Assembly (NCBI RefSeq): GCF_900109825.1
Contig: NZ_FOBL01000007.1
Location: 1 to 64,000 of the forward strand
Direction: 5' to 3'
Origin: Alkalibacterium putridalgicola
Lineage (GTDB): Bacteria; Bacillota; Bacilli; Lactobacillales; Carnobacteriaceae_A
DNA length: 64,000 nt
Below the pieces are notes generated by a model. That model was not told the DNA's origin. It made no database searches and saw nothing but the letters and a program-made list of their open reading frames with translations. The translations under genes and the position numbers were made by a program. Shown here in pieces: positions 1-64,000 of the stretch (the stretch's first letter is position 1; each line of letters opens with the position of its first letter).

Positions 1-190
1 CGGAGATGAGTGAACAGTATGCCCGTGAAAGTGTTCACTGACGGGATGATGAGACGCTCAGTGAACATTTCTGTCTCCCGAATGTCGCGCTCGCCAGCCA
101 GCTTGAATATGAGTGAACATCTACTTCTCTAAAATGTCGTACTGCAGACGAGTTTGACCCTGAGTGAACACTTTAGAGATAACAGATCTT
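1..190. repeat. Array A: 51-52 bp periodic dyad repeats (left end cut by window)
   Basis: The word TGAGTGAACA (TCAGTGAACA once) begins at 7, 58, 110 and 161, so the period is 51-52 bp. Each unit is about 34 bp with a left arm GAGTGAACA and a right arm resembling its reverse complement, followed by a 17-18 bp variable stretch. The first unit is the clearest dyad: AGTGAACA at 9-16 faces TGTTCACT at 32-39. The right arm decays to AATGTCG-type in units 2 and 3. The array may continue left of the window. No gene is visible in 1-495; the rest is the murE-like promoter region. Confidence 0.8.
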
Positions 191-303
191 ATAAACCGAT
201 ACATAATAAAATGAATGGCCGATTATAGATGCTCGGAGGGTTTAGCTGATAGTCTAATACCTGTGAAAAAAAACGTGCCGGTTACTGTTATCAAGCTAAA
301 TGA

Positions 304-333
304 TTTACTTCGATCAATGGTTTGCCATATACT
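304..333 (+). promoter_or_regulatory. Probable promoter of the MurE-like gene
   Basis: TTTACT at 304-309 and TATACT at 328-333 are separated by 18 bp. They lie about 160 bp upstream of the preferred start codon at 496, leaving a long leader in which I see no known riboswitch. Confidence 0.45.
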
Positions 334-495
334 AAAAAGGTACTTTAGAATGATAAGGATACAAAGGATGCTTTAACAGTGCGGATTAAAACATCTGCAG
401 CTTCTTTTTACATCCCTGATAGCGCAGAAGTGATCAGTAGCGAAAACGTCTCACGTCTTAAAGCTATACACAATCAAAAATGGAGGACCTATACC

Positions 496-2064
496 ATGAA
501 CTTATCAGTACTGCTTCAGTCGATCGATACTGTGTCTGAAAAGAACAGTAAGCACGATATAGAAATCAAAAATCTGGCCTATCATTCGAGTAAGGTCAAA
601 CCGGGGACACTGTTCGTGTGTATCCGCGGTTTCAAAACAGATGGCCATAACTATGCTGAAGCGGCAGTTAAAAATGGAGCGGCAGCTCTGATCGTCGAAC
701 GCTTCCTCCCTGATATCACGGTCCCGCAGTTTCTAGTCGCTGACGGGCGCAGAGCGCTGGCGTTGGTGTCGGACTGTTTTTATGGCCGACCTTCCCAAAA
801 CATGCGCATATTCGGCGTGACCGGAACGAACGGAAAAACGACGATTACATATATGACCGATGCTGTATTCAGAGCCAATGATCTGGCGACCGGACTCATC
901 GGAACGATCCTGGTCAAGTTCAGTGACGTCACGGTGCCAGCCGTACTGACGACCCCGGAATCTCTGGATCTGCAGCGGTACTTGAAAAAGATGGAGGATA
1001 AAGGCGTCTCGCATGTCTCAATGGAAGTCTCTTCGTCTGCTTTAGATCTGAAGCGCACGGAGAATTTGGCCTTCGATGTAGCCGCCTTTACAAATATCCA
1101 CCGTGATCATATCGAACTGCATGGGTCTTTTGAGGCTTATTACAATGCCAAAGCCTCGTTTATTCGTCAGGCGCCAAAATCGAGTGCGGCATTACTGAAT
1201 ATCGACGAATCGCTTTTAGAAAAGCTGAAAGATGAAACGGAAGCACAGGTGATCTCTTTCGGCATAAAGAATGACTCGGGACACTTCCACGTTTCTGATA
1301 TCGATATGTCAGACGGGATCCCTTCGTTTACTGTCACGCAGAAAAAGCCTGTAAAAAGTTTGACCGGCAGACCGATAAATTTAGAGCCTTTTCGGATCGA
1401 TCTAGCGGTGCCGGGACTTTATTCTATCTATAATGCGCTGACCGCCATCATCACAGGACTGGTGAATGATATCCCGTTAAACATAGTCAAATCGGGGATA
1501 GAAGGCTTTATAGGGGTCGAACGGCGCTTTCAGATCCTTTACGATAAAGAATTTACCGTCATTGACGATCTGCTCCTGAACGAAGACAACATCGAGGCGA
1601 GTTTAAAAGCGCTGAAAAACTTGAATTACAAGGCAATCCATTTTGTGCATGCGGTCCGCGGGAGTAGAGGGACTGAAGTCAATCGGGAAAATGCAGCTAA
1701 AATGGCCGACTGGTTTCCTTCTTTGAATATCAAAAACGTGACCCTGACAGCCAGTCGCTCACTTGTCGGGGAACTGGACACGGTTAAAAAAGAAGAAACA
1801 GCGGCGTTCACGGATGTCATGGAATCCAGAGGCATCGCAGTAGATTTTCATGAAGAACTGCATGATGCGCTCGCAGCCAGCCTCACACAGGTCGAACCGG
1901 GCGATATCCTGCTGATCACAGGAGCTCACGGAATGGATCACGGCGCACGGATCATCATGGAGCTGCTGAAAAAGAGACCTGGAACAGACAGGGTAGCAGT
2001 CGATGCGATCATGACTAAAAAAATGATCGGCATGGAGACGACTCAAAAATCAGATGTATCCTGA
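496..2064 (+). CDS. MurE-like Mur ligase (UDP-MurNAc-tripeptide synthetase family), divergent C-terminus
   Basis: Mur ligases join an amino acid to a UDP-MurNAc peptide with ATP in the cytoplasm. Start ATG 496 is chosen because GGAGG at 482-486 precedes it; a GTG at 379 would add 39 residues with no ribosome site. The 522-aa product has the MurE-type N-terminal domain and an ATP loop GVTGTNGKTT at residues 107-116, followed by a central-domain segment rich in conserved His (NIHRDHIELHGS). The C-terminal domain is odd: where MurE has a DYAHTP-type motif there is VIDDLLLNEDN, and I see no DNPR/DNPA amino-acid specificity motif. It may be a paralogue rather than the housekeeping MurE. It is monocistronic and convergent with yqfL. 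Confidence 0.75.
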   Translation: MNLSVLLQSIDTVSEKNSKHDIEIKNLAYHSSKVKPGTLFVCIRGFKTDGHNYAEAAVKNGAAALIVERFLPDITVPQFLVADGRRALALVSDCFYGRPSQNMRIFGVTGTNGKTTITYMTDAVFRANDLATGLIGTILVKFSDVTVPAVLTTPESLDLQRYLKKMEDKGVSHVSMEVSSSALDLKRTENLAFDVAAFTNIHRDHIELHGSFEAYYNAKASFIRQAPKSSAALLNIDESLLEKLKDETEAQVISFGIKNDSGHFHVSDIDMSDGIPSFTVTQKKPVKSLTGRPINLEPFRIDLAVPGLYSIYNALTAIITGLVNDIPLNIVKSGIEGFIGVERRFQILYDKEFTVIDDLLLNEDNIEASLKALKNLNYKAIHFVHAVRGSRGTEVNRENAAKMADWFPSLNIKNVTLTASRSLVGELDTVKKEETAAFTDVMESRGIAVDFHEELHDALAASLTQVEPGDILLITGAHGMDHGARIIMELLKKRPGTDRVAVDAIMTKKMIGMETTQKSDVS

Positions 2065-2135
2065 CTGATCTCTGGTTCATTTGCTTTTAGAAAGGATATT
2101 AAACGCGTTTGATCAAACATGTTCAATAAGCTGAA

Positions 2136-2192
2136 ATGCGCCCAGATCTCGCTCTCTGTTCAGGTCAGAACAGGAGCAGGACCTGGGCGCAT
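2136..2192. terminator. Hairpin between convergent murE-like and yqfL genes
   Basis: ATGCGCCCAG at 2136-2145 pairs with CTGGGCGCAT at 2183-2192. The loop is long and the T-run weak on both strands, so it may be a bidirectional terminator of modest strength. Confidence 0.5.
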
Positions 2193-2214
2193 CTATTCGT
2201 ATAAGAAAAGCCGT

Positions 2215-3027
2215 TTAATGATTATTCAATGAATCAATAATAATGGCAGATGTTTCTTCGATGGACTTGCTGGATACGTTGATGATCTGGCAGTTCAGCT
2301 TTTTATACAGTTCTTCAGCGTATTTGATCTCCTTGCGGATACGTTCTTTACTGGAATAAGGTGTTTCAGGATCCATACCGTAAGATATCATGCGTTCGCG
2401 CCTGATATTCGACAGCATTTCTTCCTCGTTCGTCAAGCCGACCATTCGATTTGGGTCCACTGACCAGATTTCATCAGGCAGGCGTGATTCAGGCATCAGC
2501 GGTAGGTTTGCGACTTTATACCCCTGATTGGCCATATAGATGCTTAAAGGAGTCTTGGATGTGCGGGAAATGCCTAAAATAACGATGTCTGCTTCCAGGA
2601 AGCCACGCGGATCTTTCCCGTCATCATACTGGACGGCAAACTCCAGGGCACTGATCCGGTTGAAATATTTATCGTCCAGTTTATGCTTGGCCCCCGGTTT
2701 ATGCTGGGGCATCGTATTCGTCCGGGCGGTGACTTCACTCAGTAGTGGATTGAGGACGTCGATGCATTTGATGTCATGTTCGGTACAGAAGGTCTCGATC
2801 GTCTCGACAAGGATCGGATCGACAAAGGTATGAAGGACGACAGCATTGAATCGTTTCGCTTTCTCAAGGACAACGGTCAGCTGATCTTCTTCCCGGATAA
2901 AGGGGAAATTCTTCAATTCATAGTCGACATCCGGAAACTGAGCCAGAGCGGCATGCACGACATTGCTTGCTGTCCCTCCGACCGAATCCGACAGGACCAT
3001 GATGGTTAAAGATGAATGTTGAGACAT
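2215..3027 (-). CDS. yqfL: Pyruvate, phosphate dikinase regulatory protein (DUF299/PSRP family)
   Basis: This family are bifunctional serine/threonine kinase and Pi-dependent phosphorylases that switch pyruvate phosphate dikinase or PEP synthase off and on, using ADP as phosphoryl donor. The 270-aa protein has the family P-loop GISRTSKTPLS near residue 153 and the conserved SDSVGGTA N-terminus. A ribosome site AAAGGAG lies just upstream of ATG 3027. Neither partner enzyme is in the window, so which one it controls is unknown. It is divergent from zur; in Bacillus its homologue sits in the dnaG-sigA neighbourhood, which is also nearby here. Confidence 0.9.
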   Translation of the reverse strand: MSQHSSLTIMVLSDSVGGTASNVVHAALAQFPDVDYELKNFPFIREEDQLTVVLEKAKRFNAVVLHTFVDPILVETIETFCTEHDIKCIDVLNPLLSEVTARTNTMPQHKPGAKHKLDDKYFNRISALEFAVQYDDGKDPRGFLEADIVILGISRTSKTPLSIYMANQGYKVANLPLMPESRLPDEIWSVDPNRMVGLTNEEEMLSNIRRERMISYGMDPETPYSSKERIRKEIKYAEELYKKLNCQIINVSSKSIEETSAIIIDSLNNH

Positions 3028-3104
3028 AATGAAATCTCCTTTCTCAAATTAAGTGATACCTTTAGTATATAGGAAGTCGTTTAGAATGAGAACAAATTTG
3101 AAAC

Positions 3105-3132
3105 TTGAATTTTTCAACTTTTGCGATATACT
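3105..3132 (+). promoter_or_regulatory. Probable zur promoter with overlapping dyad
   Basis: TTGAAT at 3105-3110 and TATACT at 3127-3132 have a 16 bp spacer. A TTGAAA ... TTTCAA dyad at about 3098-3116 overlaps the -35 and could be an operator, but it does not match the Bacillus Zur box as I remember it. Confidence 0.45.
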
Positions 3133-3170
3133 AGTTTAAGAATAACAAACTATATAAGGGAAGCGATAGT

Positions 3171-3599
3171 GTGTCTGCTTTTGAACAAGCTGTTAAAACG
3201 CTGAAGCGCAATGGGTACAAGACGACTGGTAAAAGACAGCGGATCCTCGAATTACTCTATAACTCTAATAAATATATGTCCGCCAAAGAAGTCCAGGACA
3301 AGCTGAAAAAAATGTTTCCGGGTATCAGTCCTGATACGATTTACAGAAATCTGCATACATTTGTCGAATTGAAGGTAGTGGAAGAAACCGAATTGAATGG
3401 AGAAAAACTTTTCCGGGCCACCTGTGATGTGCATGGGCATCATCATCACTTTATCTGTACAGTCTGCGGCAAGACGAAAGAGCTGGACTGTCCGCTTGAT
3501 CTGTTTCAGGATCAGCTGCCCGGGTATGAAGTCGATTCACATCGGTTTGAACTTTTTGGAAAATGCAGTAATTGCCTGCAGCTGCAGTCGACTAATTAA
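3171..3599 (+). CDS. zur: Zinc-responsive Fur-family repressor Zur
   Basis: Zur binds DNA as a zinc-loaded dimer and represses zinc uptake genes. The 142-aa product has a winged-helix N-terminal half (with SPDTIYRNLHTF recognition region near 50-61), the ELNGEKLFR hinge seen in Bacillus Zur, a HHHHF histidine cluster and two structural-zinc pairs: C96/C99 and C132/C135. Similarity to Bacillus Zur is closer than to Fur or PerR in the TELNGEKLFR and LPGY segments. The start is GTG 3171 after AAGGGAAG. It is transcribed alone, ending in a hairpin. No zinc transporter is adjacent. Confidence 0.82.
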   Translation: MSAFEQAVKTLKRNGYKTTGKRQRILELLYNSNKYMSAKEVQDKLKKMFPGISPDTIYRNLHTFVELKVVEETELNGEKLFRATCDVHGHHHHFICTVCGKTKELDCPLDLFQDQLPGYEVDSHRFELFGKCSNCLQLQSTN

Positions 3600-3600
3600 A

Positions 3601-3665
3601 AAAAGAGAGAGTGTTTATAATTTTGTCAGGATTTATTTGATGATGAGGTTGACGCTCTCTCTTTT
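3601..3665 (+). terminator. Terminator after zur
   Basis: AAAAGAGAGAGTGT and ACGCTCTCTCTTTT form long arms around a loop of about 38 nt, ending in CTTTTATT. Confidence 0.7.
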
Positions 3666-3808
3666 ATTGTATATAATAAACAGTGAATTGTATTATACTT
3701 TACGTATACCCTGCAATTACATCATTTAGTGATAGGGAAGACCAATTGTGACTATTTTATTTCTTGCAAAATGGAACTCCCTGAATGTACGAGGGGAGGG
3801 GAAGAACG

Positions 3809-3979
3809 TTGACTAAAACAGAACTCAAAAAAGGTGAAGATCTTGAGGATGCTCTACGTCGTTTTAAACGTTCCGTTTCTAAATCCGGCACTATGAAAGA
3901 AGCCCGTAAACGCGAGTACTACGATAAACCAAGTGTTAAACGTAAAAAGAAATCTATCGAAGCACGTAAACGCAAGTAA
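3809..3979 (+). CDS. rpsU: 30S ribosomal protein bS21
   Basis: bS21 is a small basic protein of the 30S platform close to the anti-Shine-Dalgarno region. The 56-aa product contains the family core [15 protein letters not shown]-like segment (here [15 protein letters not shown]) and a lysine/arginine-rich tail. The start is placed at TTG 3809, behind the very strong GGGGAGGGG at 3793-3801; an upstream ATG at 3785 would put this ribosome site inside the gene. It is followed after 45 bp by yqeY, as in Bacillus. Confidence 0.92.
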
Positions 3980-4024
3980 TTTCTCGCTTTACGATGTGCT
4001 TCGACATGATAGAAGGTGGACGAG

Positions 4025-4471
4025 ATGAGTAAACTTGATCAACTGAATCAGGATATGAAAACGGCTATGAAACAGAAAGATAAAGAAACATTATCAACTG
4101 TTCGTATGCTGAAATCTGCGCTTCAAACTGAACAAATCAACAAAGGCGAGGAACTTTCCGAGGAAGAAGAATTAACGATCCTTGCTCGTGAGAAGAAACA
4201 GCGTCTGGAGTCTTTGAATGAATTTAAGGCCGCCGGTCGTGATGATCTGGTCCTTAAACTGGAAAAAGAGCTCTCCGTTGTCGATAATTATCTTCCGGAA
4301 CAACTCAGTGAAGATGAGGTTCGTACCATTGTTCAGGAAACGATCGCTCAAACGCAGGCGTCATCCATGCAGGACATGGGTAAAGTGATGGGTGCGTTGA
4401 TGCCGAAAGTAAAAGGCAAAGCTGATGGATCATTAGTAAGCTCGATCGTAAAAGAAGAACTTAATAAATAA
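4025..4471 (+). CDS. yqeY: GatB/YqeY domain protein
   Basis: YqeY proteins carry only the C-terminal tRNA-binding-like domain of the GatB amidotransferase subunit; their exact role is not settled. The 148-aa sequence is of normal length and ends in the family pattern [18 protein letters not shown]. Start ATG 4025 is preferred over GTG 4016 because AAGGTGG at 4013-4019 is the ribosome site. It forms a two-gene unit with rpsU and is closed by a strong terminator. Confidence 0.9.
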
Positions 4472-4487
4472 ACCTTTGATCATAAAA

Positions 4488-4524
4488 GAACGCTGTTTAG
4501 AACTTTCTAAACAGCGTTCTTTTT
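4488..4524 (+). terminator. Strong terminator after yqeY
   Basis: GAACGCTGTTTAGA at 4488-4501 pairs perfectly with TCTAAACAGCGTTC at 4506-4519 around a 4-nt loop, then TTTTT. Confidence 0.95.
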
Positions 4525-4677
4525 ATGGACTGGTGAGTCCGAAGAAGGTAAACATGTGATTTTCTGCAACTTTATAGAGTTTTTTAGCTATTTATGCTAT
4601 TATTTATATACTTAAACGACTATCGAATGAGTGCTGATGATAGCGTCAGTCTTATCAAAGAAGGAGATGTTAACTGC

Positions 4678-5649
4678 TTGACTGAATCAAATGAGAAGCG
4701 ACAGATTCACTTAGAAGATTCGCAGCGCGTTTTTGCGCTATTTGGTCCTCAAAACAGTTATTTAAACTTGATCGAAGAAGAAATGGACGTGGTCATCAAC
4801 AGCCGCGGGACCAATCTTGAGATCGAAGGTGACAGTGAAACTATCGATCTGATCGACTCTCTTTTCCAGCAGCTGTTAGTCCTGGAAGAGAAAGGCATAA
4901 CAATAAAAAAAGCGGATATCGTGTCTGCTATCCGTATGGCAAAACAGGGCAAGCTCGGAAAATTCGTCCGCATGTACGAAGAAGAGATCACCCGCGATAA
5001 AGACGGCAAGATCCTGCGCGCCAGGAACGTGGGCCAGCGCAACTATATCGAGGCGATCAAGAATCACGACATCGTTTTCGGTATCGGTCCTGCGGGTACA
5101 GGAAAGACCTTTGTCGCTGTCGCTATGGCAGTTGCAGCGATGCGCAGAGGCGATGTCAAGCGCATCATCTTGACACGTCCTGCCGTTGAAGCCGGCGAGA
5201 ACCTGGGCTTCTTGCCCGGCGACTTAAAAGAAAAGGTGGATCCGTATCTTCGTCCCTTATATGATGCTTTGTACACGATTTTCGGCACCGAACATACCAA
5301 TCGGCTGATCGAGCGTGAGACCATCGAGATCGCGCCGCTGGCTTACATGCGCGGACGGACGCTCGATGATGCCTTCATCATTTTAGACGAAGCACAGAAT
5401 ACGACGACCCAGCAGATGAAGATGTTTTTGACGCGTCTCGGCTTCGGCTCAAAGATGGTCATCAACGGGGACATCACCCAGATCGACTTGCCTAAACGCG
5501 TGAGCAGCGGACTGATCCATGCCGAACGCGTCTTGAGCAACGTCAATGGTATCGCTCATGTGCACTTCGAGGCGGAGGACGTCGTCAGACATCCGCTCGT
5601 GGCCAAAGTGATCGATGCCTATGTCAATGAAACGGGCGGGGATGACTAA
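4678..5649 (+). CDS. phoH: PhoH family ATPase (PhoH-like/YbeZ)
   Basis: PhoH-type ATPases are RNA-associated P-loop proteins that work with YbeY in rRNA processing and ribosome quality control. The start is placed at TTG 4678 behind AAGGAG at 4661-4666; this gives 323 aa, the usual length, while upstream starts lack a ribosome site. The Walker A motif GPAGTGKT is near residue 140 and the Walker B segment FIILDEAQN near 235, followed by [10 protein letters not shown]. An N-terminal KH-like region precedes the ATPase. The stop codon overlaps the ybeY start by 1 base, implying translational coupling. Confidence 0.92.
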
Positions 5650-6119
5650 TGGATATCGCGATATACGATGAAACAAAACAGCTCACACCGGAAAAAACAG
5701 CCTGGATGGAAGATTTGCTGCAGTTCGCTGCCGCGAAACTGTCTATCCCGGAAAACGCTGAGATCTCGGTCACTGTGGTCGACGATCAGAAAATCAGAGA
5801 GATCAACCGGGAATACCGGAACAAAGATGCCGTCACGGACGTCATCAGTTTCGCCCTGGAAGACGATGAAGACATCTTCATGACGCTGGATATGGAAGAA
5901 GGAGAGATCCCGAGAGACCTTGGGGACATTTTTCTCTCCTATGACAAGGCTGTCGAGCAGGCCGAGGAGTATGGTCATTCAGTCGACCGCGAGCTGGGCT
6001 TTCTGCTCGTTCACGGCTTCCTGCATTTGAACGGCTACGATCATATGACCGAGACCGATGAGAAGGAAATGTTTTCACTACAAGAGGAGATTTTAAGAGA
6101 GTATGGACTCAAAAGATAG
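5649..6119 (+). CDS. ybeY: Endoribonuclease YbeY
   Basis: YbeY is a zinc-dependent single-strand endoribonuclease needed for 16S rRNA 3' end maturation. The 156-aa protein contains the metal motif [11 protein letters not shown] near residues 120-130, with three histidines, plus the conserved DVISFAL segment near 65. It overlaps phoH by 1 base upstream and dgkA by 17 bases downstream, so the phoH-ybeY-dgkA block is a single compact operon. Confidence 0.95.
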
Positions 6120-6498
6120 GCACGACCTTCCAGGTAAAAACAGAAAATACAGAGAATCCTTCCGCTATGCTTTCTGGGGCGTCAAGACGGCCTTTCAGGA
6201 AGAACGAAACATGCGGACCCACGTCATCACAGGGCTCCTTGTTCTGGTCGTGTCGCTGTTCCTTGACCTGACACGCTATGAGTGGCTCTGGCTGATCCTT
6301 GTCAGCTACCTGGTGTTCGTTATGGAACTCATCAATACAGTGGTGGAGAACGTCGTTGACCTGGTCACGGAAGAGTTTCATCCGATCGCCAAGAAAGTCA
6401 AGGACATGGCAGCGGCTGTTGTTCTCGTTACGGCAGGCTTCGCCGCACTGGTCGGCATCATCATTCTATTACCTAAGTTACTGCAAATTTTTATATAA
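6103..6498 (+). CDS. dgkA: Undecaprenol/diacylglycerol kinase family protein
   Basis: In Gram-positives this small membrane kinase phosphorylates undecaprenol, recycling the lipid carrier for the cell wall. The 131-aa protein has three hydrophobic helices and the family active-site stretch [14 protein letters not shown] near residues 75-88, followed by [12 protein letters not shown]-like residues (here [13 protein letters not shown]). It starts inside the end of ybeY (17 bp overlap). Confidence 0.92.
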
Positions 6499-6526
6499 AA
6501 AATACTACTAAAAAGAGGCGATATAA

Positions 6527-7839
<1,313 letters not shown>

Positions 7840-7868
7840 GGTTAACGGGAAAGTGAGAAGGTGACTGA

Positions 7869-8654
7869 GTGTCTCAGCTAGAAGAAGTGCATGGCATCGT
7901 TTTATCAGTCAGAAAGCACCGCGAGCGGGACTTTCTGGTCAAGCTGTTTACACGGGAATACGGAAAGCTGATGTTTTTTGTCCGCGGAACGAAAAACCCG
8001 AACAATAAACTGAAGCCGGCCATCCAGCCGTTTACTCAGGCGACATATATCGCTGATATCCGAGACACGGGTTTGAGTTTCCTCCGGGATTCCAAACTCG
8101 TGTCACCTTTTTCTGCCATCCAGCAGGACATCTTCAAGAACGCCTACGGTACCTATGTTCTGCAGCTGGCTGATGCGGCTCTGGAAGACAGACAGATGGA
8201 TCCGGGATTATTCGCACAGCTCGTTTTGGGGCTGGAAGCGATAGATGAAGGTCTGGATGCTGAAGTGATCATGAATATCTTTGAAATGCGTTTTCTGAGA
8301 TACTTCGGGGTCATGCCTGAACTGCGCGGCTGTGTGATCTGCGGCGTGACAGAAGGGGCTTTCGACTATTCAAGCCTGCATCATGGGCTGCTGTGCCCGA
8401 AACATTACTACGAAGACGAACGGCGTTATCATGCCAGTCCCAAGGCGATCCACTTTATCCGGCTGTTTTCAGTGATCTCCTTTGACAAGATCAATTCGAT
8501 CTCGGTCAAAGACGAGACGAAGAAAGAGATCCGGGCTGTGATCGATCAGCTTTATGACGAACTGGTCGGCATTCGGCTCAAGAGCCGGAAGTTCATCGAC
8601 AGCATGAAAGAATGGGAAAATCTGATGAAGCCGCAGGAAGATGCAACGGACTGA
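7869..8654 (+). CDS. recO: DNA repair protein RecO
   Basis: RecO helps RecR load RecA on SSB-coated DNA. The 261-aa product has the N-terminal OB fold and a helical C-terminal half with a zinc-finger-like CVICG (about residues 155-159) and a later Cys/His pair (LLCPKHYY). The start is GTG 7869 behind AGAAGGTG. It is the last gene of the phoH operon, followed by the promoter of the T-box unit. Confidence 0.93.
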   Translation: MSQLEEVHGIVLSVRKHRERDFLVKLFTREYGKLMFFVRGTKNPNNKLKPAIQPFTQATYIADIRDTGLSFLRDSKLVSPFSAIQQDIFKNAYGTYVLQLADAALEDRQMDPGLFAQLVLGLEAIDEGLDAEVIMNIFEMRFLRYFGVMPELRGCVICGVTEGAFDYSSLHHGLLCPKHYYEDERRYHASPKAIHFIRLFSVISFDKINSISVKDETKKEIRAVIDQLYDELVGIRLKSRKFIDSMKEWENLMKPQEDATD

Positions 8655-8686
8655 TAAGGCGACTCAGCTGGTATGAAAGTTTAAGA

Positions 8687-8714
8687 TTGACAAATCATGT
8701 CATTCAGTTAAGAT
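8687..8714 (+). promoter_or_regulatory. Promoter of the glyQS T-box transcript
   Basis: TTGACA at 8687-8692, a 16 bp spacer and TAAGAT at 8709-8714, just upstream of the T-box leader. Confidence 0.7.
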
Positions 8715-8721
8715 AGACTAT

Positions 8722-8954
8722 AGAAGAAAAAGTAAATAAAACAGAAGACACAATGAAGGAAAGAGTAGGAACAGCGGATCGTTTAAGCGACTGTGGGCGA
8801 GTGGGAGCCACGGACATCACTGTTTTGAAAGGCATCCGGAGTGTCCATTTAAAAGTGCTGGCTTCATAATCTTAAGCTAGAAGTAGGGTGGAACCGCGAG
8901 AAGACTCGTCCCTATACTGAACACGCGTATCAGTATAGAGACGAGTCTTTTTTT
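8722..8954 (+). promoter_or_regulatory. T-box leader controlling glyQ-glyS
   Basis: The signature AGGGTGGAACCGCG is at 8885-8898, preceded by a long Stem I region with an AGTA (S-turn type) motif near 8766 and followed by a terminator: GACTCGTC at 8903-8910 pairs with GACGAGTC at 8940-8947, then a T-run to 8954. Uncharged tRNA-Gly is the expected ligand from the downstream genes; a GGC triplet in the Stem I loop around 8789 could be the specifier, which I cannot prove by eye. Confidence 0.93.
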
Positions 8955-8981
8955 GTTGTTTTATTAAAAGGAGAGAGAAAA

Positions 8982-9911
8982 ATGGAAGAAAAGAAAACGT
9001 TTCAAGATATCATTTTAACGCTGCAGCAATTCTGGTCCAAACAGGGGTGCATGCTGATGCAGGCCTACGACACAGAAAAAGGGGCCGGAACGATGAGCCC
9101 TTATACGTTTTTGCGTGCCATCGGACCTGAGCCATGGAACGCTGCCTACGTTGAACCGAGCCGCCGACCAGCTGACGGACGTTACGGTGAGAACCCGAAC
9201 CGTCTTTATCAGCACCATCAGTTCCAGGTCGTGATGAAACCTTCACCAAAAAATATCCAGGAGCTGTACATCGAAAGTCTGAAAGCACTGGGAATCGATC
9301 CTCTGAAACACGATATCCGCTTTGTTGAAGATAACTGGGAGAATCCGTCTTTAGGCTGTGCCGGTCTGGGCTGGGAAGTTTGGCTGGACGGCATGGAAGT
9401 CACCCAGTTCACTTACTTCCAGCAGGTCGGTGGTCTTGAAGTGGATTCCGTGACGAGCGAACTGACATACGGACTGGAACGTCTGGCTTCTTATATCCAG
9501 GACGTCAACAGTGTCTATGATATCGAATGGGCACCGGGCGTGAAATACGGTGAGATCTTCAAGCACCCTGAATATGAACACTCAGCGTATTCTTTCGACC
9601 ACAGCGACACGGCCTTTTTGTTCAGCCAGTTTTCATCTTTTGAAAAGGAAGCGTTGAAGCAGATCGACAACAACCTGGTCCATCCGGCTTATGACTATGT
9701 ATTGAAATGCAGCCATGCCTTCAATCTGCTGGATGCCAGAGGAGCTGTTTCTGCGACAGATCGTCCGGATTATCTGAAACGCATCCGTCATATGGCGCGT
9801 CTAATCGCCAAAGCCTTTTTAGAAGAACGCGCAAAACTTTCCTTCCCGCTGATCAAAGACAGTGAGACAGCCAAATGGGTCGAAAAGTACGGCGTTAAGG
9901 AGGAAAAATAA
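8982..9911 (+). CDS. glyQ: Glycyl-tRNA synthetase alpha subunit
   Basis: GlyQ is the catalytic (class II aaRS) subunit of the bacterial alpha2beta2 glycyl-tRNA synthetase. The 309-aa protein is full length and shows the very conserved N-terminal segment [11 protein letters not shown] and the [17 protein letters not shown] stretch near residues 60-76. A ribosome site AAAGGAGAG precedes ATG 8982. The stop TAA shares one base with the glyS start. Expression should be induced when glycine charging falls, through the T-box. Confidence 0.98.
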
Positions 9912-11995
9912 TGACACACACATTTTTACTTGAAATCGGACTGGAAGAGATGCCGGCGAAAGTCGTCTCAAGATCTGCCAGTCAGTTAAAAACGATGGTA
10001 AGCACACACTTGAAAGAAAATGGCCTGAATTATTCAACGATCGATGTCTACAGTACACCCAGACGTCTGGCCGTCAGTGTCAGTGAACTGGAAGAAAAAC
10101 AGGAAGACCGCACGGAGACAGTCAAAGGACCGGCCAAGCGTATCGCCGTGGACGATGAAGGCAACTGGTCAAAAGCGGCCATCGGCTTTTCAAAAGGTCA
10201 GAAAGCGTCGGTCGACGATATTGTCTTCAAAGAAGTAAAAGGCGAAGAGTATGTCTTTATCGAGAAAGAAATCAAAGGCCAGTCGGCAGAAGAGGTTCTG
10301 AAAACCCTCGCCGACCGACTGCCATCCATGACTTTCCCGGTATCGATGAAGTGGGGAAATTCGTCTCACCGTTTCATCCGTCCGGTCCATTGGCTCGTTG
10401 CTCTTTTAGACGCAGACGTCGTCGACATGAAGCTCTTTGATGTTGCTTCAGGCAGAGAAACTAGAGGCCACCGATTCTTAGGCAGTTCAGTGACACTGGA
10501 CCATGCAAAAGACTATGAAGAAGCATTGAAACAGGAATCCGTCCTGGTCGACCGGGATGAACGCAGAAAGGCTATCGTCACGCAGATCAGAGACTTGTGT
10601 CAGGAAAACAACTGGCAGGACCCGACTGATAACGTGTCCTTAGTCGATGAAGTGACTGACTTAGTGGAATATCCGACCGTCTTTTCCGGTTCCTTTGACG
10701 AAGACTACCTGAAAGTCCCTGAGATTGTACTGGAAACGGCTATGGCCGATCACCAGCGTTACTTCCCTGTCCGTGAGGCAGGCGAAGAAGGTTCGTTCCT
10801 TCCGTACTTTATCGCTGTGAGAAACGGGAATGATCAAGGGCTCGACTTTGTACGTAAAGGGAATGAAAAAGTTTTGAGTGCCCGACTGGCTGATGCGGCT
10901 TTCTTCTATGAAGAAGACAACAAGCATACCATCGACTATTTCGTTGAAAAACTGAAACATGTTTCTTTCCACGAAAAAATCGGTTCACTATACGAAAAAC
11001 AGGAACGCATCGAACGGATCGCTGAAAGTCTTGTTCCCTATTTCGATTTGAAAGTGGAAAAAGAAACAGACGTGAAACGCGCCGCACGCATCTGTAAATT
11101 TGATCTGGTCACGCAGACCGTTACAGAATTTACATCACTTCAAGGACAGATCGCCGGAATCTTTGCCCGCGAACGCAAGGAATCAGACGCTGTTTCTCAA
11201 GCGCTGGCTGAACAGTACCTGCCGGACAGCATGGAAGGCAAACTACCGGAAAGTAAGGTCGGGGCTATCATCTCACTGGCGGACAAGATGGATTCACTGA
11301 TGTCCTTCTTCGCCATCGGATTGATCCCGACCGGTTCCAATGACCCGTTCGCCTTAAGAAGACAGGCCATGGGGATCGTTCGCATGATCGAAGCCTTCGA
11401 CCTGCCGCTGTCTATCAGCGAGTGGATCGATGGGATCATTCACGATGTTCAGAACATTGAAACCAAAGCTCTCTATGAACAGAACAAAGGAAATGTCAGC
11501 CAGTTCATTCAGGACCGTCTGGATGTGTGGCTCACAAAATATGCCGGTCTGGATAAGGACTATGATGTGAGAGAAGCTGTTCTGAACGCGTCACACGATA
11601 ACATCGTGGCTTTGATCGATCAGGCTAAAGTCCTGAAAGCAGAGAAGCAGACCGACCAGTTCAAACCGGTGGTCGAGTCGCTGACCCGTGTCGCAAATCT
11701 GGCTGAAAAAGCAGATCCGAATGTAGCTGTGGATGCTGAACGGTTTGAATCAGACTCCGAGCGCGCACTTTATGATGCGGTGACGGGTATACAGATGCTG
11801 AATGAAAAAGATATCAGTGCCGGTGAGACGTGGAAGCAGTTCGTTCTGCTTCACCCACTGATCGATGCTTTCTTCGAAGAAAACATGGTCATGGCAGACG
11901 ACGAAGCAGTCAAAGCCAATCGTCTGGCTCTACTGGACCGTATCGATAGACTGGCAAGACCCTTTGCCCAGTTCAGCACACTCGTTATCAAATAA
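9911..11995 (+). CDS. glyS: Glycyl-tRNA synthetase beta subunit
   Basis: GlyS is the tRNA-binding subunit that completes glycyl-tRNA synthetase. The 694-aa sequence is of family length and starts with LLEIGLEEMPAKVV, followed by the conserved MKWGNSSHRFIRPVHW segment near residue 150 and an HD-like middle region (DHQRYFPV). The C-terminal part resembles an anticodon-binding domain. It is translationally coupled to glyQ by a 1-base overlap and is followed by a weak terminator. Confidence 0.97.
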   Translation: MTHTFLLEIGLEEMPAKVVSRSASQLKTMVSTHLKENGLNYSTIDVYSTPRRLAVSVSELEEKQEDRTETVKGPAKRIAVDDEGNWSKAAIGFSKGQKASVDDIVFKEVKGEEYVFIEKEIKGQSAEEVLKTLADRLPSMTFPVSMKWGNSSHRFIRPVHWLVALLDADVVDMKLFDVASGRETRGHRFLGSSVTLDHAKDYEEALKQESVLVDRDERRKAIVTQIRDLCQENNWQDPTDNVSLVDEVTDLVEYPTVFSGSFDEDYLKVPEIVLETAMADHQRYFPVREAGEEGSFLPYFIAVRNGNDQGLDFVRKGNEKVLSARLADAAFFYEEDNKHTIDYFVEKLKHVSFHEKIGSLYEKQERIERIAESLVPYFDLKVEKETDVKRAARICKFDLVTQTVTEFTSLQGQIAGIFARERKESDAVSQALAEQYLPDSMEGKLPESKVGAIISLADKMDSLMSFFAIGLIPTGSNDPFALRRQAMGIVRMIEAFDLPLSISEWIDGIIHDVQNIETKALYEQNKGNVSQFIQDRLDVWLTKYAGLDKDYDVREAVLNASHDNIVALIDQAKVLKAEKQTDQFKPVVESLTRVANLAEKADPNVAVDAERFESDSERALYDAVTGIQMLNEKDISAGETWKQFVLLHPLIDAFFEENMVMADDEAVKANRLALLDRIDRLARPFAQFSTLVIK

Positions 11996-12001
11996 GCAGA
12001 C

Positions 12002-12029
12002 AAAGAAGGCAGTTTTTCTGTCTTCTTTC
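12002..12029 (+). terminator. Probable terminator after glyS
   Basis: AAAGAAGGCAG and CTGTCTTCTTT form a hairpin with a T-rich loop. A TATAAT at 12033-12038 right after it may be the -10 box of the following ABC exporter gene. Confidence 0.55.
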
Positions 12030-12120
12030 GTTTATAATACAGCCGAGAACCCTCGTGACATAAGTCAAGAGAGGTTCATAATAAAGGTTAAATGGAAATA
12101 AAATGAAGGAGCCTCATCTC

Positions 12121-13833
12121 ATGCTAAAAAAATTCTTTTCCTATTACCAGCCTTACAGGAAACTGTTCACACTGGACTTTTCCGCCGCGACCATCGTGGC
12201 TGTGCTGGAACTTGCCTTTCCGATCATGGTCCAGCAGGTCGTGGACCGTATCCTGCCGAGTGGTGACTGGCCTCTGATCATTTGGGTATCCATAGGACTG
12301 CTCTTGGTGTATATGGTCAATACGACCCTCCATTATGTGGTTACATATTACGGGCATAAGCTGGGGACGAACATCGAAACAGACATGCGTCAGGACTTAT
12401 ACGATCATCTCCAGAAGCAGTCGTTTTCTTATTTTGATGACCGGGAAACAGGGACACTCATTACCCGGCTGACATCCGACTTGTTCGAGATCGCCGAAGT
12501 GGCACATCACGGACCGGAAGATGTGTTCATTACGATCTTTACACTACTGGGGGCGTTTGGCCTGATGCTGAATGTGCATGTCCAGCTGGCTTTAATGACC
12601 TTCTTCCTGGTGCCTTTTATAGCGGTAGCTTTAGGATTTTTCAACAAGCGCATGACCCAGGTCAATACGCAGATCTATGATGATCTGGCAAACTTCTCGG
12701 CCGGCATCGAAGCCTCTGTCGGTGGGATCCGCGTCGTTCAGGCTTTTTCCAATGAAGCATTCGAACAGGGACGTTTCGATCGTTTGAACCAGGCTTACAA
12801 GAAGTCGAAATATCTGTTTTATAAAACGATGGCGGTCAGTCATTCCTACAACTACTTTTTCATCCGACTGATCAGTCTGTTCACCCTGTTCTTCGGCGCT
12901 TACTTTACTATACAAGGCGAAATCGGCTACGGGGATCTTGTGGCCTTTATCCTCTTTGCGAATGTATTCGTGCGACCGATCGAAAAAGTGAATCACATGA
13001 TCGAAAGTTATCCGAAAGGGATCGCCGGTTTCCGTCGTCTCCTGGAAGAGATGGGGCGCAGTCCTGAAGTCAAGGATACAGAATACGCTTATGAGGTCAA
13101 TAAGCTTGACGGGGATATCGAATACAAAGACGTCCAGTTCAGCTATGAAGAAAATCAGGTCGTACTGGAAGATATTAATTTATCTATAAAAGCCGGTGAA
13201 ACGGTCGCCTTCGTGGGTCCAAGCGGGGCCGGAAAGACGACCATCTGTAACCTGCTGCCGCGTTTCTATGACATCGACAGCGGCAAGATCACTATTGACG
13301 GCTATTCGATCAAAGAGATCAAACTGCAGTCCTTAAGAGAACAGATCGGCGTGGTCCAGCAGGATGTCTTCCTGTTCCCGGGAACGATCCGAGAAAATAT
13401 CCTTTATGGTAAACTGGATGCAACGCAAGCAGAAGTCGCCGAAGCCGTTAAAATGGCTAATTTAGAAGACGTCGTAAACCAGCTGCCGAGAGGACTGGAT
13501 ACGATCATCGGGGAACGGGGAGTGAAGTTGTCAGGTGGTCAGAAGCAGCGCCTGTCGATCGCCCGTATCTTTTTGAAAAACCCGCCGATACTGATTTTAG
13601 ATGAAGCGACCTCAGCTTTGGATACAGAAACGGAGCAGGCGATCCAGGAAGCCTTAGACAGCTTGTCCAGAGGTAGAACGACACTGATCATTGCCCATAG
13701 ACTGGCGACGATCAAAAATGCCGACCGCATCGTCGTCGTTGCTGACAAAGGCATCGTAGAACAGGGAAGTCACGATGAACTGATCGCCCATGACGGTGCC
13801 TATAAAGCCTTGTACGATGCTCAGTTTTCTTAA
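12121..13833 (+). CDS. ABC exporter half-transporter (TMD-NBD fusion)
   Basis: A membrane exporter with fused membrane and ATPase domains, expected to act as a homodimer; the substrate (drug, lipid or peptide) cannot be told. Start ATG 12121 is chosen because AAGGAG at 12106-12111 precedes it. The 570-aa protein has about six TM helices in residues 15-300, Walker A GPSGAGKTT (366-374), signature LSGGQKQR, Walker B ILILDEATSALD and the H-loop AHR. It is followed after 24 bp by niaR, so it might be cotranscribed with it, but no functional link to niacin is evident. Confidence 0.9.
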   Translation: MLKKFFSYYQPYRKLFTLDFSAATIVAVLELAFPIMVQQVVDRILPSGDWPLIIWVSIGLLLVYMVNTTLHYVVTYYGHKLGTNIETDMRQDLYDHLQKQSFSYFDDRETGTLITRLTSDLFEIAEVAHHGPEDVFITIFTLLGAFGLMLNVHVQLALMTFFLVPFIAVALGFFNKRMTQVNTQIYDDLANFSAGIEASVGGIRVVQAFSNEAFEQGRFDRLNQAYKKSKYLFYKTMAVSHSYNYFFIRLISLFTLFFGAYFTIQGEIGYGDLVAFILFANVFVRPIEKVNHMIESYPKGIAGFRRLLEEMGRSPEVKDTEYAYEVNKLDGDIEYKDVQFSYEENQVVLEDINLSIKAGETVAFVGPSGAGKTTICNLLPRFYDIDSGKITIDGYSIKEIKLQSLREQIGVVQQDVFLFPGTIRENILYGKLDATQAEVAEAVKMANLEDVVNQLPRGLDTIIGERGVKLSGGQKQRLSIARIFLKNPPILILDEATSALDTETEQAIQEALDSLSRGRTTLIIAHRLATIKNADRIVVVADKGIVEQGSHDELIAHDGAYKALYDAQFS

Positions 13834-13857
13834 GATATTTTGATTAGGAGGATCACT

Positions 13858-14370
13858 ATGGAAGCAGAACAAAGACGCGAAGAGATTCTTGTCCTTTTAA
13901 AAAACAGTGCCGATCCGATCGTCGCGCGTGCACTGGCAGAACAGTTCGATGTCAGCCGTCAGGTCATCGTCGGAGATATCGCTCTCATCCGTGCGGCCGG
14001 GCAGGACATTTATTCTACACCTAAAGGGTATATGATGAGAAAGGCAGCGGCTCCCGGGGTAACGACGCAGCTGGTCTGCATGCATACCCGTGAAGAAACG
14101 AAAGAAGAACTCTATACGATCGTGGATACCGGCTGTGAGGTCCTGGATGTGATCGTGGAGCATCCGCTTTATGGGATGATCCGGGGCGACCTGAATATCT
14201 CCAGCCGACTGGAAGCCGATGAGTTCCTCGATAAGCTGGATGAAACGGATACGTCCCTGCTTTCGAAACTGACGCACGGTATCCATACGCATACGATCCG
14301 GGCCAAAGACGAAGCGACACGCGATAAACTGATCGGCAAAATGAAAGAAAAAGGCTTTCTCTACGAATAA
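13858..14370 (+). CDS. niaR: Niacin-responsive transcriptional repressor NiaR
   Basis: NiaR (YrxA) senses nicotinic acid and represses NAD-synthesis and niacin-uptake genes. Start ATG 13858 follows TAGGAGG at 13845-13851. The 170-aa protein has an N-terminal HTH_11 domain (about residues 1-60, FDVSRQVIVGDIALIRAAG) and the C-terminal 3H domain, named for three conserved histidines; here histidines occur at EHPLYGMI and in HGIHTHTI. The niacin transporter gene follows with a matching operator, which supports the assignment strongly. Confidence 0.93.
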   Translation: MEAEQRREEILVLLKNSADPIVARALAEQFDVSRQVIVGDIALIRAAGQDIYSTPKGYMMRKAAAPGVTTQLVCMHTREETKEELYTIVDTGCEVLDVIVEHPLYGMIRGDLNISSRLEADEFLDKLDETDTSLLSKLTHGIHTHTIRAKDEATRDKLIGKMKEKGFLYE

Positions 14371-14374
14371 ACTA

Positions 14375-14402
14375 TTGACATCTCCTTGAACCTCCGTATA
14401 CT
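14375..14402 (+). promoter_or_regulatory. Promoter of niaX
   Basis: TTGACA at 14375-14380, 16 bp spacer, TATACT at 14397-14402. It begins right after the niaR stop codon. Confidence 0.85.
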
Positions 14403-14404
14403 AA

Positions 14405-14424
14405 ATAGGTGTAAAGACACCTAT
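14405..14424. promoter_or_regulatory. NiaR operator
   Basis: The perfect dyad ATAGGTGT, AAAG, ACACCTAT lies 2 bp downstream of the -10 box and would cover the transcription start. GGTGT/ACACC half-sites agree with what is known of Firmicute NiaR sites, and the regulator is encoded next door. Confidence 0.85.
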
Positions 14425-14443
14425 ATATACATAAAACAAGGAG

Positions 14444-15016
14444 ATGTTTTTTATCAAAAGGACCAATACGTTAAAACTGACGATCACAGCTTTGCTTACG
14501 GCCATCGCGATCATGATTCCGATGGTCATGCCGGTAAGGGTCGTCATTCCACCCATGTCATTCACTTTGGCGAGTCATGTCGCGATCTTTTTCGCCATGT
14601 TCCTTTCGCCAAAAATCGCTGTGCTGGTCTCGCTGGGATCAGCTGCGGGCTTCTTACTTGCCGGTCTGCCGATCGTCATTACCCTCCGTGCGCTGAGCCA
14701 CGTGGTTTTTGCGCTCATCGGTGCGTTTTATCTGCAGAACAGAAAGGAAGACGTGCTGTCGTCACCACTGAAGAGTCAAATTTTTTCCTTCTGGATAGGA
14801 CTGGTCCATGCTCTGGCTGAAGTTTTTGTCGTTTCACTGTTTTTCCTCGGTATCCTTTCAGGCGGCGACTATGACCAAGGCTTTTTCTATGTCGTCTTTC
14901 TGCTGGTCGGGGTAGGGACACTCGTTCACAGCATGGTCGATTTCTTTATCGCCCAGATCATCTGGAAGAGTTTAGGTAAGCGCATGAATCAGATCGCAAG
15001 GAAAGTCACCGCTTGA
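14444..15016 (+). CDS. niaX: Niacin ECF transporter S component NiaX
   Basis: NiaX is the membrane substrate-binding subunit that works with the shared ECF module (EcfA, EcfA', EcfT; not in this window) to import niacin. The protein has about six TM segments, starts NTLKLTITALLTAIAIMIPM and has the family segment SFTLASHVAIFFAMF. ATG 14444 overlaps the only ribosome site (AAGGAG at 14438-14443), so initiation there would lack spacing; the codon at the right distance is ATC 14453. The annotated start is therefore uncertain by three residues. The gene is under NiaR control. Confidence 0.9.
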   Translation: MFFIKRTNTLKLTITALLTAIAIMIPMVMPVRVVIPPMSFTLASHVAIFFAMFLSPKIAVLVSLGSAAGFLLAGLPIVITLRALSHVVFALIGAFYLQNRKEDVLSSPLKSQIFSFWIGLVHALAEVFVVSLFFLGILSGGDYDQGFFYVVFLLVGVGTLVHSMVDFFIAQIIWKSLGKRMNQIARKVTA

Positions 15017-15034
15017 TAAAATATTTTTGATCGG

Positions 15035-15064
15035 AAAGGCTGGAAAATTTTCCAGCCTTTTTCC
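15035..15064 (+). terminator. Terminator after niaX
   Basis: AAAGGCTGGAAAA at 15035-15047 pairs with TTTTCCAGCCTTT at 15048-15060, followed by TTCC; T-rich tail. Confidence 0.9.
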
Positions 15065-15121
15065 TTTGTTGAGTTTTTGATCGAATGGGGGGACAGGAAC
15101 ACGTTCTTTTATTGTTTGTTC

Positions 15122-15315
15122 AAGAAGTGGTGCCAAAAAGGAATTAGTGACTAGTTCTATATAAATGTTTTTTGGAAGTAGTCTCAATAAGTGTTTAGTG
15201 TCCAGTTCGGTGCCCATTTGTCTAGGAAGTGGTCGCAAAGAATGTTTAGTGACCAGTTCGTCACACATTTTCTGAGGAAGTAGTCTCAAAGACGATTTAT
15301 CTGATTTCTCAACTG
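15122..15315. repeat. Array B: four 51 bp periodic dyad units
   Basis: GAAGT(A/G)GT begins at 15124, 15175, 15226 and 15277, an exact 51 bp period. The first three units each have a 34 bp element that starts GAAGT and ends AGTTC, then a 17 bp variable spacer. In the third, GAAGTGGTCGC faces GTGACCAGTTC, an imperfect inverted pair. The array fills the gap between the niaX terminator and the dnaG promoter. Because 51 is 17 codons, the minus strand shows a spurious 17-residue repeat (see rejected items). Confidence 0.85.
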
Positions 15316-15391
15316 AACTAACTCAGCAATCACGTGTTAAATCAGTTTGATATGGCGCACTCCGATCACCTGCAACCTTCGAGTCGAATGA

Positions 15392-15420
15392 TTTACATAA
15401 CAAAGATATTTTGGTATACT
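15392..15420 (+). promoter_or_regulatory. Promoter of dnaG-rpoD
   Basis: TTTACA at 15392-15397, 17 bp spacer, TATACT at 15415-15420, 76 bp upstream of the dnaG start. Confidence 0.75.
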
Positions 15421-15496
15421 AAAGATTGATTATTATAGGGTCAGTATGCTATTCTTTGATCCCTATAATGCAACAGGCCACGAAGGGGGATGAAGA

Positions 15497-17374
15497 ATGA
15501 GTAGAATACCTGATGAAACAATTAATTCTATTCGAGAACAGACAGACATTGTTCAAGTCATTTCTCAATATCTTCAGTTAAGAAAGTCAGGACAGAATCA
15601 CTTTGCATCCTGTCCTTTCCATGATGATAAGACACCATCCTTTTCAGTCAGTGAAAAGAAACAGATCTACCATTGCTTCAGCTGCGGCAGAGGCGGGAAC
15701 GTCTTCAGTTTCCTTCAGGAAATCGAAGGGATTTCCTTTGTCGAAGCGGTCGGAAAAACTGCCGACCTGGCGGATATTCCTGTCGACCAGACACTGTTCG
15801 ATCAGGCCGCACAGAACCGGCCGAATGCGGATTCGACCAGAGGGAAACTGCTTTCGGTCTATGAAAAAGCGGAACACTTCTATCATCATGTTCTTGTGAA
15901 TACAAAAGCCGGAGAAGCGGCTTACCAGTATCTGCTGGACCGAGGCATGACTGAAGAAAGTATTGACACGTTCAAGATCGGATTTTCTCCCCCTCAGAGA
16001 GAATCTTTAAAGATGTATCTGGAAAACGAAGACTTAAGTGAAACAGAGATCCTGAAGAAATCAGGCCTGTTTTCAGATAGAGACGATGATAAATTTTATG
16101 ATCGTTTCACTAACCGTATCCTTTTCCCGATCAAAGATGCCAAAGGACATACCGTTGCCTTTTCGGGACGTGCCTTTATGGATAATGAAGACGGACAGAT
16201 GCGGACGGCCAAGTATATGAACAGTCCGGAAACGGAATTGTTCAACAAGCGCCGCGTCCTGTTCAACTATGACAAAGCTCGGCCGGTCATCCGTCGTGAA
16301 GGGGAAGTCCTCCTTTTTGAAGGATTTATGGATGTCATTTCAGCCTGGCAGGCAGGTGTGAGGAACGGTCTGGCAACGATGGGGACGAGCCTGACAGAAG
16401 AACAGGTCCGCACGCTCGATAAAGTAACGGATCATGTCGTGATCGCCTATGACGGTGATTCGGCAGGGCTTGAAGCAATCAAACGAGCGACTGATTTCAT
16501 CGCCAATGAAACGCATTTCTCTATCGAGATCGCAGCTTTCCCGGAAAAAATGGATCCTGATGATTTTATCCAGAAAAGAGGAGCAGAAGCCTTCAAGGAT
16601 TTCCTGGCACATGGCCGGGATACACTGATGAGCTTTCTGATGAAATACCACAAAAAAGAAGTCAACTTAAATAATGAAAGTGACCGGTTGAAATATATCG
16701 ATACGGTTTTAAATGAACTGACTCGGGTCACATCGGCTGTTGAACGGGAAATGTATCTCAATCAGCTGGCCGAAACCTTCGAATTGTCCACTGACTCTTT
16801 GAAAGAGCAGATGCACGGACATATCGTCGAAAACCAGAAAGAGCGGCGCAAACAGCAGAAAAAACGCAGTGAGAGGCAACAGACAAAGACACCTGTTCCT
16901 GAGCATCCGACTGTTGTGCTCCGTCAGAACAAACCGAAGCAGACAGCAGTCATGAAAGCTGAGAACGCCTTGCTGCATCGCTTGTTCACCAATAATGACG
17001 TCTGGCCGAAACTGAATGCTCTGGATAAAGAACTCGCATTCTCGATCGAATCAAATCAGCTCTTATTTATTCTCTACGAGGAATTTTATCATTCGCATGA
17101 CCATCCGAATGTGCAGTCTTTTATCGACTTTCTGCCGGATGAAAAACTGAAGAGCAGGGCGTCTGAAATCATGTGGCTGTCTTTATCTGAAGACATCGCG
17201 CCGGGTGAGATCGAAGATTACCTGAATCTGATCTGTAACCGTCAGCCACTTGAAGACCGCATCAAAAACAAGCGGGAAGAACTGGTCGATGCCCAGCGTA
17301 GTGGAGACAAGCAAAGACAGCAATCCTTAAGTATCGAGATCATCAACTTATACCGTCAATTAAAAAATAAATAG
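15497..17374 (+). CDS. dnaG: DNA primase
   Basis: DnaG makes the RNA primers for replication. The 625-aa protein has the CHC2 zinc domain with C39, H42, C60 and C63, the RNA polymerase-type catalytic core, the TOPRIM acidic residue in EGFMDVI (E275) and the following YDGDSAG segment, and a C-terminal helicase-interaction domain. It lies 25 bp upstream of rpoD in the classical macromolecular-synthesis arrangement, but rpsU is not in this operon; it sits 11 kb upstream with yqeY. Confidence 0.97.
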
Positions 17375-17399
17375 ACTAAATCAGGAGGCATGTCATTTT

Positions 17400-18533
17400 A
17401 TGGCAAAAACAACGAAGAACAACAAGAAAAAGCCTGAAGAGAAATACGAACTTGCGGTCGTCCGTTTCATCAAAGACCTGAAGAAGAAGAAAGAGCAGAC
17501 CGTTTCCTACGTCAAGATCACAGATGAACTAGCAGAACCTTTTGGACTGGAAAAAGAAAAGATGGATGATTTGGTTCAGAAACTGGAAGATGAAGGTATC
17601 GGTGTTGTGGACGAAGAGGGAAATCCGTTAACCAAACAACTCGAGAAACAAGCAAAAGAAGCTGAAAAGGCGAAAAAAGAAGAAATGATCGCTCCTCCTG
17701 GTGTGAAAATCAATGACCCTGTCCGCATGTATTTGAAAGAAATCGGGCGCGTCGATCTGTTGTCAGCGGACGAAGAAGTCTCTCTGGCTAAGCGTATCGA
17801 AGCAGGCGACACCTTGGCGAAACAGGAACTGGCAGAAGCCAACTTGCGTCTGGTCGTATCTATTGCCAAACGTTATGTCGGTCGTGGAATGAGCTTTCTG
17901 GACCTGATCCAGGAAGGTAACATGGGACTGATGAAGGCCGTTGAGAAATTCGACTATGAGAAAGGTTTCAAGTTCTCCACTTATGCGACATGGTGGATCA
18001 GACAGGCCATTACCCGTGCGATCGCCGACCAGGCCCGTACGATCCGTATCCCTGTGCATATGGTCGAAACGATCAACAAGCTTGTCCGTATCCAGCGACA
18101 ACTGCTTCAGGACTTGGGCCGTGAACCAACACCTGAAGAAATCGGTGCAGAAATGGACCTGCCGACTGAAAAAGTCAGAGATATCCTGAAGATCTCTCAG
18201 GAACCTGTCTCACTTGAAACGCCGATCGGTGAAGAAGATGATTCGCACTTGGGCGACTTCATTGAAGACGATGGCGCCACAAGTCCGGCAGACAATGCGG
18301 CCTACGAACTCTTGAAGAATGAACTGGAAGACGTTCTGGACACCTTGACTGACCGTGAAGAAAATGTCCTGCGCCTGAGATTCGGTCTGGACGACGGCCG
18401 TCAGCGTACACTGGAAGATGTGGGCAAGGTCTTTGGCGTTACTCGTGAGCGTATCCGTCAGATCGAAGCGAAAGCTCTGAGAAAACTGCGTCACCCAAGT
18501 CGTTCTAAACAATTGAAAGACTTTTTAGAGTAG
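17400..18533 (+). CDS. rpoD: Principal RNA polymerase sigma factor (SigA/RpoD)
   Basis: The housekeeping sigma factor. The 377-aa protein has an N-terminal lysine/glutamate-rich region 1.1 (residues 1-100), region 1.2 ([14 protein letters not shown]), region 2 ([15 protein letters not shown], then [21 protein letters not shown], shown here in two parts; [11 protein letters not shown]), region 3 and region 4.2 with the [22 protein letters not shown]. The ribosome site AGGAGG is at 17381-17386. It is cotranscribed with dnaG. A loose AAAAGCG/CGCTTTT hairpin at about 18557-18602 may terminate it. Confidence 0.98.
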
Positions 18534-18602
18534 AAATATGTCGACAGAGAAGCAGGAAAAGCGGGAAATCGACTGTAAAGTAAAAGTTCTTGTCGCTTTT
18601 CT

Positions 18603-18631
18603 TTGCAATCTGTTCACAATTTTGGTATACT
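18603..18631 (+). promoter_or_regulatory. Promoter of rplY
   Basis: TTGCAA at 18603-18608, 17 bp spacer and TATACT at 18626-18631. No SigB-type signature is visible. Confidence 0.7.
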
Positions 18632-18701
18632 AATTTCTGGCTTGTTCAGTTAATGAAATATGCTATTTACTTAAAATAAAATCGTGGAAGGTGAAAATTT
18701 T

Positions 18702-19322
18702 ATGAAATTAACAGCGACAAAACGTACTGAAACAGGAACATCTGCTTCAAGAAGAGCAAGAGAAGAAGGTAAGATCCCAGCAGCGATCTACGGAAGAGAA
18801 GTAGACACTGTATCTGTTTTATTAGACAGAAAAGACTTTGAAATGACTCTACGTGAAGTAGGATCAAACGGTGTATTCGACGTTGAAGTAGACGGAGACA
18901 CATACCACGTGTTCGTTAAAGAAAAAACCAACGCTGCGTTGAAACCTGAAATCTATCACGTTGACTTATTAGCCTTTACTAAAGGTCAGAAAGTCAACAT
19001 GACGATCCCAGTTTATATTACTGGTGAAGAAGCCATTTCCGAAGGTATCGTATCACAATCTATCTCTGAATTAGAAGTAAGCGTTGCTCCTGCTGAAGCT
19101 CCTTCAGAATTTACTGTTGACGTTTCAGAAATGGAAATCGGCGACACGAAACACGTTTCTGATATCGAAATCGACGACAGCATCGAATTGCTTTCAGACA
19201 CAGACTCAACAGTGGTATCTGTTTCAGCTCCTCAAATCGAAGAAGAGCCTGAACCAACTGCTGACGACGAAATGCCTGAACCAGAAGTTATCGGTGAAGA
19301 CGAAGACGATTCAGAAGAATAA
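18702..19322 (+). CDS. rplY: Ribosomal protein bL25, long (Ctc/TL5) form
   Basis: bL25 binds 5S rRNA in the large subunit; in Bacillus the long form is the general stress protein Ctc. Start ATG 18702 follows GGAAGGTG; the GTG at 18684 is part of the ribosome site region. The 206-aa protein has the L25 N-terminal domain (residues 1-90, with GKIPAAIYG), a TL5 C-terminal domain (about 95-180) and a very acidic tail. Codon choice is strongly biased toward A/T-ending, typical of a highly expressed gene. Confidence 0.95.
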   Translation: MKLTATKRTETGTSASRRAREEGKIPAAIYGREVDTVSVLLDRKDFEMTLREVGSNGVFDVEVDGDTYHVFVKEKTNAALKPEIYHVDLLAFTKGQKVNMTIPVYITGEEAISEGIVSQSISELEVSVAPAEAPSEFTVDVSEMEIGDTKHVSDIEIDDSIELLSDTDSTVVSVSAPQIEEEPEPTADDEMPEPEVIGEDEDDSEE

Positions 19323-19361
19323 GATTCTTTCGATCAGTATTTAATTAAATACGTTAAAAGA

Positions 19362-19407
19362 GACCGAGTGATTTATGTATCCTACATAGATCATTCGGTC
19401 TTTTTAT
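19362..19407 (+). terminator. Terminator after rplY
   Basis: GACCGAGTGAT plus TTATGTA pairs with TACATAGATCA plus TTCGGTC around a 3-nt loop, followed by TTTTT. Confidence 0.9.
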
Positions 19408-19413
19408 TATGTT

Positions 19414-19541
19414 GAAACGGGACGTCCGGCCCGTTTCGTCAGCCTTGTAGAGACCAGATATGACCATACGCGCCTAAAAGCGCGTATGTCCCTCCGTAAA
19501 GCTTGAAGCGAAGATGCATGATCAGGCGGAGCGCCTGATCA
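19414..19541. other. Three consecutive GC-rich hairpins, possible structured RNA
   Basis: Three perfect inverted repeats lie in a row: GAAACGGG/CCCGTTTC (19414-19421 and 19430-19437), CATACGCGC/GCGCGTATG (19465-19473 and 19480-19488) and TGATCAGGCG/CGCCTGATCA (19519-19528 and 19532-19541). The third is followed at once by CCTCC. The 380 bp gap between rplY and the next gene contains this, the rplY terminator and a promoter, and no ORF with a ribosome site. I do not recognise the fold. Confidence 0.6.
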
Positions 19542-19647
19542 CCTCCTAAGACAACTTCAAACAGAAAGGACGGACCTCAGCGACTTATTATGACTAAATT
19601 TCCGGCAGGGTAAAGGCGTATAACTGTTAATTTATGTATAAACTTCC

Positions 19648-19653
19648 TATAAT
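19648..19653 (+). promoter_or_regulatory. Probable -10 box of the first YflT-like gene
   Basis: TATAAT at 19648-19653, with only a weak -35 candidate (TGTTAA near 19625). The stress-protein type suggests special regulation but no SigB-like box is visible. Confidence 0.4.
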
Positions 19654-19702
19654 GAGTATAGAGACATAAGTCACAATCTAAATTTCACAGGAGGTCATAT
19701 TG

Positions 19703-20281
19703 ATGGTAAACTCGAACAAAACAGTGGTAGGCACCTATCCTACTCAGGATGAAGCGCTGGAAGTTGTCAGTAAACTGAAAAATGAAGGCTATCCGAAAAA
19801 CGATATCATCCTGTATTCGAATGAAGAACAGTCTAATGCCCTGGCGCATTATGAAGCCCACGATGTCGTGGTCGATCCGGATAACACTGCAAAAACGAAG
19901 AAGTATAAAGATACAAAAGACCAGTCAACATGGGACAAAATCAAAGATGCGTTTGTGACAGATACCTACGACCATGAAACTGAGAAAAAACGCGACGCCT
20001 ATAACCAGGATAACGATTTTCTTTATCCGTACAGAAATGACATCGCCAATGGACATTTTGTTGTGGCGGTCGAAAACTATCGTGGTCAACCGACGGAAAG
20101 GGCTGCTGATGCTGGTAACACAGCTGCCATGCCGTCTGACACAGGCGTTATCGATGATCCAGGCAATACGTCAGCCATGCCTTCCGACACAGGGCGGTCA
20201 ACCGATCTGAACAAAGATATGACAACAGAGAACAGAGAATTCAATCGCGCTGATGAAACCAGAGACCGCTACAAAAGATAA
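19703..20281 (+). CDS. YflT/GSP17M-domain general stress protein, copy 1
   Basis: Residues 1-130 match the heat-induced stress protein YflT domain (PF11181 type): NKTVVGTYPTQDEALEVV, then a segment TWDKIKDAF near 75 and a FLYPYRNDIANGHFVVAVE stretch near 110. The remaining 60 residues are low complexity, with two copies of AMPSDTG. Biochemical function of the family is unknown; it is stress-induced in Bacillus. Start ATG 19703 follows AGGAGGT; TTG 19700 is an alternative. It is a tandem paralogue of the next gene, each with its own promoter and terminator. Confidence 0.8.
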   Translation: MVNSNKTVVGTYPTQDEALEVVSKLKNEGYPKNDIILYSNEEQSNALAHYEAHDVVVDPDNTAKTKKYKDTKDQSTWDKIKDAFVTDTYDHETEKKRDAYNQDNDFLYPYRNDIANGHFVVAVENYRGQPTERAADAGNTAAMPSDTGVIDDPGNTSAMPSDTGRSTDLNKDMTTENREFNRADETRDRYKR

Positions 20282-20297
20282 ATATTAGATCCCCCTT

Positions 20298-20341
20298 GTC
20301 TATTACCTGCTGTTTAGATCAGCAGGTAATAGACTTTTTTT
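20298..20341 (+). terminator. Terminator after stress protein copy 1
   Basis: GTCTATTACCTGCTG at 20298-20312 pairs with CAGCAGGTAATAGAC at 20320-20334, then seven T. Its lower stem resembles the terminator after copy 2. Confidence 0.95.
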
Positions 20342-20477
20342 GCTCTATATTAACGGGTCAGCCTTTTTAAACGTTGTTATGAGTGCTATTTCTAGAATTA
20401 TAATTAGTCGTGATTTATAATGAAGTCAAGTGGGAAAAGAGATGGCCTCACTTAAATTCACAATAGGAGGAATCGTT

Positions 20478-21212
20478 ATGCAAGAGAAAAATAAAACAGT
20501 TGTCGGAACATATGATACACGTGACGAGGCTTTGGATGTTGTCTACAAGCTGAAAGATGCAGGTTATCAGAAAGAAAATATTATTCTTTATGCAAATGAA
20601 GACGTGACCCAAACCCAGAGTGATTATGAGGCAGTTAACATCGAAGCAGATACGACCCCAACAAGGGAAACCAGAGAAACGAATAAAGATGATCAGTCCT
20701 TATGGGAACAGATCAAAGATGCGTTTTCATCAGACACTTATGATCACGATGTACGGAAAAGAAATGAAGCCTATAATCAGGAAGACGATCTGCTTTATCC
20801 ATACAGAGATGATATCAAGAATGGCAAAGTCGTCATTGTGCTGGATGGCTACAACGGTGAGGACTTGAACAGATACAACGCTGCCAGAAATGTCGGAGAC
20901 AGCGATAAAGAGTTTGACCCTGGAACACCTGAAACCACACCTGTGACGACTACTGAAGATTCAGTGAGAGACAATGATCTTGATAACGAGACCACTAATA
21001 TGAACACGAGTGACACGACTAAAAAGAAAAATAATCTGGATAATTACAAAGGTGTCAGAGACTCAGAGCCTGACACGAAAGTCAATCCAAGTGGCGGTAA
21101 ACGTGATGTGACTAAAACAGATCACAATACGAGTGGAGACATCAATGATCCGCTGACCGATGGACGTGACTTCTCACGAGAAGATGACGATATGGATGCC
21201 TACAAAAAATAA
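20478..21212 (+). CDS. YflT/GSP17M-domain general stress protein, copy 2
   Basis: This 244-aa paralogue of the preceding gene has the same YflT-type domain in residues 1-125 (NKTVVGTYDTRDEALDVV, LWEQIKDAF, LLYPYRDDIKNGKVVIVLD) and a longer hydrophilic tail of about 115 residues, rich in D, T, N and K and likely disordered. Start ATG 20478 follows TAGGAGG; upstream in-frame starts lack a ribosome site. The pair most likely arose by tandem duplication that included the terminator. The role in stress is inferred from the family only. Confidence 0.8.
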   Translation: MQEKNKTVVGTYDTRDEALDVVYKLKDAGYQKENIILYANEDVTQTQSDYEAVNIEADTTPTRETRETNKDDQSLWEQIKDAFSSDTYDHDVRKRNEAYNQEDDLLYPYRDDIKNGKVVIVLDGYNGEDLNRYNAARNVGDSDKEFDPGTPETTPVTTTEDSVRDNDLDNETTNMNTSDTTKKKNNLDNYKGVRDSEPDTKVNPSGGKRDVTKTDHNTSGDINDPLTDGRDFSREDDDMDAYKK

Positions 21213-21238
21213 TAGCCGTTAACTAGTCTAGTGTTTGG

Positions 21239-21279
21239 AGTCTATTGCCTGATGAGAGAAACAGGCAATAGACTTTTTT
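21239..21279 (+). terminator. Terminator after stress protein copy 2
   Basis: AGTCTATTGCCTG at 21239-21251 pairs with CAGGCAATAGACT at 21262-21274, followed by T-run; similar to the terminator at 20298. Confidence 0.93.
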
Positions 21280-21373
21280 ACTTAAACAACTTTACTGTAA
21301 AAAGATACGTCTCTCTTTTCAATTCTATAGAAAAACTGGTAAAATAAAGAGAGTAGAATATAAGAGGTGACCT

Positions 21374-22075
21374 ATGAATTCAGTAAATTTATCCAAACGG
21401 CTCCAAATCGTAGCCGACTACGTTGAAAAAGGGGCAAGACTTGCCGATATCGGTTCCGATCACGCCTACTTGCCGTGTTATCTGGCACAGAACAAACAGA
21501 TCGACTGTGCTGTTGCAGGTGAAGTCGTCGAAGGACCTTTTTTGAATGCCGTAAATGAAGTGTCCAGTTTGAACCTGGAAGAAACCGTGAGTGTACGTTT
21601 AGGCGATGGGCTCCAAGTCTTAAATGACTTTGACAATATCACCACCATCACGATCGCAGGTGTCGGTGGACCATTGATCGTGCGTATCCTTGAAGAAGGC
21701 AAGCAGCTGCGCAAACGAACGGGACAGGAAACGCTGATCCTTCAGCCGAATGTGAACGAACAAACAGTCCGCGAGTATCTGATGAGAGAGTCTTATGCCA
21801 TCACAGCTGAAACGATTTTAGAAGAAAACGGTAAGCGCTATGAGATCATTAAAGCGAAACCGGCAGATGAAAAAACGGCTTATAACGAGAAAGACTTGTT
21901 GTTCGGACCATTCCTTCGTCAGGAAAAATCGTCCGTCTTTATAGCTAAATGGGAAAGTGAAGCTGAAAAAACGGCTTATGTCATTGGGCAGATGGAAAAA
22001 GCTGAACAAAAAGATGAAGAAAAACTAAAAGAACTGAATAAAAAGCTGAATTTAATCGAGGTGATGATCAAGTGA
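21374..22075 (+). CDS. trmK: tRNA (adenine(22)-N1)-methyltransferase
   Basis: TrmK methylates A22 of bacterial tRNAs with SAM. The 233-aa protein has the Rossmann motif I LADIGSDHAYLP near residues 22-33 and the family IAGVGGPLI near 95 (usually GMGG), then QPNVNEQTVREYL. The C-terminal third is a coiled-coil-like lysine/glutamate-rich helix, as in Bacillus TrmK. It overlaps yqfO by 4 bases, the usual Firmicute arrangement downstream of rpoD; here the stress-protein pair and rplY are inserted between. Confidence 0.94.
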   Translation: MNSVNLSKRLQIVADYVEKGARLADIGSDHAYLPCYLAQNKQIDCAVAGEVVEGPFLNAVNEVSSLNLEETVSVRLGDGLQVLNDFDNITTITIAGVGGPLIVRILEEGKQLRKRTGQETLILQPNVNEQTVREYLMRESYAITAETILEENGKRYEIIKAKPADEKTAYNEKDLLFGPFLRQEKSSVFIAKWESEAEKTAYVIGQMEKAEQKDEEKLKELNKKLNLIEVMIK

Positions 22076-23202
22076 GTAACGTGAGTGTTTCAGATGTCAT
22101 CGCGGAAATCGATCGCTTAGCACCACCTGACTTGGCTGAAAGCTGGGACCCCATCGGTTTATCCTTTGGGAGCACAAAGCAGAGCGTCAAACGTGTGCTC
22201 ATCGCTCTGGACGTGGATAATGATACGATCAAAGAGGCGAAGCAGAAACAGGCTGATCTGATCGTGACCCATCATCCGGCTATTTTCACTTCCCAGAAAA
22301 CTCTGAATCAGGAAGATGAACGAAGAAAACAATACATCGACTTGATCAAATCCGATATTGCCGTCTATTCTGCCCATACGAATCTGGATGCGGCAGCCGG
22401 TGGGATGAACGACTGGCTGGCGGACAGCTTAGGAATCAGAGAATCGGGCCGTCACGTCATGTCGGTGAGTGTGCAGCGCGGTTTCAAGAAGCTGGCCGTG
22501 TATGTTCCGGATTACGCTGCAGATAAGGTCCGCAAAGCTCTCCATGCAGTTGGAGCCGGCGAAATCGGCGCGTACACGGACGTTTCCTATACGCTGAGTG
22601 GTTATGGCCGGTTTACGCCGCAGGAAGGCGCAGACCCGACAGAAGGCGAGATCGGGAAAGAAGAACGTATCCATGAAGAGCGCATCGAAATGATGGTCAG
22701 GGATGCTGATGTGATGAACAGTATCGCGGCATTGAAAGCCGCTCATCCATACGAAGAACCGGTGTACGATATATTTACGCTCGAGTATCAGTCGGAGCCC
22801 TTTGGCTTTGGACGGGTGGGTGATCTGAATGAACCTCTTTCCGCATCGGACCTTGCTGAGAAAGTGAACGAGCAGTTTGACGTTGACGGCGTGAGATACG
22901 GATCGGTGGATGCAGACAGAAAACACACCCAAATAGCGGTCCTTGGAGGATCCGGTGAAAAATACTATAAAGAAGCGCTCAACAAAGGGGCGACACTTTA
23001 TGTAACGGGAGATATTTCCTATCATGGTGCACAGGATATGCTGCGGGACGGTCTGGACTTTATCGATGCCGGCCATTACATGGAAGCCATCGCTGTACCG
23101 AAACTGTTTGAGTACCTGAATCAGTGCAAAAAGGAAAACCAGTGGGACATAGAAATACTGAAAGCAGAAACACAGAAAGACGTATTTACTTATATCAAAT
23201 AG
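22072..23202 (+). CDS. yqfO: Nif3/YqfO family metal-binding protein
   Basis: The family is widespread (GTP cyclohydrolase I type 2/NIF3) with a di-metal site, and its function is not settled. The 376-aa protein is the long form with a central CutA-like insert of about 110 residues (roughly 125-235). Metal ligands are visible in VTHHPAIF (H64, H65), AHTNLDAA, and the C-terminal GDISYHGAQDM and DAGHYMEA. It starts at GTG 22072 inside the trmK stop. Confidence 0.92.
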   Translation: MSNVSVSDVIAEIDRLAPPDLAESWDPIGLSFGSTKQSVKRVLIALDVDNDTIKEAKQKQADLIVTHHPAIFTSQKTLNQEDERRKQYIDLIKSDIAVYSAHTNLDAAAGGMNDWLADSLGIRESGRHVMSVSVQRGFKKLAVYVPDYAADKVRKALHAVGAGEIGAYTDVSYTLSGYGRFTPQEGADPTEGEIGKEERIHEERIEMMVRDADVMNSIAALKAAHPYEEPVYDIFTLEYQSEPFGFGRVGDLNEPLSASDLAEKVNEQFDVDGVRYGSVDADRKHTQIAVLGGSGEKYYKEALNKGATLYVTGDISYHGAQDMLRDGLDFIDAGHYMEAIAVPKLFEYLNQCKKENQWDIEILKAETQKDVFTYIK

Positions 23203-23214
23203 AGGCGGGATAAT

Positions 23215-24441
23215 ATGTACAAGAACTTAGTCGATCGTTTTTTAGAATATGTCAAAATCGAAACACAGTCAGACAGCTCATCAACAACGGTTCCCTCAAC
23301 TCAGTCACAGGTCGAATTTGCCAAGAAACTGATGAAAGATTTACAAGAGATCGGTATGGAAGAAGTCGAGTACAATGATAAAAACGGGTTTGTAACAGCC
23401 ACACTGCCGTCAAACACGGACAATGATGTCCCGGTCATCGGCTACATCGCCCATATGGATACGGCCGACTTCAATGCTGAGAACGTGAATCCTCAGATCC
23501 ATGAGAACTACGACGGCGGAGAGGTCGTCCTGAATAAGAAAATGGGCGTGAAACTGTCACCGAAGGACTTTCCGAATATGAACAACTATATTGGTCAGAC
23601 ACTAATCACCACGGATGGAACGACGCTGCTTGGATCCGACGACAAGTCAGGTATCGTCGAGATCTTTGCCGCCATGGAACATCTGATCAATAACCCGGAC
23701 ATCAAGCACGGCAAGATCCGTATCGCCTTTGGGCCGGACGAAGAGATCGGTGTCGGCGCAGACAAATTTGACGTGGATCACTTTGCCGCAGATTTTGCTT
23801 ATACGATCGACGGCGGACCGGTCGGCGAGCTGGAGTACGAAAGCTTCAATGCCGCTGGTGCCAATGTCCTGATCCAAGGGAAGAACGTTCACCCCGGTAC
23901 AGCTAAAGGAAAAATGGTCAACGCACTGAAACTGGCTATTGCTTTCGACGAAGCATTGCCTAGTCAGGATGTCCCTGAAGAAACAGAAGACAGAGAAGGC
24001 TTTTTCCATCTCCTGGGAATGACAGGAACAGTGGAAGGAGCATCAATGAACTATATCATCCGTGATCACGACAGAGAATTGTTTATCAAACGCAAACAGC
24101 TGATGCGTGATATCGCGATCCGCTTGAATGCACCGTTTGAAGAAGAACGTGTCAAAGTGATCATGAAAGATTCTTACTACAATATGCGCGAAGTCATCGA
24201 AAAAGACATGCGACCCGTAGAACTGGCTGATAAAGCCATGAGGAATTTGGATATCGAACCGGACGTCAAACCGATCAGAGGCGGGACGGACGGCTCGAAG
24301 ATCTCATTTATGGGTCTGCCGACACCGAACATATTTGCCGGTGGAGAAAACTTCCATGGCCGTTACGAATTTGTGGCTGTTGAAAGTATGGAAAGAGCGA
24401 CAGATGTCCTTGTTGAAATCGCACGTCTGGCAGCTGAATAA
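23215..24441 (+). CDS. pepT: Peptidase T (tripeptide aminopeptidase)
   Basis: PepT is a cytosolic zinc M20 peptidase that removes the N-terminal residue of tripeptides. The 408-aa protein is full length. Metal-site motifs: IAHMDTAD near residue 80, SDDKSGIVE near 142, [11 protein letters not shown] near 172, TIDGGP near 198, and [12 protein letters not shown] near the C-terminus. The ribosome site GAGGCGGG is weak. It lies 12 bp after yqfO, so it may belong to the same transcript; a loose GAAAG/CTTTC hairpin follows. Confidence 0.96.
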
Positions 24442-24454
24442 GCTTAATAACGGA

Positions 24455-24502
24455 TCGAAAGGATCGAAAGCCGAGATGCTTTCTTTCCTTTCTTCTTTTA
24501 TG
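24455..24502 (+). terminator. Possible terminator after pepT
   Basis: Two GAAAG tracts face two CTTTC tracts (about 24456-24497), followed by TTCTTTTA. Confidence 0.45.
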
Positions 24503-24565
24503 CTTTTATGAATCGGACGATCTGCCATTAAAAAGACCCATCAGGATAGAGAAAGGCGTGTTGAT

Positions 24566-27500
24566 ATGAGTTTGCAGTTTATTTTGGGACGGTTACATAC
24601 AAACAAGAAAGCACACATTTACAGTCAGCTTGTGGAATGGTCCCGTGAAGACAGTGATAACCAGGTCTTTTATCTCGTCCCGGATCACATCAAATTTGAG
24701 TCTGAGATGAATATCCTGGAATACATCAAAACCACTCAGTCAGACAAGGAGAGGAATGAACAGTATGCCGGGATGATCAATCTGCAGGTATTCAGTTTCA
24801 GTCGACTGGCCTGGTATTATCTTCAGGACACGGCCATATTCAGCCATTCGCAGTTAACAGAGACTGGACTGTCCATGCTTATACGCAAGATACTGAAAGA
24901 AAATGAAGAAGACCTGACCATATTCAGAGGTGAAAGCCATCAGCAGGGATTCGTGGATAAAACCACGACCTTATTTATGGAAATGAGAAATGGACGTGTC
25001 CATCCTGAAGACCTGGAAGAGCTCTTCATACATGAATGGTCAAATGAAGCAGGGAACAGCGACCTGAGATTGAAACTGACAGATATAAAGAGATTATACG
25101 AAGCGTTCATGGATCAGCTCATCGGGAAATATATCGAGAAAGAAGATGTCCTTGAGGCATTGATCCAGGAAGTGAAACAGAGAGATATGTCTCAAACGCG
25201 TATCATCATCGAACATTTCAACAGTTTCTCCGCACAGGAACAGGCCCTGATCCTTGAACTCGTCGAGCAGGCACAGGATGTCAAAGTGTCACTGATCCTG
25301 GATAAAAAACATGCGGTCGAACCGCCTGAACTGACTGACTTCTTTTATGAAACGGGGATGACCTATTATCGTTTGTACCAGCAGGCACGTGAACGGCGTC
25401 TTCAGATCCAGCATGATGTCGTACTGAACGAAGCCAGCGGTGAGCACTGCAGTGAACTGAATGTACTGGAAGAGTATTGGGTCGACAGTTTTGACCTGTC
25501 GCCTGATAAGACGTTACTTAAAGATGTCCTCATGGATGGGTGCATTGAAATAAGGGCGGCAGAGAACAAACAAGCCGAAGTGTTGCATGCGGCAACTACG
25601 ATAAAACAACTGGTTGCTAAAGACAACTACCGATACAAAGACATCCTGGTGGTGTCCCGTGTGCTGGACGATTACAAGCGGATGCTGGAAGCGACCTTTG
25701 CTGAAAATGAGATCGAATTGTTCGTGGATCAAGCCGATCATATGGCAGGCCATGCCCTAGTCGAGGGGATACAAAGTCTGTTCCTGATTCACAAACGCTA
25801 CTGGCGCTATGATGATATCATGCGGTTCTTAAAAACTGAGCTCTTTATCCCTTTGAACGAAAACGAACAGCTGCCGAAAGACAATGTGGAAAAACTGGCT
25901 TTCTGGAACAGTAAAGCAGAAGACTGGCGGACGCGACTGGATATTTTAGAGAACGTCATGCTGGCCTATGGCTATGAAGGACGCGAATGGATGGAAGACA
26001 AAGAGTGGATCTATGCTCGTTTCCATCTGGAAGAAATGGATGAACAATTGGATGCGGACAAACAGATGCAGCGTCAGGCCAACGAAGCTAAAGATCAGGT
26101 CCGTGATATCCTGCTGCCATTTTATCAACGGCTGTCTAAGGTAGAAACAAACCGCGAGGCAGCCCGCCTATTGTATCAGTTTCTTGATGAGCAGGGATTC
26201 AATGATCAGCTGCTGTACTGGCGTGATCAGGCGATCGAGCAGGGGGAACTGGAGAATGCCAGAAAACACGAACAAGTCTGGCAGACATTTATCCAGCTCC
26301 TCGACGAGTTCGTCGATGTATTAGGCGATGAACCATGGGATATGGATTCTTTCCTGTCTATTCTGGAAACTGGCTTCGAACAGGCGACTTACAGCATCGT
26401 GCCACCGAGCATCGACCAGGTCATGTTCACTAACTTTGATAAATCAAGGATCAACACGAAAAAAGTCGTGCTCATTCTTGGCATGACCGATACCCAGCTG
26501 CCGATGAGTCAGGAAAATGACTCGATCTTGACCGATGAAGACAGAGAAGCCTTGTCCGTCTACTTGCCGGACGACAAGTATTTGGCTCCGACAACGAGCG
26601 GGCGCCTGGCGAGTGAACCTTTTGCGGCATACACAGCTTTCATGAATGCCTCCGAGCGACTGATTTTCAGTTACCCAGTCAAGAATGACGGGTCCGGAGA
26701 CAATCAGCTGAGTCCATACATCGAACGGATCAGCCGTCATCTTAATGTTCCAGTAAAACAGATAAAAGCAGAACCCGGGAGCCTGACACAAGAATCTTAC
26801 GAGACCCTCCTTTCCTTTGTCGGTTCACGCAGGGAGACGATGGGACATCTGGTGAATGTCCTTAGGGAAGGGATAGATAAAGAAGACCAGCCGTCACTTT
26901 TCTGGATAAAACTTTATCAGTCACTCTTTAAAGATGCCGATCCGATCGAACGGAAAATATTGAGCAGTCTGGAGTATTCTAATGTTCCTAAACGACTCGA
27001 CCGCGAACTGGCGGAGGAACTATACGGAAAGGATCTGTACCTTTCTGTGTCACAGCTTGAGAGTTTTTACCTTGATCCTTACAGTCATTTCCTGCGTTAT
27101 GGACTGAAACTGAAAGAACGGACCGTTCAGGAACTGACTCCGGCAGAAACTGGGACCTTTTTCCATGATGCTCTGGACAGTATATTCAAAACCATCGTGA
27201 ACCGAAACGTGAACATGAGCGACCTTAATGACAAGACACTCAATGAGCTGACCGACGAAGTACTCCAGGAGCTGTATGAGAAAAATAAATTCCGACTGCT
27301 TTCCATGTCGAACCGGATGAAGTTTATCCGCAGGCAGTTGAGTGACACCATCAGACAGATGATGTGGGCGATCGCCAATCAGTCACGCCGGTCACGCATG
27401 GCGCCGCAGCAATCGGAAGTGCTTTTCGGACGTATCGCAACCAAACAGGGTGTCCCAGGACTGACTTTTCCTTTAAATAACGGAGGAAAACTCCATGTCC

Positions 27501-28210
27501 GTGGAAAAATCGACCGTCTGGATGCGATGGAGATCGATGATCAGCTCTATATCAGTGTGGTCGATTATAAATCCGGCGACAAAAAGCTCGAATTTGATGA
27601 GATCTATCATGGTCTGATGATGCAGCTGCTGACTTATCTGGATACAGCAGTCGAACATTCTGAAGAATTATTCGGCAGAAAAGCCAAACCGGCGGGAGCC
27701 TTTTACGCCCAAGTTAAAAACCCGCTGCTTGACGGACGTTCAGTGAAAAATAAGGACTGGCTTGAAGAAATGCTGAAGCAGTTCAAAATGAAAGGCATTC
27801 TTCTTAATGAGGATGATCTGCTTTCAAGTATAGATAAGACACTGGATAACGGGGTATCATCGCTGGTCTATCCGTTGAAGAAACTGGTGAAAGGTCAGCT
27901 TCGAGGCTCGTTTATTACTCTGGATGACCTAGAGCTGCTCTTGAAGCACCACCGGACCAAAATAAGAGAAGCTGGTAACCTGATCCTGTCCGGTGAAAAT
28001 CAGCTGGCACCTTTTTACGAGAAGAAAGGACGCACACCTACGACTGTCGGAGGGGAATATCATCCGATATCCCAGTTTGATGTGCTGCTTCCGGGCAACC
28101 AGAACTACTACCGTAATCTGCCTAAGATCAAAGACCAGAGTGAGCTGATCGATAAGCTCAAATTGAAGTACCAGATTATCGAACCAGCAAAGGGGGTTGA
28201 TGAAGGATGA
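24566..28210 (+). CDS. rexB: ATP-dependent helicase/nuclease subunit B (RexB/AddB)
   Basis: RexB pairs with RexA in the Chi-regulated enzyme that resects double-strand breaks for RecA. The 1214-aa protein has a P-loop-like N-terminus (FILGRLHTNKKAH), a large inactive-helicase middle and a C-terminal nuclease domain with ISVVDYKSGDKKL and QLLTYLD near residues 990-1030. The four cysteines that ligate the 4Fe-4S cluster in Bacillus AddB appear replaced: LDPYSHF stands where a Cys precedes AFSHF, and TTVGGEYHPISQFD where CxxCxxxxxC is expected. It overlaps rexA by 4 bases. Confidence 0.95.
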   Translation: MSLQFILGRLHTNKKAHIYSQLVEWSREDSDNQVFYLVPDHIKFESEMNILEYIKTTQSDKERNEQYAGMINLQVFSFSRLAWYYLQDTAIFSHSQLTETGLSMLIRKILKENEEDLTIFRGESHQQGFVDKTTTLFMEMRNGRVHPEDLEELFIHEWSNEAGNSDLRLKLTDIKRLYEAFMDQLIGKYIEKEDVLEALIQEVKQRDMSQTRIIIEHFNSFSAQEQALILELVEQAQDVKVSLILDKKHAVEPPELTDFFYETGMTYYRLYQQARERRLQIQHDVVLNEASGEHCSELNVLEEYWVDSFDLSPDKTLLKDVLMDGCIEIRAAENKQAEVLHAATTIKQLVAKDNYRYKDILVVSRVLDDYKRMLEATFAENEIELFVDQADHMAGHALVEGIQSLFLIHKRYWRYDDIMRFLKTELFIPLNENEQLPKDNVEKLAFWNSKAEDWRTRLDILENVMLAYGYEGREWMEDKEWIYARFHLEEMDEQLDADKQMQRQANEAKDQVRDILLPFYQRLSKVETNREAARLLYQFLDEQGFNDQLLYWRDQAIEQGELENARKHEQVWQTFIQLLDEFVDVLGDEPWDMDSFLSILETGFEQATYSIVPPSIDQVMFTNFDKSRINTKKVVLILGMTDTQLPMSQENDSILTDEDREALSVYLPDDKYLAPTTSGRLASEPFAAYTAFMNASERLIFSYPVKNDGSGDNQLSPYIERISRHLNVPVKQIKAEPGSLTQESYETLLSFVGSRRETMGHLVNVLREGIDKEDQPSLFWIKLYQSLFKDADPIERKILSSLEYSNVPKRLDRELAEELYGKDLYLSVSQLESFYLDPYSHFLRYGLKLKERTVQELTPAETGTFFHDALDSIFKTIVNRNVNMSDLNDKTLNELTDEVLQELYEKNKFRLLSMSNRMKFIRRQLSDTIRQMMWAIANQSRRSRMAPQQSEVLFGRIATKQGVPGLTFPLNNGGKLHVRGKIDRLDAMEIDDQLYISVVDYKSGDKKLEFDEIYHGLMMQLLTYLDTAVEHSEELFGRKAKPAGAFYAQVKNPLLDGRSVKNKDWLEEMLKQFKMKGILLNEDDLLSSIDKTLDNGVSSLVYPLKKLVKGQLRGSFITLDDLELLLKHHRTKIREAGNLILSGENQLAPFYEKKGRTPTTVGGEYHPISQFDVLLPGNQNYYRNLPKIKDQSELIDKLKLKYQIIEPAKGVDEG

Positions 28211-31200
28211 AAACCATACCTGAAAAACCGGAAAACACGCAATTTACTGATCACCAGTGGCAGGCGATCCATGATGAAGGTAAGAACCTTTTAGTCTCTG
28301 CTTCGGCCGGATCGGGAAAAACGACCGTCCTCGTCCAGCGGGTGATCGAAAAGATAAAAAGTAGGACAGATATCAATGAGTTACTGGTCGTCACGTATAC
28401 TAATGCAGCGGCGAGAGAGATGAAGCAGCGTATCCAGTCAGCGATCCAGAAAGAAATAAACGAGTCTAGGGATGCCGACCAGAAGCATCATCTGATCCGT
28501 CAGATCCCCATGCTGGGACATGCAGACATTTCTACCCTCCATTCATTCTGTCTGAAAGTGATCCGGCGCTATTATTACCTGATCGACTTTGACCCCGTCT
28601 TCCGTCTATTGACGGACGATACGGAGATCGCTTTGATGAAAGAAGACGTCTGGGACGAACTGCGTGAAGAGTTATATGGCCATGATAATGAGTTGTTCGA
28701 AGAACTTGCAGCGGCTTATTCCAGTGATAAAAACGATGACGGCATGACTGATCTAATTCTGTCACTGTATGAATTCTCACGGGCCAATCCTGATCCGCTG
28801 GAATGGCTCTCGGGACTGAGTCAGATGTATGCCGTTGAAGGCAATGATTTGGGTCAGAGTTTCGTTTTTCAGAAACTCATCAAAGCTCAGATTTTAAGCA
28901 CGTTATTCAACATCAAGGAACTGTTGGATGATGCAATCATGATGGCTAACGGCGAAGAGGAACTCGGTAAAACGCTCGGTATATTGGAAGATGATCTCAC
29001 TCATATCAACGCTTTGGAGTCACTTGTAACTGACAACAAACTACAGGAAGCTTATGCTCTGAGTGAAACTTTCAGTCACAGCAGATGGTATGCGCCAAAT
29101 AAAAAAGACACCCCAGAAGCGGTGAAAGAAGCCGGTAGAGAGATGAAACCTTTCAGAGACAAGGCGAAAGATATGTATACAGACATGGTCAACGATGTGT
29201 TCTCGTTTTCTCCGGAAGAACAGCTGGAGAACATGTCGAAAGTCGGCAAGTTAGTGGAAGAAATGGCTCGTGTCGCGACTCTTTTTTATGAACGCTATCA
29301 GGCTCACAAAGCTGACCGGAAAGTGCTGGACTTCAACGACCTCGAACATCTGACGCTCCGGATATTGTCAGAGCAGACAGCGGAAGGTAAAGTCGCTTCT
29401 GAAGCAGCCAAGCATTACCGCCATCAGTTCAAAGAAGTCATGATCGACGAATACCAGGATATCAATCAGATCCAGGAAGAAATACTGAAATGGGTCACAA
29501 AACCGGATCCTAAAAACGGGAATCAATTCATGGTCGGGGACGTCAAGCAGTCCATTTATTCTTTTCGTCTGGCAGACCCGAGCCTCTTTATCGATAAGTA
29601 TGAACGCTATGCCACGAAAGAGGCAGGAGAACGGATCATCCTCGCTGAGAATTTCCGTTCGCGCAAAGATGTCCTGTCCTTTACCAACTTCGTCTTCGAC
29701 CAGCTGATGGATAAAGAAGTCGGGGATCTGACTTACGATGACTCGGCAAAACTGATCAATGGCTTTACCGCCTTTCCAGATTCTGATGATTTTCAGACGG
29801 AGATCCTGATATATGAATCGAAAGAAGAAGAGTTTGAGGAAGAGGACGAACCGGAAGCCTTGTCGACGTCTTTCAATATCGATACGAAAACCAAGGGTGA
29901 ACTCTTTATGGTCGCCAGCAAGATACTCGAAATGCTGGCTGAAGGGTATGAAGTATACGATAAGAAAGCCCAGATCATGCGGCCTTTGGAGCTGAAAGAC
30001 ATCGTACTGTTGACACCTACAAAGAAAAACAATCTGGACATCCAGGATATCTTCAAGCAGTTGGGCATACCAACAGCGGTGAAAGATACCCAGAATTACT
30101 TCCAGACCACTGAAATAACGATCATGATGTCGATACTCAAGATCATCGATAACCCACAGCAGGATATTCCGCTTGTGGCGGTCCTGCGATCACCGATCGT
30201 TGGCTTGGATGAAGTGGAGCTGACCCGTATCCGGATCATCAACAAACAGTCGTCTTATTTCGACGCGCTGACACAGTTTGCCGACAAAGACGACTGGCAG
30301 GACATCAAAAACATAGAACTGCAGGCTAAAGTACAGAAGTTCTTAGCCATGCTTGAGAACTGGCGCAAACAATCACGCCGGCAGTCGCTGATCGACTTGA
30401 TCTGGATGATCTTTGAAGACACCGGCTTCCTGCATTATGTCGGCGGCATGAGTTCCGGCAGACAGCGCAAAGCCAATCTGCATGCTTTGTATGAACGGGC
30501 AGCTGCTTATGAGAAAACTTCTTTCAAAGGTTTGTTTCAGTTTATCCGCTTCATTGAAAAAATGCAGAAGAAAGATAAGGACTTGGCCGAACCTCAAGCG
30601 ATCTCCGACAGCGAGAATGCTGTCCGCGTCATGACGATCCATGCCAGTAAAGGGCTGGAATTCCCGATCGTGTTCGTGCTGGATATGACGAAACAGTTCA
30701 ATGTCAGAGATGCGCAGGGGGCGACGGTTTTTGACGAAGAATACGGCGTAGGGGCAGAGTACCGTGATCTGAAAAAACGGGAGAAGAAAACGACACTGCC
30801 TGAAAAAGCGCTGAAATACAAAAAGAAAACCAAGCTGCTGTCTGAACAGATGCGTGTGCTTTATGTTGCACTGACACGTGCGGAACAGAAACTCCTGCTG
30901 GTTGGCTCATACAAGAATGAAGAGGCGGCTCTTGAACGGTGGGGACTGGTCGGCGGTCATCCCAAACGCGTCCTGCCTTCTGATATGCGTCTGGGTGCCC
31001 GCGGTTTCATGGACTGGATCGGTTTCAGTATCATCCGGCATGAACAGATGGATGAATCACGTTCGATCGCCGCACAAAATAATGAGATCCATCATTACGA
31101 TACGTCCTTTGATGTGCATTTTTATTCGCAGGAAGAGCTGGAAGAAGCCTTGCTGTCCCATCAGAAATCAGAAACGTCTGACTGGTATCCGAAGCTGAAA

Positions 31201-31989
31201 GAAGGCACGATCAAAGCGCAGGCCGATGAAGAAATCAAGCAGGCAGTGGAAGAAGCGGTCATGCTGATGAACAAGCCTTATGCTTATCAGATTGCCACCC
31301 AGACGACTAGCTATCAGTCGGTTTCAGAAATCAAGCGGCTGTTTGAAGAACCGGACGATGGACAGATGGTCAAGATCGATGTCACAAAACCGAGACAAGT
31401 CAATCGGTATGTCGAAGATCAGCTGAGCCGACCGTCCTTCATCCATGAAGACCTGAAGCCGACACCGGCCGAAGTGGGGCAGGCCACTCACCTGGTGCTG
31501 CAGACGCTAGACTTGAGTGAGAAACCGGCAAGTGCTTCTGTTTATGCTGTCATCAATCGTTTAGTAAAGGAAAATGTGTTCACACCTGAACTGGCGAAAC
31601 TGATACGTACAGAAGAGATCCTCAGTTTCTTTAAAACAGCGTTTGGAGAGTACATCATTGAACACTATGAAGACATGAAGCGAGAAGTGCCCTTCTCGCT
31701 GCTCATGGAAGCACAGGATATCTTCCACGATATGGAAGCGCTGGATGATCATGTGCTTATCCACGGGATCATCGACGGCTATATCGAAAAGGAAGACGGC
31801 ATCATTCTGTTCGACTACAAAACGGACCGGGTCGCGCATTTAGGTCAGATGGCAGGGGACGAAATGCTCAAAAAGTATCGCGGCCAGCTGACACTCTATA
31901 AGCGGGCATTGGAATCGATCCTTAAAAAGCCTGTCCTGGAGTCCCATCTTGTGATGCTTGACATCAGTGAGACGGTACGGGTGAATTAA
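28207..31989 (+). CDS. rexA: ATP-dependent helicase/nuclease subunit A (RexA/AddA)
   Basis: RexA is the UvrD-type 3'-5' helicase and one of the two nucleases of the Rex/Add complex. The 1260-aa protein shows motif I SASAGSGKTTVLVQRV near residues 32-47, motif II IDEYQDIN, motif III GDVKQSIY, the TIHASKGLEFP motif V, the VALTRAEQKL motif VI, and the C-terminal nuclease core GIIDGYIEKEDGIILFDYKTD (given in family order with D, E, D, K residues present). It is translationally coupled to rexB and closed by a strong terminator. Confidence 0.96.
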   Translation: MKTIPEKPENTQFTDHQWQAIHDEGKNLLVSASAGSGKTTVLVQRVIEKIKSRTDINELLVVTYTNAAAREMKQRIQSAIQKEINESRDADQKHHLIRQIPMLGHADISTLHSFCLKVIRRYYYLIDFDPVFRLLTDDTEIALMKEDVWDELREELYGHDNELFEELAAAYSSDKNDDGMTDLILSLYEFSRANPDPLEWLSGLSQMYAVEGNDLGQSFVFQKLIKAQILSTLFNIKELLDDAIMMANGEEELGKTLGILEDDLTHINALESLVTDNKLQEAYALSETFSHSRWYAPNKKDTPEAVKEAGREMKPFRDKAKDMYTDMVNDVFSFSPEEQLENMSKVGKLVEEMARVATLFYERYQAHKADRKVLDFNDLEHLTLRILSEQTAEGKVASEAAKHYRHQFKEVMIDEYQDINQIQEEILKWVTKPDPKNGNQFMVGDVKQSIYSFRLADPSLFIDKYERYATKEAGERIILAENFRSRKDVLSFTNFVFDQLMDKEVGDLTYDDSAKLINGFTAFPDSDDFQTEILIYESKEEEFEEEDEPEALSTSFNIDTKTKGELFMVASKILEMLAEGYEVYDKKAQIMRPLELKDIVLLTPTKKNNLDIQDIFKQLGIPTAVKDTQNYFQTTEITIMMSILKIIDNPQQDIPLVAVLRSPIVGLDEVELTRIRIINKQSSYFDALTQFADKDDWQDIKNIELQAKVQKFLAMLENWRKQSRRQSLIDLIWMIFEDTGFLHYVGGMSSGRQRKANLHALYERAAAYEKTSFKGLFQFIRFIEKMQKKDKDLAEPQAISDSENAVRVMTIHASKGLEFPIVFVLDMTKQFNVRDAQGATVFDEEYGVGAEYRDLKKREKKTTLPEKALKYKKKTKLLSEQMRVLYVALTRAEQKLLLVGSYKNEEAALERWGLVGGHPKRVLPSDMRLGARGFMDWIGFSIIRHEQMDESRSIAAQNNEIHHYDTSFDVHFYSQEELEEALLSHQKSETSDWYPKLKEGTIKAQADEEIKQAVEEAVMLMNKPYAYQIATQTTSYQSVSEIKRLFEEPDDGQMVKIDVTKPRQVNRYVEDQLSRPSFIHEDLKPTPAEVGQATHLVLQTLDLSEKPASASVYAVINRLVKENVFTPELAKLIRTEEILSFFKTAFGEYIIEHYEDMKREVPFSLLMEAQDIFHDMEALDDHVLIHGIIDGYIEKEDGIILFDYKTDRVAHLGQMAGDEMLKKYRGQLTLYKRALESILKKPVLESHLVMLDISETVRVN

Positions 31990-31998
31990 TTAGTATCT

Positions 31999-32045
31999 AA
32001 AAAGCGAGCCGATTCTTAATTTCACAGAATCGGCTCGCTTTTTGC
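31999..32045 (+). terminator. Terminator after rexA
   Basis: AAAAAGCGAGCCGATTCT at 31999-32016 pairs with its complement at 32026-32043. A second small hairpin, GCCTGTCT/AGACAGGC, follows at 32045-32067. Confidence 0.95.
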
Positions 32046-32102
32046 CTGTCTAGAAAAAGACAGGCAGGCATATATCTAGAACTCGGCAAAGAGATGAGTT
32101 TT

Positions 32103-32414
32103 GGGCTGCCATTATGACGAATGATAATCCTGATTCAGTGACAGTTCTTCCTATGAGTTCCTATTATACCGGCTGTTAGCCCAAACCCAGCGATATCTTT
32201 TCTTTTGAGATGCCATTATAACGACAGATAACCTGAATTCAGTGTCATTTTTCATTTTGAGTTACTACTATAACGTCTGATAACCTTAATTCAGTAATAA
32301 GGACCATCACGAGTTCCTATTATAAGGATTGATAACCCAATCTCAGTGATCAGACTCGCCCCGAGTTGCTGTGAGAGTTATCAAATCCGCCCAATCTATA
32401 ATGAATGATTAGGC
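32103..32414. repeat. Array C: six 52 bp periodic dyad units
   Basis: Unit starts are 32103, 32155, 32207, 32259, 32311 and 32363: exactly 52 bp each. A unit is a 34 bp element with left arm like GAGTTCCTATTATAA and right arm like GATAACCNNAATTC, then an 18 bp spacer that tends to begin with AGTG. The last unit decays. The array lies between the convergent rexA and DUF4015 genes, past both terminators. Arm sequence is close to that of array G (AGTTCCTATTATA is shared). Confidence 0.9.
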
Positions 32415-32511
32415 TTTAGCCTAATCAGGACCGCATGGAATATCATGGCAGTGTGTTTGCGCCATTTCAAAGTGAGGAAAGAAGGAACCTGAAGTTTTTA
32501 ATATAAGAAAA

Positions 32512-32537
32512 AAAGCTGAGACCGAGGTCTCAGCTTT
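32512..32537 (-). terminator. Terminator of the DUF4015 operon
   Basis: GCTGAGACC, GA, GGTCTCAGC at 32515-32534 is a perfect stem; on the minus strand it is followed by a run of T (AAAAAAA at 32508-32514 on plus). Confidence 0.92.
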
Positions 32538-32553
32538 CCTTATAGCATTACAT

Positions 32554-33786
32554 TTAGTCGAAACTGTATTGTGCACCTTCAGAATACGTGTTGGCGGCAT
32601 CCCATAAAAGGAATTCATTGACGCCGTAATCGTTCAGGGCGCGGATCTGTTCGCTCACTTCCTGAGCACCATAGTTCTTATACCAGCCGGAGCCTAAATA
32701 AGAAGCAGTAAAGTCCTGGATCCATGGACGGGAGACCGGCGCTTTTTCGCCAAGGTTACCTAAAACTTCATTCTCATGTTCCATATAGTTGGCAACAACA
32801 TTGTAAGGTTCCAGGTCGGGTTTAGCTATGCCGAGTGAACCGGGTCCCCAGTGACTCGGATAGATCATCGAAGAGATGACATCGACATTCTCGGAAATAC
32901 GGGAGAAGTTCTGACCGATGCCGGGAGCTTCCGGTACGGTTGCTGAGTAGCCGAAGATATCGACAGAGACGTCTACATCAAAAGCTTCCAGTTCTTTTCT
33001 GGCATACGCAACAAAGTCCGTAACAGCTTCCACACGCTGCTGGACATTATCCATATCATTATCTGCGTAGTCGCCGCGGGAATAATCGAGTTCTTCATCA
33101 CGCAGTTCGAACCCCTCAGGGAAACGGACGTAGTCGAACTGAATATCTTTGAAGCCCATCATCGCTGCCTGTTTAGCAATTTCAACGTTGTAGTCCCAGA
33201 CTTCTTTCTGGAAGGGGTTGACGAAACTGTGGCCGGCACGGTTTGACCAGACAGAGCCGTCAGGATTTCTGAAGGACAAATCAGGACGTTCCTTAGCCAG
33301 GCGCGAATCTTTGAAGACGACGATACGAGCGATCGGGTAGATCTCGTTTTCTTCTAAATGAGACATCAAGCCTTCCGGATCGATCCAGTTAGTGGAAAAC
33401 TTATTGACCAGTTCATGGTCAGATTCGAGCGGCATCGTAATATCGCCATTGTCTTCTTTTATATCAATGACCATCGCGTTCAGGTCAGTTGAATTAAGCA
33501 AATTGGTCAACGGCTCCATGCGCGCACCACCGGCAGAGTGAGCCGTAACGAATACACCTTTGACCCCATCTTCGGGATAGGCGATATCAACGCCACTGTC
33601 ATACTTGAACTGACTCGGGAATGTTTCAGGTACCCTAAGTAAAGGTTCCGTGTTGACCGTTAAGTAGGTCGTTTCCATAGCTTCGGTTTCCGAAGCTTCA
33701 TCCGCATGGACAATTGTATTGGCGATCCCACTTAAGGCTAAGACAGCCGCAGAACCCATGAACGTTTTTTTCAGTAATTTAGTCAT
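32554..33786 (-). CDS. Exported putative glycoside hydrolase, DUF4015 family
   Basis: The family (PF13200, TIM-barrel related to GH13-like hydrolases) is predicted to act on extracellular glycans; no substrate is known to me. The 410-aa protein has a signal peptide (KKTFMGSAAVLALSG, cleavage near HADEA, residue 29). Barrel-strand motifs are visible: GVFVTAHSAGG, AMVIDIKEDNG, IYPIARIVVFKD, GFKDIQFDYVRFPEG (D/D/R active-site-like) and ISSMIYPSHWGPG. It overlaps the upstream deacetylase gene by 8 bases and is the last gene of a three-gene exported-protein operon. Confidence 0.85.
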   Translation of the reverse strand: MTKLLKKTFMGSAAVLALSGIANTIVHADEASETEAMETTYLTVNTEPLLRVPETFPSQFKYDSGVDIAYPEDGVKGVFVTAHSAGGARMEPLTNLLNSTDLNAMVIDIKEDNGDITMPLESDHELVNKFSTNWIDPEGLMSHLEENEIYPIARIVVFKDSRLAKERPDLSFRNPDGSVWSNRAGHSFVNPFQKEVWDYNVEIAKQAAMMGFKDIQFDYVRFPEGFELRDEELDYSRGDYADNDMDNVQQRVEAVTDFVAYARKELEAFDVDVSVDIFGYSATVPEAPGIGQNFSRISENVDVISSMIYPSHWGPGSLGIAKPDLEPYNVVANYMEHENEVLGNLGEKAPVSRPWIQDFTASYLGSGWYKNYGAQEVSEQIRALNDYGVNEFLLWDAANTYSEGAQYSFD

Positions 33787-34681
33787 GACTCATTTCCTCG
33801 CTTTCGCTTTCTCCAGACTGGATCAGTTCTGGATCCAGCAGTTCGTAATCTTTTTCTCTCAAGCCGTCGATAATAGCAGGGGTGGCTTCTTTGGTCCACT
33901 CCCGGTCATGCATGAGCAGGTTGGACCCTGATACGAGAAGGTTCGTATTGGTCATGATGTCAGCTAAAGCCTCGGCATTCTGATAATCGGCTTCCCAGTC
34001 ATAACCGTATGTCCAGTTCATCAGCGCCATACCGTCTTCTTTGACCACTTCTTTAGAGTAATCGGTGTTCTGGCCAAAAGGAGCTCTGAAGAAACGGGGG
34101 CGTACGCCGATGATTTCTTCGACCAGGTCACTGGTTTTAAGTATTTCTTCTTTCTGCTTTTCTTCAGATAAAGAAGGCAGGCTTGGATGCGTGTGGGAAT
34201 GGTTCCCGATCGTAAAGCCCATTTCATGGATTTCCTTCAGCATATCTTTGCCTTCATCGCTTTCAAGATACATCCCATTGACAAAGAAGATCGCCGGGGC
34301 ATCTTTTTCAGCTAAAACGTGGGCGATTTCTACCGCATGCTTGTCCGGGGCATCATCATAGGTCAAGAGGGCGACCTTCTTGTTGGCCTCTTTGCCATCC
34401 AGCACATTGATGTAGGCAAAATTGTCACTTACTTCATATAAGTATTCGGGCGCTTCCACCACTTCACTATCTTCATCTGATTCTTCATCAGTATTTTCTT
34501 CCAGTTCTTCTGTTTCTTCGTCAGACATTTCGTCGTCTGTCTCCGTTGAGACTTCTTCGCCGGAAACATCTTCTTGTGTCGCTTCTTCGTCAGTTTCTGG
34601 GGTTACTTCGCTTTCTGCCGCTTCACAGGCCGTCAAAACAAGGGTGGAAGCAAGCAGGGTAGAGAGTATCAGTTTTTTCAT
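33779..34681 (-). CDS. Polysaccharide deacetylase family lipoprotein (CE4/NodB domain)
   Basis: CE4 enzymes deacetylate N-acetyl sugars of peptidoglycan or other wall polymers. The 300-aa product has a lipobox LTAC (C19), a 60-residue acidic linker (residues 20-80) that would bridge the wall, and the NodB domain: TYDDAPD with D109/D110 (usual TFDDGP, so G is A here), HSHTH at 161-165 (metal histidines), RAPFG at 199-203 and LLMHD near 270. All catalytic positions seem kept. Middle gene of the ykyA-like, deacetylase, DUF4015 operon. Confidence 0.88.
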   Translation of the reverse strand: MKKLILSTLLASTLVLTACEAAESEVTPETDEEATQEDVSGEEVSTETDDEMSDEETEELEENTDEESDEDSEVVEAPEYLYEVSDNFAYINVLDGKEANKKVALLTYDDAPDKHAVEIAHVLAEKDAPAIFFVNGMYLESDEGKDMLKEIHEMGFTIGNHSHTHPSLPSLSEEKQKEEILKTSDLVEEIIGVRPRFFRAPFGQNTDYSKEVVKEDGMALMNWTYGYDWEADYQNAEALADIMTNTNLLVSGSNLLMHDREWTKEATPAIIDGLREKDYELLDPELIQSGESESEEMSHD

Positions 34682-34693
34682 CAGTCAGTCTCC

Positions 34694-35335
34694 TTATTCT
34701 TCGCTGAGTTCAGTTTCAATAGACGATTGCAGTTCAGACAAGCGTTCGTCCAGATCGACAAGGATTTCATCCAGGTTCATTAATGGTTCTCTCAAGCTTT
34801 CACGTTCTTCATTGAGTGTTTCGATGCCATTGACAAAGTCGTCGTATGTGGCTTCTTCATCTGAGATCTCCGCAAAGAATTCTCTTTCACCTTCTAAAGT
34901 CTGATAGTATGTATCGACATAAGTGGAAAGACTTTCTTCAAAATCGTACACGACCGTATCGACTCCTTGGATCTGTTCCTGTTCCAGGCTTTCGCCGTCA
35001 TAAGTTGCCAGGATCTCCTGCTGAGTTTCCAGATCATTTTCCACGGCTTCCAGATCGGCTAAGATTTCTTCTCTTGCAGTGATATTTTCAAAGACAGGGG
35101 ACGATTCATCCTGCAGTGTCGCTAATTCCTCATCTGTTTCAAGGGTTTCACTGAACAGTTCCTGCAGCTCGGTCTCTGTTTGTGCCAGTTGATTGATATC
35201 TGCCACCGCTTCATCTGTGATGCGTTCGATTTCAGTTGTCGCTTCCTGCACTTCGCCCAGGTTTTCTGAATCACAGCCGGCCAGTACGATCGGCACCGCT
35301 GAGAGTGAGAGAAGGACCCACTTTTTAGTTGTCAT
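34694..35335 (-). CDS. YkyA-like cell-wall-associated lipoprotein
   Basis: The 213-aa protein has a lipoprotein signal (VLAGC, C21) and a long, acidic, predominantly helical body with heptad-like L/E patterns, matching the putative cell-wall binding lipoprotein YkyA family (PF10368). Function is unknown in the family. It is the first gene of the minus-strand operon, 12 bp upstream of the deacetylase gene. An extended -10 (TGCTATACT on the minus strand, 35392-35400) lies upstream. Confidence 0.7.
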   Translation of the reverse strand: MTTKKWVLLSLSAVPIVLAGCDSENLGEVQEATTEIERITDEAVADINQLAQTETELQELFSETLETDEELATLQDESSPVFENITAREEILADLEAVENDLETQQEILATYDGESLEQEQIQGVDTVVYDFEESLSTYVDTYYQTLEGEREFFAEISDEEATYDDFVNGIETLNEERESLREPLMNLDEILVDLDERLSELQSSIETELSEE

Positions 35336-35571
35336 TTAATAATCTCCTTTAGCAGTTTAGTCTCATAATTATAATTTAAAGCATCTTGTAGAGTATAGCA
35401 AATATTTACCGTAAATAAAACGCTTTTATACAGATTTTGTTCTAATCTAATAATATTGTAAAAGAAATAGCTCTTTATCCTGAGATTTATATGGATAAAA
35501 GTAAATCAAGGTAGGTTTTGACTCGAAAATATTGTACAATAATAGAAGGTTCACTAATAAAGGAGTTCACT

Positions 35572-36048
35572 ATGCTGATATATTATATAATTTCACTTAT
35601 TATTGTCGGGATCGATCAGTTTACGAAATACCTGACTGTTCAGAACATCCCCTTACATGAAACACTGGAAGTCATTCCTTCTTTTTTATCCTTCACCTAT
35701 CACCAGAATACGGGTGCGGCCTGGAGTATGCTGGAAGGGCAGATGATTTTCTTCTATATCGTCACCTTGATCGTTATCGGCGTCATCGTGTATTACATGC
35801 AGACTTACGGTAGACAAGACAAGGTTTTTGCCTTTTCGCTGAGTCTGATCCTGGGTGGGGCTGTCGGGAACTTCATCGACCGGCTGTTCCTTCAATATGT
35901 GGTCGATATGATCCGCGTCGAGTTCATTGATTTTCCGATCTTCAATGTGGCGGATATGTCTTTGACCATAGGTGTGACATTGATGGTGATTTACCTGTTC
36001 TTTGACGAATGGAAAGAATACAGACAGAAGAAAGTTGGAAAGAATTAA
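35572..36048 (+). CDS. lspA: Lipoprotein signal peptidase II
   Basis: LspA cleaves prolipoproteins after lipidation. Start ATG 35572 follows AAGGAG at 35560-35565; the more upstream TTG at 35518 is rejected. The 158-aa protein has four TM helices, the GNFIDRL motif (99-105), and the two catalytic aspartates D112 (VVDM) and D128 (FNVADMSL). It should process the several lipoproteins encoded in this window. The rluD start codon follows its stop directly, forming the lspA-rluD-pyrR block common in Firmicutes. Confidence 0.96.
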   Translation: MLIYYIISLIIVGIDQFTKYLTVQNIPLHETLEVIPSFLSFTYHQNTGAAWSMLEGQMIFFYIVTLIVIGVIVYYMQTYGRQDKVFAFSLSLILGGAVGNFIDRLFLQYVVDMIRVEFIDFPIFNVADMSLTIGVTLMVIYLFFDEWKEYRQKKVGKN

Positions 36049-36954
36049 ATGGATAAGACAAAAACATTTCACATATCAAATGAAACCGGACGCCTGGATA
36101 AATTCTTGAGTGACGAATTAAACGAACATTCACGCAGTCAGGTCCAGTCCTGGATCAAAGAGGGTCTGGTCACTGTCAACGATGAAGAAGCAAAGGCAAA
36201 CTACAAGATCCAAAACGGAGACATCATCCATGTCACGATGAAAGAGCCGGAAGAGATCGATGCACAGCCGGAAGATATCGCCATCGATATCGTTTATGAA
36301 GATGCCGATGTCGTTGTTGTCAATAAAGCATCCGGCATGGTCGTCCATCCGTCTATCGGTCACGCAAGCGGGACCCTGGTCAATGCGCTGTTGTATCATG
36401 TGAAAGATCTGTCAGGGATCAACGGGAAAATCCGTCCCGGCATCGTTCACCGTATCGATAAAGACACCTCAGGTCTTTTGATGGTGGCTAAAAACGATCT
36501 GGCTCACGAAAAGCTGGCTGAACAGCTGCAGGAGAAGACAGCCAAACGGGAATACATCGCTTTAGTCCATGGCGTCATCGAAAACGACAAAGGGACCATA
36601 GATGCCCCGATCGGCAGAGACCCGAAAAATCGTAAAAAATTCACCGTCATTCAAGGCGGCAAAGAGTCCGTGACTCATTTTGAAGTGATCGAGCGTTTCA
36701 GCGAATATACGTTGCTGCGTTTGAATCTGGAAACTGGACGCACACATCAGATCCGCGTGCATCTGGAATATATCGGTCACCGTATGGCCGGCGACCCATT
36801 GTATGGGCCTCGAAAAACACTGGAAGGGGAAGGGCAGTTCCTTCATGCCGCATCCTTGTCATTCGTCCATCCCAGAACTGGGGAACAATTGACATTCACA
36901 GCACCCCTGCCGGATGACTTTAATGAAACACTTGACTGGGTAAGACGACGTTAA
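36049..36954 (+). CDS. rluD: RluD-type 23S rRNA pseudouridine synthase
   Basis: RluA/RluD enzymes isomerise specific uridines of rRNA or tRNA. The 301-aa protein has an N-terminal S4 RNA-binding domain (residues 12-60) and the catalytic motif HRIDKDTSGLL near 143-153 with the active Asp in D-K-D-T, followed by KREYIALVHG and the GRTHQIRVHL motif. It abuts lspA with no intergenic base and is the YlyB-type member by position. Confidence 0.93.
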   Translation: MDKTKTFHISNETGRLDKFLSDELNEHSRSQVQSWIKEGLVTVNDEEAKANYKIQNGDIIHVTMKEPEEIDAQPEDIAIDIVYEDADVVVVNKASGMVVHPSIGHASGTLVNALLYHVKDLSGINGKIRPGIVHRIDKDTSGLLMVAKNDLAHEKLAEQLQEKTAKREYIALVHGVIENDKGTIDAPIGRDPKNRKKFTVIQGGKESVTHFEVIERFSEYTLLRLNLETGRTHQIRVHLEYIGHRMAGDPLYGPRKTLEGEGQFLHAASLSFVHPRTGEQLTFTAPLPDDFNETLDWVRRR

Positions 36955-36973
36955 AAAAGTGAAAGGAGACTGA

Positions 36974-37522
<549 letters not shown>

Positions 37523-37533
37523 TCAGTACACAT

Positions 37534-37576
37534 AAAAAGATGCCCGTGAGGATTCGAAACTCACGGGCATCTTTTT
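37534..37576. terminator. Bidirectional terminator between pyrR and the sortase gene
   Basis: AAAAAGATGCCCGTGAG at 37534-37550 pairs with its complement at 37560-37576; T-runs on both strands. Confidence 0.95.
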
Positions 37577-37581
37577 ATTAC

Positions 37582-38349
37582 TTAATCTGTGACTTCATAT
37601 GCATGGACATAGACGCGACCGTCATCGACCGAATAGTTACAGGATATCAGGGTCAGCAGTTTCTGATCCTCTTTGAATTCCGATTCGATAGGGTAGGCTG
37701 AGTCAGCTTTTAACTTTTCATAGTACGTTTTCAGTTCGCTATCTTCGAAAGAGGTCCTTATATAGTCGGAACCGGCGGACGCGATGTGAACGGAGAAGAT
37801 TTTATACGTACGATCCGTGTACGGATCCTGAAAACTGATCGTCGGATTCTTTTTGGTAAAGTCTTCTGTCATGAACTTGTCCAGGTCTGCAAACATCAGT
37901 CCGGGCTGGGTGTAGTGACCATATAAAATAGTGTGGTCGTCCAGGCCCATCCCGACATTGCGGTAGTCCATGAAAATCGAGCCCAGGATATGTTCTTCTT
38001 TATAAAAGTCGTGTTCCAGGTAGAATTCATTATCCTGCCCTCTGACGACAGGATAGTCGATGACGGTCCCACCGATTTTGAGCCAGCCCACGTAATCTGA
38101 ATTCAGTTCATAATAGTCGGCTGACGGGTTGGCCAGGAAGGAGAATGCATTGGATCCTGGAACAGGCTTATCTGGTTCAGACGTATCCACCGGAAAAATC
38201 GAGGCTTCCGTTGGTCGCGTTTCATTGATATCAGTAGTTGGAGGAGGGACGTCGGCCGTAGAGGATTGTTCCAAATGTGAACGGATACTTAGGTTGAGAA
38301 GCAGCAGAAACACTGTCGCCAAGGCAAGCAGAAGTGTTTTTCTTTTCAT
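37582..38349 (-). CDS. Class B sortase
   Basis: Sortases cleave sorting signals and attach proteins to the wall. The 255-aa protein (start ATG 38349 after AAAGGAGGG) has an N-terminal membrane anchor (residues 4-22), a proline/threonine-rich linker, and the class B fold: DYVGWLKIGGTVIDYP, then GSIFMDYRN. Catalytic residues are H145 (YGHYT), C237 (LISCNYS) and R245 (DGRVYVHA). It is divergent from a FAS1 protein with a VPETG sorting-like tail, an obvious candidate substrate, although known class B sortases prefer NPQTN-type motifs. Confidence 0.9.
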   Translation of the reverse strand: MKRKTLLLALATVFLLLLNLSIRSHLEQSSTADVPPPTTDINETRPTEASIFPVDTSEPDKPVPGSNAFSFLANPSADYYELNSDYVGWLKIGGTVIDYPVVRGQDNEFYLEHDFYKEEHILGSIFMDYRNVGMGLDDHTILYGHYTQPGLMFADLDKFMTEDFTKKNPTISFQDPYTDRTYKIFSVHIASAGSDYIRTSFEDSELKTYYEKLKADSAYPIESEFKEDQKLLTLISCNYSVDDGRVYVHAYEVTD

Positions 38350-38404
38350 CGCGATCCCTCCTTTGAAAAAGATTAACAAATTATCATTAATTCGAGGTGT
38401 TTAG

Positions 38405-38461
38405 AATTGACTCTGTTATTTTATATCTTTATTTTAGGGTTGTAAATTTGTTGAGTCAATT
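38405..38461 (+). promoter_or_regulatory. FAS1 promoter flanked by an inverted repeat
   Basis: TTGACT at 38407-38412 and TATTTT at 38430-38435 form a plausible promoter. AATTGACTC at 38405-38413 and GAGTCAATT at 38453-38461 are a perfect 9 bp inverted repeat bracketing it. It could also influence the divergent sortase gene. Confidence 0.5.
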
Positions 38462-38495
38462 TTACCATCTTATACCAGAGAAGGAGAGTGTCACC

Positions 38496-39149
38496 ATGTC
38501 AAAATTTGTCAAAGGATTTTCGTCTTTTGTAACCGCTTTCTCAATCACGTTTGCTCTCGCCCCAACCGCATTTGCTGACAATCATGTAGATGGAGAACAG
38601 GACATCGTCGAGATCGCTTTAGGAAACGATGATTTCAGTATTTTGGTCTCTGCTTTACAGAAAGCTGAACTTGTTGAAACCCTTCAGGGTGAAGGACCGT
38701 TCACAGTCTTCGCACCAACCAATGCAGCTTTTGAAGACTTACTGGCCGCATTAGACATTACAGCTGAAGAACTGCTGGCTCAACCAGATCTGGCAAACGT
38801 CTTGACTTACCACGTTGTACCTGGCAAAGTTTTGGCCGGTGACTTAACTGACGGTATGGAAGCTGAAACAGTCAATGGAGAAATGCTGACATTCGACTTA
38901 AGCGGTGACCCTATGGTAAATGACTCAATGATCGTGGACACAGACATCGAAGCAACAAATGGTGTGATTCACGTGATCGACACAGTCCTCGTTCCTGAAA
39001 ACTTTGAACTGCAGGAAGTAGATATGGAAGAAGAGGACGTGCCTGAAACGGGTATCGAATCCAACTCGATCTTACTGTTTGGTATGATCGCAGCTGCAGC
39101 AGCCTTTGCATTCGTCTTAGTCTACAAACCACTTAAAGAGGAAAAATAA
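38496..39149 (+). CDS. FAS1 (fasciclin) domain surface protein with sorting-signal-like C-terminus
   Basis: FAS1 domains mediate adhesion or ligand binding outside the cell. Start ATG 38496 follows AAGGAGAG. The 217-aa protein has a signal peptide (cleavage near AFA, residue 27), one FAS1 domain (about 34-170, with [25 protein letters not shown] and TYHVVPG) and a C-terminal VPETG (182-186), hydrophobic stretch (191-210) and basic tail KPLKEEK, the layout of an LPXTG sorting signal. Its FAS1 domain is nearly identical to the broken gene at 62430. Divergent from the class B sortase. Confidence 0.88.
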   Translation: MSKFVKGFSSFVTAFSITFALAPTAFADNHVDGEQDIVEIALGNDDFSILVSALQKAELVETLQGEGPFTVFAPTNAAFEDLLAALDITAEELLAQPDLANVLTYHVVPGKVLAGDLTDGMEAETVNGEMLTFDLSGDPMVNDSMIVDTDIEATNGVIHVIDTVLVPENFELQEVDMEEEDVPETGIESNSILLFGMIAAAAAFAFVLVYKPLKEEK

Positions 39150-39177
39150 TCACTCAGTAACTAATTGAATAAAGACG

Positions 39178-39220
39178 AGCAGCAGTCCAGAGATACATTA
39201 CTGGGCTGCTGCTTTTTTTC
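39178..39220 (+). terminator. Terminator after the FAS1 gene
   Basis: AGCAGCAGTCCAG at 39178-39190 pairs with CTGGGCTGCTGCT at 39201-39213, then TTTTTTT. Confidence 0.93.
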
Positions 39221-39224
39221 GTTT

Positions 39225-39650
39225 TTATATAAGAATGAGGTGAGATCAGGAAATGCTGTTGGTACTTCTTATAACTCCCTTGATGAAATCGTTCGAGTTC
39301 AGGCAGTGGAAGATTCTTTTCGTAACTCCTTGTTTTTTACCAGGTGACTTACGAGAAGAAGGCTCATGTTTTAGCATCCCAAAATTTTTTACCACTCCAG
39401 TTACTATAAGAAGGCCTTTCTTCTGGCATCTCCAGAGACTAAAAAGGTGGAGTTAGTAAAAGGATGGGCTTCTTTTATTAACTCAGACCATTATAAAAAA
39501 GGGGTTATCAAAAGAACGGCCCTTTTTTAGTAACTCAACCATTTTTGATCAGATCAGTTAATAGAAGAAGAGCGATCTTTTGGCAACTCCTCCACAGGAT
39601 TATAACGAGTTTATAAAAGAAAAAACCCCTTCTAGTAACTCCACAGGTCC
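39225..39650. repeat. Array D: about eight 51-53 bp periodic dyad units
   Basis: The right-arm end AACTC(C/A) or a variant falls at 39273, 39324, 39375, 39428, 39480, 39532, 39585 and 39637. Units are 34-35 bp dyads with arms GAGTTANTAAAAG and CTTTTNNTAACTC plus 17-18 bp spacers. The best is 39450-39484: GAGTTAGTAAAAG faces CTTTTATTAACTC with one mismatch. It occupies the gap between the convergent FAS1 and rqcH genes, between their terminators. Confidence 0.9.
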
Positions 39651-39737
39651 GTGGTAATGAGCTGGCATAAAAGGTTTGATCGGTTCCGCCAGCTCACGGT
39701 CAGGACAGGTATTCAGTTAATAGAAGAAGATAAAAAA

Positions 39738-39770
39738 GCCGTATTCAGGTTCATTTCACCTGAATACGGC
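39738..39770 (-). terminator. Terminator of rqcH
   Basis: GCCGTATTCAGGT at 39738-39750 pairs with ACCTGAATACGGC at 39758-39770; the plus-strand A-run before it is a T-run for the minus-strand gene. Confidence 0.93.
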
Positions 39771-39779
39771 TTTCCTTAT

Positions 39780-41486
39780 TTAGCTTTTCGGTTTGAGTTC
39801 GCGGACTTTCTCATCACTCGGCGTCACGTAATAGGTCGACTGACCTTCATAAATGACATAGCCGGGTTTGGCTCCGTTAGGCTTTCTGATGTGCTTGACC
39901 TGGACGACATCCACCGGAACGGAAGAGGACAGGCGATACTTGCTGTAATAAGCTGCCAGTACGCAGGCTTCCTCGATCGTTTCTTCGGACGGATCTTCAT
40001 CCTCGATGATCACGTGGGATCCTGGAATATCCTTGGCGTGAGCCCACCAGTGTTTTTTGTGCGCCTTTTTCAGCGTCAGTTCGTCGTTCTGGGTATTGTT
40101 CTTGCCGACCAGGATACTGACGCCATCTGAAGAAACAAAGGCTTCCGGCTTGGACTTCTTGTTTTTCTTTCTGCGGTCTTTCTTGCTTTTTTTCTTCTTC
40201 AGATAATCGCCTTCCCGCAGTTCGTCGCGAATGTCTTCGATGTCCGAGGTGGAGGCGATGGACAGCTGCGTGAGCAGGGTATCAAAGTAATTCAGTTCGT
40301 GGCGGGTCGATTTCAACTGTTTCGTCACGTGCGTCTTGGCACTCTTCAGCTTCTGATAGCGCGAGAAATAGTACTGGGCATTTTCCGCCGGTGCTTTCTG
40401 CGGGTCCAAATCGATGTCAAGCGGGGCTTCTTCCTCGTAGAAGTTGGGAAGGGTGATTTTATCGTCGCCCTGATCCACTTCATGGAGATACGCCGTCAGG
40501 ACTTCGCCTTTGACTTTATATTCATCGGCTTTTTCAGTCTGCTGCAGCTCTTTCTTCAGTTTCTGGATCTTTTTCTTGTCCTTCTGATACAGGTTTTTAA
40601 CGAGGTGACTCAGGTCATTGGACTGCTGGTGGACACGATCACGTTCCGCCTTGTTCTGATAATAGCGGTCCATCAGCTCGCTCAAAGAACCGAATGGGAT
40701 TTTTTCACCATCAAGATGCAGATAAGGCAGGGGAGAAAAGTATTCCTTCTGTCCGTCTCGCGTCAGGGTCGGTTCCAGTTTATTGGATTTAAAGGGCGCC
40801 ATGAAATGCTGGAAGACAGCACTCGGAGCATCATCAGTATGCGTGTCCATCCGATACGCCAGTTCATTAGCTGAATCTTTACCGAAGCCCTGAAATGTCT
40901 GCTGGATCCACTTCACTTTATCTTTGTAATTCAGGTCCGCCACTGGAAAAGGTCCGTCATAGTCAAACGGATTTTTCCTGTCCTGACTAGGGGCTTCTTT
41001 ATATTCGGCTCCGGGAAGCAGGGTGCGGTAAGTATTCTGACTCGAAGGGACATGACGGATCGCGTCCACCAGTCTATTGTCTTCTGTATTGACGAGCAGG
41101 ACATTACTGTGCCGGCCCATGATCTCAACGATCAGGTTAAGATATTCCGTGTCGCCCAATTCATTGCGTCGCTTGAAGGTGAAGGTCAGGATACGGTCAT
41201 TCTCTTTCTGTTCGATCGCTTCGATGATTGCGCCATCCAAGTACTTCCTGAGGACCATGCAGTAGTTAGGTGGCTGAGCAGGATTCTCAAAAGGGATATC
41301 TGTCAGCTGGACCCTTGCATACTGGGGATGTGCGGACAGCAGCAGGGATTTATTTTTTCGGTTGGCACGGATACGCAGGATCACTTCGTTGTCATAAGGC
41401 TGCTGGATTTTTGTGATGCGTCCGCCACTCAGTTCTTCTTCTAATTCATTTCTTAAACCATGGACAAATAAGCCGTCAAAAGACAT
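39780..41486 (-). CDS. rqcH: Ribosome quality control protein RqcH (NEMF/FbpA family)
   Basis: RqcH binds stalled 50S-peptidyl-tRNA and directs addition of C-terminal alanine tails. It was formerly annotated as fibronectin-binding protein. The 568-aa protein has NFACT-N (1-180, with MGRHSNVLLV), helix-hairpin-helix and coiled-coil middle, a lysine-rich loop (KKKKSKKDRRKKNKKS), and NFACT-R (from about 445, with HAKDIPGSHVII). It is single-gene, convergent with the FAS1 gene across array D. Confidence 0.95.
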   Translation of the reverse strand: MSFDGLFVHGLRNELEEELSGGRITKIQQPYDNEVILRIRANRKNKSLLLSAHPQYARVQLTDIPFENPAQPPNYCMVLRKYLDGAIIEAIEQKENDRILTFTFKRRNELGDTEYLNLIVEIMGRHSNVLLVNTEDNRLVDAIRHVPSSQNTYRTLLPGAEYKEAPSQDRKNPFDYDGPFPVADLNYKDKVKWIQQTFQGFGKDSANELAYRMDTHTDDAPSAVFQHFMAPFKSNKLEPTLTRDGQKEYFSPLPYLHLDGEKIPFGSLSELMDRYYQNKAERDRVHQQSNDLSHLVKNLYQKDKKKIQKLKKELQQTEKADEYKVKGEVLTAYLHEVDQGDDKITLPNFYEEEAPLDIDLDPQKAPAENAQYYFSRYQKLKSAKTHVTKQLKSTRHELNYFDTLLTQLSIASTSDIEDIRDELREGDYLKKKKSKKDRRKKNKKSKPEAFVSSDGVSILVGKNNTQNDELTLKKAHKKHWWAHAKDIPGSHVIIEDEDPSEETIEEACVLAAYYSKYRLSSSVPVDVVQVKHIRKPNGAKPGYVIYEGQSTYYVTPSDEKVRELKPKS

Positions 41487-41565
41487 ATATCGTCACTCCT
41501 ATCTATAAAAAACTCTTTTTCAGTATAGCATTAAATAATAGGCCATACCAACTTTCATCTTTTCA

Positions 41566-41594
41566 TTGCTCATTCACTGACATCGTGCTATAGT
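41566..41594 (+). promoter_or_regulatory. Probable promoter of the marR-ECF operon
   Basis: TTGCTC at 41566-41571, 17 bp spacer, TATAGT at 41589-41594. Confidence 0.55.
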
Positions 41595-41619
41595 TGACGT
41601 ATACAAATAAACTACGTCA
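41595..41619. promoter_or_regulatory. Candidate MarR operator
   Basis: TGACGTA at 41595-41601 and TACGTCA at 41613-41619 are a perfect dyad directly after the -10 box and before the marR ribosome site, the expected place for autorepression. Confidence 0.6.
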
Positions 41620-41633
41620 GGAAGAGGGGTATC

Positions 41634-42068
41634 ATGGAAAGCACAGAGAAATCACTTCAGTTACTGGAAAAAGTTACCGAATTCAATCATCATTACAAAT
41701 ATTTGACGGATCATTTACTGCATGAACTGGGATTGTCCCATTCAACCATCAATCTGATCGAACTGATCGGTGACGATGAAATGACTTTGAAAGAAATCAC
41801 AAAGAAAAGCCGTCTGGATAAATCGACCGTCAGTCGCCAGATGAACGCGTTAGTTCGGAAAGAACTGGTCACCAAAACGGCAGGCACCGATAAACGCTAT
41901 GTTTATTTCAAACTGAACGACAAAGCCAGTGAGGTCTTCAAAAACTATCACACCCAGTTGGAGGAGAAATTTCAGAATATCCTTTCCGGTTGGACCGAAG
42001 AGGAAGCGCATATGCTGACCGTGTTACTCGGACGACTGAACCGAAGCATGACTAACCGTATGAACTGA
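41634..42068 (+). CDS. MarR-family transcriptional regulator
   Basis: The 144-aa protein has a MarR winged helix: helix pair MTLKEITKKSRLDKSTVSRQM (recognition helix near residues 62-82, quoted as two adjoining parts) and the wing DKRYVYFKL. MarR proteins are dimers that usually repress neighbouring genes until a small ligand binds. The ECF S component gene follows by 43 bp and a dyad overlaps the promoter, so an autoregulated regulator-transporter pair is likely. The ligand is unknown. Confidence 0.9.
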   Translation: MESTEKSLQLLEKVTEFNHHYKYLTDHLLHELGLSHSTINLIELIGDDEMTLKEITKKSRLDKSTVSRQMNALVRKELVTKTAGTDKRYVYFKLNDKASEVFKNYHTQLEEKFQNILSGWTEEEAHMLTVLLGRLNRSMTNRMN

Positions 42069-42111
42069 TCTCTGCATTTTGAAACTGATCCAGACAGAAA
42101 GAGGTAACGTT

Positions 42112-42714
42112 ATGACATTGAACCGTAAAAAATCTAAACCCCGTCGTATTGCTTTGCTTGGTATACTAACGGCTATTATTCTTATTCAGAACTTTGTACC
42201 ATTCTTAGGGAACATCCCGATCCCTCCCTTGAATCCGACCATTATTCATATCACTGTCATCGTCGCCACCTTGACGATGAGCACGACAGACGGCATGATC
42301 ATCGGCGGTATCTGGGGCGTGACCCGAATGATCCGTGCCTATACGATGCCGGCCTCACCGCTGGATCTATTACTGTGGACGAATCCCATGATCGCGGTGA
42401 TTCCGCGCATACTGATCGGTCTCTTTACCGGCTGGGCGTATGCCTTCTTTAAACGTCTCTTCTCGGAAAAAGACAAACTGGCCCTGGCGAGTGCGTCTGT
42501 CGTCGGCTCCTTTACGAACACCGTTTTCGTCCTGCTGTTCATTTATCTCTTTTACGGAGAGACTTATGCACAGGCTATCGATGTCGACATGAGTAATCTG
42601 ATTGGCGCGCTGGGTGTGATCGTCGGAACGAACGGTGTCGCAGAAGCGATCGCCGCTGCCATTATCGCTCCACTGGTCACGATCCCGTTAAGAAAAATCA
42701 CCTATCAAAAATAA
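42112..42714 (+). CDS. ECF transporter S component (PF12822 type)
   Basis: S components bind a vitamin or metal and dock to the shared ECF module. Start ATG 42112 follows AAGAGGTAACG. The 200-aa protein has about six TM helices, the NPTIIHITVIVA segment near residue 42 and an RILIGLFTGWAYAF segment near 105. The pattern resembles pantothenate (PanT)-like members of the family but specificity cannot be read safely. It is cotranscribed with the MarR gene and ended by a terminator. Confidence 0.85.
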   Translation: MTLNRKKSKPRRIALLGILTAIILIQNFVPFLGNIPIPPLNPTIIHITVIVATLTMSTTDGMIIGGIWGVTRMIRAYTMPASPLDLLLWTNPMIAVIPRILIGLFTGWAYAFFKRLFSEKDKLALASASVVGSFTNTVFVLLFIYLFYGETYAQAIDVDMSNLIGALGVIVGTNGVAEAIAAAIIAPLVTIPLRKITYQK

Positions 42715-42729
42715 TTTCTATATAAAGCT

Positions 42730-42776
42730 CCGCCGTCTTCCTTTCGCGATCAGAGAGATAGACGGCGGGGTTTTTT
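42730..42776 (+). terminator. Terminator after the ECF S component gene
   Basis: CCGCCGTCT at 42730-42738 pairs with AGACGGCGG at 42760-42768, then GG and TTTTTT. Confidence 0.9.
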
Positions 42777-42861
42777 CTGTCTTCAGGGGCTATCAGTTTA
42801 AATCATCTTAATATAGTGCTAAATTCTTAGTGTAAACAAAATTTAAAGGAGGAAAAATGTT

Positions 42862-44001
42862 ATGCGCGCAGTTACGTTTCAAGGCAAACAGAAAATGGAA
42901 GTTACGTCTGTTCCCGACCCGACGATAAAAGACCCGACCGATGTGATCATCCGGGTCACCTCTACAGCGATTTGCGGCTCTGACCTACACCTTTATCACC
43001 ACGGAAAGATGCTCCTCGATAAAGATTATGTCGTGGGTCATGAACCGATGGGGATCGTGGAAGAAGTAGGACCCGAAGTGAAGACCCTCAAAAAAGGCGA
43101 TCGGATCGTCGTGCCGTTCAATGTCAGCTGCGGACACTGTCACTACTGTACCCATGATATGGAAAGCCAGTGTGACAATTCCAACAAGAATCCGGAGTCA
43201 GACTTTGGTGGCCTGTTCGGCTTCGGCAAGTTGAACGGTGATTACCCCGGCGGACAAGCGGAATTCATGCGTATCCCTTATGCAGACCAGACCTCATTCA
43301 AGATCCCTGATGACTCTGTGCCCGACGAGAAAGTCCTCTTCCTGTCTGATATCGTTCCGACGGCTTTCTGGAGTGTGGAACATGCCGGCGTAAAGAAAGG
43401 GGACACCGTTATCGTCCTGGGGTGCGGACCGGTCGGCCTTCTGGCTCAGAAATTTGCAAAATTGGCAGGAGCTAAACGCGTCATTGCCGTGGATCATGTG
43501 ACCCACCGCTTGAATTATGCGGCCAGTAAACTAGGCGTTGAGACCCTGAACTTTGACGAAGTGGACTTTCCCAGCTTTGCCCTGAAAAATATGACCGACG
43601 GCGGTGCCGATGTCGTTATCGACTGTGTCGGTATGGACGGTAAGCAGCGAAAGATAGAAAAAGTGACCAATCTGATTTCTGCCCAGTCAGGAACCACGAG
43701 CCCGATCGAAATGGCAAGTATTGCGGTCAAGAAATTCGGTACGATCATGATCACAGGTGTTTATCTGACACCGGCAGCGAACTTCCCGCTCAACCTGATT
43801 TTCTCACGTAACATCACGGTCAAGTCCGGTCAGTGTCCTGTTCCGCATCTGATGCCTAAGTTGTATGACATGATCATGAAGGAAGAACTCGATCCGATGG
43901 ACATCATCACGCATATCATGCCGCTGGAACAGGCTTCTGTGGCGTATGATATTTTCGATAAAAAAGAAGACAACAACATTAAGATCGTTTTGAAACCGTA
44001 A
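42862..44001 (+). CDS. Zinc-dependent alcohol dehydrogenase (formaldehyde dehydrogenase-like)
   Basis: A medium-chain dehydrogenase, oxidising an alcohol or reducing an aldehyde with NAD(P). The 379-aa protein has the catalytic zinc site CGSDLHLYH (C38 region) and GHEPMGIVEEVG, the structural zinc cysteines CGHCHYCTHDMESQC near 94-108, and the Rossmann loop GCGPVGLLAQ near 193. The long insertion and FGGLFGFG segment resemble glutathione-independent formaldehyde dehydrogenase-like enzymes. AAAGGAGG precedes the start; substrate is unknown. Confidence 0.9.
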   Translation: MRAVTFQGKQKMEVTSVPDPTIKDPTDVIIRVTSTAICGSDLHLYHHGKMLLDKDYVVGHEPMGIVEEVGPEVKTLKKGDRIVVPFNVSCGHCHYCTHDMESQCDNSNKNPESDFGGLFGFGKLNGDYPGGQAEFMRIPYADQTSFKIPDDSVPDEKVLFLSDIVPTAFWSVEHAGVKKGDTVIVLGCGPVGLLAQKFAKLAGAKRVIAVDHVTHRLNYAASKLGVETLNFDEVDFPSFALKNMTDGGADVVIDCVGMDGKQRKIEKVTNLISAQSGTTSPIEMASIAVKKFGTIMITGVYLTPAANFPLNLIFSRNITVKSGQCPVPHLMPKLYDMIMKEELDPMDIITHIMPLEQASVAYDIFDKKEDNNIKIVLKP

Positions 44002-44018
44002 TCGGATGCTTTTACAGA

Positions 44019-44058
44019 AATCTTTCCCGATAGATTAGTTTTTCGGGAAAGATTTTCT
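44019..44058 (+). terminator. Terminator after the alcohol dehydrogenase
   Basis: AATCTTTCCCGA at 44019-44030 pairs with TCGGGAAAGATT at 44043-44054, followed by TTCTTT. Confidence 0.88.
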
Positions 44059-44194
44059 TTACGCCGGAAGGGAAGACGGAAACACTCCCGCAAAGAATGT
44101 CGTCGCTTTGTTATCTTAATTACTCACTAAAATCGTTATAATATGGTACACTTTTAAAAGAGTTTCTTACATAAGATTAGAAAGGAAGAACGTC

Positions 44195-44956
44195 ATGAGA
44201 AAAACACGCGCGAATAAAAACAATCCGAATGATCCGAAAAATAACAGTAAGATCGAAAAAATCTATTATGTGGTCATTGGACTGCTGGTCGTTATTTTAG
44301 GCGGTCTGGTCATCTTTATTTTCGCCAACCAGGATGATGTCGTCACGGACGAGGACCAAAACGGTACGCAGGATTCTGAACTGGTTTCTGAAACTGATGA
44401 AAATGCGTCATCTGAAGGAACAGAAACAGACGAAAATACAGATGAAGAACCGGCGGCTGAAGAGGAAGCAGCTGAGGAAGGCACCGTAGATCAGGAGGTC
44501 GATACGGAAGCCGAGGAAGCAGTTGAAGAAGCCGAAACCGAAGAAGAACCCGAAGAAAATACAGATGAAGAAACCACTGAGGAACCGGCGGATACAGAAG
44601 AGACAACAGAAGAAGCACCTGAAGAAGAAACAGCAGACGAAACTGAGACAGAAGAAGAGACAACCGATGCAGACATCAATGCCGATGCACCGCTGAACGA
44701 AGGCTACAACATCAACTTCAGCGACGGATCCAGTGACCGTAACGCCATTGAGCAAAATGCCAGTGCAGTCAGCGGCATCAGCCAGAGCGACATGATCACC
44801 TGGTGGGTAGGAAACAATGGTCCTGGCCGTGCCTTTACAGTCGTTTCAGACAGTGGAAGAAACACTGTTTACCGCGTTTATCTCCAGTATGGTGAAGATG
44901 CTTGGCACGTTACAGCTGCCGAAGAACTTGACAGCGTCCCCTCAGAATACCGCTAA
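44195..44956 (+). CDS. YrrS-like (DUF1510) membrane-anchored protein
   Basis: The 253-aa protein has a basic N-terminus, one TM helix (about residues 26-48), a 120-residue low-complexity linker made largely of E, T, D and A (50-165), and a C-terminal domain of about 85 residues beginning at NYNINF-like YNINFSDGSS that resembles the DUF1510/YrrS domain. Bacillus YrrS is linked to division and cell-wall penicillin-binding proteins; no such gene is adjacent here, so function is inferred weakly. TATAAT at 44137-44142 is its likely -10 box. Confidence 0.65.
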   Translation: MRKTRANKNNPNDPKNNSKIEKIYYVVIGLLVVILGGLVIFIFANQDDVVTDEDQNGTQDSELVSETDENASSEGTETDENTDEEPAAEEEAAEEGTVDQEVDTEAEEAVEEAETEEEPEENTDEETTEEPADTEETTEEAPEEETADETETEEETTDADINADAPLNEGYNINFSDGSSDRNAIEQNASAVSGISQSDMITWWVGNNGPGRAFTVVSDSGRNTVYRVYLQYGEDAWHVTAAEELDSVPSEYR

Positions 44957-44977
44957 ACTCTAACTGAATATTTCGTG

Positions 44978-45027
44978 AGCTTCTAAAGGACCCAGTGATG
45001 CTGGTGATTTCTTTAGAAGCTTTTTTT
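44978..45027 (+). terminator. Terminator after the YrrS-like gene
   Basis: AGCTTCTAAAG at 44978-44988 pairs with CTTTAGAAGCT at 45011-45021, then a T-run. Confidence 0.9.
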
Positions 45028-45159
45028 AGTGATTTAAAAGGAACAAAATGAGCCCGCTCATTTTGATATCCTTATTTTGTTTCGGTTTGGTCGTTAGGTC
45101 AGGCTGAGGTGATCCTAATGACAGAAGTTCAGCATGTTCAACAGGTTCATATGGATAGT

Positions 45160-45420
45160 TCAAACGTAAGTACCGAAGCAGGGCCTCCTTCGGCTGATAG
45201 GACATGTTTGTTCAAAGCTAAGTGTCGAAGTCGGGCTTCTTCGGTAAGTACTAGCCGTTTTCTCAACTGTAAGTGTCGAACCAGGACCAGCTTCGATGCT
45301 TAGGAACCGCTGCTCCAAACGTAAGTGTCGAAGTTCGGCAACTTCGGTCGATTCGAACTGTTTATCCAAACGTAAGTGCCGAACCGGAAAAACCTTTCGG
45401 CTTATCCGTCTCCTGATCCT
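45160..45420. repeat. Array E: five 51-52 bp periodic dyad units
   Basis: The word (G/C)TAAGTGTCGAA or close variants places its first T of TAAG at 45167, 45219, 45270, 45322 and 45373, giving spacings 52, 51, 52, 51. Right arms carry TTCGG or TTCGA about 22 bp after the left CGAA, e.g. CTAAGTGTCGAA facing TTCGGTAAGTAC. It lies between the YrrS-like terminator and the DUF697 GTPase gene (codirectional). The arm words are shared with array F. Weak ORFs here are by-products of the repeats. Confidence 0.85.
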
Positions 45421-45423
45421 CTT

Positions 45424-45459
45424 GGAACAAGCCGAACTTTACGCTTTTCGGCTTGTTCC
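45424..45459 (+). terminator. Perfect hairpin at the end of array E
   Basis: GGAACAAGCCGAA at 45424-45436 pairs with TTCGGCTTGTTCC at 45447-45459. The tail TTCCTC is T-poor, so it may be a last, perfected array unit rather than a terminator. Confidence 0.5.
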
Positions 45460-45598
45460 TTCCTCTCAGTGTCCAGAACAGGTCGAACAGCCAAAATACA
45501 ACAGAAAACCGACCTCAAACCCCTGCAAGAGACTGTTCTCTTTCGTCAAATCAGGCGCTTCATGGTAAACTAGTGTTAAACACGCTAGGAGGGTGACG

Positions 45599-46882
45599 AT
45601 GAAGAAACCAAACAGTAAATACAATATGATCCAGGAAATCTTAGAAAAAACAGAAGCGGAAGTCGAAAAAATGCCGCCGGTCAATATCCTGATCGCGGGG
45701 AAGACGGGGGTCGGGAAGAGTACGCTGATCAACAATGTGTTCCGGGAAAAGCTGGCGGATACGGGTATCGGCAAACCCGTCACGAAGCACTTGCGGCGGA
45801 TCACAAAAGAAGGCATACCGATCGTTCTGTACGATACACGCGGTCTGGAACTGCAGGAAAAGATCCAGAAACAGGTCATGAGGGAGATCTTCGACCTGGT
45901 CGAGCAGAATAAGAATTCCAGAGAGGCGATCCATGCGGTCTACTACTGTATCCAGGCGAATTCGTCACGCATCGAAGACACGGAGATCGAACTGATCAAG
46001 GAAATTTCAGAGATCCTGCCTGTGATCCTCGTTCTGACGCAGTCCATCGGGAAGCCGGCTGATGAGTTCAGCCGATACCTTGAAAACATGAACCTGCCTG
46101 TGGCGGCCGTGCAGAATGTGATGTCGGAACCGTATGAGATCTCAGATGATTATGTAATCCCGCGTTTTGGACTCAAGCAGCTGATCGAGAAGACGCTCCA
46201 GCTCATCCCAAAGGAGAGCAGGGAGGCTTTTAACAATGCCCAGCAGGCCGATATCGAACGCAAGGCCAAAGCCGCCAGACGCTGGGCTTCCCGCTACGTG
46301 GCGACCACATTCGGTGTCGGCTTCGCACCCATCCCTTTCTCAGATGCTTCCTTGTTAGTCCCGATGCAGGTGACCTTGCTGGCCCATATCACCGCCATCT
46401 TCGGGATCTCGCTGGACAAGTCGACCATCGTCAGCATCATTGCGGCAGTCGGCGGGACCGGCTCAGCGACGATGATCGGGAAAACGGTCGTGGCCAATGC
46501 CTTCAAGTTCATTCCGGGAGCAGGGACCATCATCGGCGGGATCATCAGCGGAACGACGGCGTCCATCGTGACGAGTGCGCTGGCACTCAGCTACATCGAA
46601 GTCTTGAGTATCATTGCGACCAAGGAAAAAGAGGGCGAGAGCATCGACTTGGGCCTTTTAGAACGTCTGATGCGCAGCCAGTTCAAGAAGAACCTGAAAC
46701 TCGACCGCAGCGAATTGAATACCAAAGAACTCGAATTCGATAACGATGAGGCATTAAATGATGCTTACAGCACTTATTCGGATCTGGAAGATGAAACGCG
46801 TAACGCCGTGCCGCTGCCAAAAAAAGTATCCCGTGCGGTCAATAAGTTTGTCAAAGATCATCTGCCTTTTAAAAGAGAATAG
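45599..46882 (+). CDS. GTPase with DUF697 membrane domain
   Basis: The 427-aa protein has an Era/Toc-like GTPase domain: G1 GKTGVGKST at 34-42 and G3 DTRG at 79-82; the G4 position reads LTQS rather than NKxD, as seen in this family. The C-terminal part (about 215-350) is a DUF697 domain with hydrophobic glycine-rich segments (VSIIAAVGGTGSATMIG, FIPGAGTIIGGIISG) that likely insert in the membrane. Start ATG 45599 follows AGGAGGG. Function unknown; related proteins are dynamin-like or YcjF-like. Single gene. Confidence 0.82.
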   Translation: MKKPNSKYNMIQEILEKTEAEVEKMPPVNILIAGKTGVGKSTLINNVFREKLADTGIGKPVTKHLRRITKEGIPIVLYDTRGLELQEKIQKQVMREIFDLVEQNKNSREAIHAVYYCIQANSSRIEDTEIELIKEISEILPVILVLTQSIGKPADEFSRYLENMNLPVAAVQNVMSEPYEISDDYVIPRFGLKQLIEKTLQLIPKESREAFNNAQQADIERKAKAARRWASRYVATTFGVGFAPIPFSDASLLVPMQVTLLAHITAIFGISLDKSTIVSIIAAVGGTGSATMIGKTVVANAFKFIPGAGTIIGGIISGTTASIVTSALALSYIEVLSIIATKEKEGESIDLGLLERLMRSQFKKNLKLDRSELNTKELEFDNDEALNDAYSTYSDLEDETRNAVPLPKKVSRAVNKFVKDHLPFKRE

Positions 46883-46898
46883 ATAGACAGGGAATTAG

Positions 46899-46930
46899 AA
46901 AACCGAGCGGACTCAGTCACTCGGTTTTTT
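46899..46930 (+). terminator. Terminator after the DUF697 GTPase gene
   Basis: AAAACCGAG at 46899-46907 pairs with CTCGGTTTT at 46920-46928, extended by T. Confidence 0.88.
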
Positions 46931-47002
46931 GCTGCTTCGGAAAAAATTTAGAGGATAGGTCAACTTTCTCATCGTTTATTCGCTTATTTCAACGCGTTTT
47001 TC

Positions 47003-47011
47003 TGTTATACT
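47003..47011 (+). promoter_or_regulatory. Extended -10 promoter element
   Basis: TGTTATACT, an extended -10 box, lies 34 bp upstream of the pseudouridine synthase start. Confidence 0.55.
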
Positions 47012-47044
47012 ACTAAAGAGTCAACAACTATAGGAGTGAATATT

Positions 47045-48001
47045 ATGAGTAAAAAGCGCAACAATCGTCCTAAAAATAAAAACAAGAAAACGGACAAGCT
47101 ACGTAAAGGTACGACCCAGATCGACAAACGCGGGGTCACCAACTACACCATAGAAGAAGAGACGACTTTACTGCCGTTTCTTTTAGAAACCATCACCAAC
47201 AAGAGCCGTAACTCAGTGAAATCCATCCTGACACGCGGGCAGGTGTCGGTCGACGGCGAAGAAGTCACACAGCACAACCATCCGCTGAAACCCGGCCAGG
47301 TCGTCGGCATTTTAAGCAACAGAGAAAATAAAAAACGGTCAGAACTTTCCGGTTTGGACATCCTGCATGAAGACCGGGATATCATCGTTATCAATAAAGA
47401 AGCAGGACTATTATCCGTGGCGGCAGACGATCCATTGGAACCGACCGCGTACAATCAGTTGAGCGACTATGTCAAAAAAGAGGATCCTGAGAACAAGATC
47501 TTCGTGGTCCACCGTCTGGACAGAGACACATCCGGCGTCATGCTGTATGCCAAATCAGAAGAGATCCAGCAGGCTCTCCAGAACGACTGGAAGAACACCG
47601 TGAAAGAGCGTATCTATACGGCGCTGGCTGAAGGCAGTGTCAAAGAAGAGCAGGGCGAGATCTCATCCTGGCTGAAAGAAAGCAAAGGCATCAAAATGTA
47701 TTCCAATCAGGAAGACAACGGCGGCAAACATGCTGTGACCCATTACCGTAAAGTGTTGGGCAATGAAAATTATTCCCTTTTAGAAGTGGAACTGGAAACC
47801 GGACGCAAACATCAGATCCGTGTGCATTTGAAAGACATCGGGCATCCGATCGCTGGAGACAAACTCTACGATGCGGAAACGAACCCGATCAAACGTCTCG
47901 GTCTGCATGCGACCACACTCGTTCTGGTCCATCCGGGCACGAACAAACTGGTCCGCTATACCTCAGAAGTTCCGGGTTCTTTCCTGAAGCGAGTCAAATA
48001 G
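47045..48001 (+). CDS. RluA-family pseudouridine synthase with basic N-terminal extension
   Basis: The 318-aa protein has a lysine/arginine/asparagine-rich extension (residues 1-28), an S4-like RNA-binding region (LPFLLETITNKSRNSVKSIL, about 38-57, then RGQVSVDG) and the catalytic core HRLDRDTSGVMLYAK near 158-172, with GRKHQIRVHL near 258. Start ATG 47045 follows AGGAGTG at 47032-47038, and the GTG at 47036 falls inside that ribosome site. It is a second paralogue of the rluD at 36049; target uridine unknown. Confidence 0.9.
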   Translation: MSKKRNNRPKNKNKKTDKLRKGTTQIDKRGVTNYTIEEETTLLPFLLETITNKSRNSVKSILTRGQVSVDGEEVTQHNHPLKPGQVVGILSNRENKKRSELSGLDILHEDRDIIVINKEAGLLSVAADDPLEPTAYNQLSDYVKKEDPENKIFVVHRLDRDTSGVMLYAKSEEIQQALQNDWKNTVKERIYTALAEGSVKEEQGEISSWLKESKGIKMYSNQEDNGGKHAVTHYRKVLGNENYSLLEVELETGRKHQIRVHLKDIGHPIAGDKLYDAETNPIKRLGLHATTLVLVHPGTNKLVRYTSEVPGSFLKRVK

Positions 48002-48197
48002 CAGAAAACAGTTTTTTCTGTCTGACCGGGAATATCTTATAGTTTGAGAGCTGTCCGTTATTTGTTAGACTATAAAAAAGCAGAACAATCAGTTTAAAAA
48101 GTAAACGATGCTTGGATATGGGACACATCTAAAGAACACCCTTGTTTATTCGCTTTCAGCTATCGAGAATCGAAACAACCAGGAAAGAGGTATTTTT

Positions 48198-48734
48198 GTG
48201 AAGGCATATATGCGGACGATCTGGGATGACCTTGTAAAAAACAAGGTCATCATCATTTTATTATCTCTTGTGTGGATCCTGCTGTTTGAAGAGTTCACCC
48301 TCTTCATTTCCCTGACCGGTCTGTTCATGGCTATAGTGGTGGTTTTATTTACCAACCGTTTCATGTTGAAAGGGGACTACCAGCATACCTATATGATCGG
48401 ACTCCTGACCTTAGCGGAGTATGGGGCCCGGCTGCTCACAGGCATCTGGCTGGCCGGCTTTGAAGTGATCCCTTATATCCTTTCCGGGAAAACGGACGTC
48501 CAGATCATTTCGTGTGAGACCAAACTGTCGGACGAACTGCTGATCAATATTTTGGCCAATTCCATCACGTTGACACCGGGAACGGTCACTGTTGAAAAAA
48601 AAGGAAACCAGCTTCGTGTCCTAGCTCTGAATCCACCGGCAGAAGATGGCGATCCGCGGGATGTGATCCCTTATAAACTGGAGAATGTGCTGTTACGTTA
48701 TGAAAACAAGCTGAAAAAGGGATCCAGACCATGA
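48198..48734 (+). CDS. mnhE: Mrp/Mnh antiporter subunit E (MbhA-like)
   Basis: MrpE is a small membrane subunit required for assembly or activity of the multi-subunit Na+(K+)/H+ antiporter. Start GTG 48198 follows AAAGAGGT; upstream ATG 48108 has no ribosome site. The 178-aa protein has two or three N-terminal TM helices and a soluble C-terminal domain with the family pattern NSITLTPGTVTV near residue 125. It opens a seven-gene operon; TTGAGA (48044-48049) and TAGACT (48066-48071) may be its promoter. Confidence 0.9.
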   Translation: MKAYMRTIWDDLVKNKVIIILLSLVWILLFEEFTLFISLTGLFMAIVVVLFTNRFMLKGDYQHTYMIGLLTLAEYGARLLTGIWLAGFEVIPYILSGKTDVQIISCETKLSDELLINILANSITLTPGTVTVEKKGNQLRVLALNPPAEDGDPRDVIPYKLENVLLRYENKLKKGSRP

Positions 48735-48758
48735 TGACGAAAGAGAGAAGGGGATAAG

Positions 48759-49019
48759 ATGGACTTCAATGAATTTGTGTTGATCACCGTAGCCGGGCTT
48801 TCTGTGTTTGGGTTAGGCCGTGTACTGATCGGGCCAACCATTTGGGACCGCATGCTTGGCTTTTCAGTTTTTTCTTCCAAGGTCATCGTGGCGACTGTGA
48901 TGATCGGTGTCCTGTATAAACGCACGTTCTTACTCGATGTCGCCCTCATTTACGGGGTTCTCGGGTTCCTCAGTACGATCATGATCTCCCGTTTTGTCGA
49001 GAAGAGAGGCGATATATGA
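48759..49019 (+). CDS. mnhF: Mrp/Mnh antiporter subunit F (MbhB-like)
   Basis: An 86-aa protein with three TM helices and the MrpF signature RVLIGPTIWDRMLGF near residues 21-35; MrpF is an essential small subunit of the antiporter complex. It overlaps mnhG by 4 bases. Confidence 0.93.
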   Translation: MDFNEFVLITVAGLSVFGLGRVLIGPTIWDRMLGFSVFSSKVIVATVMIGVLYKRTFLLDVALIYGVLGFLSTIMISRFVEKRGDI

Positions 49020-49324
49020 TGGATCAGTGGATAGACTTGGCTGCTAACCTCATCATTATCGTCGGACTTGTCTTCATGGCCCTGGGCGTCCTTGGGATCT
49101 ACCGGTTCTCGGATTACTTTTCGCGGATCCTGGTCACTTCCAAAGTCGATACAGTCGGTTTCATCACAATTATGACCGGTCTGATCATCAAGCATGGTTT
49201 TGAATTTTTCAGCGGGAAGATCCTGCTTATACTGACACTTTATATGGTCACTAACCCGATCGCCACTCATGCGATCACCCGCTCGGCTCATATCAGCGGA
49301 TACCGGATCAAGAAGGAGAGATAA
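49016..49324 (+). CDS. mnhG: Mrp/Mnh antiporter subunit G (MbhC-like)
   Basis: A 102-aa three-helix MrpG subunit with the typical LGVLGIYRFSDYFSR segment near residues 23-37 and the TNPIATHAITRSAH C-terminal motif. Coupled to mnhF by overlap; the next gene starts 5 bp after its stop. Confidence 0.93.
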   Translation: MMDQWIDLAANLIIIVGLVFMALGVLGIYRFSDYFSRILVTSKVDTVGFITIMTGLIIKHGFEFFSGKILLILTLYMVTNPIATHAITRSAHISGYRIKKER

Positions 49325-49329
49325 GGGAT

Positions 49330-49893
49330 ATGTTTCAAACCTTTCTGCTTATTGCTTTGCTTGTCTTTGCCAGTTTTGCTGTCTTTTCAGACAACATAAA
49401 GCGGTCAGTCATCTATTTAGGTGTTTTTTCACTCGTCACGGCAGTCACCTACCTGCATTATAATGCCCCGGACGTTGCCCTAGCGGAAGCGGCCATCGGT
49501 GTGGGGCTGTCGACCGTCATGTATTTAGTGGCGACGAAAAAGCTGTCTATTTATGACATCTGTTACGTGAACGAGGACGTCGAAACGTTCAACGACCAGA
49601 GTATCGGTGAGATCATGGATACAGTCGTCCGTCCACTTGAACGATTTCTGGAGCGGACAGAAGATTTTGAACCGCAGCTGGCCTATACGAATCATCCGAT
49701 CGAACAAATCATGCAAGAAGACGATCATGATATTTACATCCACCGAAAAGGCGATCTGACTTATTTATACGGAAATAAAAGTGACCAGGTCTTTCAGGAT
49801 ATCGTGGCAAATATGCACGAGGTAATCAGAGATAACCAGGATATCAGGGTCATTTACATAGATGAGGTGACTGACAGTGAAAGAGACGAATAA
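49330..49893 (+). CDS. DUF4040/MbhD-like antiporter subunit with soluble C-terminal tail
   Basis: Residues 1-75 form three TM helices with the MbhD/DUF4040 pattern YHYNAPDVALAEAAIGVG-like (here LHYNAPDVALAEAAIGVG), normally the C-terminal part of MrpA. The remaining 110 residues are hydrophilic and unlike anything I recognise: PLERFLERTEDFEPQL, EDDHDIYIHRKGDLTYLYG and VIRDNQDIRVIYIDEV. That tail may be a cytosolic regulatory domain. It overlaps the mnhB gene by 17 bases. Confidence 0.85.
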   Translation: MFQTFLLIALLVFASFAVFSDNIKRSVIYLGVFSLVTAVTYLHYNAPDVALAEAAIGVGLSTVMYLVATKKLSIYDICYVNEDVETFNDQSIGEIMDTVVRPLERFLERTEDFEPQLAYTNHPIEQIMQEDDHDIYIHRKGDLTYLYGNKSDQVFQDIVANMHEVIRDNQDIRVIYIDEVTDSERDE

Positions 49894-50575
49894 AGCGGTC
49901 AAAGTCATTCGGGTAGTCTTTGCCGCAGCAAGTGCCTGTCTTGTTCTGTTCCTTTTTCTCAATCATTCTGAAAAACTGGACATGCCACTCAGGGAGTACA
50001 TTACAGCCAACTTTTTTGAAGAAACAGGCGCTCAGAATGCCGTGTCTGCCATCTACCTGAACTATCGGGTATTTGATACACTGCTGGAAACGCTGATGCT
50101 GCTGGTTTCCGTTATGGAAGTGATCAACGTCTCCTGGGCAGGCAAACAAGCCAGACAGCGCACGTTTGAAACTAAACCGTTCGATCCTAAAGACCATTCT
50201 GAAATCGTGCTTCGCATGGTGGGGGTCATTTACCCGTTCGTGCTGCTGATCGGATTGTATATTATTTTCAACGGTCATGTCTCTCCCGGCGGCGGGTTCC
50301 AAGGCGGGGCCATTCTGGCGACAGCATTGATTTCACGTTATCTCGTTTATCCAAACTTTGATCTGGATCTGGACAGGCTGGAAAAATTTGAAAAACTGCT
50401 TTTCCTGGCCATCGCGGCAACGCCGATCCTTTATATCTTCATGCAGATCCAACCTGTCGATACGCTTTTTTCACATAAGGTCTACATGGTCTTCATGAAT
50501 AGCCTGATCGGTCTGAAGGTCTTTGCCGGTTTGAGTGTCATTTTTTATCGCTTTGTCTTTTATGAAGGCCGGTAA
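49877..50575 (+). CDS. mnhB: MbhE-MnhB fusion antiporter subunit
   Basis: The 232-aa protein begins with about 90 residues resembling MbhE, the last segment of MrpA (AIYLNYRVFDTLLETLMLLVS), and continues with MrpB (from about residue 108: LRMVGVIYPFVLLIGLYI, then GHVSPGGGFQGGAI). The GGGFQGG motif is the MrpB hallmark. GTG start at 49877 follows GAGGTG. Together with the previous gene it supplies the C-terminal MrpA module without the NuoL-like N-terminal part. Confidence 0.88.
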   Translation: MKETNKAVKVIRVVFAAASACLVLFLFLNHSEKLDMPLREYITANFFEETGAQNAVSAIYLNYRVFDTLLETLMLLVSVMEVINVSWAGKQARQRTFETKPFDPKDHSEIVLRMVGVIYPFVLLIGLYIIFNGHVSPGGGFQGGAILATALISRYLVYPNFDLDLDRLEKFEKLLFLAIAATPILYIFMQIQPVDTLFSHKVYMVFMNSLIGLKVFAGLSVIFYRFVFYEGR

Positions 50576-50659
50576 GCAAACCTGATCGAAAGGCAGCCGC
50601 CCGACAAGTCAACTGATCGAACCGACCGCACCATACTTCAGGAAAAGAAGGTGAAACCA

Positions 50660-51016
50660 GTGAATTTTATTTTTGGAGAAGTTGCCGGGATACTGATATT
50701 TTTTATTGGTCTCTGCGGCTTAATGATCAAAAAATCGATCGTCAAGACGATCATGGCTCTGACAGTCATGGAATCCGGCATTATTTTATTCTACATTACT
50801 ATCAATTATACACCTGACACCATCCCTCCGATCGGACAGGCCCAGGAAGCGGCTTTTGCTGATCCTGTCCCGGCGGCGTTGATGATCACGGCGATCGTGA
50901 TCGGTATTGGCATCACAGCGATCGGGTTGACCATGTTTATGCATTATAAACAGGAACATGGCATCACCCATTGGACGAGAGACAGAAATCAGCAGGGAAG
51001 TGAACGCAAGTGTTAG
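50660..51016 (+). CDS. mnhC: Mrp/Mnh antiporter subunit C (NuoK-like)
   Basis: MrpC is homologous to NuoK of complex I, with three TM helices. Start GTG 50660 is preferred because GAAGGTG at 50647-50653 lies just upstream; GTG 50651 is the alternative. The 118-aa protein shows LCGLMIKKSIVKTIMALTVMESG with the conserved NuoK-type Glu (here in MES) and DPVPAALMITAIVIG. The 84 bp gap after mnhB is the largest in the operon. It overlaps mnhD by 7 bases. Confidence 0.92.
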   Translation: MNFIFGEVAGILIFFIGLCGLMIKKSIVKTIMALTVMESGIILFYITINYTPDTIPPIGQAQEAAFADPVPAALMITAIVIGIGITAIGLTMFMHYKQEHGITHWTRDRNQQGSERKC

Positions 51017-52605
51017 GGATCTTTGTGTTAGCACCGATACTCATTGGAACGATCGCGTATATCATCCGGGACACATGGGCAAAACCCTTGCTGTTCCTTT
51101 TTCAGTTCTCCTATGTGGCCTTTGCTTTCAGCCAGTTCCTGTCTGTCAAAGCCAACGGACCGATCATCTGGAATACCGGGGGATACACGGACGGTCTTGC
51201 TTTAAGTTTATTCGCCGATTCTCTTTCGATTTTTATGGTTCTGATGACGTCGTTCATCTACCTGGCGTTTCTGATTTTTGCCGTCAACGCTGACTACTTT
51301 CATTCAAAGTTCTATTTCATGTTCCTGGTCCTGGAAGGTCTGATCATGGGGCTGTTTCTGTCGAGCGACTTGTTCAACATCTTTGTCTTTTCAGAAGTGT
51401 CGACGGTCGTGGTATCGATCCTGATCATGCTCAACAAAGAGAAGCAGGCCATTTATGACGGCATGATCTACTTTTTCGTTAACGTCATCGGGTCATCTTT
51501 TCTGCTGTTCGGGGCAGGCATGATCTACCGCACATTCGGCCTGCTCGATATCCGGGCTGTGAGTGCCGCCATGCCGATGCTTGAAGAGCCCCAAGCCATG
51601 ATCCTGCCTTATGCGATGATGATCGTCACTGTGTCGAACAAAACAGCCGTCATGCCGCTCTTCAGCTGGCTTCCCAAAGCACACGGGACACCGAGTGCAC
51701 CCCCGGTCATTTCCGCGGTGTTAAGCGGGTTGTATATCAAGAGCGGGGTATACCTGTTTATCCGGTTCAATCAAATGTTCGCACCGGTCATCGATATGCA
51801 GTCATTCTTTTTCTGGGTCGGCTTTTTCACGTCGGTTATGGGTGTCATCATGGCCTTGGGACAGCGGGATATCAAACTTTTCCTGGCTTATTCCACAGTG
51901 TCTCAGGTCGGACTCATCGTGGTCGGATTAAGTATGGGGTCAAATGTGGCATATTGGGGGGCGGTCTATCATATCTTCAATCATGCGCTCTTTAAATCCA
52001 CTCTTTTCCTGACTTCCGGTCTGATCGAAAAAGAGTATAAAACAAGAAATATCCATGAGATCAGAGGCCTCTTCAGGCGCATGCCCTGGGTGGGCGCTGC
52101 CACTGCTTTTGCTGTACTCGGCATTACCGGCGCTCCTTTTTTCAATGGCAGTATTTCAAAATACATGATCGCGAACGGGACAAAAGATGCGGGGATCACT
52201 CTCTTACTCAACATCATCAATTTAGGAACGATCCTGTCTTACGTCAAGTATTCGGCCATGCTGTTTGGAAAAAGCAGGGAAGAGCAGCCGGGCAAACCGG
52301 AGCGCATCGCTGCTGCCACTGCTTTCGTATTGGGAGTCATCTCACTGTTTACCGGCTTATTCGGCGAATTTTTGACCGAATTCTTCTTCGGCATCGAACT
52401 GCAGGTCGATACGGCGGAGTATATCAAGAAAAGCCTAGTCTATGTATTCATGCTCGTTGCCGGTGTGGCGTTTTATAAAGGCCTGCTCAAACGGGACCGG
52501 ATCCTTGAGCGCATCGGGACGACTGAACTGACCTTTAACGGCATCATTACAGTGATGACTGGCTACTTCATCACTATCCTGGTCTTTTTGTCCAGTGTCC
52601 TATAG
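51010..52605 (+). CDS. mnhD: Mrp/Mnh antiporter subunit D (NuoN/M-like)
   Basis: The large ion-translocating subunit. GTG 51010 starts inside mnhC. The 531-aa protein has about 14 TM helices. Functional residues seen: the TM5 Glu in LFNIFVFSEVSTVV, the TM7-8 lysines in LPKAHGTPSAPP and GLYIKSGVYLF, and HIFNHALFKSTLFL. It is the only NuoL/M/N-type subunit in the operon; a MrpA N-terminal subunit is absent. The transcript ends at a palindromic terminator. Confidence 0.94.
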   Translation: MLGIFVLAPILIGTIAYIIRDTWAKPLLFLFQFSYVAFAFSQFLSVKANGPIIWNTGGYTDGLALSLFADSLSIFMVLMTSFIYLAFLIFAVNADYFHSKFYFMFLVLEGLIMGLFLSSDLFNIFVFSEVSTVVVSILIMLNKEKQAIYDGMIYFFVNVIGSSFLLFGAGMIYRTFGLLDIRAVSAAMPMLEEPQAMILPYAMMIVTVSNKTAVMPLFSWLPKAHGTPSAPPVISAVLSGLYIKSGVYLFIRFNQMFAPVIDMQSFFFWVGFFTSVMGVIMALGQRDIKLFLAYSTVSQVGLIVVGLSMGSNVAYWGAVYHIFNHALFKSTLFLTSGLIEKEYKTRNIHEIRGLFRRMPWVGAATAFAVLGITGAPFFNGSISKYMIANGTKDAGITLLLNIINLGTILSYVKYSAMLFGKSREEQPGKPERIAAATAFVLGVISLFTGLFGEFLTEFFFGIELQVDTAEYIKKSLVYVFMLVAGVAFYKGLLKRDRILERIGTTELTFNGIITVMTGYFITILVFLSSVL

Positions 52606-52620
52606 GCACCAAAATGAGGA

Positions 52621-52649
52621 AAGAGAGCGATCGCTCTCTTTTTTTTTTA
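52621..52649 (+). terminator. Terminator of the Mrp operon
   Basis: AAAGAGAGCG and CGCTCTCTTT flank AT, a perfect palindrome at 52621-52642, continuing into a run of T to 52648. Confidence 0.92.
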
Positions 52650-52751
52650 CTAAAGATGAAAAATATAAAGCCTGATCCTTTTATTTTTGCACCAAGTCAA
52701 GCTACAATTAACTTATCATCACTTCGAGACAAACTAAGGGGGGAACGGAAC

Positions 52752-53345
52752 ATGACAGAACCTTTCTTGAATAAAGAACTTACTACACTCAATGCACCAA
52801 AAAAGATGGAACAGACCGACGAAAGCCTAGTGATCCATACCGAACCGGGGACGGATCTCTGGCAGCGGACGTATTACGGCTTTCAGAACGACAATGCGCC
52901 GATGGTTCAGACCCAGACAGATGAACCGTCCTTTTCATTCGTCACAAAAGTCGAGAATGAAAGCAGTCACCGTTTTGACCAGGCAGGGATCGTGGTATAT
53001 CTGGATTCAGATAACTGGATCAAGGCGTCGTCAGAATACGAGAACGAAGACTACCAGCGTCTGGGAAGCGTCGTGACGAACGGCGGATACTCAGACTGGG
53101 CCAGTCAGGATATCGACGCGGCGATCACGACTGTCTGGTATCGGCTCAGCCGCAGAGGACCGGACTTCCGTGTGGAGTATAGCCTGGACGGCACAAATTT
53201 CAAGCAGATCCGTATCTGCCATATGGATAAAGGCGACGCACCAGTTTCCTTTGGTGTGTATGCCTGCAGTCCAGAAAATGGCTCCTTTAAAGCGACCTTC
53301 AGCGAGATGACGATCGGACCCGGCGTATGGGAAGCGCATGAATAG
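52752..53345 (+). CDS. DUF1349 domain protein
   Basis: The 197-aa protein matches the DUF1349 family, a concanavalin-like beta sandwich similar to Bacillus YxiM/YqaB-type relatives, of unknown biochemical role. Landmarks are FDQAGIVVYLDSDNWIKAS near residue 75, WYRLSRRGPDFRVEYSLDG near 130 and FGVYACSPENGSFKATF near 170. No signal peptide, so it is cytoplasmic. Start ATG 52752 follows AGGGGGGAACGG. Single gene between the Mrp operon and array F. Confidence 0.78.
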   Translation: MTEPFLNKELTTLNAPKKMEQTDESLVIHTEPGTDLWQRTYYGFQNDNAPMVQTQTDEPSFSFVTKVENESSHRFDQAGIVVYLDSDNWIKASSEYENEDYQRLGSVVTNGGYSDWASQDIDAAITTVWYRLSRRGPDFRVEYSLDGTNFKQIRICHMDKGDAPVSFGVYACSPENGSFKATFSEMTIGPGVWEAHE

Positions 53346-53459
53346 GAGAGAGTCTATACAAAAGCTGCAGAGGTTAGTGTAGACCAGCAAAAGGGATAAT
53401 TTATTTTAAGCTTTTACAGTTTTTTGACTGGGTTCAGTAAGTACGATCAGTCTTTTGTA

Positions 53460-53760
53460 ACGTAACTGTCGAAGTCGGTCAAGTTCGGTAACTAGCCGGC
53501 GTAATCCTTGATCTACTTACCGAAGTAAGCGCCGGTTCGACACTTTGAAAAGTAATCGGTCGTTCTACTTGCCGAAGAAGGCTCCATTCGGTAAGTAGGA
53601 TGATTTGATGCATAGCTATCGACCGAATAGGCCGTACTTTCGACACTTACAGCTAAGCCTAGCTAACCTACTTGTCGAAGTTCACCCGGTTCGGCATTTA
53701 GCCGAGAGTCTCCTTTAGCTAACTGTCGAACCAGGGAGTATTAAGACCCGCCGGACTGAA
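53460..53760. repeat. Array F: six 51-52 bp periodic dyad units
   Basis: The CGAA of the left arm lies at 53470, 53521, 53573, 53624, 53676 and 53727 (spacings 51, 52, 51, 52, 51). The best unit, 53565-53598, is a 12-10-12 dyad: CTACTTGCCGAA facing TTCGGTAAGTAG, one mismatch, exactly 34 bp. Spacers are 17-18 bp. It fills the gap between the convergent DUF1349 and ndk genes; 53346-53459 holds nothing else recognisable apart from a weak GTCTATAC/GTGTAGAC pair. Confidence 0.9.
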
Positions 53761-53890
53761 TAACCTCTAACTCTTGCAGCTCGCTTGCCTTGAAAGTGAA
53801 TCAGATCGGTAAACGATTTATATTTCTGCAATTTAAACAAAGCAGACAACGGGGCTTATATTTATCGCAGAAATTATTTGATAAAAAAAA

Positions 53891-53910
53891 GAGCTGGAAG
53901 CTTCCAGCTC
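53891..53910 (-). terminator. Terminator of ndk
   Basis: GAGCTGGAAG and CTTCCAGCTC form a perfect palindrome; the A-run just before it on plus is the T-run for the minus-strand gene. Confidence 0.92.
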
Positions 53911-53927
53911 GACCTTATTTCACTTCA

Positions 53928-54344
53928 TTACTTCTCGTACAGTTCACCAAACCACAGCATCATTTCCCGCTCGGCACTTTCGACTGAATCCGACGCATGA
54001 ATCGTGTTTTCCGTCTTGTCTTTTCCGTAAAGGGTACGGATGGTATTGGGGCGGGCGACCTTCGGATCGGTGTCACCGACCAGCTCACGTACGCGGTGGA
54101 CCGCTTCTTCACCATCGATCACACAGACGACCAGGGGGCCACGTGTGATATAGTCCAGCAGTTTATTGAAAAATGGCTTATCAGCCAGTTCAGCATAGTG
54201 CTTGCGTGCCAGTTCCATATCGGCCTGCATCATCTTAAGGCGGCTGATGCGTAGATCATTACGTTCAAATTCTTTCAACAGATGGCCCGTCAGATTTCGT
54301 TCGACCCCATCCGGTTTGATAATGACCAGTGTGCGTTCTTCCAT
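53928..54344 (-). CDS. ndk: Nucleoside diphosphate kinase
   Basis: Ndk equilibrates NTP and dNTP pools through a phosphohistidine. The 138-aa protein begins ERTLVIIKPDGVERNL and carries the active histidine in ENTIHASDSVESAE (about residue 117). The family arginines are in ARPNTIRTLYG. Many Lactobacillales lack ndk, so its presence is mildly informative. Transcribed alone. Confidence 0.96.
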   Translation of the reverse strand: MEERTLVIIKPDGVERNLTGHLLKEFERNDLRISRLKMMQADMELARKHYAELADKPFFNKLLDYITRGPLVVCVIDGEEAVHRVRELVGDTDPKVARPNTIRTLYGKDKTENTIHASDSVESAEREMMLWFGELYEK

Positions 54345-54494
54345 TCAAACATCCTCCTCTAAATTATTTCTAATTTCAGCTTATCACATTAATACGAAAC
54401 TTTGAAAAAAAGACTCTCGAAACTGTAAGCCATTTCAAGTAGAATAAATATAGATAAGTGTTACATAAAATATTTTTATAGAAAGGATGACAAG

Positions 54495-54917
54495 ATGACA
54501 CACCATCTAAGATACTTAGCGCTAACTGGAGCACTACTCACTTTAGCGGGATGCGGCACGGATGAAGACGTTTCAAAAATCCAGACCGAGCCTATCTCAC
54601 TGCTGCGTATAAAAGACGGAAGCGACGAGACCGAAGCACCACGACATATCCAGATCAGACCTGAACAGAAGGAGGTCAGTATCTTCGACGGCTTTGATGA
54701 CACTGATGAGGACGTTGATGGTTTTGAAGACTTTGAGAATGATGAAGGGTATGAGAACCATGAGCTTGTCACCTATGACGTCTCAGACAAAACGATCGAC
54801 ATCAGTTATGACGACAGAAGTATTTCTTTGACTGACATCGACAACCGTCAGTATGAAGACGAAGAAGGCAATATCTATCAGATGGAGTTTTACACCGAAA
54901 ATTACGAAGACGACTAA
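54495..54917 (+). CDS. Small acidic lipoprotein of unknown function
   Basis: The 140-aa product has a lipoprotein signal with lipobox LAGC (C20) and a very acidic middle (residues 60-90, D/E/F/N rich), ending in a more structured segment TIDISYDDRSISLTDIDN near 105. I do not recognise the family. AAAGGATG precedes ATG 54495. Flanked by ndk (divergent) and an SDR gene. Confidence 0.7.
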   Translation: MTHHLRYLALTGALLTLAGCGTDEDVSKIQTEPISLLRIKDGSDETEAPRHIQIRPEQKEVSIFDGFDDTDEDVDGFEDFENDEGYENHELVTYDVSDKTIDISYDDRSISLTDIDNRQYEDEEGNIYQMEFYTENYEDD

Positions 54918-55005
54918 CATTTCAATTTTATTCAAAGTAATTTATGCATGAAGAAAATAGGCCTAACTTTCAGATCAACTAAACTTAATAAGGGAGGAAA
55001 TATTA

Positions 55006-55716
55006 ATGATAGACATCAAAAACAAATGGACACTTGTAACGGGAGCGAGTCGGGGGATCGGACGGGAGATCGCTTTAGCCATGGCAAAAAGGGGCGCCAA
55101 CGTCATCGTCCACAGCCGCGAACTCGCACACACGGAATCGCTCGTGGAAGAGATCAGACAGCTTGGCGTGAATGTCTTTCCTGTAGCAGCGGAACTGTCG
55201 AATGAAGAAGCGGCCAGAGACATGGCCGACACGGTTTTAGAAAAAGCACCGGTTTCTATCCTCTTCAATAATGCGGGCGTCCAGCCAATGAGTCAGGACC
55301 CGTACTGGAAAGTGGACGCGAATGACTACTTATGGACCTATAAAATAAACGTGATCGCTCCGATGCTACTCATTGAAAAATTCCTTCCGGGCATGGTGGA
55401 ACAGAACTTCGGACGGATCATCAACACCACTAGCGGCATCAAGAATCAGCCCGCTCAAGGCGCTTATGCAGCGTCAAAAGGGGCGCTGGACAAGCTGACC
55501 AGAGACTACGCCGGCGAACTGAAAGGCAAAAACGTGACGATCAATGCCGTCGACCCCGGCTGGATCAAAACAGATATGGGCGGATCACAGGCATCTCACT
55601 CGGTGGAAACCGTCATCCCTGGCATGATCCTTGGCGCCTTTGTTAAAGAAGACGTCAGCTGCCAGTGGCTTCAGGCCCAGGGCTTTAGAGGACAAAGCCT
55701 GGAAGAAGCCTTATAA
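55006..55716 (+). CDS. Short-chain dehydrogenase/reductase
   Basis: A cytosolic NAD(P)-dependent oxidoreductase of the FabG-like SDR class. The 236-aa protein has the cofactor motif TGASRGIGRE near residues 13-22, NNAGVQ near 87, catalytic Ser in NTTSGIKN and YAASKGALDKL (Tyr and Lys, near 150). VDPGWIKTDMGG is the usual C-terminal segment. AGGGAGGAAA precedes the start. No fatty-acid synthesis genes adjoin, so substrate is unknown. Confidence 0.92.
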   Translation: MIDIKNKWTLVTGASRGIGREIALAMAKRGANVIVHSRELAHTESLVEEIRQLGVNVFPVAAELSNEEAARDMADTVLEKAPVSILFNNAGVQPMSQDPYWKVDANDYLWTYKINVIAPMLLIEKFLPGMVEQNFGRIINTTSGIKNQPAQGAYAASKGALDKLTRDYAGELKGKNVTINAVDPGWIKTDMGGSQASHSVETVIPGMILGAFVKEDVSCQWLQAQGFRGQSLEEAL

Positions 55717-55755
55717 AAAGCTTGAAAAAGACCTGAACTAAAAAGGAGACCAGTC

Positions 55756-55836
55756 GTGTGGTCCCGAAACATCCGGTTATTAGGGGCCGCAGACTACTTA
55801 TTAATGACTGAATCATATTATCCAGAAAAGAGGTGA
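55756..55836 (+). CDS. Possible 26-residue leader or remnant peptide
   Basis: AAAGGAG at 55743-55749 is well placed before GTG 55756. The reading frame encodes 26 residues (beginning MWSRNIRLLGAADYLL) and its stop TGA at 55834-55836 falls within the ribosome site of the SWIM gene, so translation would be coupled. It could be a real small protein, a leader peptide or the end of an eroded gene. The evidence is only the ribosome site and position. Confidence 0.3.
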   Translation: MWSRNIRLLGAADYLLMTESYYPEKR

Positions 55837-55841
55837 GCGAG

Positions 55842-56816
55842 ATGAAACTGACTGCATTCGAAACCGAGATCGATTCAAAAATCCTTGACCGCGGGCTGGA
55901 CTACTTCAAGCGGGACAAAATACTGGACGTCAAAAAAAACGACGACCGGCACTATACTTTTACTGTCGAAGGGACGAAACCGTACACGGTCACCGTGACG
56001 TTCGCCGAGGACCTGAACACCATCACGCATGCGTTATGTGACTGTCCTTATGACAAGGGACCCTTCTGCAAGCACCAGGCGGCGGCCTTTTACCATTTAT
56101 CTGTGAGCCTGGGTCTGAAAGGGATGGGAATCAACGACACAAACCTGCGCCTCAGTCTCTCACGGCTCTATAAAAACGAACTGATCGAGCTGCTCGTTGA
56201 GATGGCTATGAAATACCCGTCCGAACAGGAATACTTTTTGATGAAACACGCCAAGTACCGGCTGTACCCGGATCTGCGCTACCTGAAAATGACCTTTGTC
56301 AAAAAAATCGAATTCTACCTCAACGGCAGAGATGATCTGACTTCTTATACCTTGATGGACGTCACCGATGACCTGGCTCAAGTGGTCGACATCGCCCGAG
56401 AGATCGACGAACTCGTCCTCTTCTTCAACACACAGCTTTTCTTCTATACCGAAGTCCTGATGATCAAAGAATACACGCAGGACCAGTTCGGCAGCATCGA
56501 TGCCTTACTTACATACATCCTATTTGAGATGCAACAGCGGCTGGATCAGCATTCATTCATCACATCAGCTAAAAAATCCAATATCGTCGTCACTCTGGAA
56601 ATGACCCTGGACCACAAACTCTACGACACGCACATGCAAAAATCCGTCCAGCTCATCGATGCCTTCAAAGACTACCTGGAAGAAGACCTCCCCAGAAAAA
56701 AATACATCGCACTCATAAACAAGAAGATAGACATCTGTAATCAGATGGGGGACGGAACGAACTATAAAGAGCTCGAACAGTTGAAACAGTATGTCGAACA
56801 GTGGTATGGGGGATAA
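55842..56816 (+). CDS. SWIM zinc finger protein
   Basis: SWIM domains bind zinc with CxCxnCxH and mediate DNA or protein contacts. The 324-aa protein has the motif at C66, C68, C76 and H78 (ALCDCPYDKGPFCKHQAA), within the first quarter; the rest is helical with no recognisable catalytic motif (LSLSRLYKNELIELL onward). ATG 55842 is preferred over GTG 55833, which is part of the ribosome site GAGGTGAG. Function unknown; similar stand-alone SWIM proteins are common in Firmicutes. Confidence 0.82.
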   Translation: MKLTAFETEIDSKILDRGLDYFKRDKILDVKKNDDRHYTFTVEGTKPYTVTVTFAEDLNTITHALCDCPYDKGPFCKHQAAAFYHLSVSLGLKGMGINDTNLRLSLSRLYKNELIELLVEMAMKYPSEQEYFLMKHAKYRLYPDLRYLKMTFVKKIEFYLNGRDDLTSYTLMDVTDDLAQVVDIAREIDELVLFFNTQLFFYTEVLMIKEYTQDQFGSIDALLTYILFEMQQRLDQHSFITSAKKSNIVVTLEMTLDHKLYDTHMQKSVQLIDAFKDYLEEDLPRKKYIALINKKIDICNQMGDGTNYKELEQLKQYVEQWYGG

Positions 56817-56832
56817 AAGGAGACGGTCGATA

Positions 56833-56997
56833 ATGGGAAGATTTGACAGCTTGACACAGTACCTGCCGATGATCGCGTCAGACAGCATCGGTAAGTGGGT
56901 CATTGATGAAGAGAATGACGGAACACCGGCGCATCCGATCCAGATGCCCTATGTTGAGCACTTATTTCGGACATCTTTTTTCTTTTTCTTCACCTAG
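56833..56997 (+). pseudogene. Truncated small ORF, possible DUF6508-like N-terminal remnant
   Basis: Behind a good ribosome site (AAAGGAG at 56816-56822) ATG 56833 opens a 54-residue frame. Residues 1-44 look like a real protein start (GRFDSLTQYLPMIASD, then ENDGTPAHPIQMPYVEH); from memory they resemble the N-terminus of DUF6508 proteins. The last ten residues are LFRTSF plus a phenylalanine run encoded by T/C-rich DNA, so the gene appears to have lost its 3' part at about 56965, next to array G. Family assignment is tentative. Confidence 0.5.
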
Positions 56998-57039
56998 ACA
57001 CATTCAGAAGCCATTCACACGAAAAAGGTCAGGCGCTGT

Positions 57040-57565
57040 AATAAGTTCACGTTTATTGAAGGCTATTTCGGGAGCTCATCCTTTTTCCGGCACCCACTTA
57101 CTGGAATAGTTGCTTATTTCAGGTACTCGACCTCATGGCAAGCGCTCAGTTCCTGGAATACATACTTATTGCAGGCACTCGACCTCATGGCTAGTCTTCA
57201 GTCCCGGGAATAGTCGCTTATTTCATGAACTCGACCTTATGGCGAGCGCTCAGTTCCTTGAATACATACTTATTGCAGGAACTCGCACGTGTTAAAGTCT
57301 TCGAGTTACGGCTATTGCCGCTTATATCGGTAACCCAAGTCGTACATAGATGTCGAGTTCCCACTATAGCGGATATTAGCAGTATCTCAAGCTACTTTTA
57401 GTCTTTCAGTTCCTATTATAGGCACCAATAATAGGAACTCATCCGCATTTTTCTGCCACAGTTATGCTTATACGTCCTTATAACAGCAACTCACTCTCGT
57501 TCCTTCCAATCAGTTACAGCTATAAGTGCTCATAACAGGAACTCAATTAATCTTTCTCATTTCAG
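57040..57565. repeat. Array G: ten 52 bp periodic dyad units
   Basis: The CTC ending each dyad lies at 57075, 57126, 57178, 57230, 57282, (57334), 57386, 57438, 57490 and 57542, a nearly exact 52 bp period. Each unit is 34 bp, left arm like CAGTTCCTGGAATA and right arm like TATTGCAGGAACTC, plus an 18 bp spacer. The best, 57408-57439, pairs AGTTCCTATTAT with ATAATAGGAACT perfectly. Spacers of units 1-3 are alike (GACCTCATGG), later ones differ. It lies between the truncated ORF and the convergent two-TM gene. Confidence 0.93.
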
Positions 57566-57602
57566 TTCCGGTTATCACCTAGGAAGGCTTCTGATCAATA
57601 AA

Positions 57603-57652
57603 AAAGCACAAGCTTCTCTGTTAGTATCAACTTTCAGAGAAGGCTGTGCTTT
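57603..57652 (-). terminator. Terminator of the two-TM protein gene
   Basis: AAAGCACAAGCTTCTCTG at 57603-57620 pairs with CAGAGAAGGCTGTGCTTT at 57635-57652 with small mismatches; A-run on plus gives the minus-strand T-run. Confidence 0.88.
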
Positions 57653-57664
57653 CATATGGAGGAG

Positions 57665-58228
57665 CTAGTGGTATCTGAATTCGATCGGTGCGGTGACGAT
57701 CCGTTTATAATGCTTCCGTCTTTGTGTCAGATCACTACTTTGCATGAAGAGAATGGAGAAGGCTTCCCACAGAAACACCCAGCTGCCGACCGTTAAGTTT
57801 AAAAGCAAGAGTTCCTGAAGCAGACGGCTTTCTTCGCTGATCTGCAGATAGGTCGTCAAGATCGTGAACAGAACGGAGACTGCGATATACACAAAGGATT
57901 TATTTCTCTTCCGGTTCGTGTGTTTCGTCGTCAAAAAATAGCGATAGTTAAAATGGTTGCGGACGCCGTTGATGATAGTCTTTTCCATTTCCTTGTCTTT
58001 CTTTTCATCTTGCATGTTAAAGACAAGCTTAATTTTATTTTTTGAGTCGATCTCATATGAAAATTCATCTAAAAAAGATTTCAGGCTGGAATCCAGATCC
58101 CTTATATTGTAGACAGACGAATCCCACGTATTGAATACCTCGTCATAATCCTTTAAAGCAATGTCAATGATATAATTGCCTGTATCCGGGTCGATCGTGT
58201 AAAACTGATCTAAAAAATTGGTCTTCAT
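57665..58228 (-). CDS. Two-TM membrane protein of unknown function
   Basis: The 187-aa protein has a soluble N-terminal half (residues 1-105, with YNIRDLDSSLKSFLDEF and an amphipathic lysine-rich stretch) and two TM helices near 112-128 and 135-160, ending in a basic tail (RRKHYKRIV). I do not recognise the family. AAAGGGAAAT precedes ATG 58228. Neighbouring DNA is unremarkable; the 550 bp between it and the next gene holds no clear ORF, only a possible promoter and palindrome near 58583-58640. Confidence 0.65.
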   Translation of the reverse strand: MKTNFLDQFYTIDPDTGNYIIDIALKDYDEVFNTWDSSVYNIRDLDSSLKSFLDEFSYEIDSKNKIKLVFNMQDEKKDKEMEKTIINGVRNHFNYRYFLTTKHTNRKRNKSFVYIAVSVLFTILTTYLQISEESRLLQELLLLNLTVGSWVFLWEAFSILFMQSSDLTQRRKHYKRIVTAPIEFRYH

Positions 58229-58582
58229 TTTATTTCCCTTTCTTTACATAAAAATCAAGCGTATTTCTCGTATGAAACGCAGCGGACTCGCCAGCTTCAG
58301 TTGCTTCGGTCCGTTTTCACGTTGTTTCATCATACCAAAAACAGGGCAGAGATTTCAAAGTGAACGGAATCATGGATGCTGTTTCATTAGAAAATTCATA
58401 TGAAGGTACGAAAAAAGAGGGAAGAGCCAGTGCTGATCTTCACTAGTATGATAAGGTAGAGTAAACTGATGTTGTGTTTATTCAAATAAGAAATGACATA
58501 AAAAAATGTGAGGAGAAATAGAGGCACACACAGCCAGATCATATTGTCCTGATGAGTTATTATAAGGATTTTATTGTAACTA

Positions 58583-58640
58583 TTGACGTCAAAGAGAAGA
58601 GTGTGTCATTATATAATCACTGCCGCGATCACGTACGTGA
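58583..58640 (+). promoter_or_regulatory. Promoter candidate and 12 bp palindrome ahead of the SEC-C gene
   Basis: TTGACG at 58583-58588, CATTAT at 58607-58612 (18 bp spacer) or TATAAT at 58612-58617 (spacing too long). The perfect palindrome TCACGTACGTGA at 58629-58640 follows, a possible operator. A leader of about 140 nt then leads to the start codon. Confidence 0.45.
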
Positions 58641-58779
58641 CGATTGAGATATGAAAGAAATCACTCGTTGTTTATACAATAACTGCAGTGATTCTCCGTC
58701 GCGAGCAGGTAATGATATTTCACTTGTAACAGTGTTAACTATTATTTATGGACGAACCAGTAAAAGGAGAACTTTATCA

Positions 58780-60087
58780 ATGAATGACTTTAAATACAAT
58801 GATTTGATTGAACAATACACAGACGATTTCACTTCACAGCTCGTCGAGGAATCAGTAGATGAAACCCTAAGTACTCTTTCTCTCCAGCGTGTGCCCAAAT
58901 CGAACAAGTTATCGGATTGCCTTGATGCTTATACCAAAGATAGTTTATGTACACTTGCAGAGATCAATGGCATCCCGGTAAAAAAAAGCTGGAATAAAGC
59001 TAAAATGGTCGAGACACTTTCCCAGAAAATAAGTGGCACCTATAACGAACGCGTCTGTTTTTTTAACGATCTGCAGATAGAATTGTTACAGCTGTTTGTC
59101 GATGGTAAATTTTCAAATACTGACTTATCTAGGCGTGAGACGATGTTTTTCCTTGCTGTTTATCCCGCTGCAGTGAAGTTAGGGTTGCTTTTTTCTAAGG
59201 ATTCTTCAGATCAATTGATCAGCGTTCATTCAACCGAGCTGGCAGATGCACTGAGACAACTCAAATCCATCCGTAAAAGCGAACGTGTTCAGCGCTTTGT
59301 CCATATTCAACGTCTCCTTGAATTAGCTATTGATCTGTATGGCATCGTCAGTAAAGACTTTCTACTCACGTTATATCGTAAGGCTTATCCTGAGGAACCG
59401 TTTGGACTAAACGATTACCAGACTTTTTTCATCCTTGTGAATATTCTAATGGTAGAAGATACTTACTATAGTTTAGAGGATGACTATATCGCTAGTAAGG
59501 CGTTCAATACCATAGAAGACGCAGAAGCGTTTAGACTTGGGTCGGAGAGTTATTTTAAAAAAGAGTATTATATCCCCTCGAGAGAAATCCTTTTATCTTG
59601 GATAGGAACTGATTTTAGAGCTCAAGAAAAGTCTTACAAACAGTTAGAAAAGTTTGTGCGTGACGTGTCGAAAGACCACGGTAATGCCATGGAGATATTG
59701 ACTTTCCATTTGAAGATCGGAAGTGGATTCAAATCAGTTGTAGAAGAACTAGATGATTTCAGCGTCCTTTTTTTCCAAAATCCAAAACAAGCTGACCGTT
59801 TTGTTGAGCTATATGCCGATGCCGCAAATCATAGTCGGGAATGGCAGCTCCATGGTTATACGCGTATAGAAATGCGTGATCGCTTTGAAGGAGTAATGTA
59901 TGATCCAGATAAAATGGATGCATCCTTACTCATTAGAAATAAAGCGGCTAGTCATTTTTCATCTGATAACTTCCTGGAAACGACTCCAGTTCAAAAACCT
60001 GTTACAAATCCGTACAAAAACGTGTCACGCAATGATCCTTGTCCTTGTGGCAGTGGCAAGAAGTTCAAAAAATGCTGCGGTAGATAA
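58780..60087 (+). CDS. SEC-C metal-binding motif protein
   Basis: Start ATG 58780 follows AAAGGAG at 58764-58770; ATG 58651 upstream has no ribosome site. The 435-aa protein has an N-terminal SAP/Rho-N-like segment (LCTLAEINGIPVKKSWNKAK, about 50-69), a long helical body, and a C-terminal SEC-C zinc motif NDPCPCGSGKKFKKCCG (residues 418-434) like that of SecA. Function unknown. The gene is visibly richer in A/T-ending codons than its neighbours, suggesting acquisition or low expression. Confidence 0.8.
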   Translation: MNDFKYNDLIEQYTDDFTSQLVEESVDETLSTLSLQRVPKSNKLSDCLDAYTKDSLCTLAEINGIPVKKSWNKAKMVETLSQKISGTYNERVCFFNDLQIELLQLFVDGKFSNTDLSRRETMFFLAVYPAAVKLGLLFSKDSSDQLISVHSTELADALRQLKSIRKSERVQRFVHIQRLLELAIDLYGIVSKDFLLTLYRKAYPEEPFGLNDYQTFFILVNILMVEDTYYSLEDDYIASKAFNTIEDAEAFRLGSESYFKKEYYIPSREILLSWIGTDFRAQEKSYKQLEKFVRDVSKDHGNAMEILTFHLKIGSGFKSVVEELDDFSVLFFQNPKQADRFVELYADAANHSREWQLHGYTRIEMRDRFEGVMYDPDKMDASLLIRNKAASHFSSDNFLETTPVQKPVTNPYKNVSRNDPCPCGSGKKFKKCCGR

Positions 60088-60138
60088 TTCATCGCCTATT
60101 CTTTTAAAGTAGAAGGCAAGAAAAAGTGTTATGAACAA

Positions 60139-60195
60139 AAAAAATCAGTGATGAACACCGAAAGGAGACCTTTCAGTTCGTCACTGATTTTTTCT
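60139..60195. terminator. Bidirectional terminator between SEC-C gene and menA
   Basis: AAAAAATCAGTGA plus TGAAC at the left faces GTTCG plus TCACTGATTTTTTC at the right (60139-60195). Confidence 0.93.
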
Positions 60196-60215
60196 TGCCT
60201 ATTTTATTAGAATAA

Positions 60216-61127
60216 TCAGATATTCAACCAGGCACCAAGGAAGAAAGTGATAATGATTGGAACGGGGATGACGGCTGAGTTGATGATCGTCGTCATAAAG
60301 GTGGTCTGTTTGTCCTGATGGTTCGTGAAGATGCGGATATTCTTCAAGACGTACGGGAAAGTCAAGAGAGACAAGGCCACAAGTCGTGGGAAGGTCCCGA
60401 AAACGACGGACAGGATGACCGCGGTATAAGCCGCGTAGTAAAAGTATTTAAAGACAACGAGGGCTTTATCCACGCCGATATGATACGGCAGCGTATACCG
60501 GTCGTCTTCGATATCTTCTTCCAGATCACAAATGTTATTTGCAAGCAGGATGGCCATGACCGTGATGGAGGTCGGGATGGACGCGACGATCAGCTGCAAG
60601 GTGGTGACAAGATCGAATTGCATCACGTCAAAGGCGTTGACGTAAACCATGGAAGCGAAGATACCAAAGCCCATCGACAACCCAATGAAGAATTCACCGA
60701 ACGGCGTGCTTGAGATCGGCCGTGGACCAGCGGTATACAAAATGCCGATCAGCATGCCTCCAATAAAGCCGATGACTAACAGGATGATGGACGTCTGAAA
60801 AACTAAGTATAAACCGATGACCAAAGCGACAGCACCGGATATATAATAAGCCAGGCGGACATTTTTAAGCGGGATGTTTTCCTTGCCGACGGTCATATCC
60901 TGAGCGTGGTCCGCATTCTTGTTATCGGCGATGTAATAATCCAGATAGTTATCTCTAATATTGACTGCCAGATGAAAGATAACGACGGTGAGTAAGCCCA
61001 AAATAGAAAAACCTAAGCGGAAGGCGTCATAATTGTACCAGGCGTAAAGGATACCGATCAAAGCCGGAAAAATACTGGTCGTGGTGGTTTCTACCTGAGC
61101 GAGCAGGATATATTGTTTAAGTGTCAT
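60216..61127 (-). CDS. menA: 1,4-dihydroxy-2-naphthoate polyprenyltransferase (MenA/DmkA, UbiA family)
   Basis: MenA attaches the polyprenyl tail to dihydroxynaphthoate, giving demethylmenaquinone. The 303-aa protein has eight to nine TM helices and both UbiA Asp motifs: NIRDNYLDY (N56, D59, D63) and NICDLEEDIEDDR near residue 198, plus GPRPISSTPFGE near 134. It follows the polyprenyl diphosphate synthase gene by 13 bp. No other men gene is in the window, so the naphthoate may come from elsewhere in the genome or from outside. Confidence 0.92.
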   Translation of the reverse strand: MTLKQYILLAQVETTTTSIFPALIGILYAWYNYDAFRLGFSILGLLTVVIFHLAVNIRDNYLDYYIADNKNADHAQDMTVGKENIPLKNVRLAYYISGAVALVIGLYLVFQTSIILLVIGFIGGMLIGILYTAGPRPISSTPFGEFFIGLSMGFGIFASMVYVNAFDVMQFDLVTTLQLIVASIPTSITVMAILLANNICDLEEDIEDDRYTLPYHIGVDKALVVFKYFYYAAYTAVILSVVFGTFPRLVALSLLTFPYVLKNIRIFTNHQDKQTTFMTTIINSAVIPVPIIITFFLGAWLNI

Positions 61128-61140
61128 AGGAATCTCCTTT

Positions 61141-62130
61141 TTAATAGTCTTTGGTGAGTAGTGTTTTCGTCAAAGTATACAGAACCTCTTTTTCTGGCTG
61201 ATCGAGAAGCTGCTCGATCAAGGCCAGCGCTTTATCGATGTATTCCCTGGCAATACCGTGTGCGCGTTCGATGCAGTCGTGTTCATGCAGCAGCGCAACT
61301 AAATCAGCCAGATCACTGTCCGACAACTGTTCTCCTTTTTCCAGTAGAGGAAGGAAGGCGTCTTTATCCGCCTCCAAGCCTAAAATGAGGGGCAGCGTAT
61401 AGATCCCTTGTTTCACATCGTTCAAAACAGGCTTGGATAAGTTCTCAGGTGTTTGCGTGTAATCCAAAATATCATCCAGCATCTGAAAAGCGATCCCGAT
61501 ATTCTGGCCGATCACACCGCTTTGTTCAATGACTTCAGGTTTGCACTGGCCAAAGTAGGCGCCTTCGTAACAGCTCAACTCAAACAGCTGAGCGGTCTTT
61601 CCTTTAATGCTGTTCAAGTACGTGTCAAAGGTGATAGCTGTATCATAGGCATTCGTCATCTGATTGATTTCACCTAATAACACCTGCTTCATCGACTGCG
61701 TATTCAGCTGAATGATCTCGACCGAGTCCGTCGCGTCAGCCAGTAATTCGAAATACACGGAGATCATTAGATCGCCTGTATACACCGCCACATCCTGACC
61801 GTGTTTGGAGTGGACCGTTTCGTTCCCGCGCCGTAATGCCGCCTCATCGATGATGTCGTCATGAATGAGCGTGGCCAGATGCAGCACCTCCGTCGAGGCA
61901 GCCGCAGCGATGATATTGTCATATGCAGCCTTTTGGGCATTGCCTAACTGTGAAAAAAGCAAGAAGTAGGCGGGTCTAAGTAGTTTTCCCTGACTCTCTA
62001 TCAGAGCAGTGACTGTTTTTTCTATGTCCTTATTTTCAATCGTCGTTTTTTCTATGATCAGTTCAAGGCACGCCACTAAATGGGCCTGGATGTTGGGGTA
62101 GTCGTCCCACATTGGATGCGTTTTAACCAT
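61141..62130 (-). CDS. hepT: Polyprenyl (hepta/octaprenyl-type) diphosphate synthase, DmkB/HepT-like
   Basis: The enzyme elongates FPP or GGPP with IPP to the long chain used by MenA. Start ATG 62130 follows AAAGGAG, giving 329 aa; the upstream ATG 62172 lacks a ribosome site. The two aspartate-rich motifs are DDIIDEAALRRG (D91-D95) and DDILDYT (D219-D223), with GKLLRP at 49-54. Chain length cannot be read by eye. It forms a two-gene operon with menA, an arrangement like dmkB-dmkA of flavin-based electron transfer loci. Confidence 0.9.
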   Translation of the reverse strand: MVKTHPMWDDYPNIQAHLVACLELIIEKTTIENKDIEKTVTALIESQGKLLRPAYFLLFSQLGNAQKAAYDNIIAAAASTEVLHLATLIHDDIIDEAALRRGNETVHSKHGQDVAVYTGDLMISVYFELLADATDSVEIIQLNTQSMKQVLLGEINQMTNAYDTAITFDTYLNSIKGKTAQLFELSCYEGAYFGQCKPEVIEQSGVIGQNIGIAFQMLDDILDYTQTPENLSKPVLNDVKQGIYTLPLILGLEADKDAFLPLLEKGEQLSDSDLADLVALLHEHDCIERAHGIAREYIDKALALIEQLLDQPEKEVLYTLTKTLLTKDY

Positions 62131-62174
62131 ACCATTCTCCTTTATTCTCGACTTAAATGTTGGTTCTTTCATTG

Positions 62175-62216
62175 TTCATGTATACTTTCTCTCTATATTA
62201 AATAAGTATACATGAA
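62175..62216. promoter_or_regulatory. Perfect 13 bp inverted repeat in the hepT promoter region
   Basis: TTCATGTATACTT at 62175-62187 and AAGTATACATGAA at 62204-62216 are exact complements separated by 16 bp, 45-86 bp upstream of the hepT start. On the minus strand TATACT and TAATAT could serve as -10 boxes. The 300 bp gap to the FAS1 pseudogene holds nothing else I can name. Confidence 0.7.
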
Positions 62217-62429
62217 AAAGGGTGAAGTTCTGCATAAAAACCTTCAGCTGACTTAAACTAAGTGATTGGAAAAATCCATTCCTCGATGGTAAGCGGGAAG
62301 AAAGGCAGTCACTGCAATTCTATCAATTGATTTTAATGAAACCGTTTGCTATTCTTTGGACGTATAGAAGATAATTGTTCTTTCTATCTGTTTGAGTGTT
62401 CATTTTGTAGCATAAGAGAGGGAGAATAG

Positions 62430-63065
62430 ATGATGACTAAAGAATTAGTTAAGATGTTACGAGCAGGCGCCCTTTCATTTGCAGCTGTCGGATTTTTAGC
62501 TGGCTGTGCAACCGATGATGAAGCAGATACGGAATTAGACCCTGAAACTGCAGAGGAAGAAATAGAAGAGGTTGAGGAAGATGTAGAAGAAGAATTAGAT
62601 ATAGAAGAGGATACAGACGAAGGCGCTATGGAAGAAACCGGAGAAGACATTGTGGCCATTGCACAAGGTAATCCTGATTTCAGTATCTTAGTCTCTGCCT
62701 TGCAGGAAGCAGAACTTGTTGAGACACTTCAGGGAGAGGGACCGTTTACCGTCTTTGCTCCAACTGATGAAGCGTTCTAAGCCCTGCTGACTGACTTGGA
62801 CATTACAGCAGAAGAACTGCTTGCCCAGCCTGACCTGGAATCTATATTGACGTATCACGTTGTACCAGGTGAGGTATTGGCAGGAGATCTGGAAGACGGT
62901 CAGACAGTAGAAACAGTTAATGGCGAAGAATTGACCTTTGACTTGTCGGGAGATCCGATGGTAAACGATGCAGCCATAACCATGACCGATATCGACGCGA
63001 GTAATGGTGTGATCCATGCCATTGATACGGTACTGGTACCTTCTGATTTTGAGCTGCAAGAATAG
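62430..63065 (+). pseudogene. FAS1-domain lipoprotein gene interrupted by an in-frame stop
   Basis: The frame starts at ATG 62430/62433 behind GAGGGAG, with a lipobox LAGC (C25 counted from 62433) and a 50-residue acidic linker, then a FAS1 domain almost identical to the sortase-linked protein at 38496 ([29 protein letters not shown]). A TAA at 62778-62780 stands where the paralogue has a Glu codon; the same frame continues intact to TAG/TAA at 63065. One G to T change explains it. It may be a recent pseudogene, or a sequencing error. Confidence 0.88.
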
Positions 63066-63162
63066 ATAACAGTTAATTTTATATCCATGTAATCTTCAAT
63101 GCTGCAAAATAGAAATCATCACTCAAACACCGTAAACACATCTGAGAGAATTTATCGGTATT

Positions 63163-63231
63163 GACCCTTGGCCGATTTCAGCTTAGGCACTTTTAAAAAA
63201 GTGTCTGAGCTTTCGACTAAGGGTCTTTTTT
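63163..63231 (+). terminator. Branched terminator-like structure after the FAS1 pseudogene
   Basis: GACCCTT at 63163-63169 pairs with AAGGGTC at 63219-63225, then TTTTTT; inside, GCTTAGGCACTTTT faces AAAAGTGTCTGAGC. It may terminate the FAS1 transcript or be a small RNA. Confidence 0.6.
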
Positions 63232-63328
63232 GACGATAAAATCGACTTGAGCAGTGAACAGACACATTGGCACATCAAGCATGCAAGAAGCCGTGCGTGC
63301 AAATTCAAGATTAAACCTGATATATACT

Positions 63329-63524
63329 AGTATGTTTATAGTCATACTCTTTCTTTTCTTATCTAATCATGATATGTTTATCTAGGAGTCTACATAATGC
63401 AAAACAAGGAAAAAGGGCGTATTCAAATGACAGCCAGTTAAATCAATAGAAATAAACACAAGTTAAGACATCAACTGATAGATATTTAAAAGTTTGTCTA
63501 TCACAACTGATGCGTTTGTCTTAA
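63329..63524 (+). other. Leader region of the ABC transporter gene with dyads
   Basis: AGTATG at 63329-63334 and CATACT at 63343-63348 form a short dyad in an AT-rich, promoter-like segment. Further down, TTAAGAC (63463-63469) with TGATAGA (63476-63482) faces TCTATCA (63497-63503) with GTCTTAA (63518-63524), a long interrupted hairpin. I see no gene in 63066-63565. Confidence 0.4.
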
Positions 63525-63565
63525 ATCTCAAAGCGTTAACATTTCAATTTAAAAAGGAGTTCTTT

Positions 63566-64000
63566 ATGTTAGAAGTCAGCCATTTAACAAAGTCATATAA
63601 AAAAACAAAGGCCGTTGACGATGTCACTTTCAGCGCTGGGCAAGGGGAGGTTGTCGTCCTTGTTGGGCCGAACGGTGCCGGGAAGTCTACGACCATCAAA
63701 AGCATTGTAGGCCTTTTAAGATTTGAAGGTGAAATAAGCATTGGTACTTATAACAACAAAGCGTTAAAGGCGAAAGAACTATTGTCTTATGTACCAGAAA
63801 TACCCACGCTTTTTCCATTATTGACCGTGCGTGAACATATCGAATACATGGCCTTGGCTTATGGAAAAGCGCCAGATGAAGAGAAGCTCAATGCCTTACT
63901 CAAGCGGTTTGATTTAGACGATAAAGTCGACAAGCTGGGTGACGAGCTTTCTAAAGGCATGATGCAAAAGGTAAGTATTTGTTCAGCAGTCATTGTCGAT
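63566..64000 (+). CDS. ABC transporter ATP-binding protein (3' end outside window)
   Basis: Partial: 145 codons are present. Start ATG 63566 follows AAAGGAG. The ATPase has Walker A GPNGAGKSTT near residue 34, the Q-loop region YVPEIPTLFP near 75, and a signature-like LSKGMMQKVS near 132; the window ends before Walker B. The LSKGM signature and EIPTLFPLLTVREHIEY segment suggest an ABC-2/EcsA-type ATPase whose membrane partner probably follows outside. Confidence 0.88.
   Translation, partial: MLEVSHLTKSYKKTKAVDDVTFSAGQGEVVVLVGPNGAGKSTTIKSIVGLLRFEGEISIGTYNNKALKAKELLSYVPEIPTLFPLLTVREHIEYMALAYGKAPDEEKLNALLKRFDLDDKVDKLGDELSKGMMQKVSICSAVIVD

Follow-up and report, generated by a model that had tools for sequence, protein, structure and literature searches.

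The window, a stretch of 64,000 nucleotides from Alkalibacterium putridalgicola analysed at its full length, carries seven intergenic arrays, A to G, in which a palindromic unit recurs every 51 or 52 bp (Table 1). Array B is flanked by the 3′ end of a gene and by dnaG. Convergent genes enclose array C (addA and a DUF4015 gene) and array D (a fasciclin-domain gene and an NFACT gene). Related sequences lie elsewhere in the genome: by eye, the arms of array A are those of loci L081 and L082, blastn ties the family of array B to seven other intergenic regions, and a segment of ~620 bp in array G has a 76–77% identical copy at C61.

Table 1. Arrays and terminator-like hairpins in the window.
Feature	Position	Strand	Arms	Units and context
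Array A	1..190	.	family VI, GAGTGAACATT-like	truncated by window edge; weakest of seven
Array B	15096..15315	.	family III, GAACTAGTCTCAA / TTGTGACCAGTTC	4 units, period 51 (TRF: 51)
Terminator-like hairpin	31999..32044	+		gene left of array C; predicted, between gene and array
Array C	32064..32414	.	family I, GAGTTCC	6 units of 52 parsed
Terminator-like hairpin	32510..32539	-		gene right of array C; from sequence and terminator prediction
Array D	39225..39650	.	family I-like, GAGTTACTAAAAGAA	~8 dyads, 6 units parsed
Array E	45131..45420	.	family II, TAAGTGTCGAA	5 units, spacings 51/52
Array F	53460..53760	.	family II	~6 dyads, 3 units parsed; convergent genes, right = ndk
Array G	57040..57590	.	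family I	~10 dyads, period 52, 5 units parsed; convergent genes

A sequence-only reading of the window had proposed that these seven arrays share one plan, a 34-bp dyad followed by a spacer of 17–18 bp. Autocorrelation at the seven positions tops out at lag 51, 52 or 103 in every case. A blind scan of the window over lags 20–139 recovered arrays B–G, and none of five shuffles, in which bases were permuted inside 500-base blocks, reached the threshold; outside B–G the remaining matches all had lags that were multiples of 3, as from coding DNA. Array A held up in part: lag 103 was seen, but the signal is weak (match 0.46, z 4.8) and lies at the window edge. Its dyad centres fall at 24, 77.5 and 130, and it was missed by the parser of gaps between called genes. 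The earlier estimate of some 43 units is close to the count from a chain of dyads, which gives 4, 4, 7, 9, 6, 7 and 11 centres for A–G, or 48, some of the end centres scoring at chance. The 34-bp dyad was recovered without preset edges; in the 30 of 47 arrays with z ≥ 1.5, consensus symmetry is high from 5 to 17 bases off the axis and no different from the controls beyond.

The wider statistics come from 62 parsed regions, 15 of which, with fewer than three units, were excluded; genes were called with a purpose-written hexamer script. Each unit consists of a 34-bp dyad of 13-8-13 layout and a spacer of 17–18 bp. Because the first parse let units shift by ±2 only, the spacing walk was redone with units free by ±12, and the spacing stayed at 50–53: across 47 arrays there were one spacing of 50, 96 of 51, 75 of 52 and five of 53, so that 171 of 177 were 51 or 52. 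One spacing of 55 occurs in the gap of array D in Alkalibacterium sp. 20, an array outside the 47 measured. One geometry is thus kept over many arm sequences, as had been claimed. Taken one by one, the arrays are modestly more symmetric than shuffled columns (mean z 1.95, with 11 of the 47 below 1). Each arm contains a pair of conserved boxes, 5–7 and 13–17 bases off the axis and some 10 bp from one another. At least six arm families can be distinguished, I and II having been grouped by eye, most of them with a loose common half-site that reads, from the outer edge inward, TGAGTT.GT...AWAA. When 36 of the 47 arrays (z ≥ 1.0) were aligned on the symmetry axis alone, 81% of half-sites had A at position 15, with the proviso that arrays belonging to the same family are not independent samples and that L077 and L090 are one locus taken twice; the information common to all families is low. 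The centre bases of neighbouring units agree at 0.55 directly and 0.33 when inverted, which indicates that units are mostly head-to-tail. The alternating orientation hinted at by lag 103 in arrays A, E and F is not general, a two-unit repeat being found at L081 and L088 only.

Arrays are frequent in this genome and spread through the genus. In a 623-kb sample of the genome, 34 of 187 intergenic regions held a 51/52-bp array, a figure that overstates the density since most of the stretches sampled were starts of contigs, which are rich in arrays; away from stretch ends the count was 19 of 154. Arrays occur in eight of the ten other genus genomes sampled; L106 (1.2 kb of G005) lay outside the analysed set. 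The sole hit in G011, at lag 103, is weak (match 0.50, a single unit parsed). No array inside the class limits was found in 15 regions of G002, five of G010 and nine of the A. pelagium stretches, though A. pelagium has, by eye, a single full 34-bp unit where A. thalassium has six. None of 170 regions from other genera held a 51/52-bp array; for enterococci (11 loci, none from E. faecalis) the count was 0 of 80 intergenic regions. As to periods besides 51/52 in genus intergenic DNA, the 14 regions listed (lag >35) resemble, by eye, duplicated promoters, mis-called coding DNA or noise; exceptions are a 106-bp array of similar look in G002, and L128 of A. subtropicum, where the second-best lag is 51.

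With respect to genes, the arrays lie at 3′ ends. Among regions parsed to at least two units, they occupy 13 of 39 convergent gaps, 23 of 193 codirectional gaps and one of 68 divergent gaps (two divergent regions, L052:12619 and L013:17909, which passed the lag test but yielded one unit, were excluded), so that convergent gaps are preferred and divergent ones avoided. The proteins neighbouring the sole divergent array (L044), read by eye, give no hint of a regulator. As raw counts taken without a control set, predicted terminators separate the upstream gene from the array in 12 of 18 codirectional cases, and nine of 12 convergent arrays are flanked by one or more.

The arms are better conserved than the DNA around them. 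The comparison had two parts, the first on 30 arrays with at least four units and the second on 27 with mean conservation ≤0.88; in these 27 diverged arrays the excess of arms over spacers was 0.136, against 0.004 with columns shuffled (p = 2.8e-7). Spacer positions of the same 27 are 0.66–0.76 conserved between units of one array, and the 8-bp centre is among the least conserved parts (0.64–0.75). A CRISPR array was rejected because the spacers are not unique. Between species, in a comparison of one gap and one species pair, the five orthologous units of array E agree with those of A. subtropicum at 109 of 130 arm positions (84%) and at 74 of 128 loop and spacer positions (58%; p = 4.8e-6). 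Units turn over locally, as the sequence-only reading had supposed: in gap C the distance between matching arms exceeds that in A. subtropicum by 260 bp, or 5 × 52 (by eye), and gap E has seven units there (by eye), five of which pair one-to-one with the five of the window. The claim that arms are conserved within an array stands; the claim that they differ between arrays does so in part, several families being common to several loci. Divergence by locus is likewise only half right, since arm families are dispersed and the arms in one gap belong to different families in two sister species, gap D of A. subtropicum holding a family II array instead.

These results favour, with a probability of roughly 0.5, the view that the arrays are DNA-level rows of paired inverted half-sites to which a protein would bind. 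Sites of a protein-binding type had been among the earlier suggestions, and they are supported by the arm constraint within arrays and between two species and by the stable spacing. The arm constraint would look alike, however, if the arms served merely the spread of a selfish element.

A selfish or neutral satellite-like repeat of the BOX or MITE kind, growing by tandem duplication, unequal exchange and copying of segments between loci, is a possible, if unlikely, explanation. Its arms would be kept merely for the copying machinery, and gene 3′ ends would be places that tolerate such DNA. The gain and loss of whole units between sister species at gaps C and E fit it, as do the scattering of arm families over loci, the presence of young, near-identical arrays alongside old ones, and the contrast between the one A. 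pelagium unit and the six of A. thalassium. There is also a parallel in the pneumococcal elements BOX, RUP and SPRITE, which, in the part of the source available, are enriched between convergent genes and read as possibly parasitic (PMC3049150). Yet a pure satellite would hardly be expected to hold a 51/52-bp period through six or more arm families in several species, or to keep arms above spacers in unit-by-unit orthologues between species. The search for transposases, which covered the Y1 and serine recombinase families, also speaks against it: Y1 is absent from several array-bearing genomes and a serine recombinase from that of the window.

Site-specific recombination is a distinctly less probable source. 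The arrays would be lox-like 13-8-13 sites, and a tyrosine recombinase would also add and remove units. The geometry of loxP is indeed 13-8-13, so that arm and centre lengths agree; the two boxes per arm resemble protein contacts, gain and loss proceed in unit steps, and the genome encodes two Xer-sized proteins and a 385-aa protein of the phage integrase family. However, the 8-bp centre must match between recombining sites, and here it is poorly conserved; the sites are tandem and their arms family-specific. The dif site of the Xer system has 28 bp (11-6-11). A single dif-like site in the genome, at C68, has this geometry and other arms; it differs from the array dyads in length and arm sequence, and identity with dif was rejected. 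No serine recombinase was found in the window's genome, which also weighs against recombination.

It had further been suggested that the arrays are RNA hairpin trains; located in 3′ untranslated regions, these would block exonucleases or end transcription. The dyads are as large as stem-loops and lie at gene 3′ ends, which would suit such a role, but it is very improbable. In 44 arrays with at least three units and flanks (211 units), 2098 of 4220 cells were paired, against 2090.6 ± 15.3 expected, and for the arms alone 1262 of 2158, against 1256.8 ± 9.9 (z = 0.5); planted compensation of 10% gave z = 3.0. G-U is not in excess, with 148 G-U to 151 A-C mismatches overall and, in codirectional arrays, 79 to 86 on the sense strand. 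Without within-unit compensation, and with G-U no commoner than A-C, DNA half-sites are favoured over RNA hairpins. The predicted terminator ahead of most codirectional arrays also counts against this suggestion, which did not survive, and no Rfam family matched the window at gathering score.

That the arrays are ordinary BIME/REP elements mobilised by a RAYT (Y1) transposase is hardly credible: regular rows of intergenic palindromes at gene 3′ ends and an IS200-type tnpA fragment adjoining one array (L081, L115) are in its favour, but seven of 12 genus genomes lack any Y1 match (five have one), the Y1-free G001, G003, G006 and G007 carry arrays and G011 a weak one, the window's genome has six partial matches and no full one, units are mostly head-to-tail rather than alternating, and the common outer edge of pooled half-sites, TGAGT, is unlike GTAG or CGTC. 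Neither a Y1 transposase nor a serine recombinase accounts for the arrays.

The arrays are of the BIME/BOX kind. By its description, EFAR of Enterococcus faecalis is similar, an intergenic element that is palindromic and modular, varies in length and is put together from several sequence types. The boxB unit of streptococcal BOX, which lies in tandem between the end modules boxA and boxC, has 45 bp, compared with 51/52 bp in Alkalibacterium, where the arm constraint is not RNA-like. As far as the available parts of the sources describe them, the BIME/REP elements of enterobacteria and Pseudomonas, with RAYT, are clustered, regularly spaced intergenic palindromes present many times per genome, features shared with Alkalibacterium (PMC2817692; PMC3733652), and the foot tetranucleotides of REP/RAYT are GTAG or CGTC (PMC3733652, which, in the part available, also names EFAR). 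The Alkalibacterium arrays differ from these in having no need of a Y1 transposase, in their head-to-tail units, and in spreading at least six arm families with outer edge TGAGT over one 51/52-bp plan. Streptococcal BOX, in the accessible description, is intergenic and modular, has a tandem middle part whose units vary in number, and is enriched between convergent genes (PMC3049150); the variable tandem units, the preference for convergent gaps and the order Lactobacillales are common to both. The sequence-only reading knew of no repeat class with this plan, and a literature search for Alkalibacterium intergenic or palindromic repeats and for the 51/52-bp plan gave no description among the matches listed, judged partly by title.

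If the arrays are rows of protein-binding half-sites, each unit would offer two 13-bp half-sites around an 8-bp centre, followed by the spacer of 17–18 bp. The repeat averages 51.5 bp, near five helical turns, so that successive dimers or tetramers would share one face of the DNA. We infer that the bound protein may line up cooperatively where transcription units end, acting in nucleoid organisation or in insulation between convergent genes, roles that have also been proposed for the BIMEs of E. coli. Since the arm families differ widely, a single protein would need loose specificity, and several related proteins may be required. A more specific proposal, offered tentatively and rather unlikely as it stands, is a genus-specific chromosome organiser, a cooperative protein that would polymerise on helically phased 51/52-bp lattices at transcription-unit ends throughout the chromosome. 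Arms would then drift into families and be swapped in place with the lattice spacing kept, and the conserved signal would be the spacing and not the sequence.

Sequence is what usually defines intergenic palindromic repeats; in Alkalibacterium the geometry outlasts the sequences. One period and one 13-8-13 plan run through six or more arm families at many loci, with arms under selection amid the turnover of units. The role of BIME- and BOX-like arrays may thereby be put in simply testable form, by looking for the binder of the arms and by setting spacing against sequence.

The best repeat lags at the seven places where the sequence-only reading had put intergenic arrays (A–G) were 51, 52 or 103 by autocorrelation. 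That these arrays are real was confirmed by a blind scan of the window over lags of 20–139, which recovered B–G; five block shuffles of the window gave zero scan matches, and every remaining match in the window had a lag divisible by 3. Array A is truncated at the window edge and is supported by a lag of 103 and by arms that, by eye, are common to two other stretches, L081 and L082. An Rfam search of the window gave no match.

The 51–52-bp autocorrelation peak anticipated by the same reading was found in pooled intergenic DNA without the window, with peaks at 51, 102, 52 and 103. The sample from the window's genome (G000, a 2.6-Mb draft in which the window is C54:1-64000) comprised 622,788 bases, including the window. 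Intergenic regions 200 bp or longer were assigned to the 51/52 class when the best lag was 50–53, 101–105 or 152–157 with a match of at least 0.5. The class accounted for 34 of 187 regions, a proportion that counts one locus twice (L077 and L090) and is inflated because the sampled stretches are mostly contig starts; another lag was best in 6 regions, and 2 shuffled regions passed the threshold at any lag. Away from stretch ends, where 33 of the sampled regions lie, the class made up 19/154. Since 15 of the 34 class regions are at contig ends, draft assemblies tend to break at arrays.

Parsing of 62 regions produced 244 units. Spacings in the 47 arrays of at least three units were 50 (1), 51 (96), 52 (75) and 53 (5), when shifts of up to ±12 were permitted in the walk; a single spacing of 55, outside these arrays, was seen in Alkalibacterium sp. 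20. Leave-one-out placement within ±15 bases left 171/171 units unmoved (30 arrays of at least four units). When the consensus was folded at its best axis, dyad symmetry extended from 5 to 17 bases from the axis (t = 4 to 16, where t is the position index counted from the axis; weak at t = 7), with control levels beyond, which defines a 13-8-13 dyad of 34 bp. Individual arrays were modestly symmetric (mean z 1.95; z < 1 in 11/47), and conservation within arrays was highest at t = 4–6 and t = 12–16. Alignment of 36 arrays on the axis alone gave the half-site preference T17 G16 A15 G/A14 T13 T12. G10 T9 ... A5 A/T4 A3 A2, with A15 in 81% of half-sites; certain arm families deviate from it. By arithmetic alone, one period equals five helical turns (51.5/5 = 10.3).

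Samples of intergenic regions from further genomes of the genus contained arrays in 8/10 genomes: G001 (3/24 regions), G003 (3/26), G008 (2/16), G004 (1/7), G006 (1/5), G007 (1/9), G009 (1/4) and G011 (1/14, a weak match with a single parsed unit). None were present in the sampled regions of G002 (0/15), which has a 106-bp array of similar look outside the class, or G010 (0/5). Class arrays occupied 9/41 regions at species-named Alkalibacterium loci and 16/99 in stretches of seven species-named genomes (A. pelagium 0/9), two sets that overlap each other and possibly the genomes just listed. Outside the genus they were found in 0/170 sampled regions (seven other genera of the family, 81; Marinilactibacillus, 6; Lacticigenium, 3; Enterococcus, 80).

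Over best segments, AddA encoded in the window shares 93% identity with its A. subtropicum counterpart and 79–85% with those of A. kapii, A. gilvum and Alkalibacterium sp. 20. Gain and loss of units in orthologous gaps, proposed earlier as a check, was borne out in the gap holding array C: by eye, the distance between matching arms in the window exceeds that in A. subtropicum by 260 = 5 × 52 bases, and the whole gaps differ in length by 253. A. thalassium has six units in this gap and A. pelagium one full 34-bp unit. Gap E contains five units in the window and seven in A. subtropicum. Gap D has the same flanking genes in both genomes; its array is of the GAGTTA type in the window and belongs to family II in A. 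subtropicum. Judged by eye, no array stands in the orthologues of gap B (A. kapii, A. thalassium), gap D (A. gilvum) or gap E (sp. 20, A. gilvum).

The main rival explanation is a selfish element that would itself depend on these arms. At least six arm families (I–VI; consensus list, grouped by eye) can be told apart among arrays of the window's genome. Intergenic blastn joined ten regions around family III, two of these (L083 and one in L043) via other sequence, six of family IV, four of family V, two being one locus, and three of family VI; links in families I and II were made by eye, except for the array G pair. This pair looks like a segmental duplication, because about 110 bp of the flank preceding the array was copied too and because the copy begins close to another gene's start codon. 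An IS200-type element possibly inserted into or beside the family VI array at L081. Y1 transposase gave six partial matches in the window's genome and was matched in 5/12 genomes of the genus; arrays occur without any match in G001, G003, G006 and G007, as does the weak array of G011. A search of the window's genome for serine recombinases found none, and its tyrosine recombinases are two of Xer size, one of 385 aa and one fragment. A dif-like site, with arms unlike those of the arrays, occurs once and differs from the B. subtilis type sequence at 3 positions.

Coordinates of individual features (C, contigs of G000; L, analysed stretches)
Feature	Location	Observation
Array G segment	window 56970-57600	~620 bp, present twice
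Second copy of array G segment	G000:C61:13527-14244	76-77% identity
Region joined to family III set	L043:5684-6062	linked via other sequence
IS200-type transposase fragment	L081:1-330 (G000:C46)	fragment and its right end directly adjoin family VI array
Tandem copies	L013:17922-18230	three, ~100 bp, promoter-like boxes (by eye), upstream of gene; different repeat kind
Divergent gap	L044:4894-5420	sole one with array of at least 2 units; right-hand gene comK-like (by eye)
Threefold-periodic segment	window 44300-44790	many lags, all multiples of 3; within ORF 44195-44956
dif-like site	G000:C68:13490-13517	

In 27 diverged arrays, the conservation excess of arms over spacers was 0.136, compared to 0.004 in column-shuffled controls (p = 2.8e-7). 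For gap E, a single gap compared in one species pair, five orthologous pairs of units gave identities of 109/130 in arms and 74/128 in loop plus spacer (p = 4.8e-6). Left and right arms fitted no better within a unit than across different units of the same array (2098 vs 2090.6 ± 15.3); a further within-unit test gave 1262 vs 1256.8 ± 9.9, where 10% planted compensation gave z = 3.0. Mismatches were even, with 148 G-U and 151 A-C; the sense-strand counts were 79 and 86. These two results speak against the RNA hairpin trains once suggested, and from sequence comparison the constraint looks like that of DNA half-sites.

Arrays of at least two units lie in 13/39 convergent, 23/193 codirectional and 1/68 divergent gaps, stretch ends excluded (convergent vs divergent, p = 4.7e-6), and in 12/25, 22/104 and 1/29, respectively, of gaps of at least 350 bp. 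A crude scan without control, which missed certain terminators visible by eye, predicted a terminator between the upstream gene and the array in 12/18 codirectional cases and at least one flanking the array in 9/12 convergent cases; two forward-strand terminators were predicted inside 30 arrays.

We take EFAR to be among the nearest known kinds of repeat. Literature on Alkalibacterium intergenic or palindromic repeats, judged partly by title, yielded no account of such arrays, and a search on the array plan found nothing on bacteria. As far as the consulted portions of the sources go, the nearest kinds include BIME/REP and BOX (PMC3733652, PMC2267715, PMC3049150, PMC2817692, PMC3116915). The arrays are a real, genus-wide class of intergenic arrays with conserved geometry and constrained half-sites; their likeliest reading is a lattice of protein-binding sites where transcription units end.
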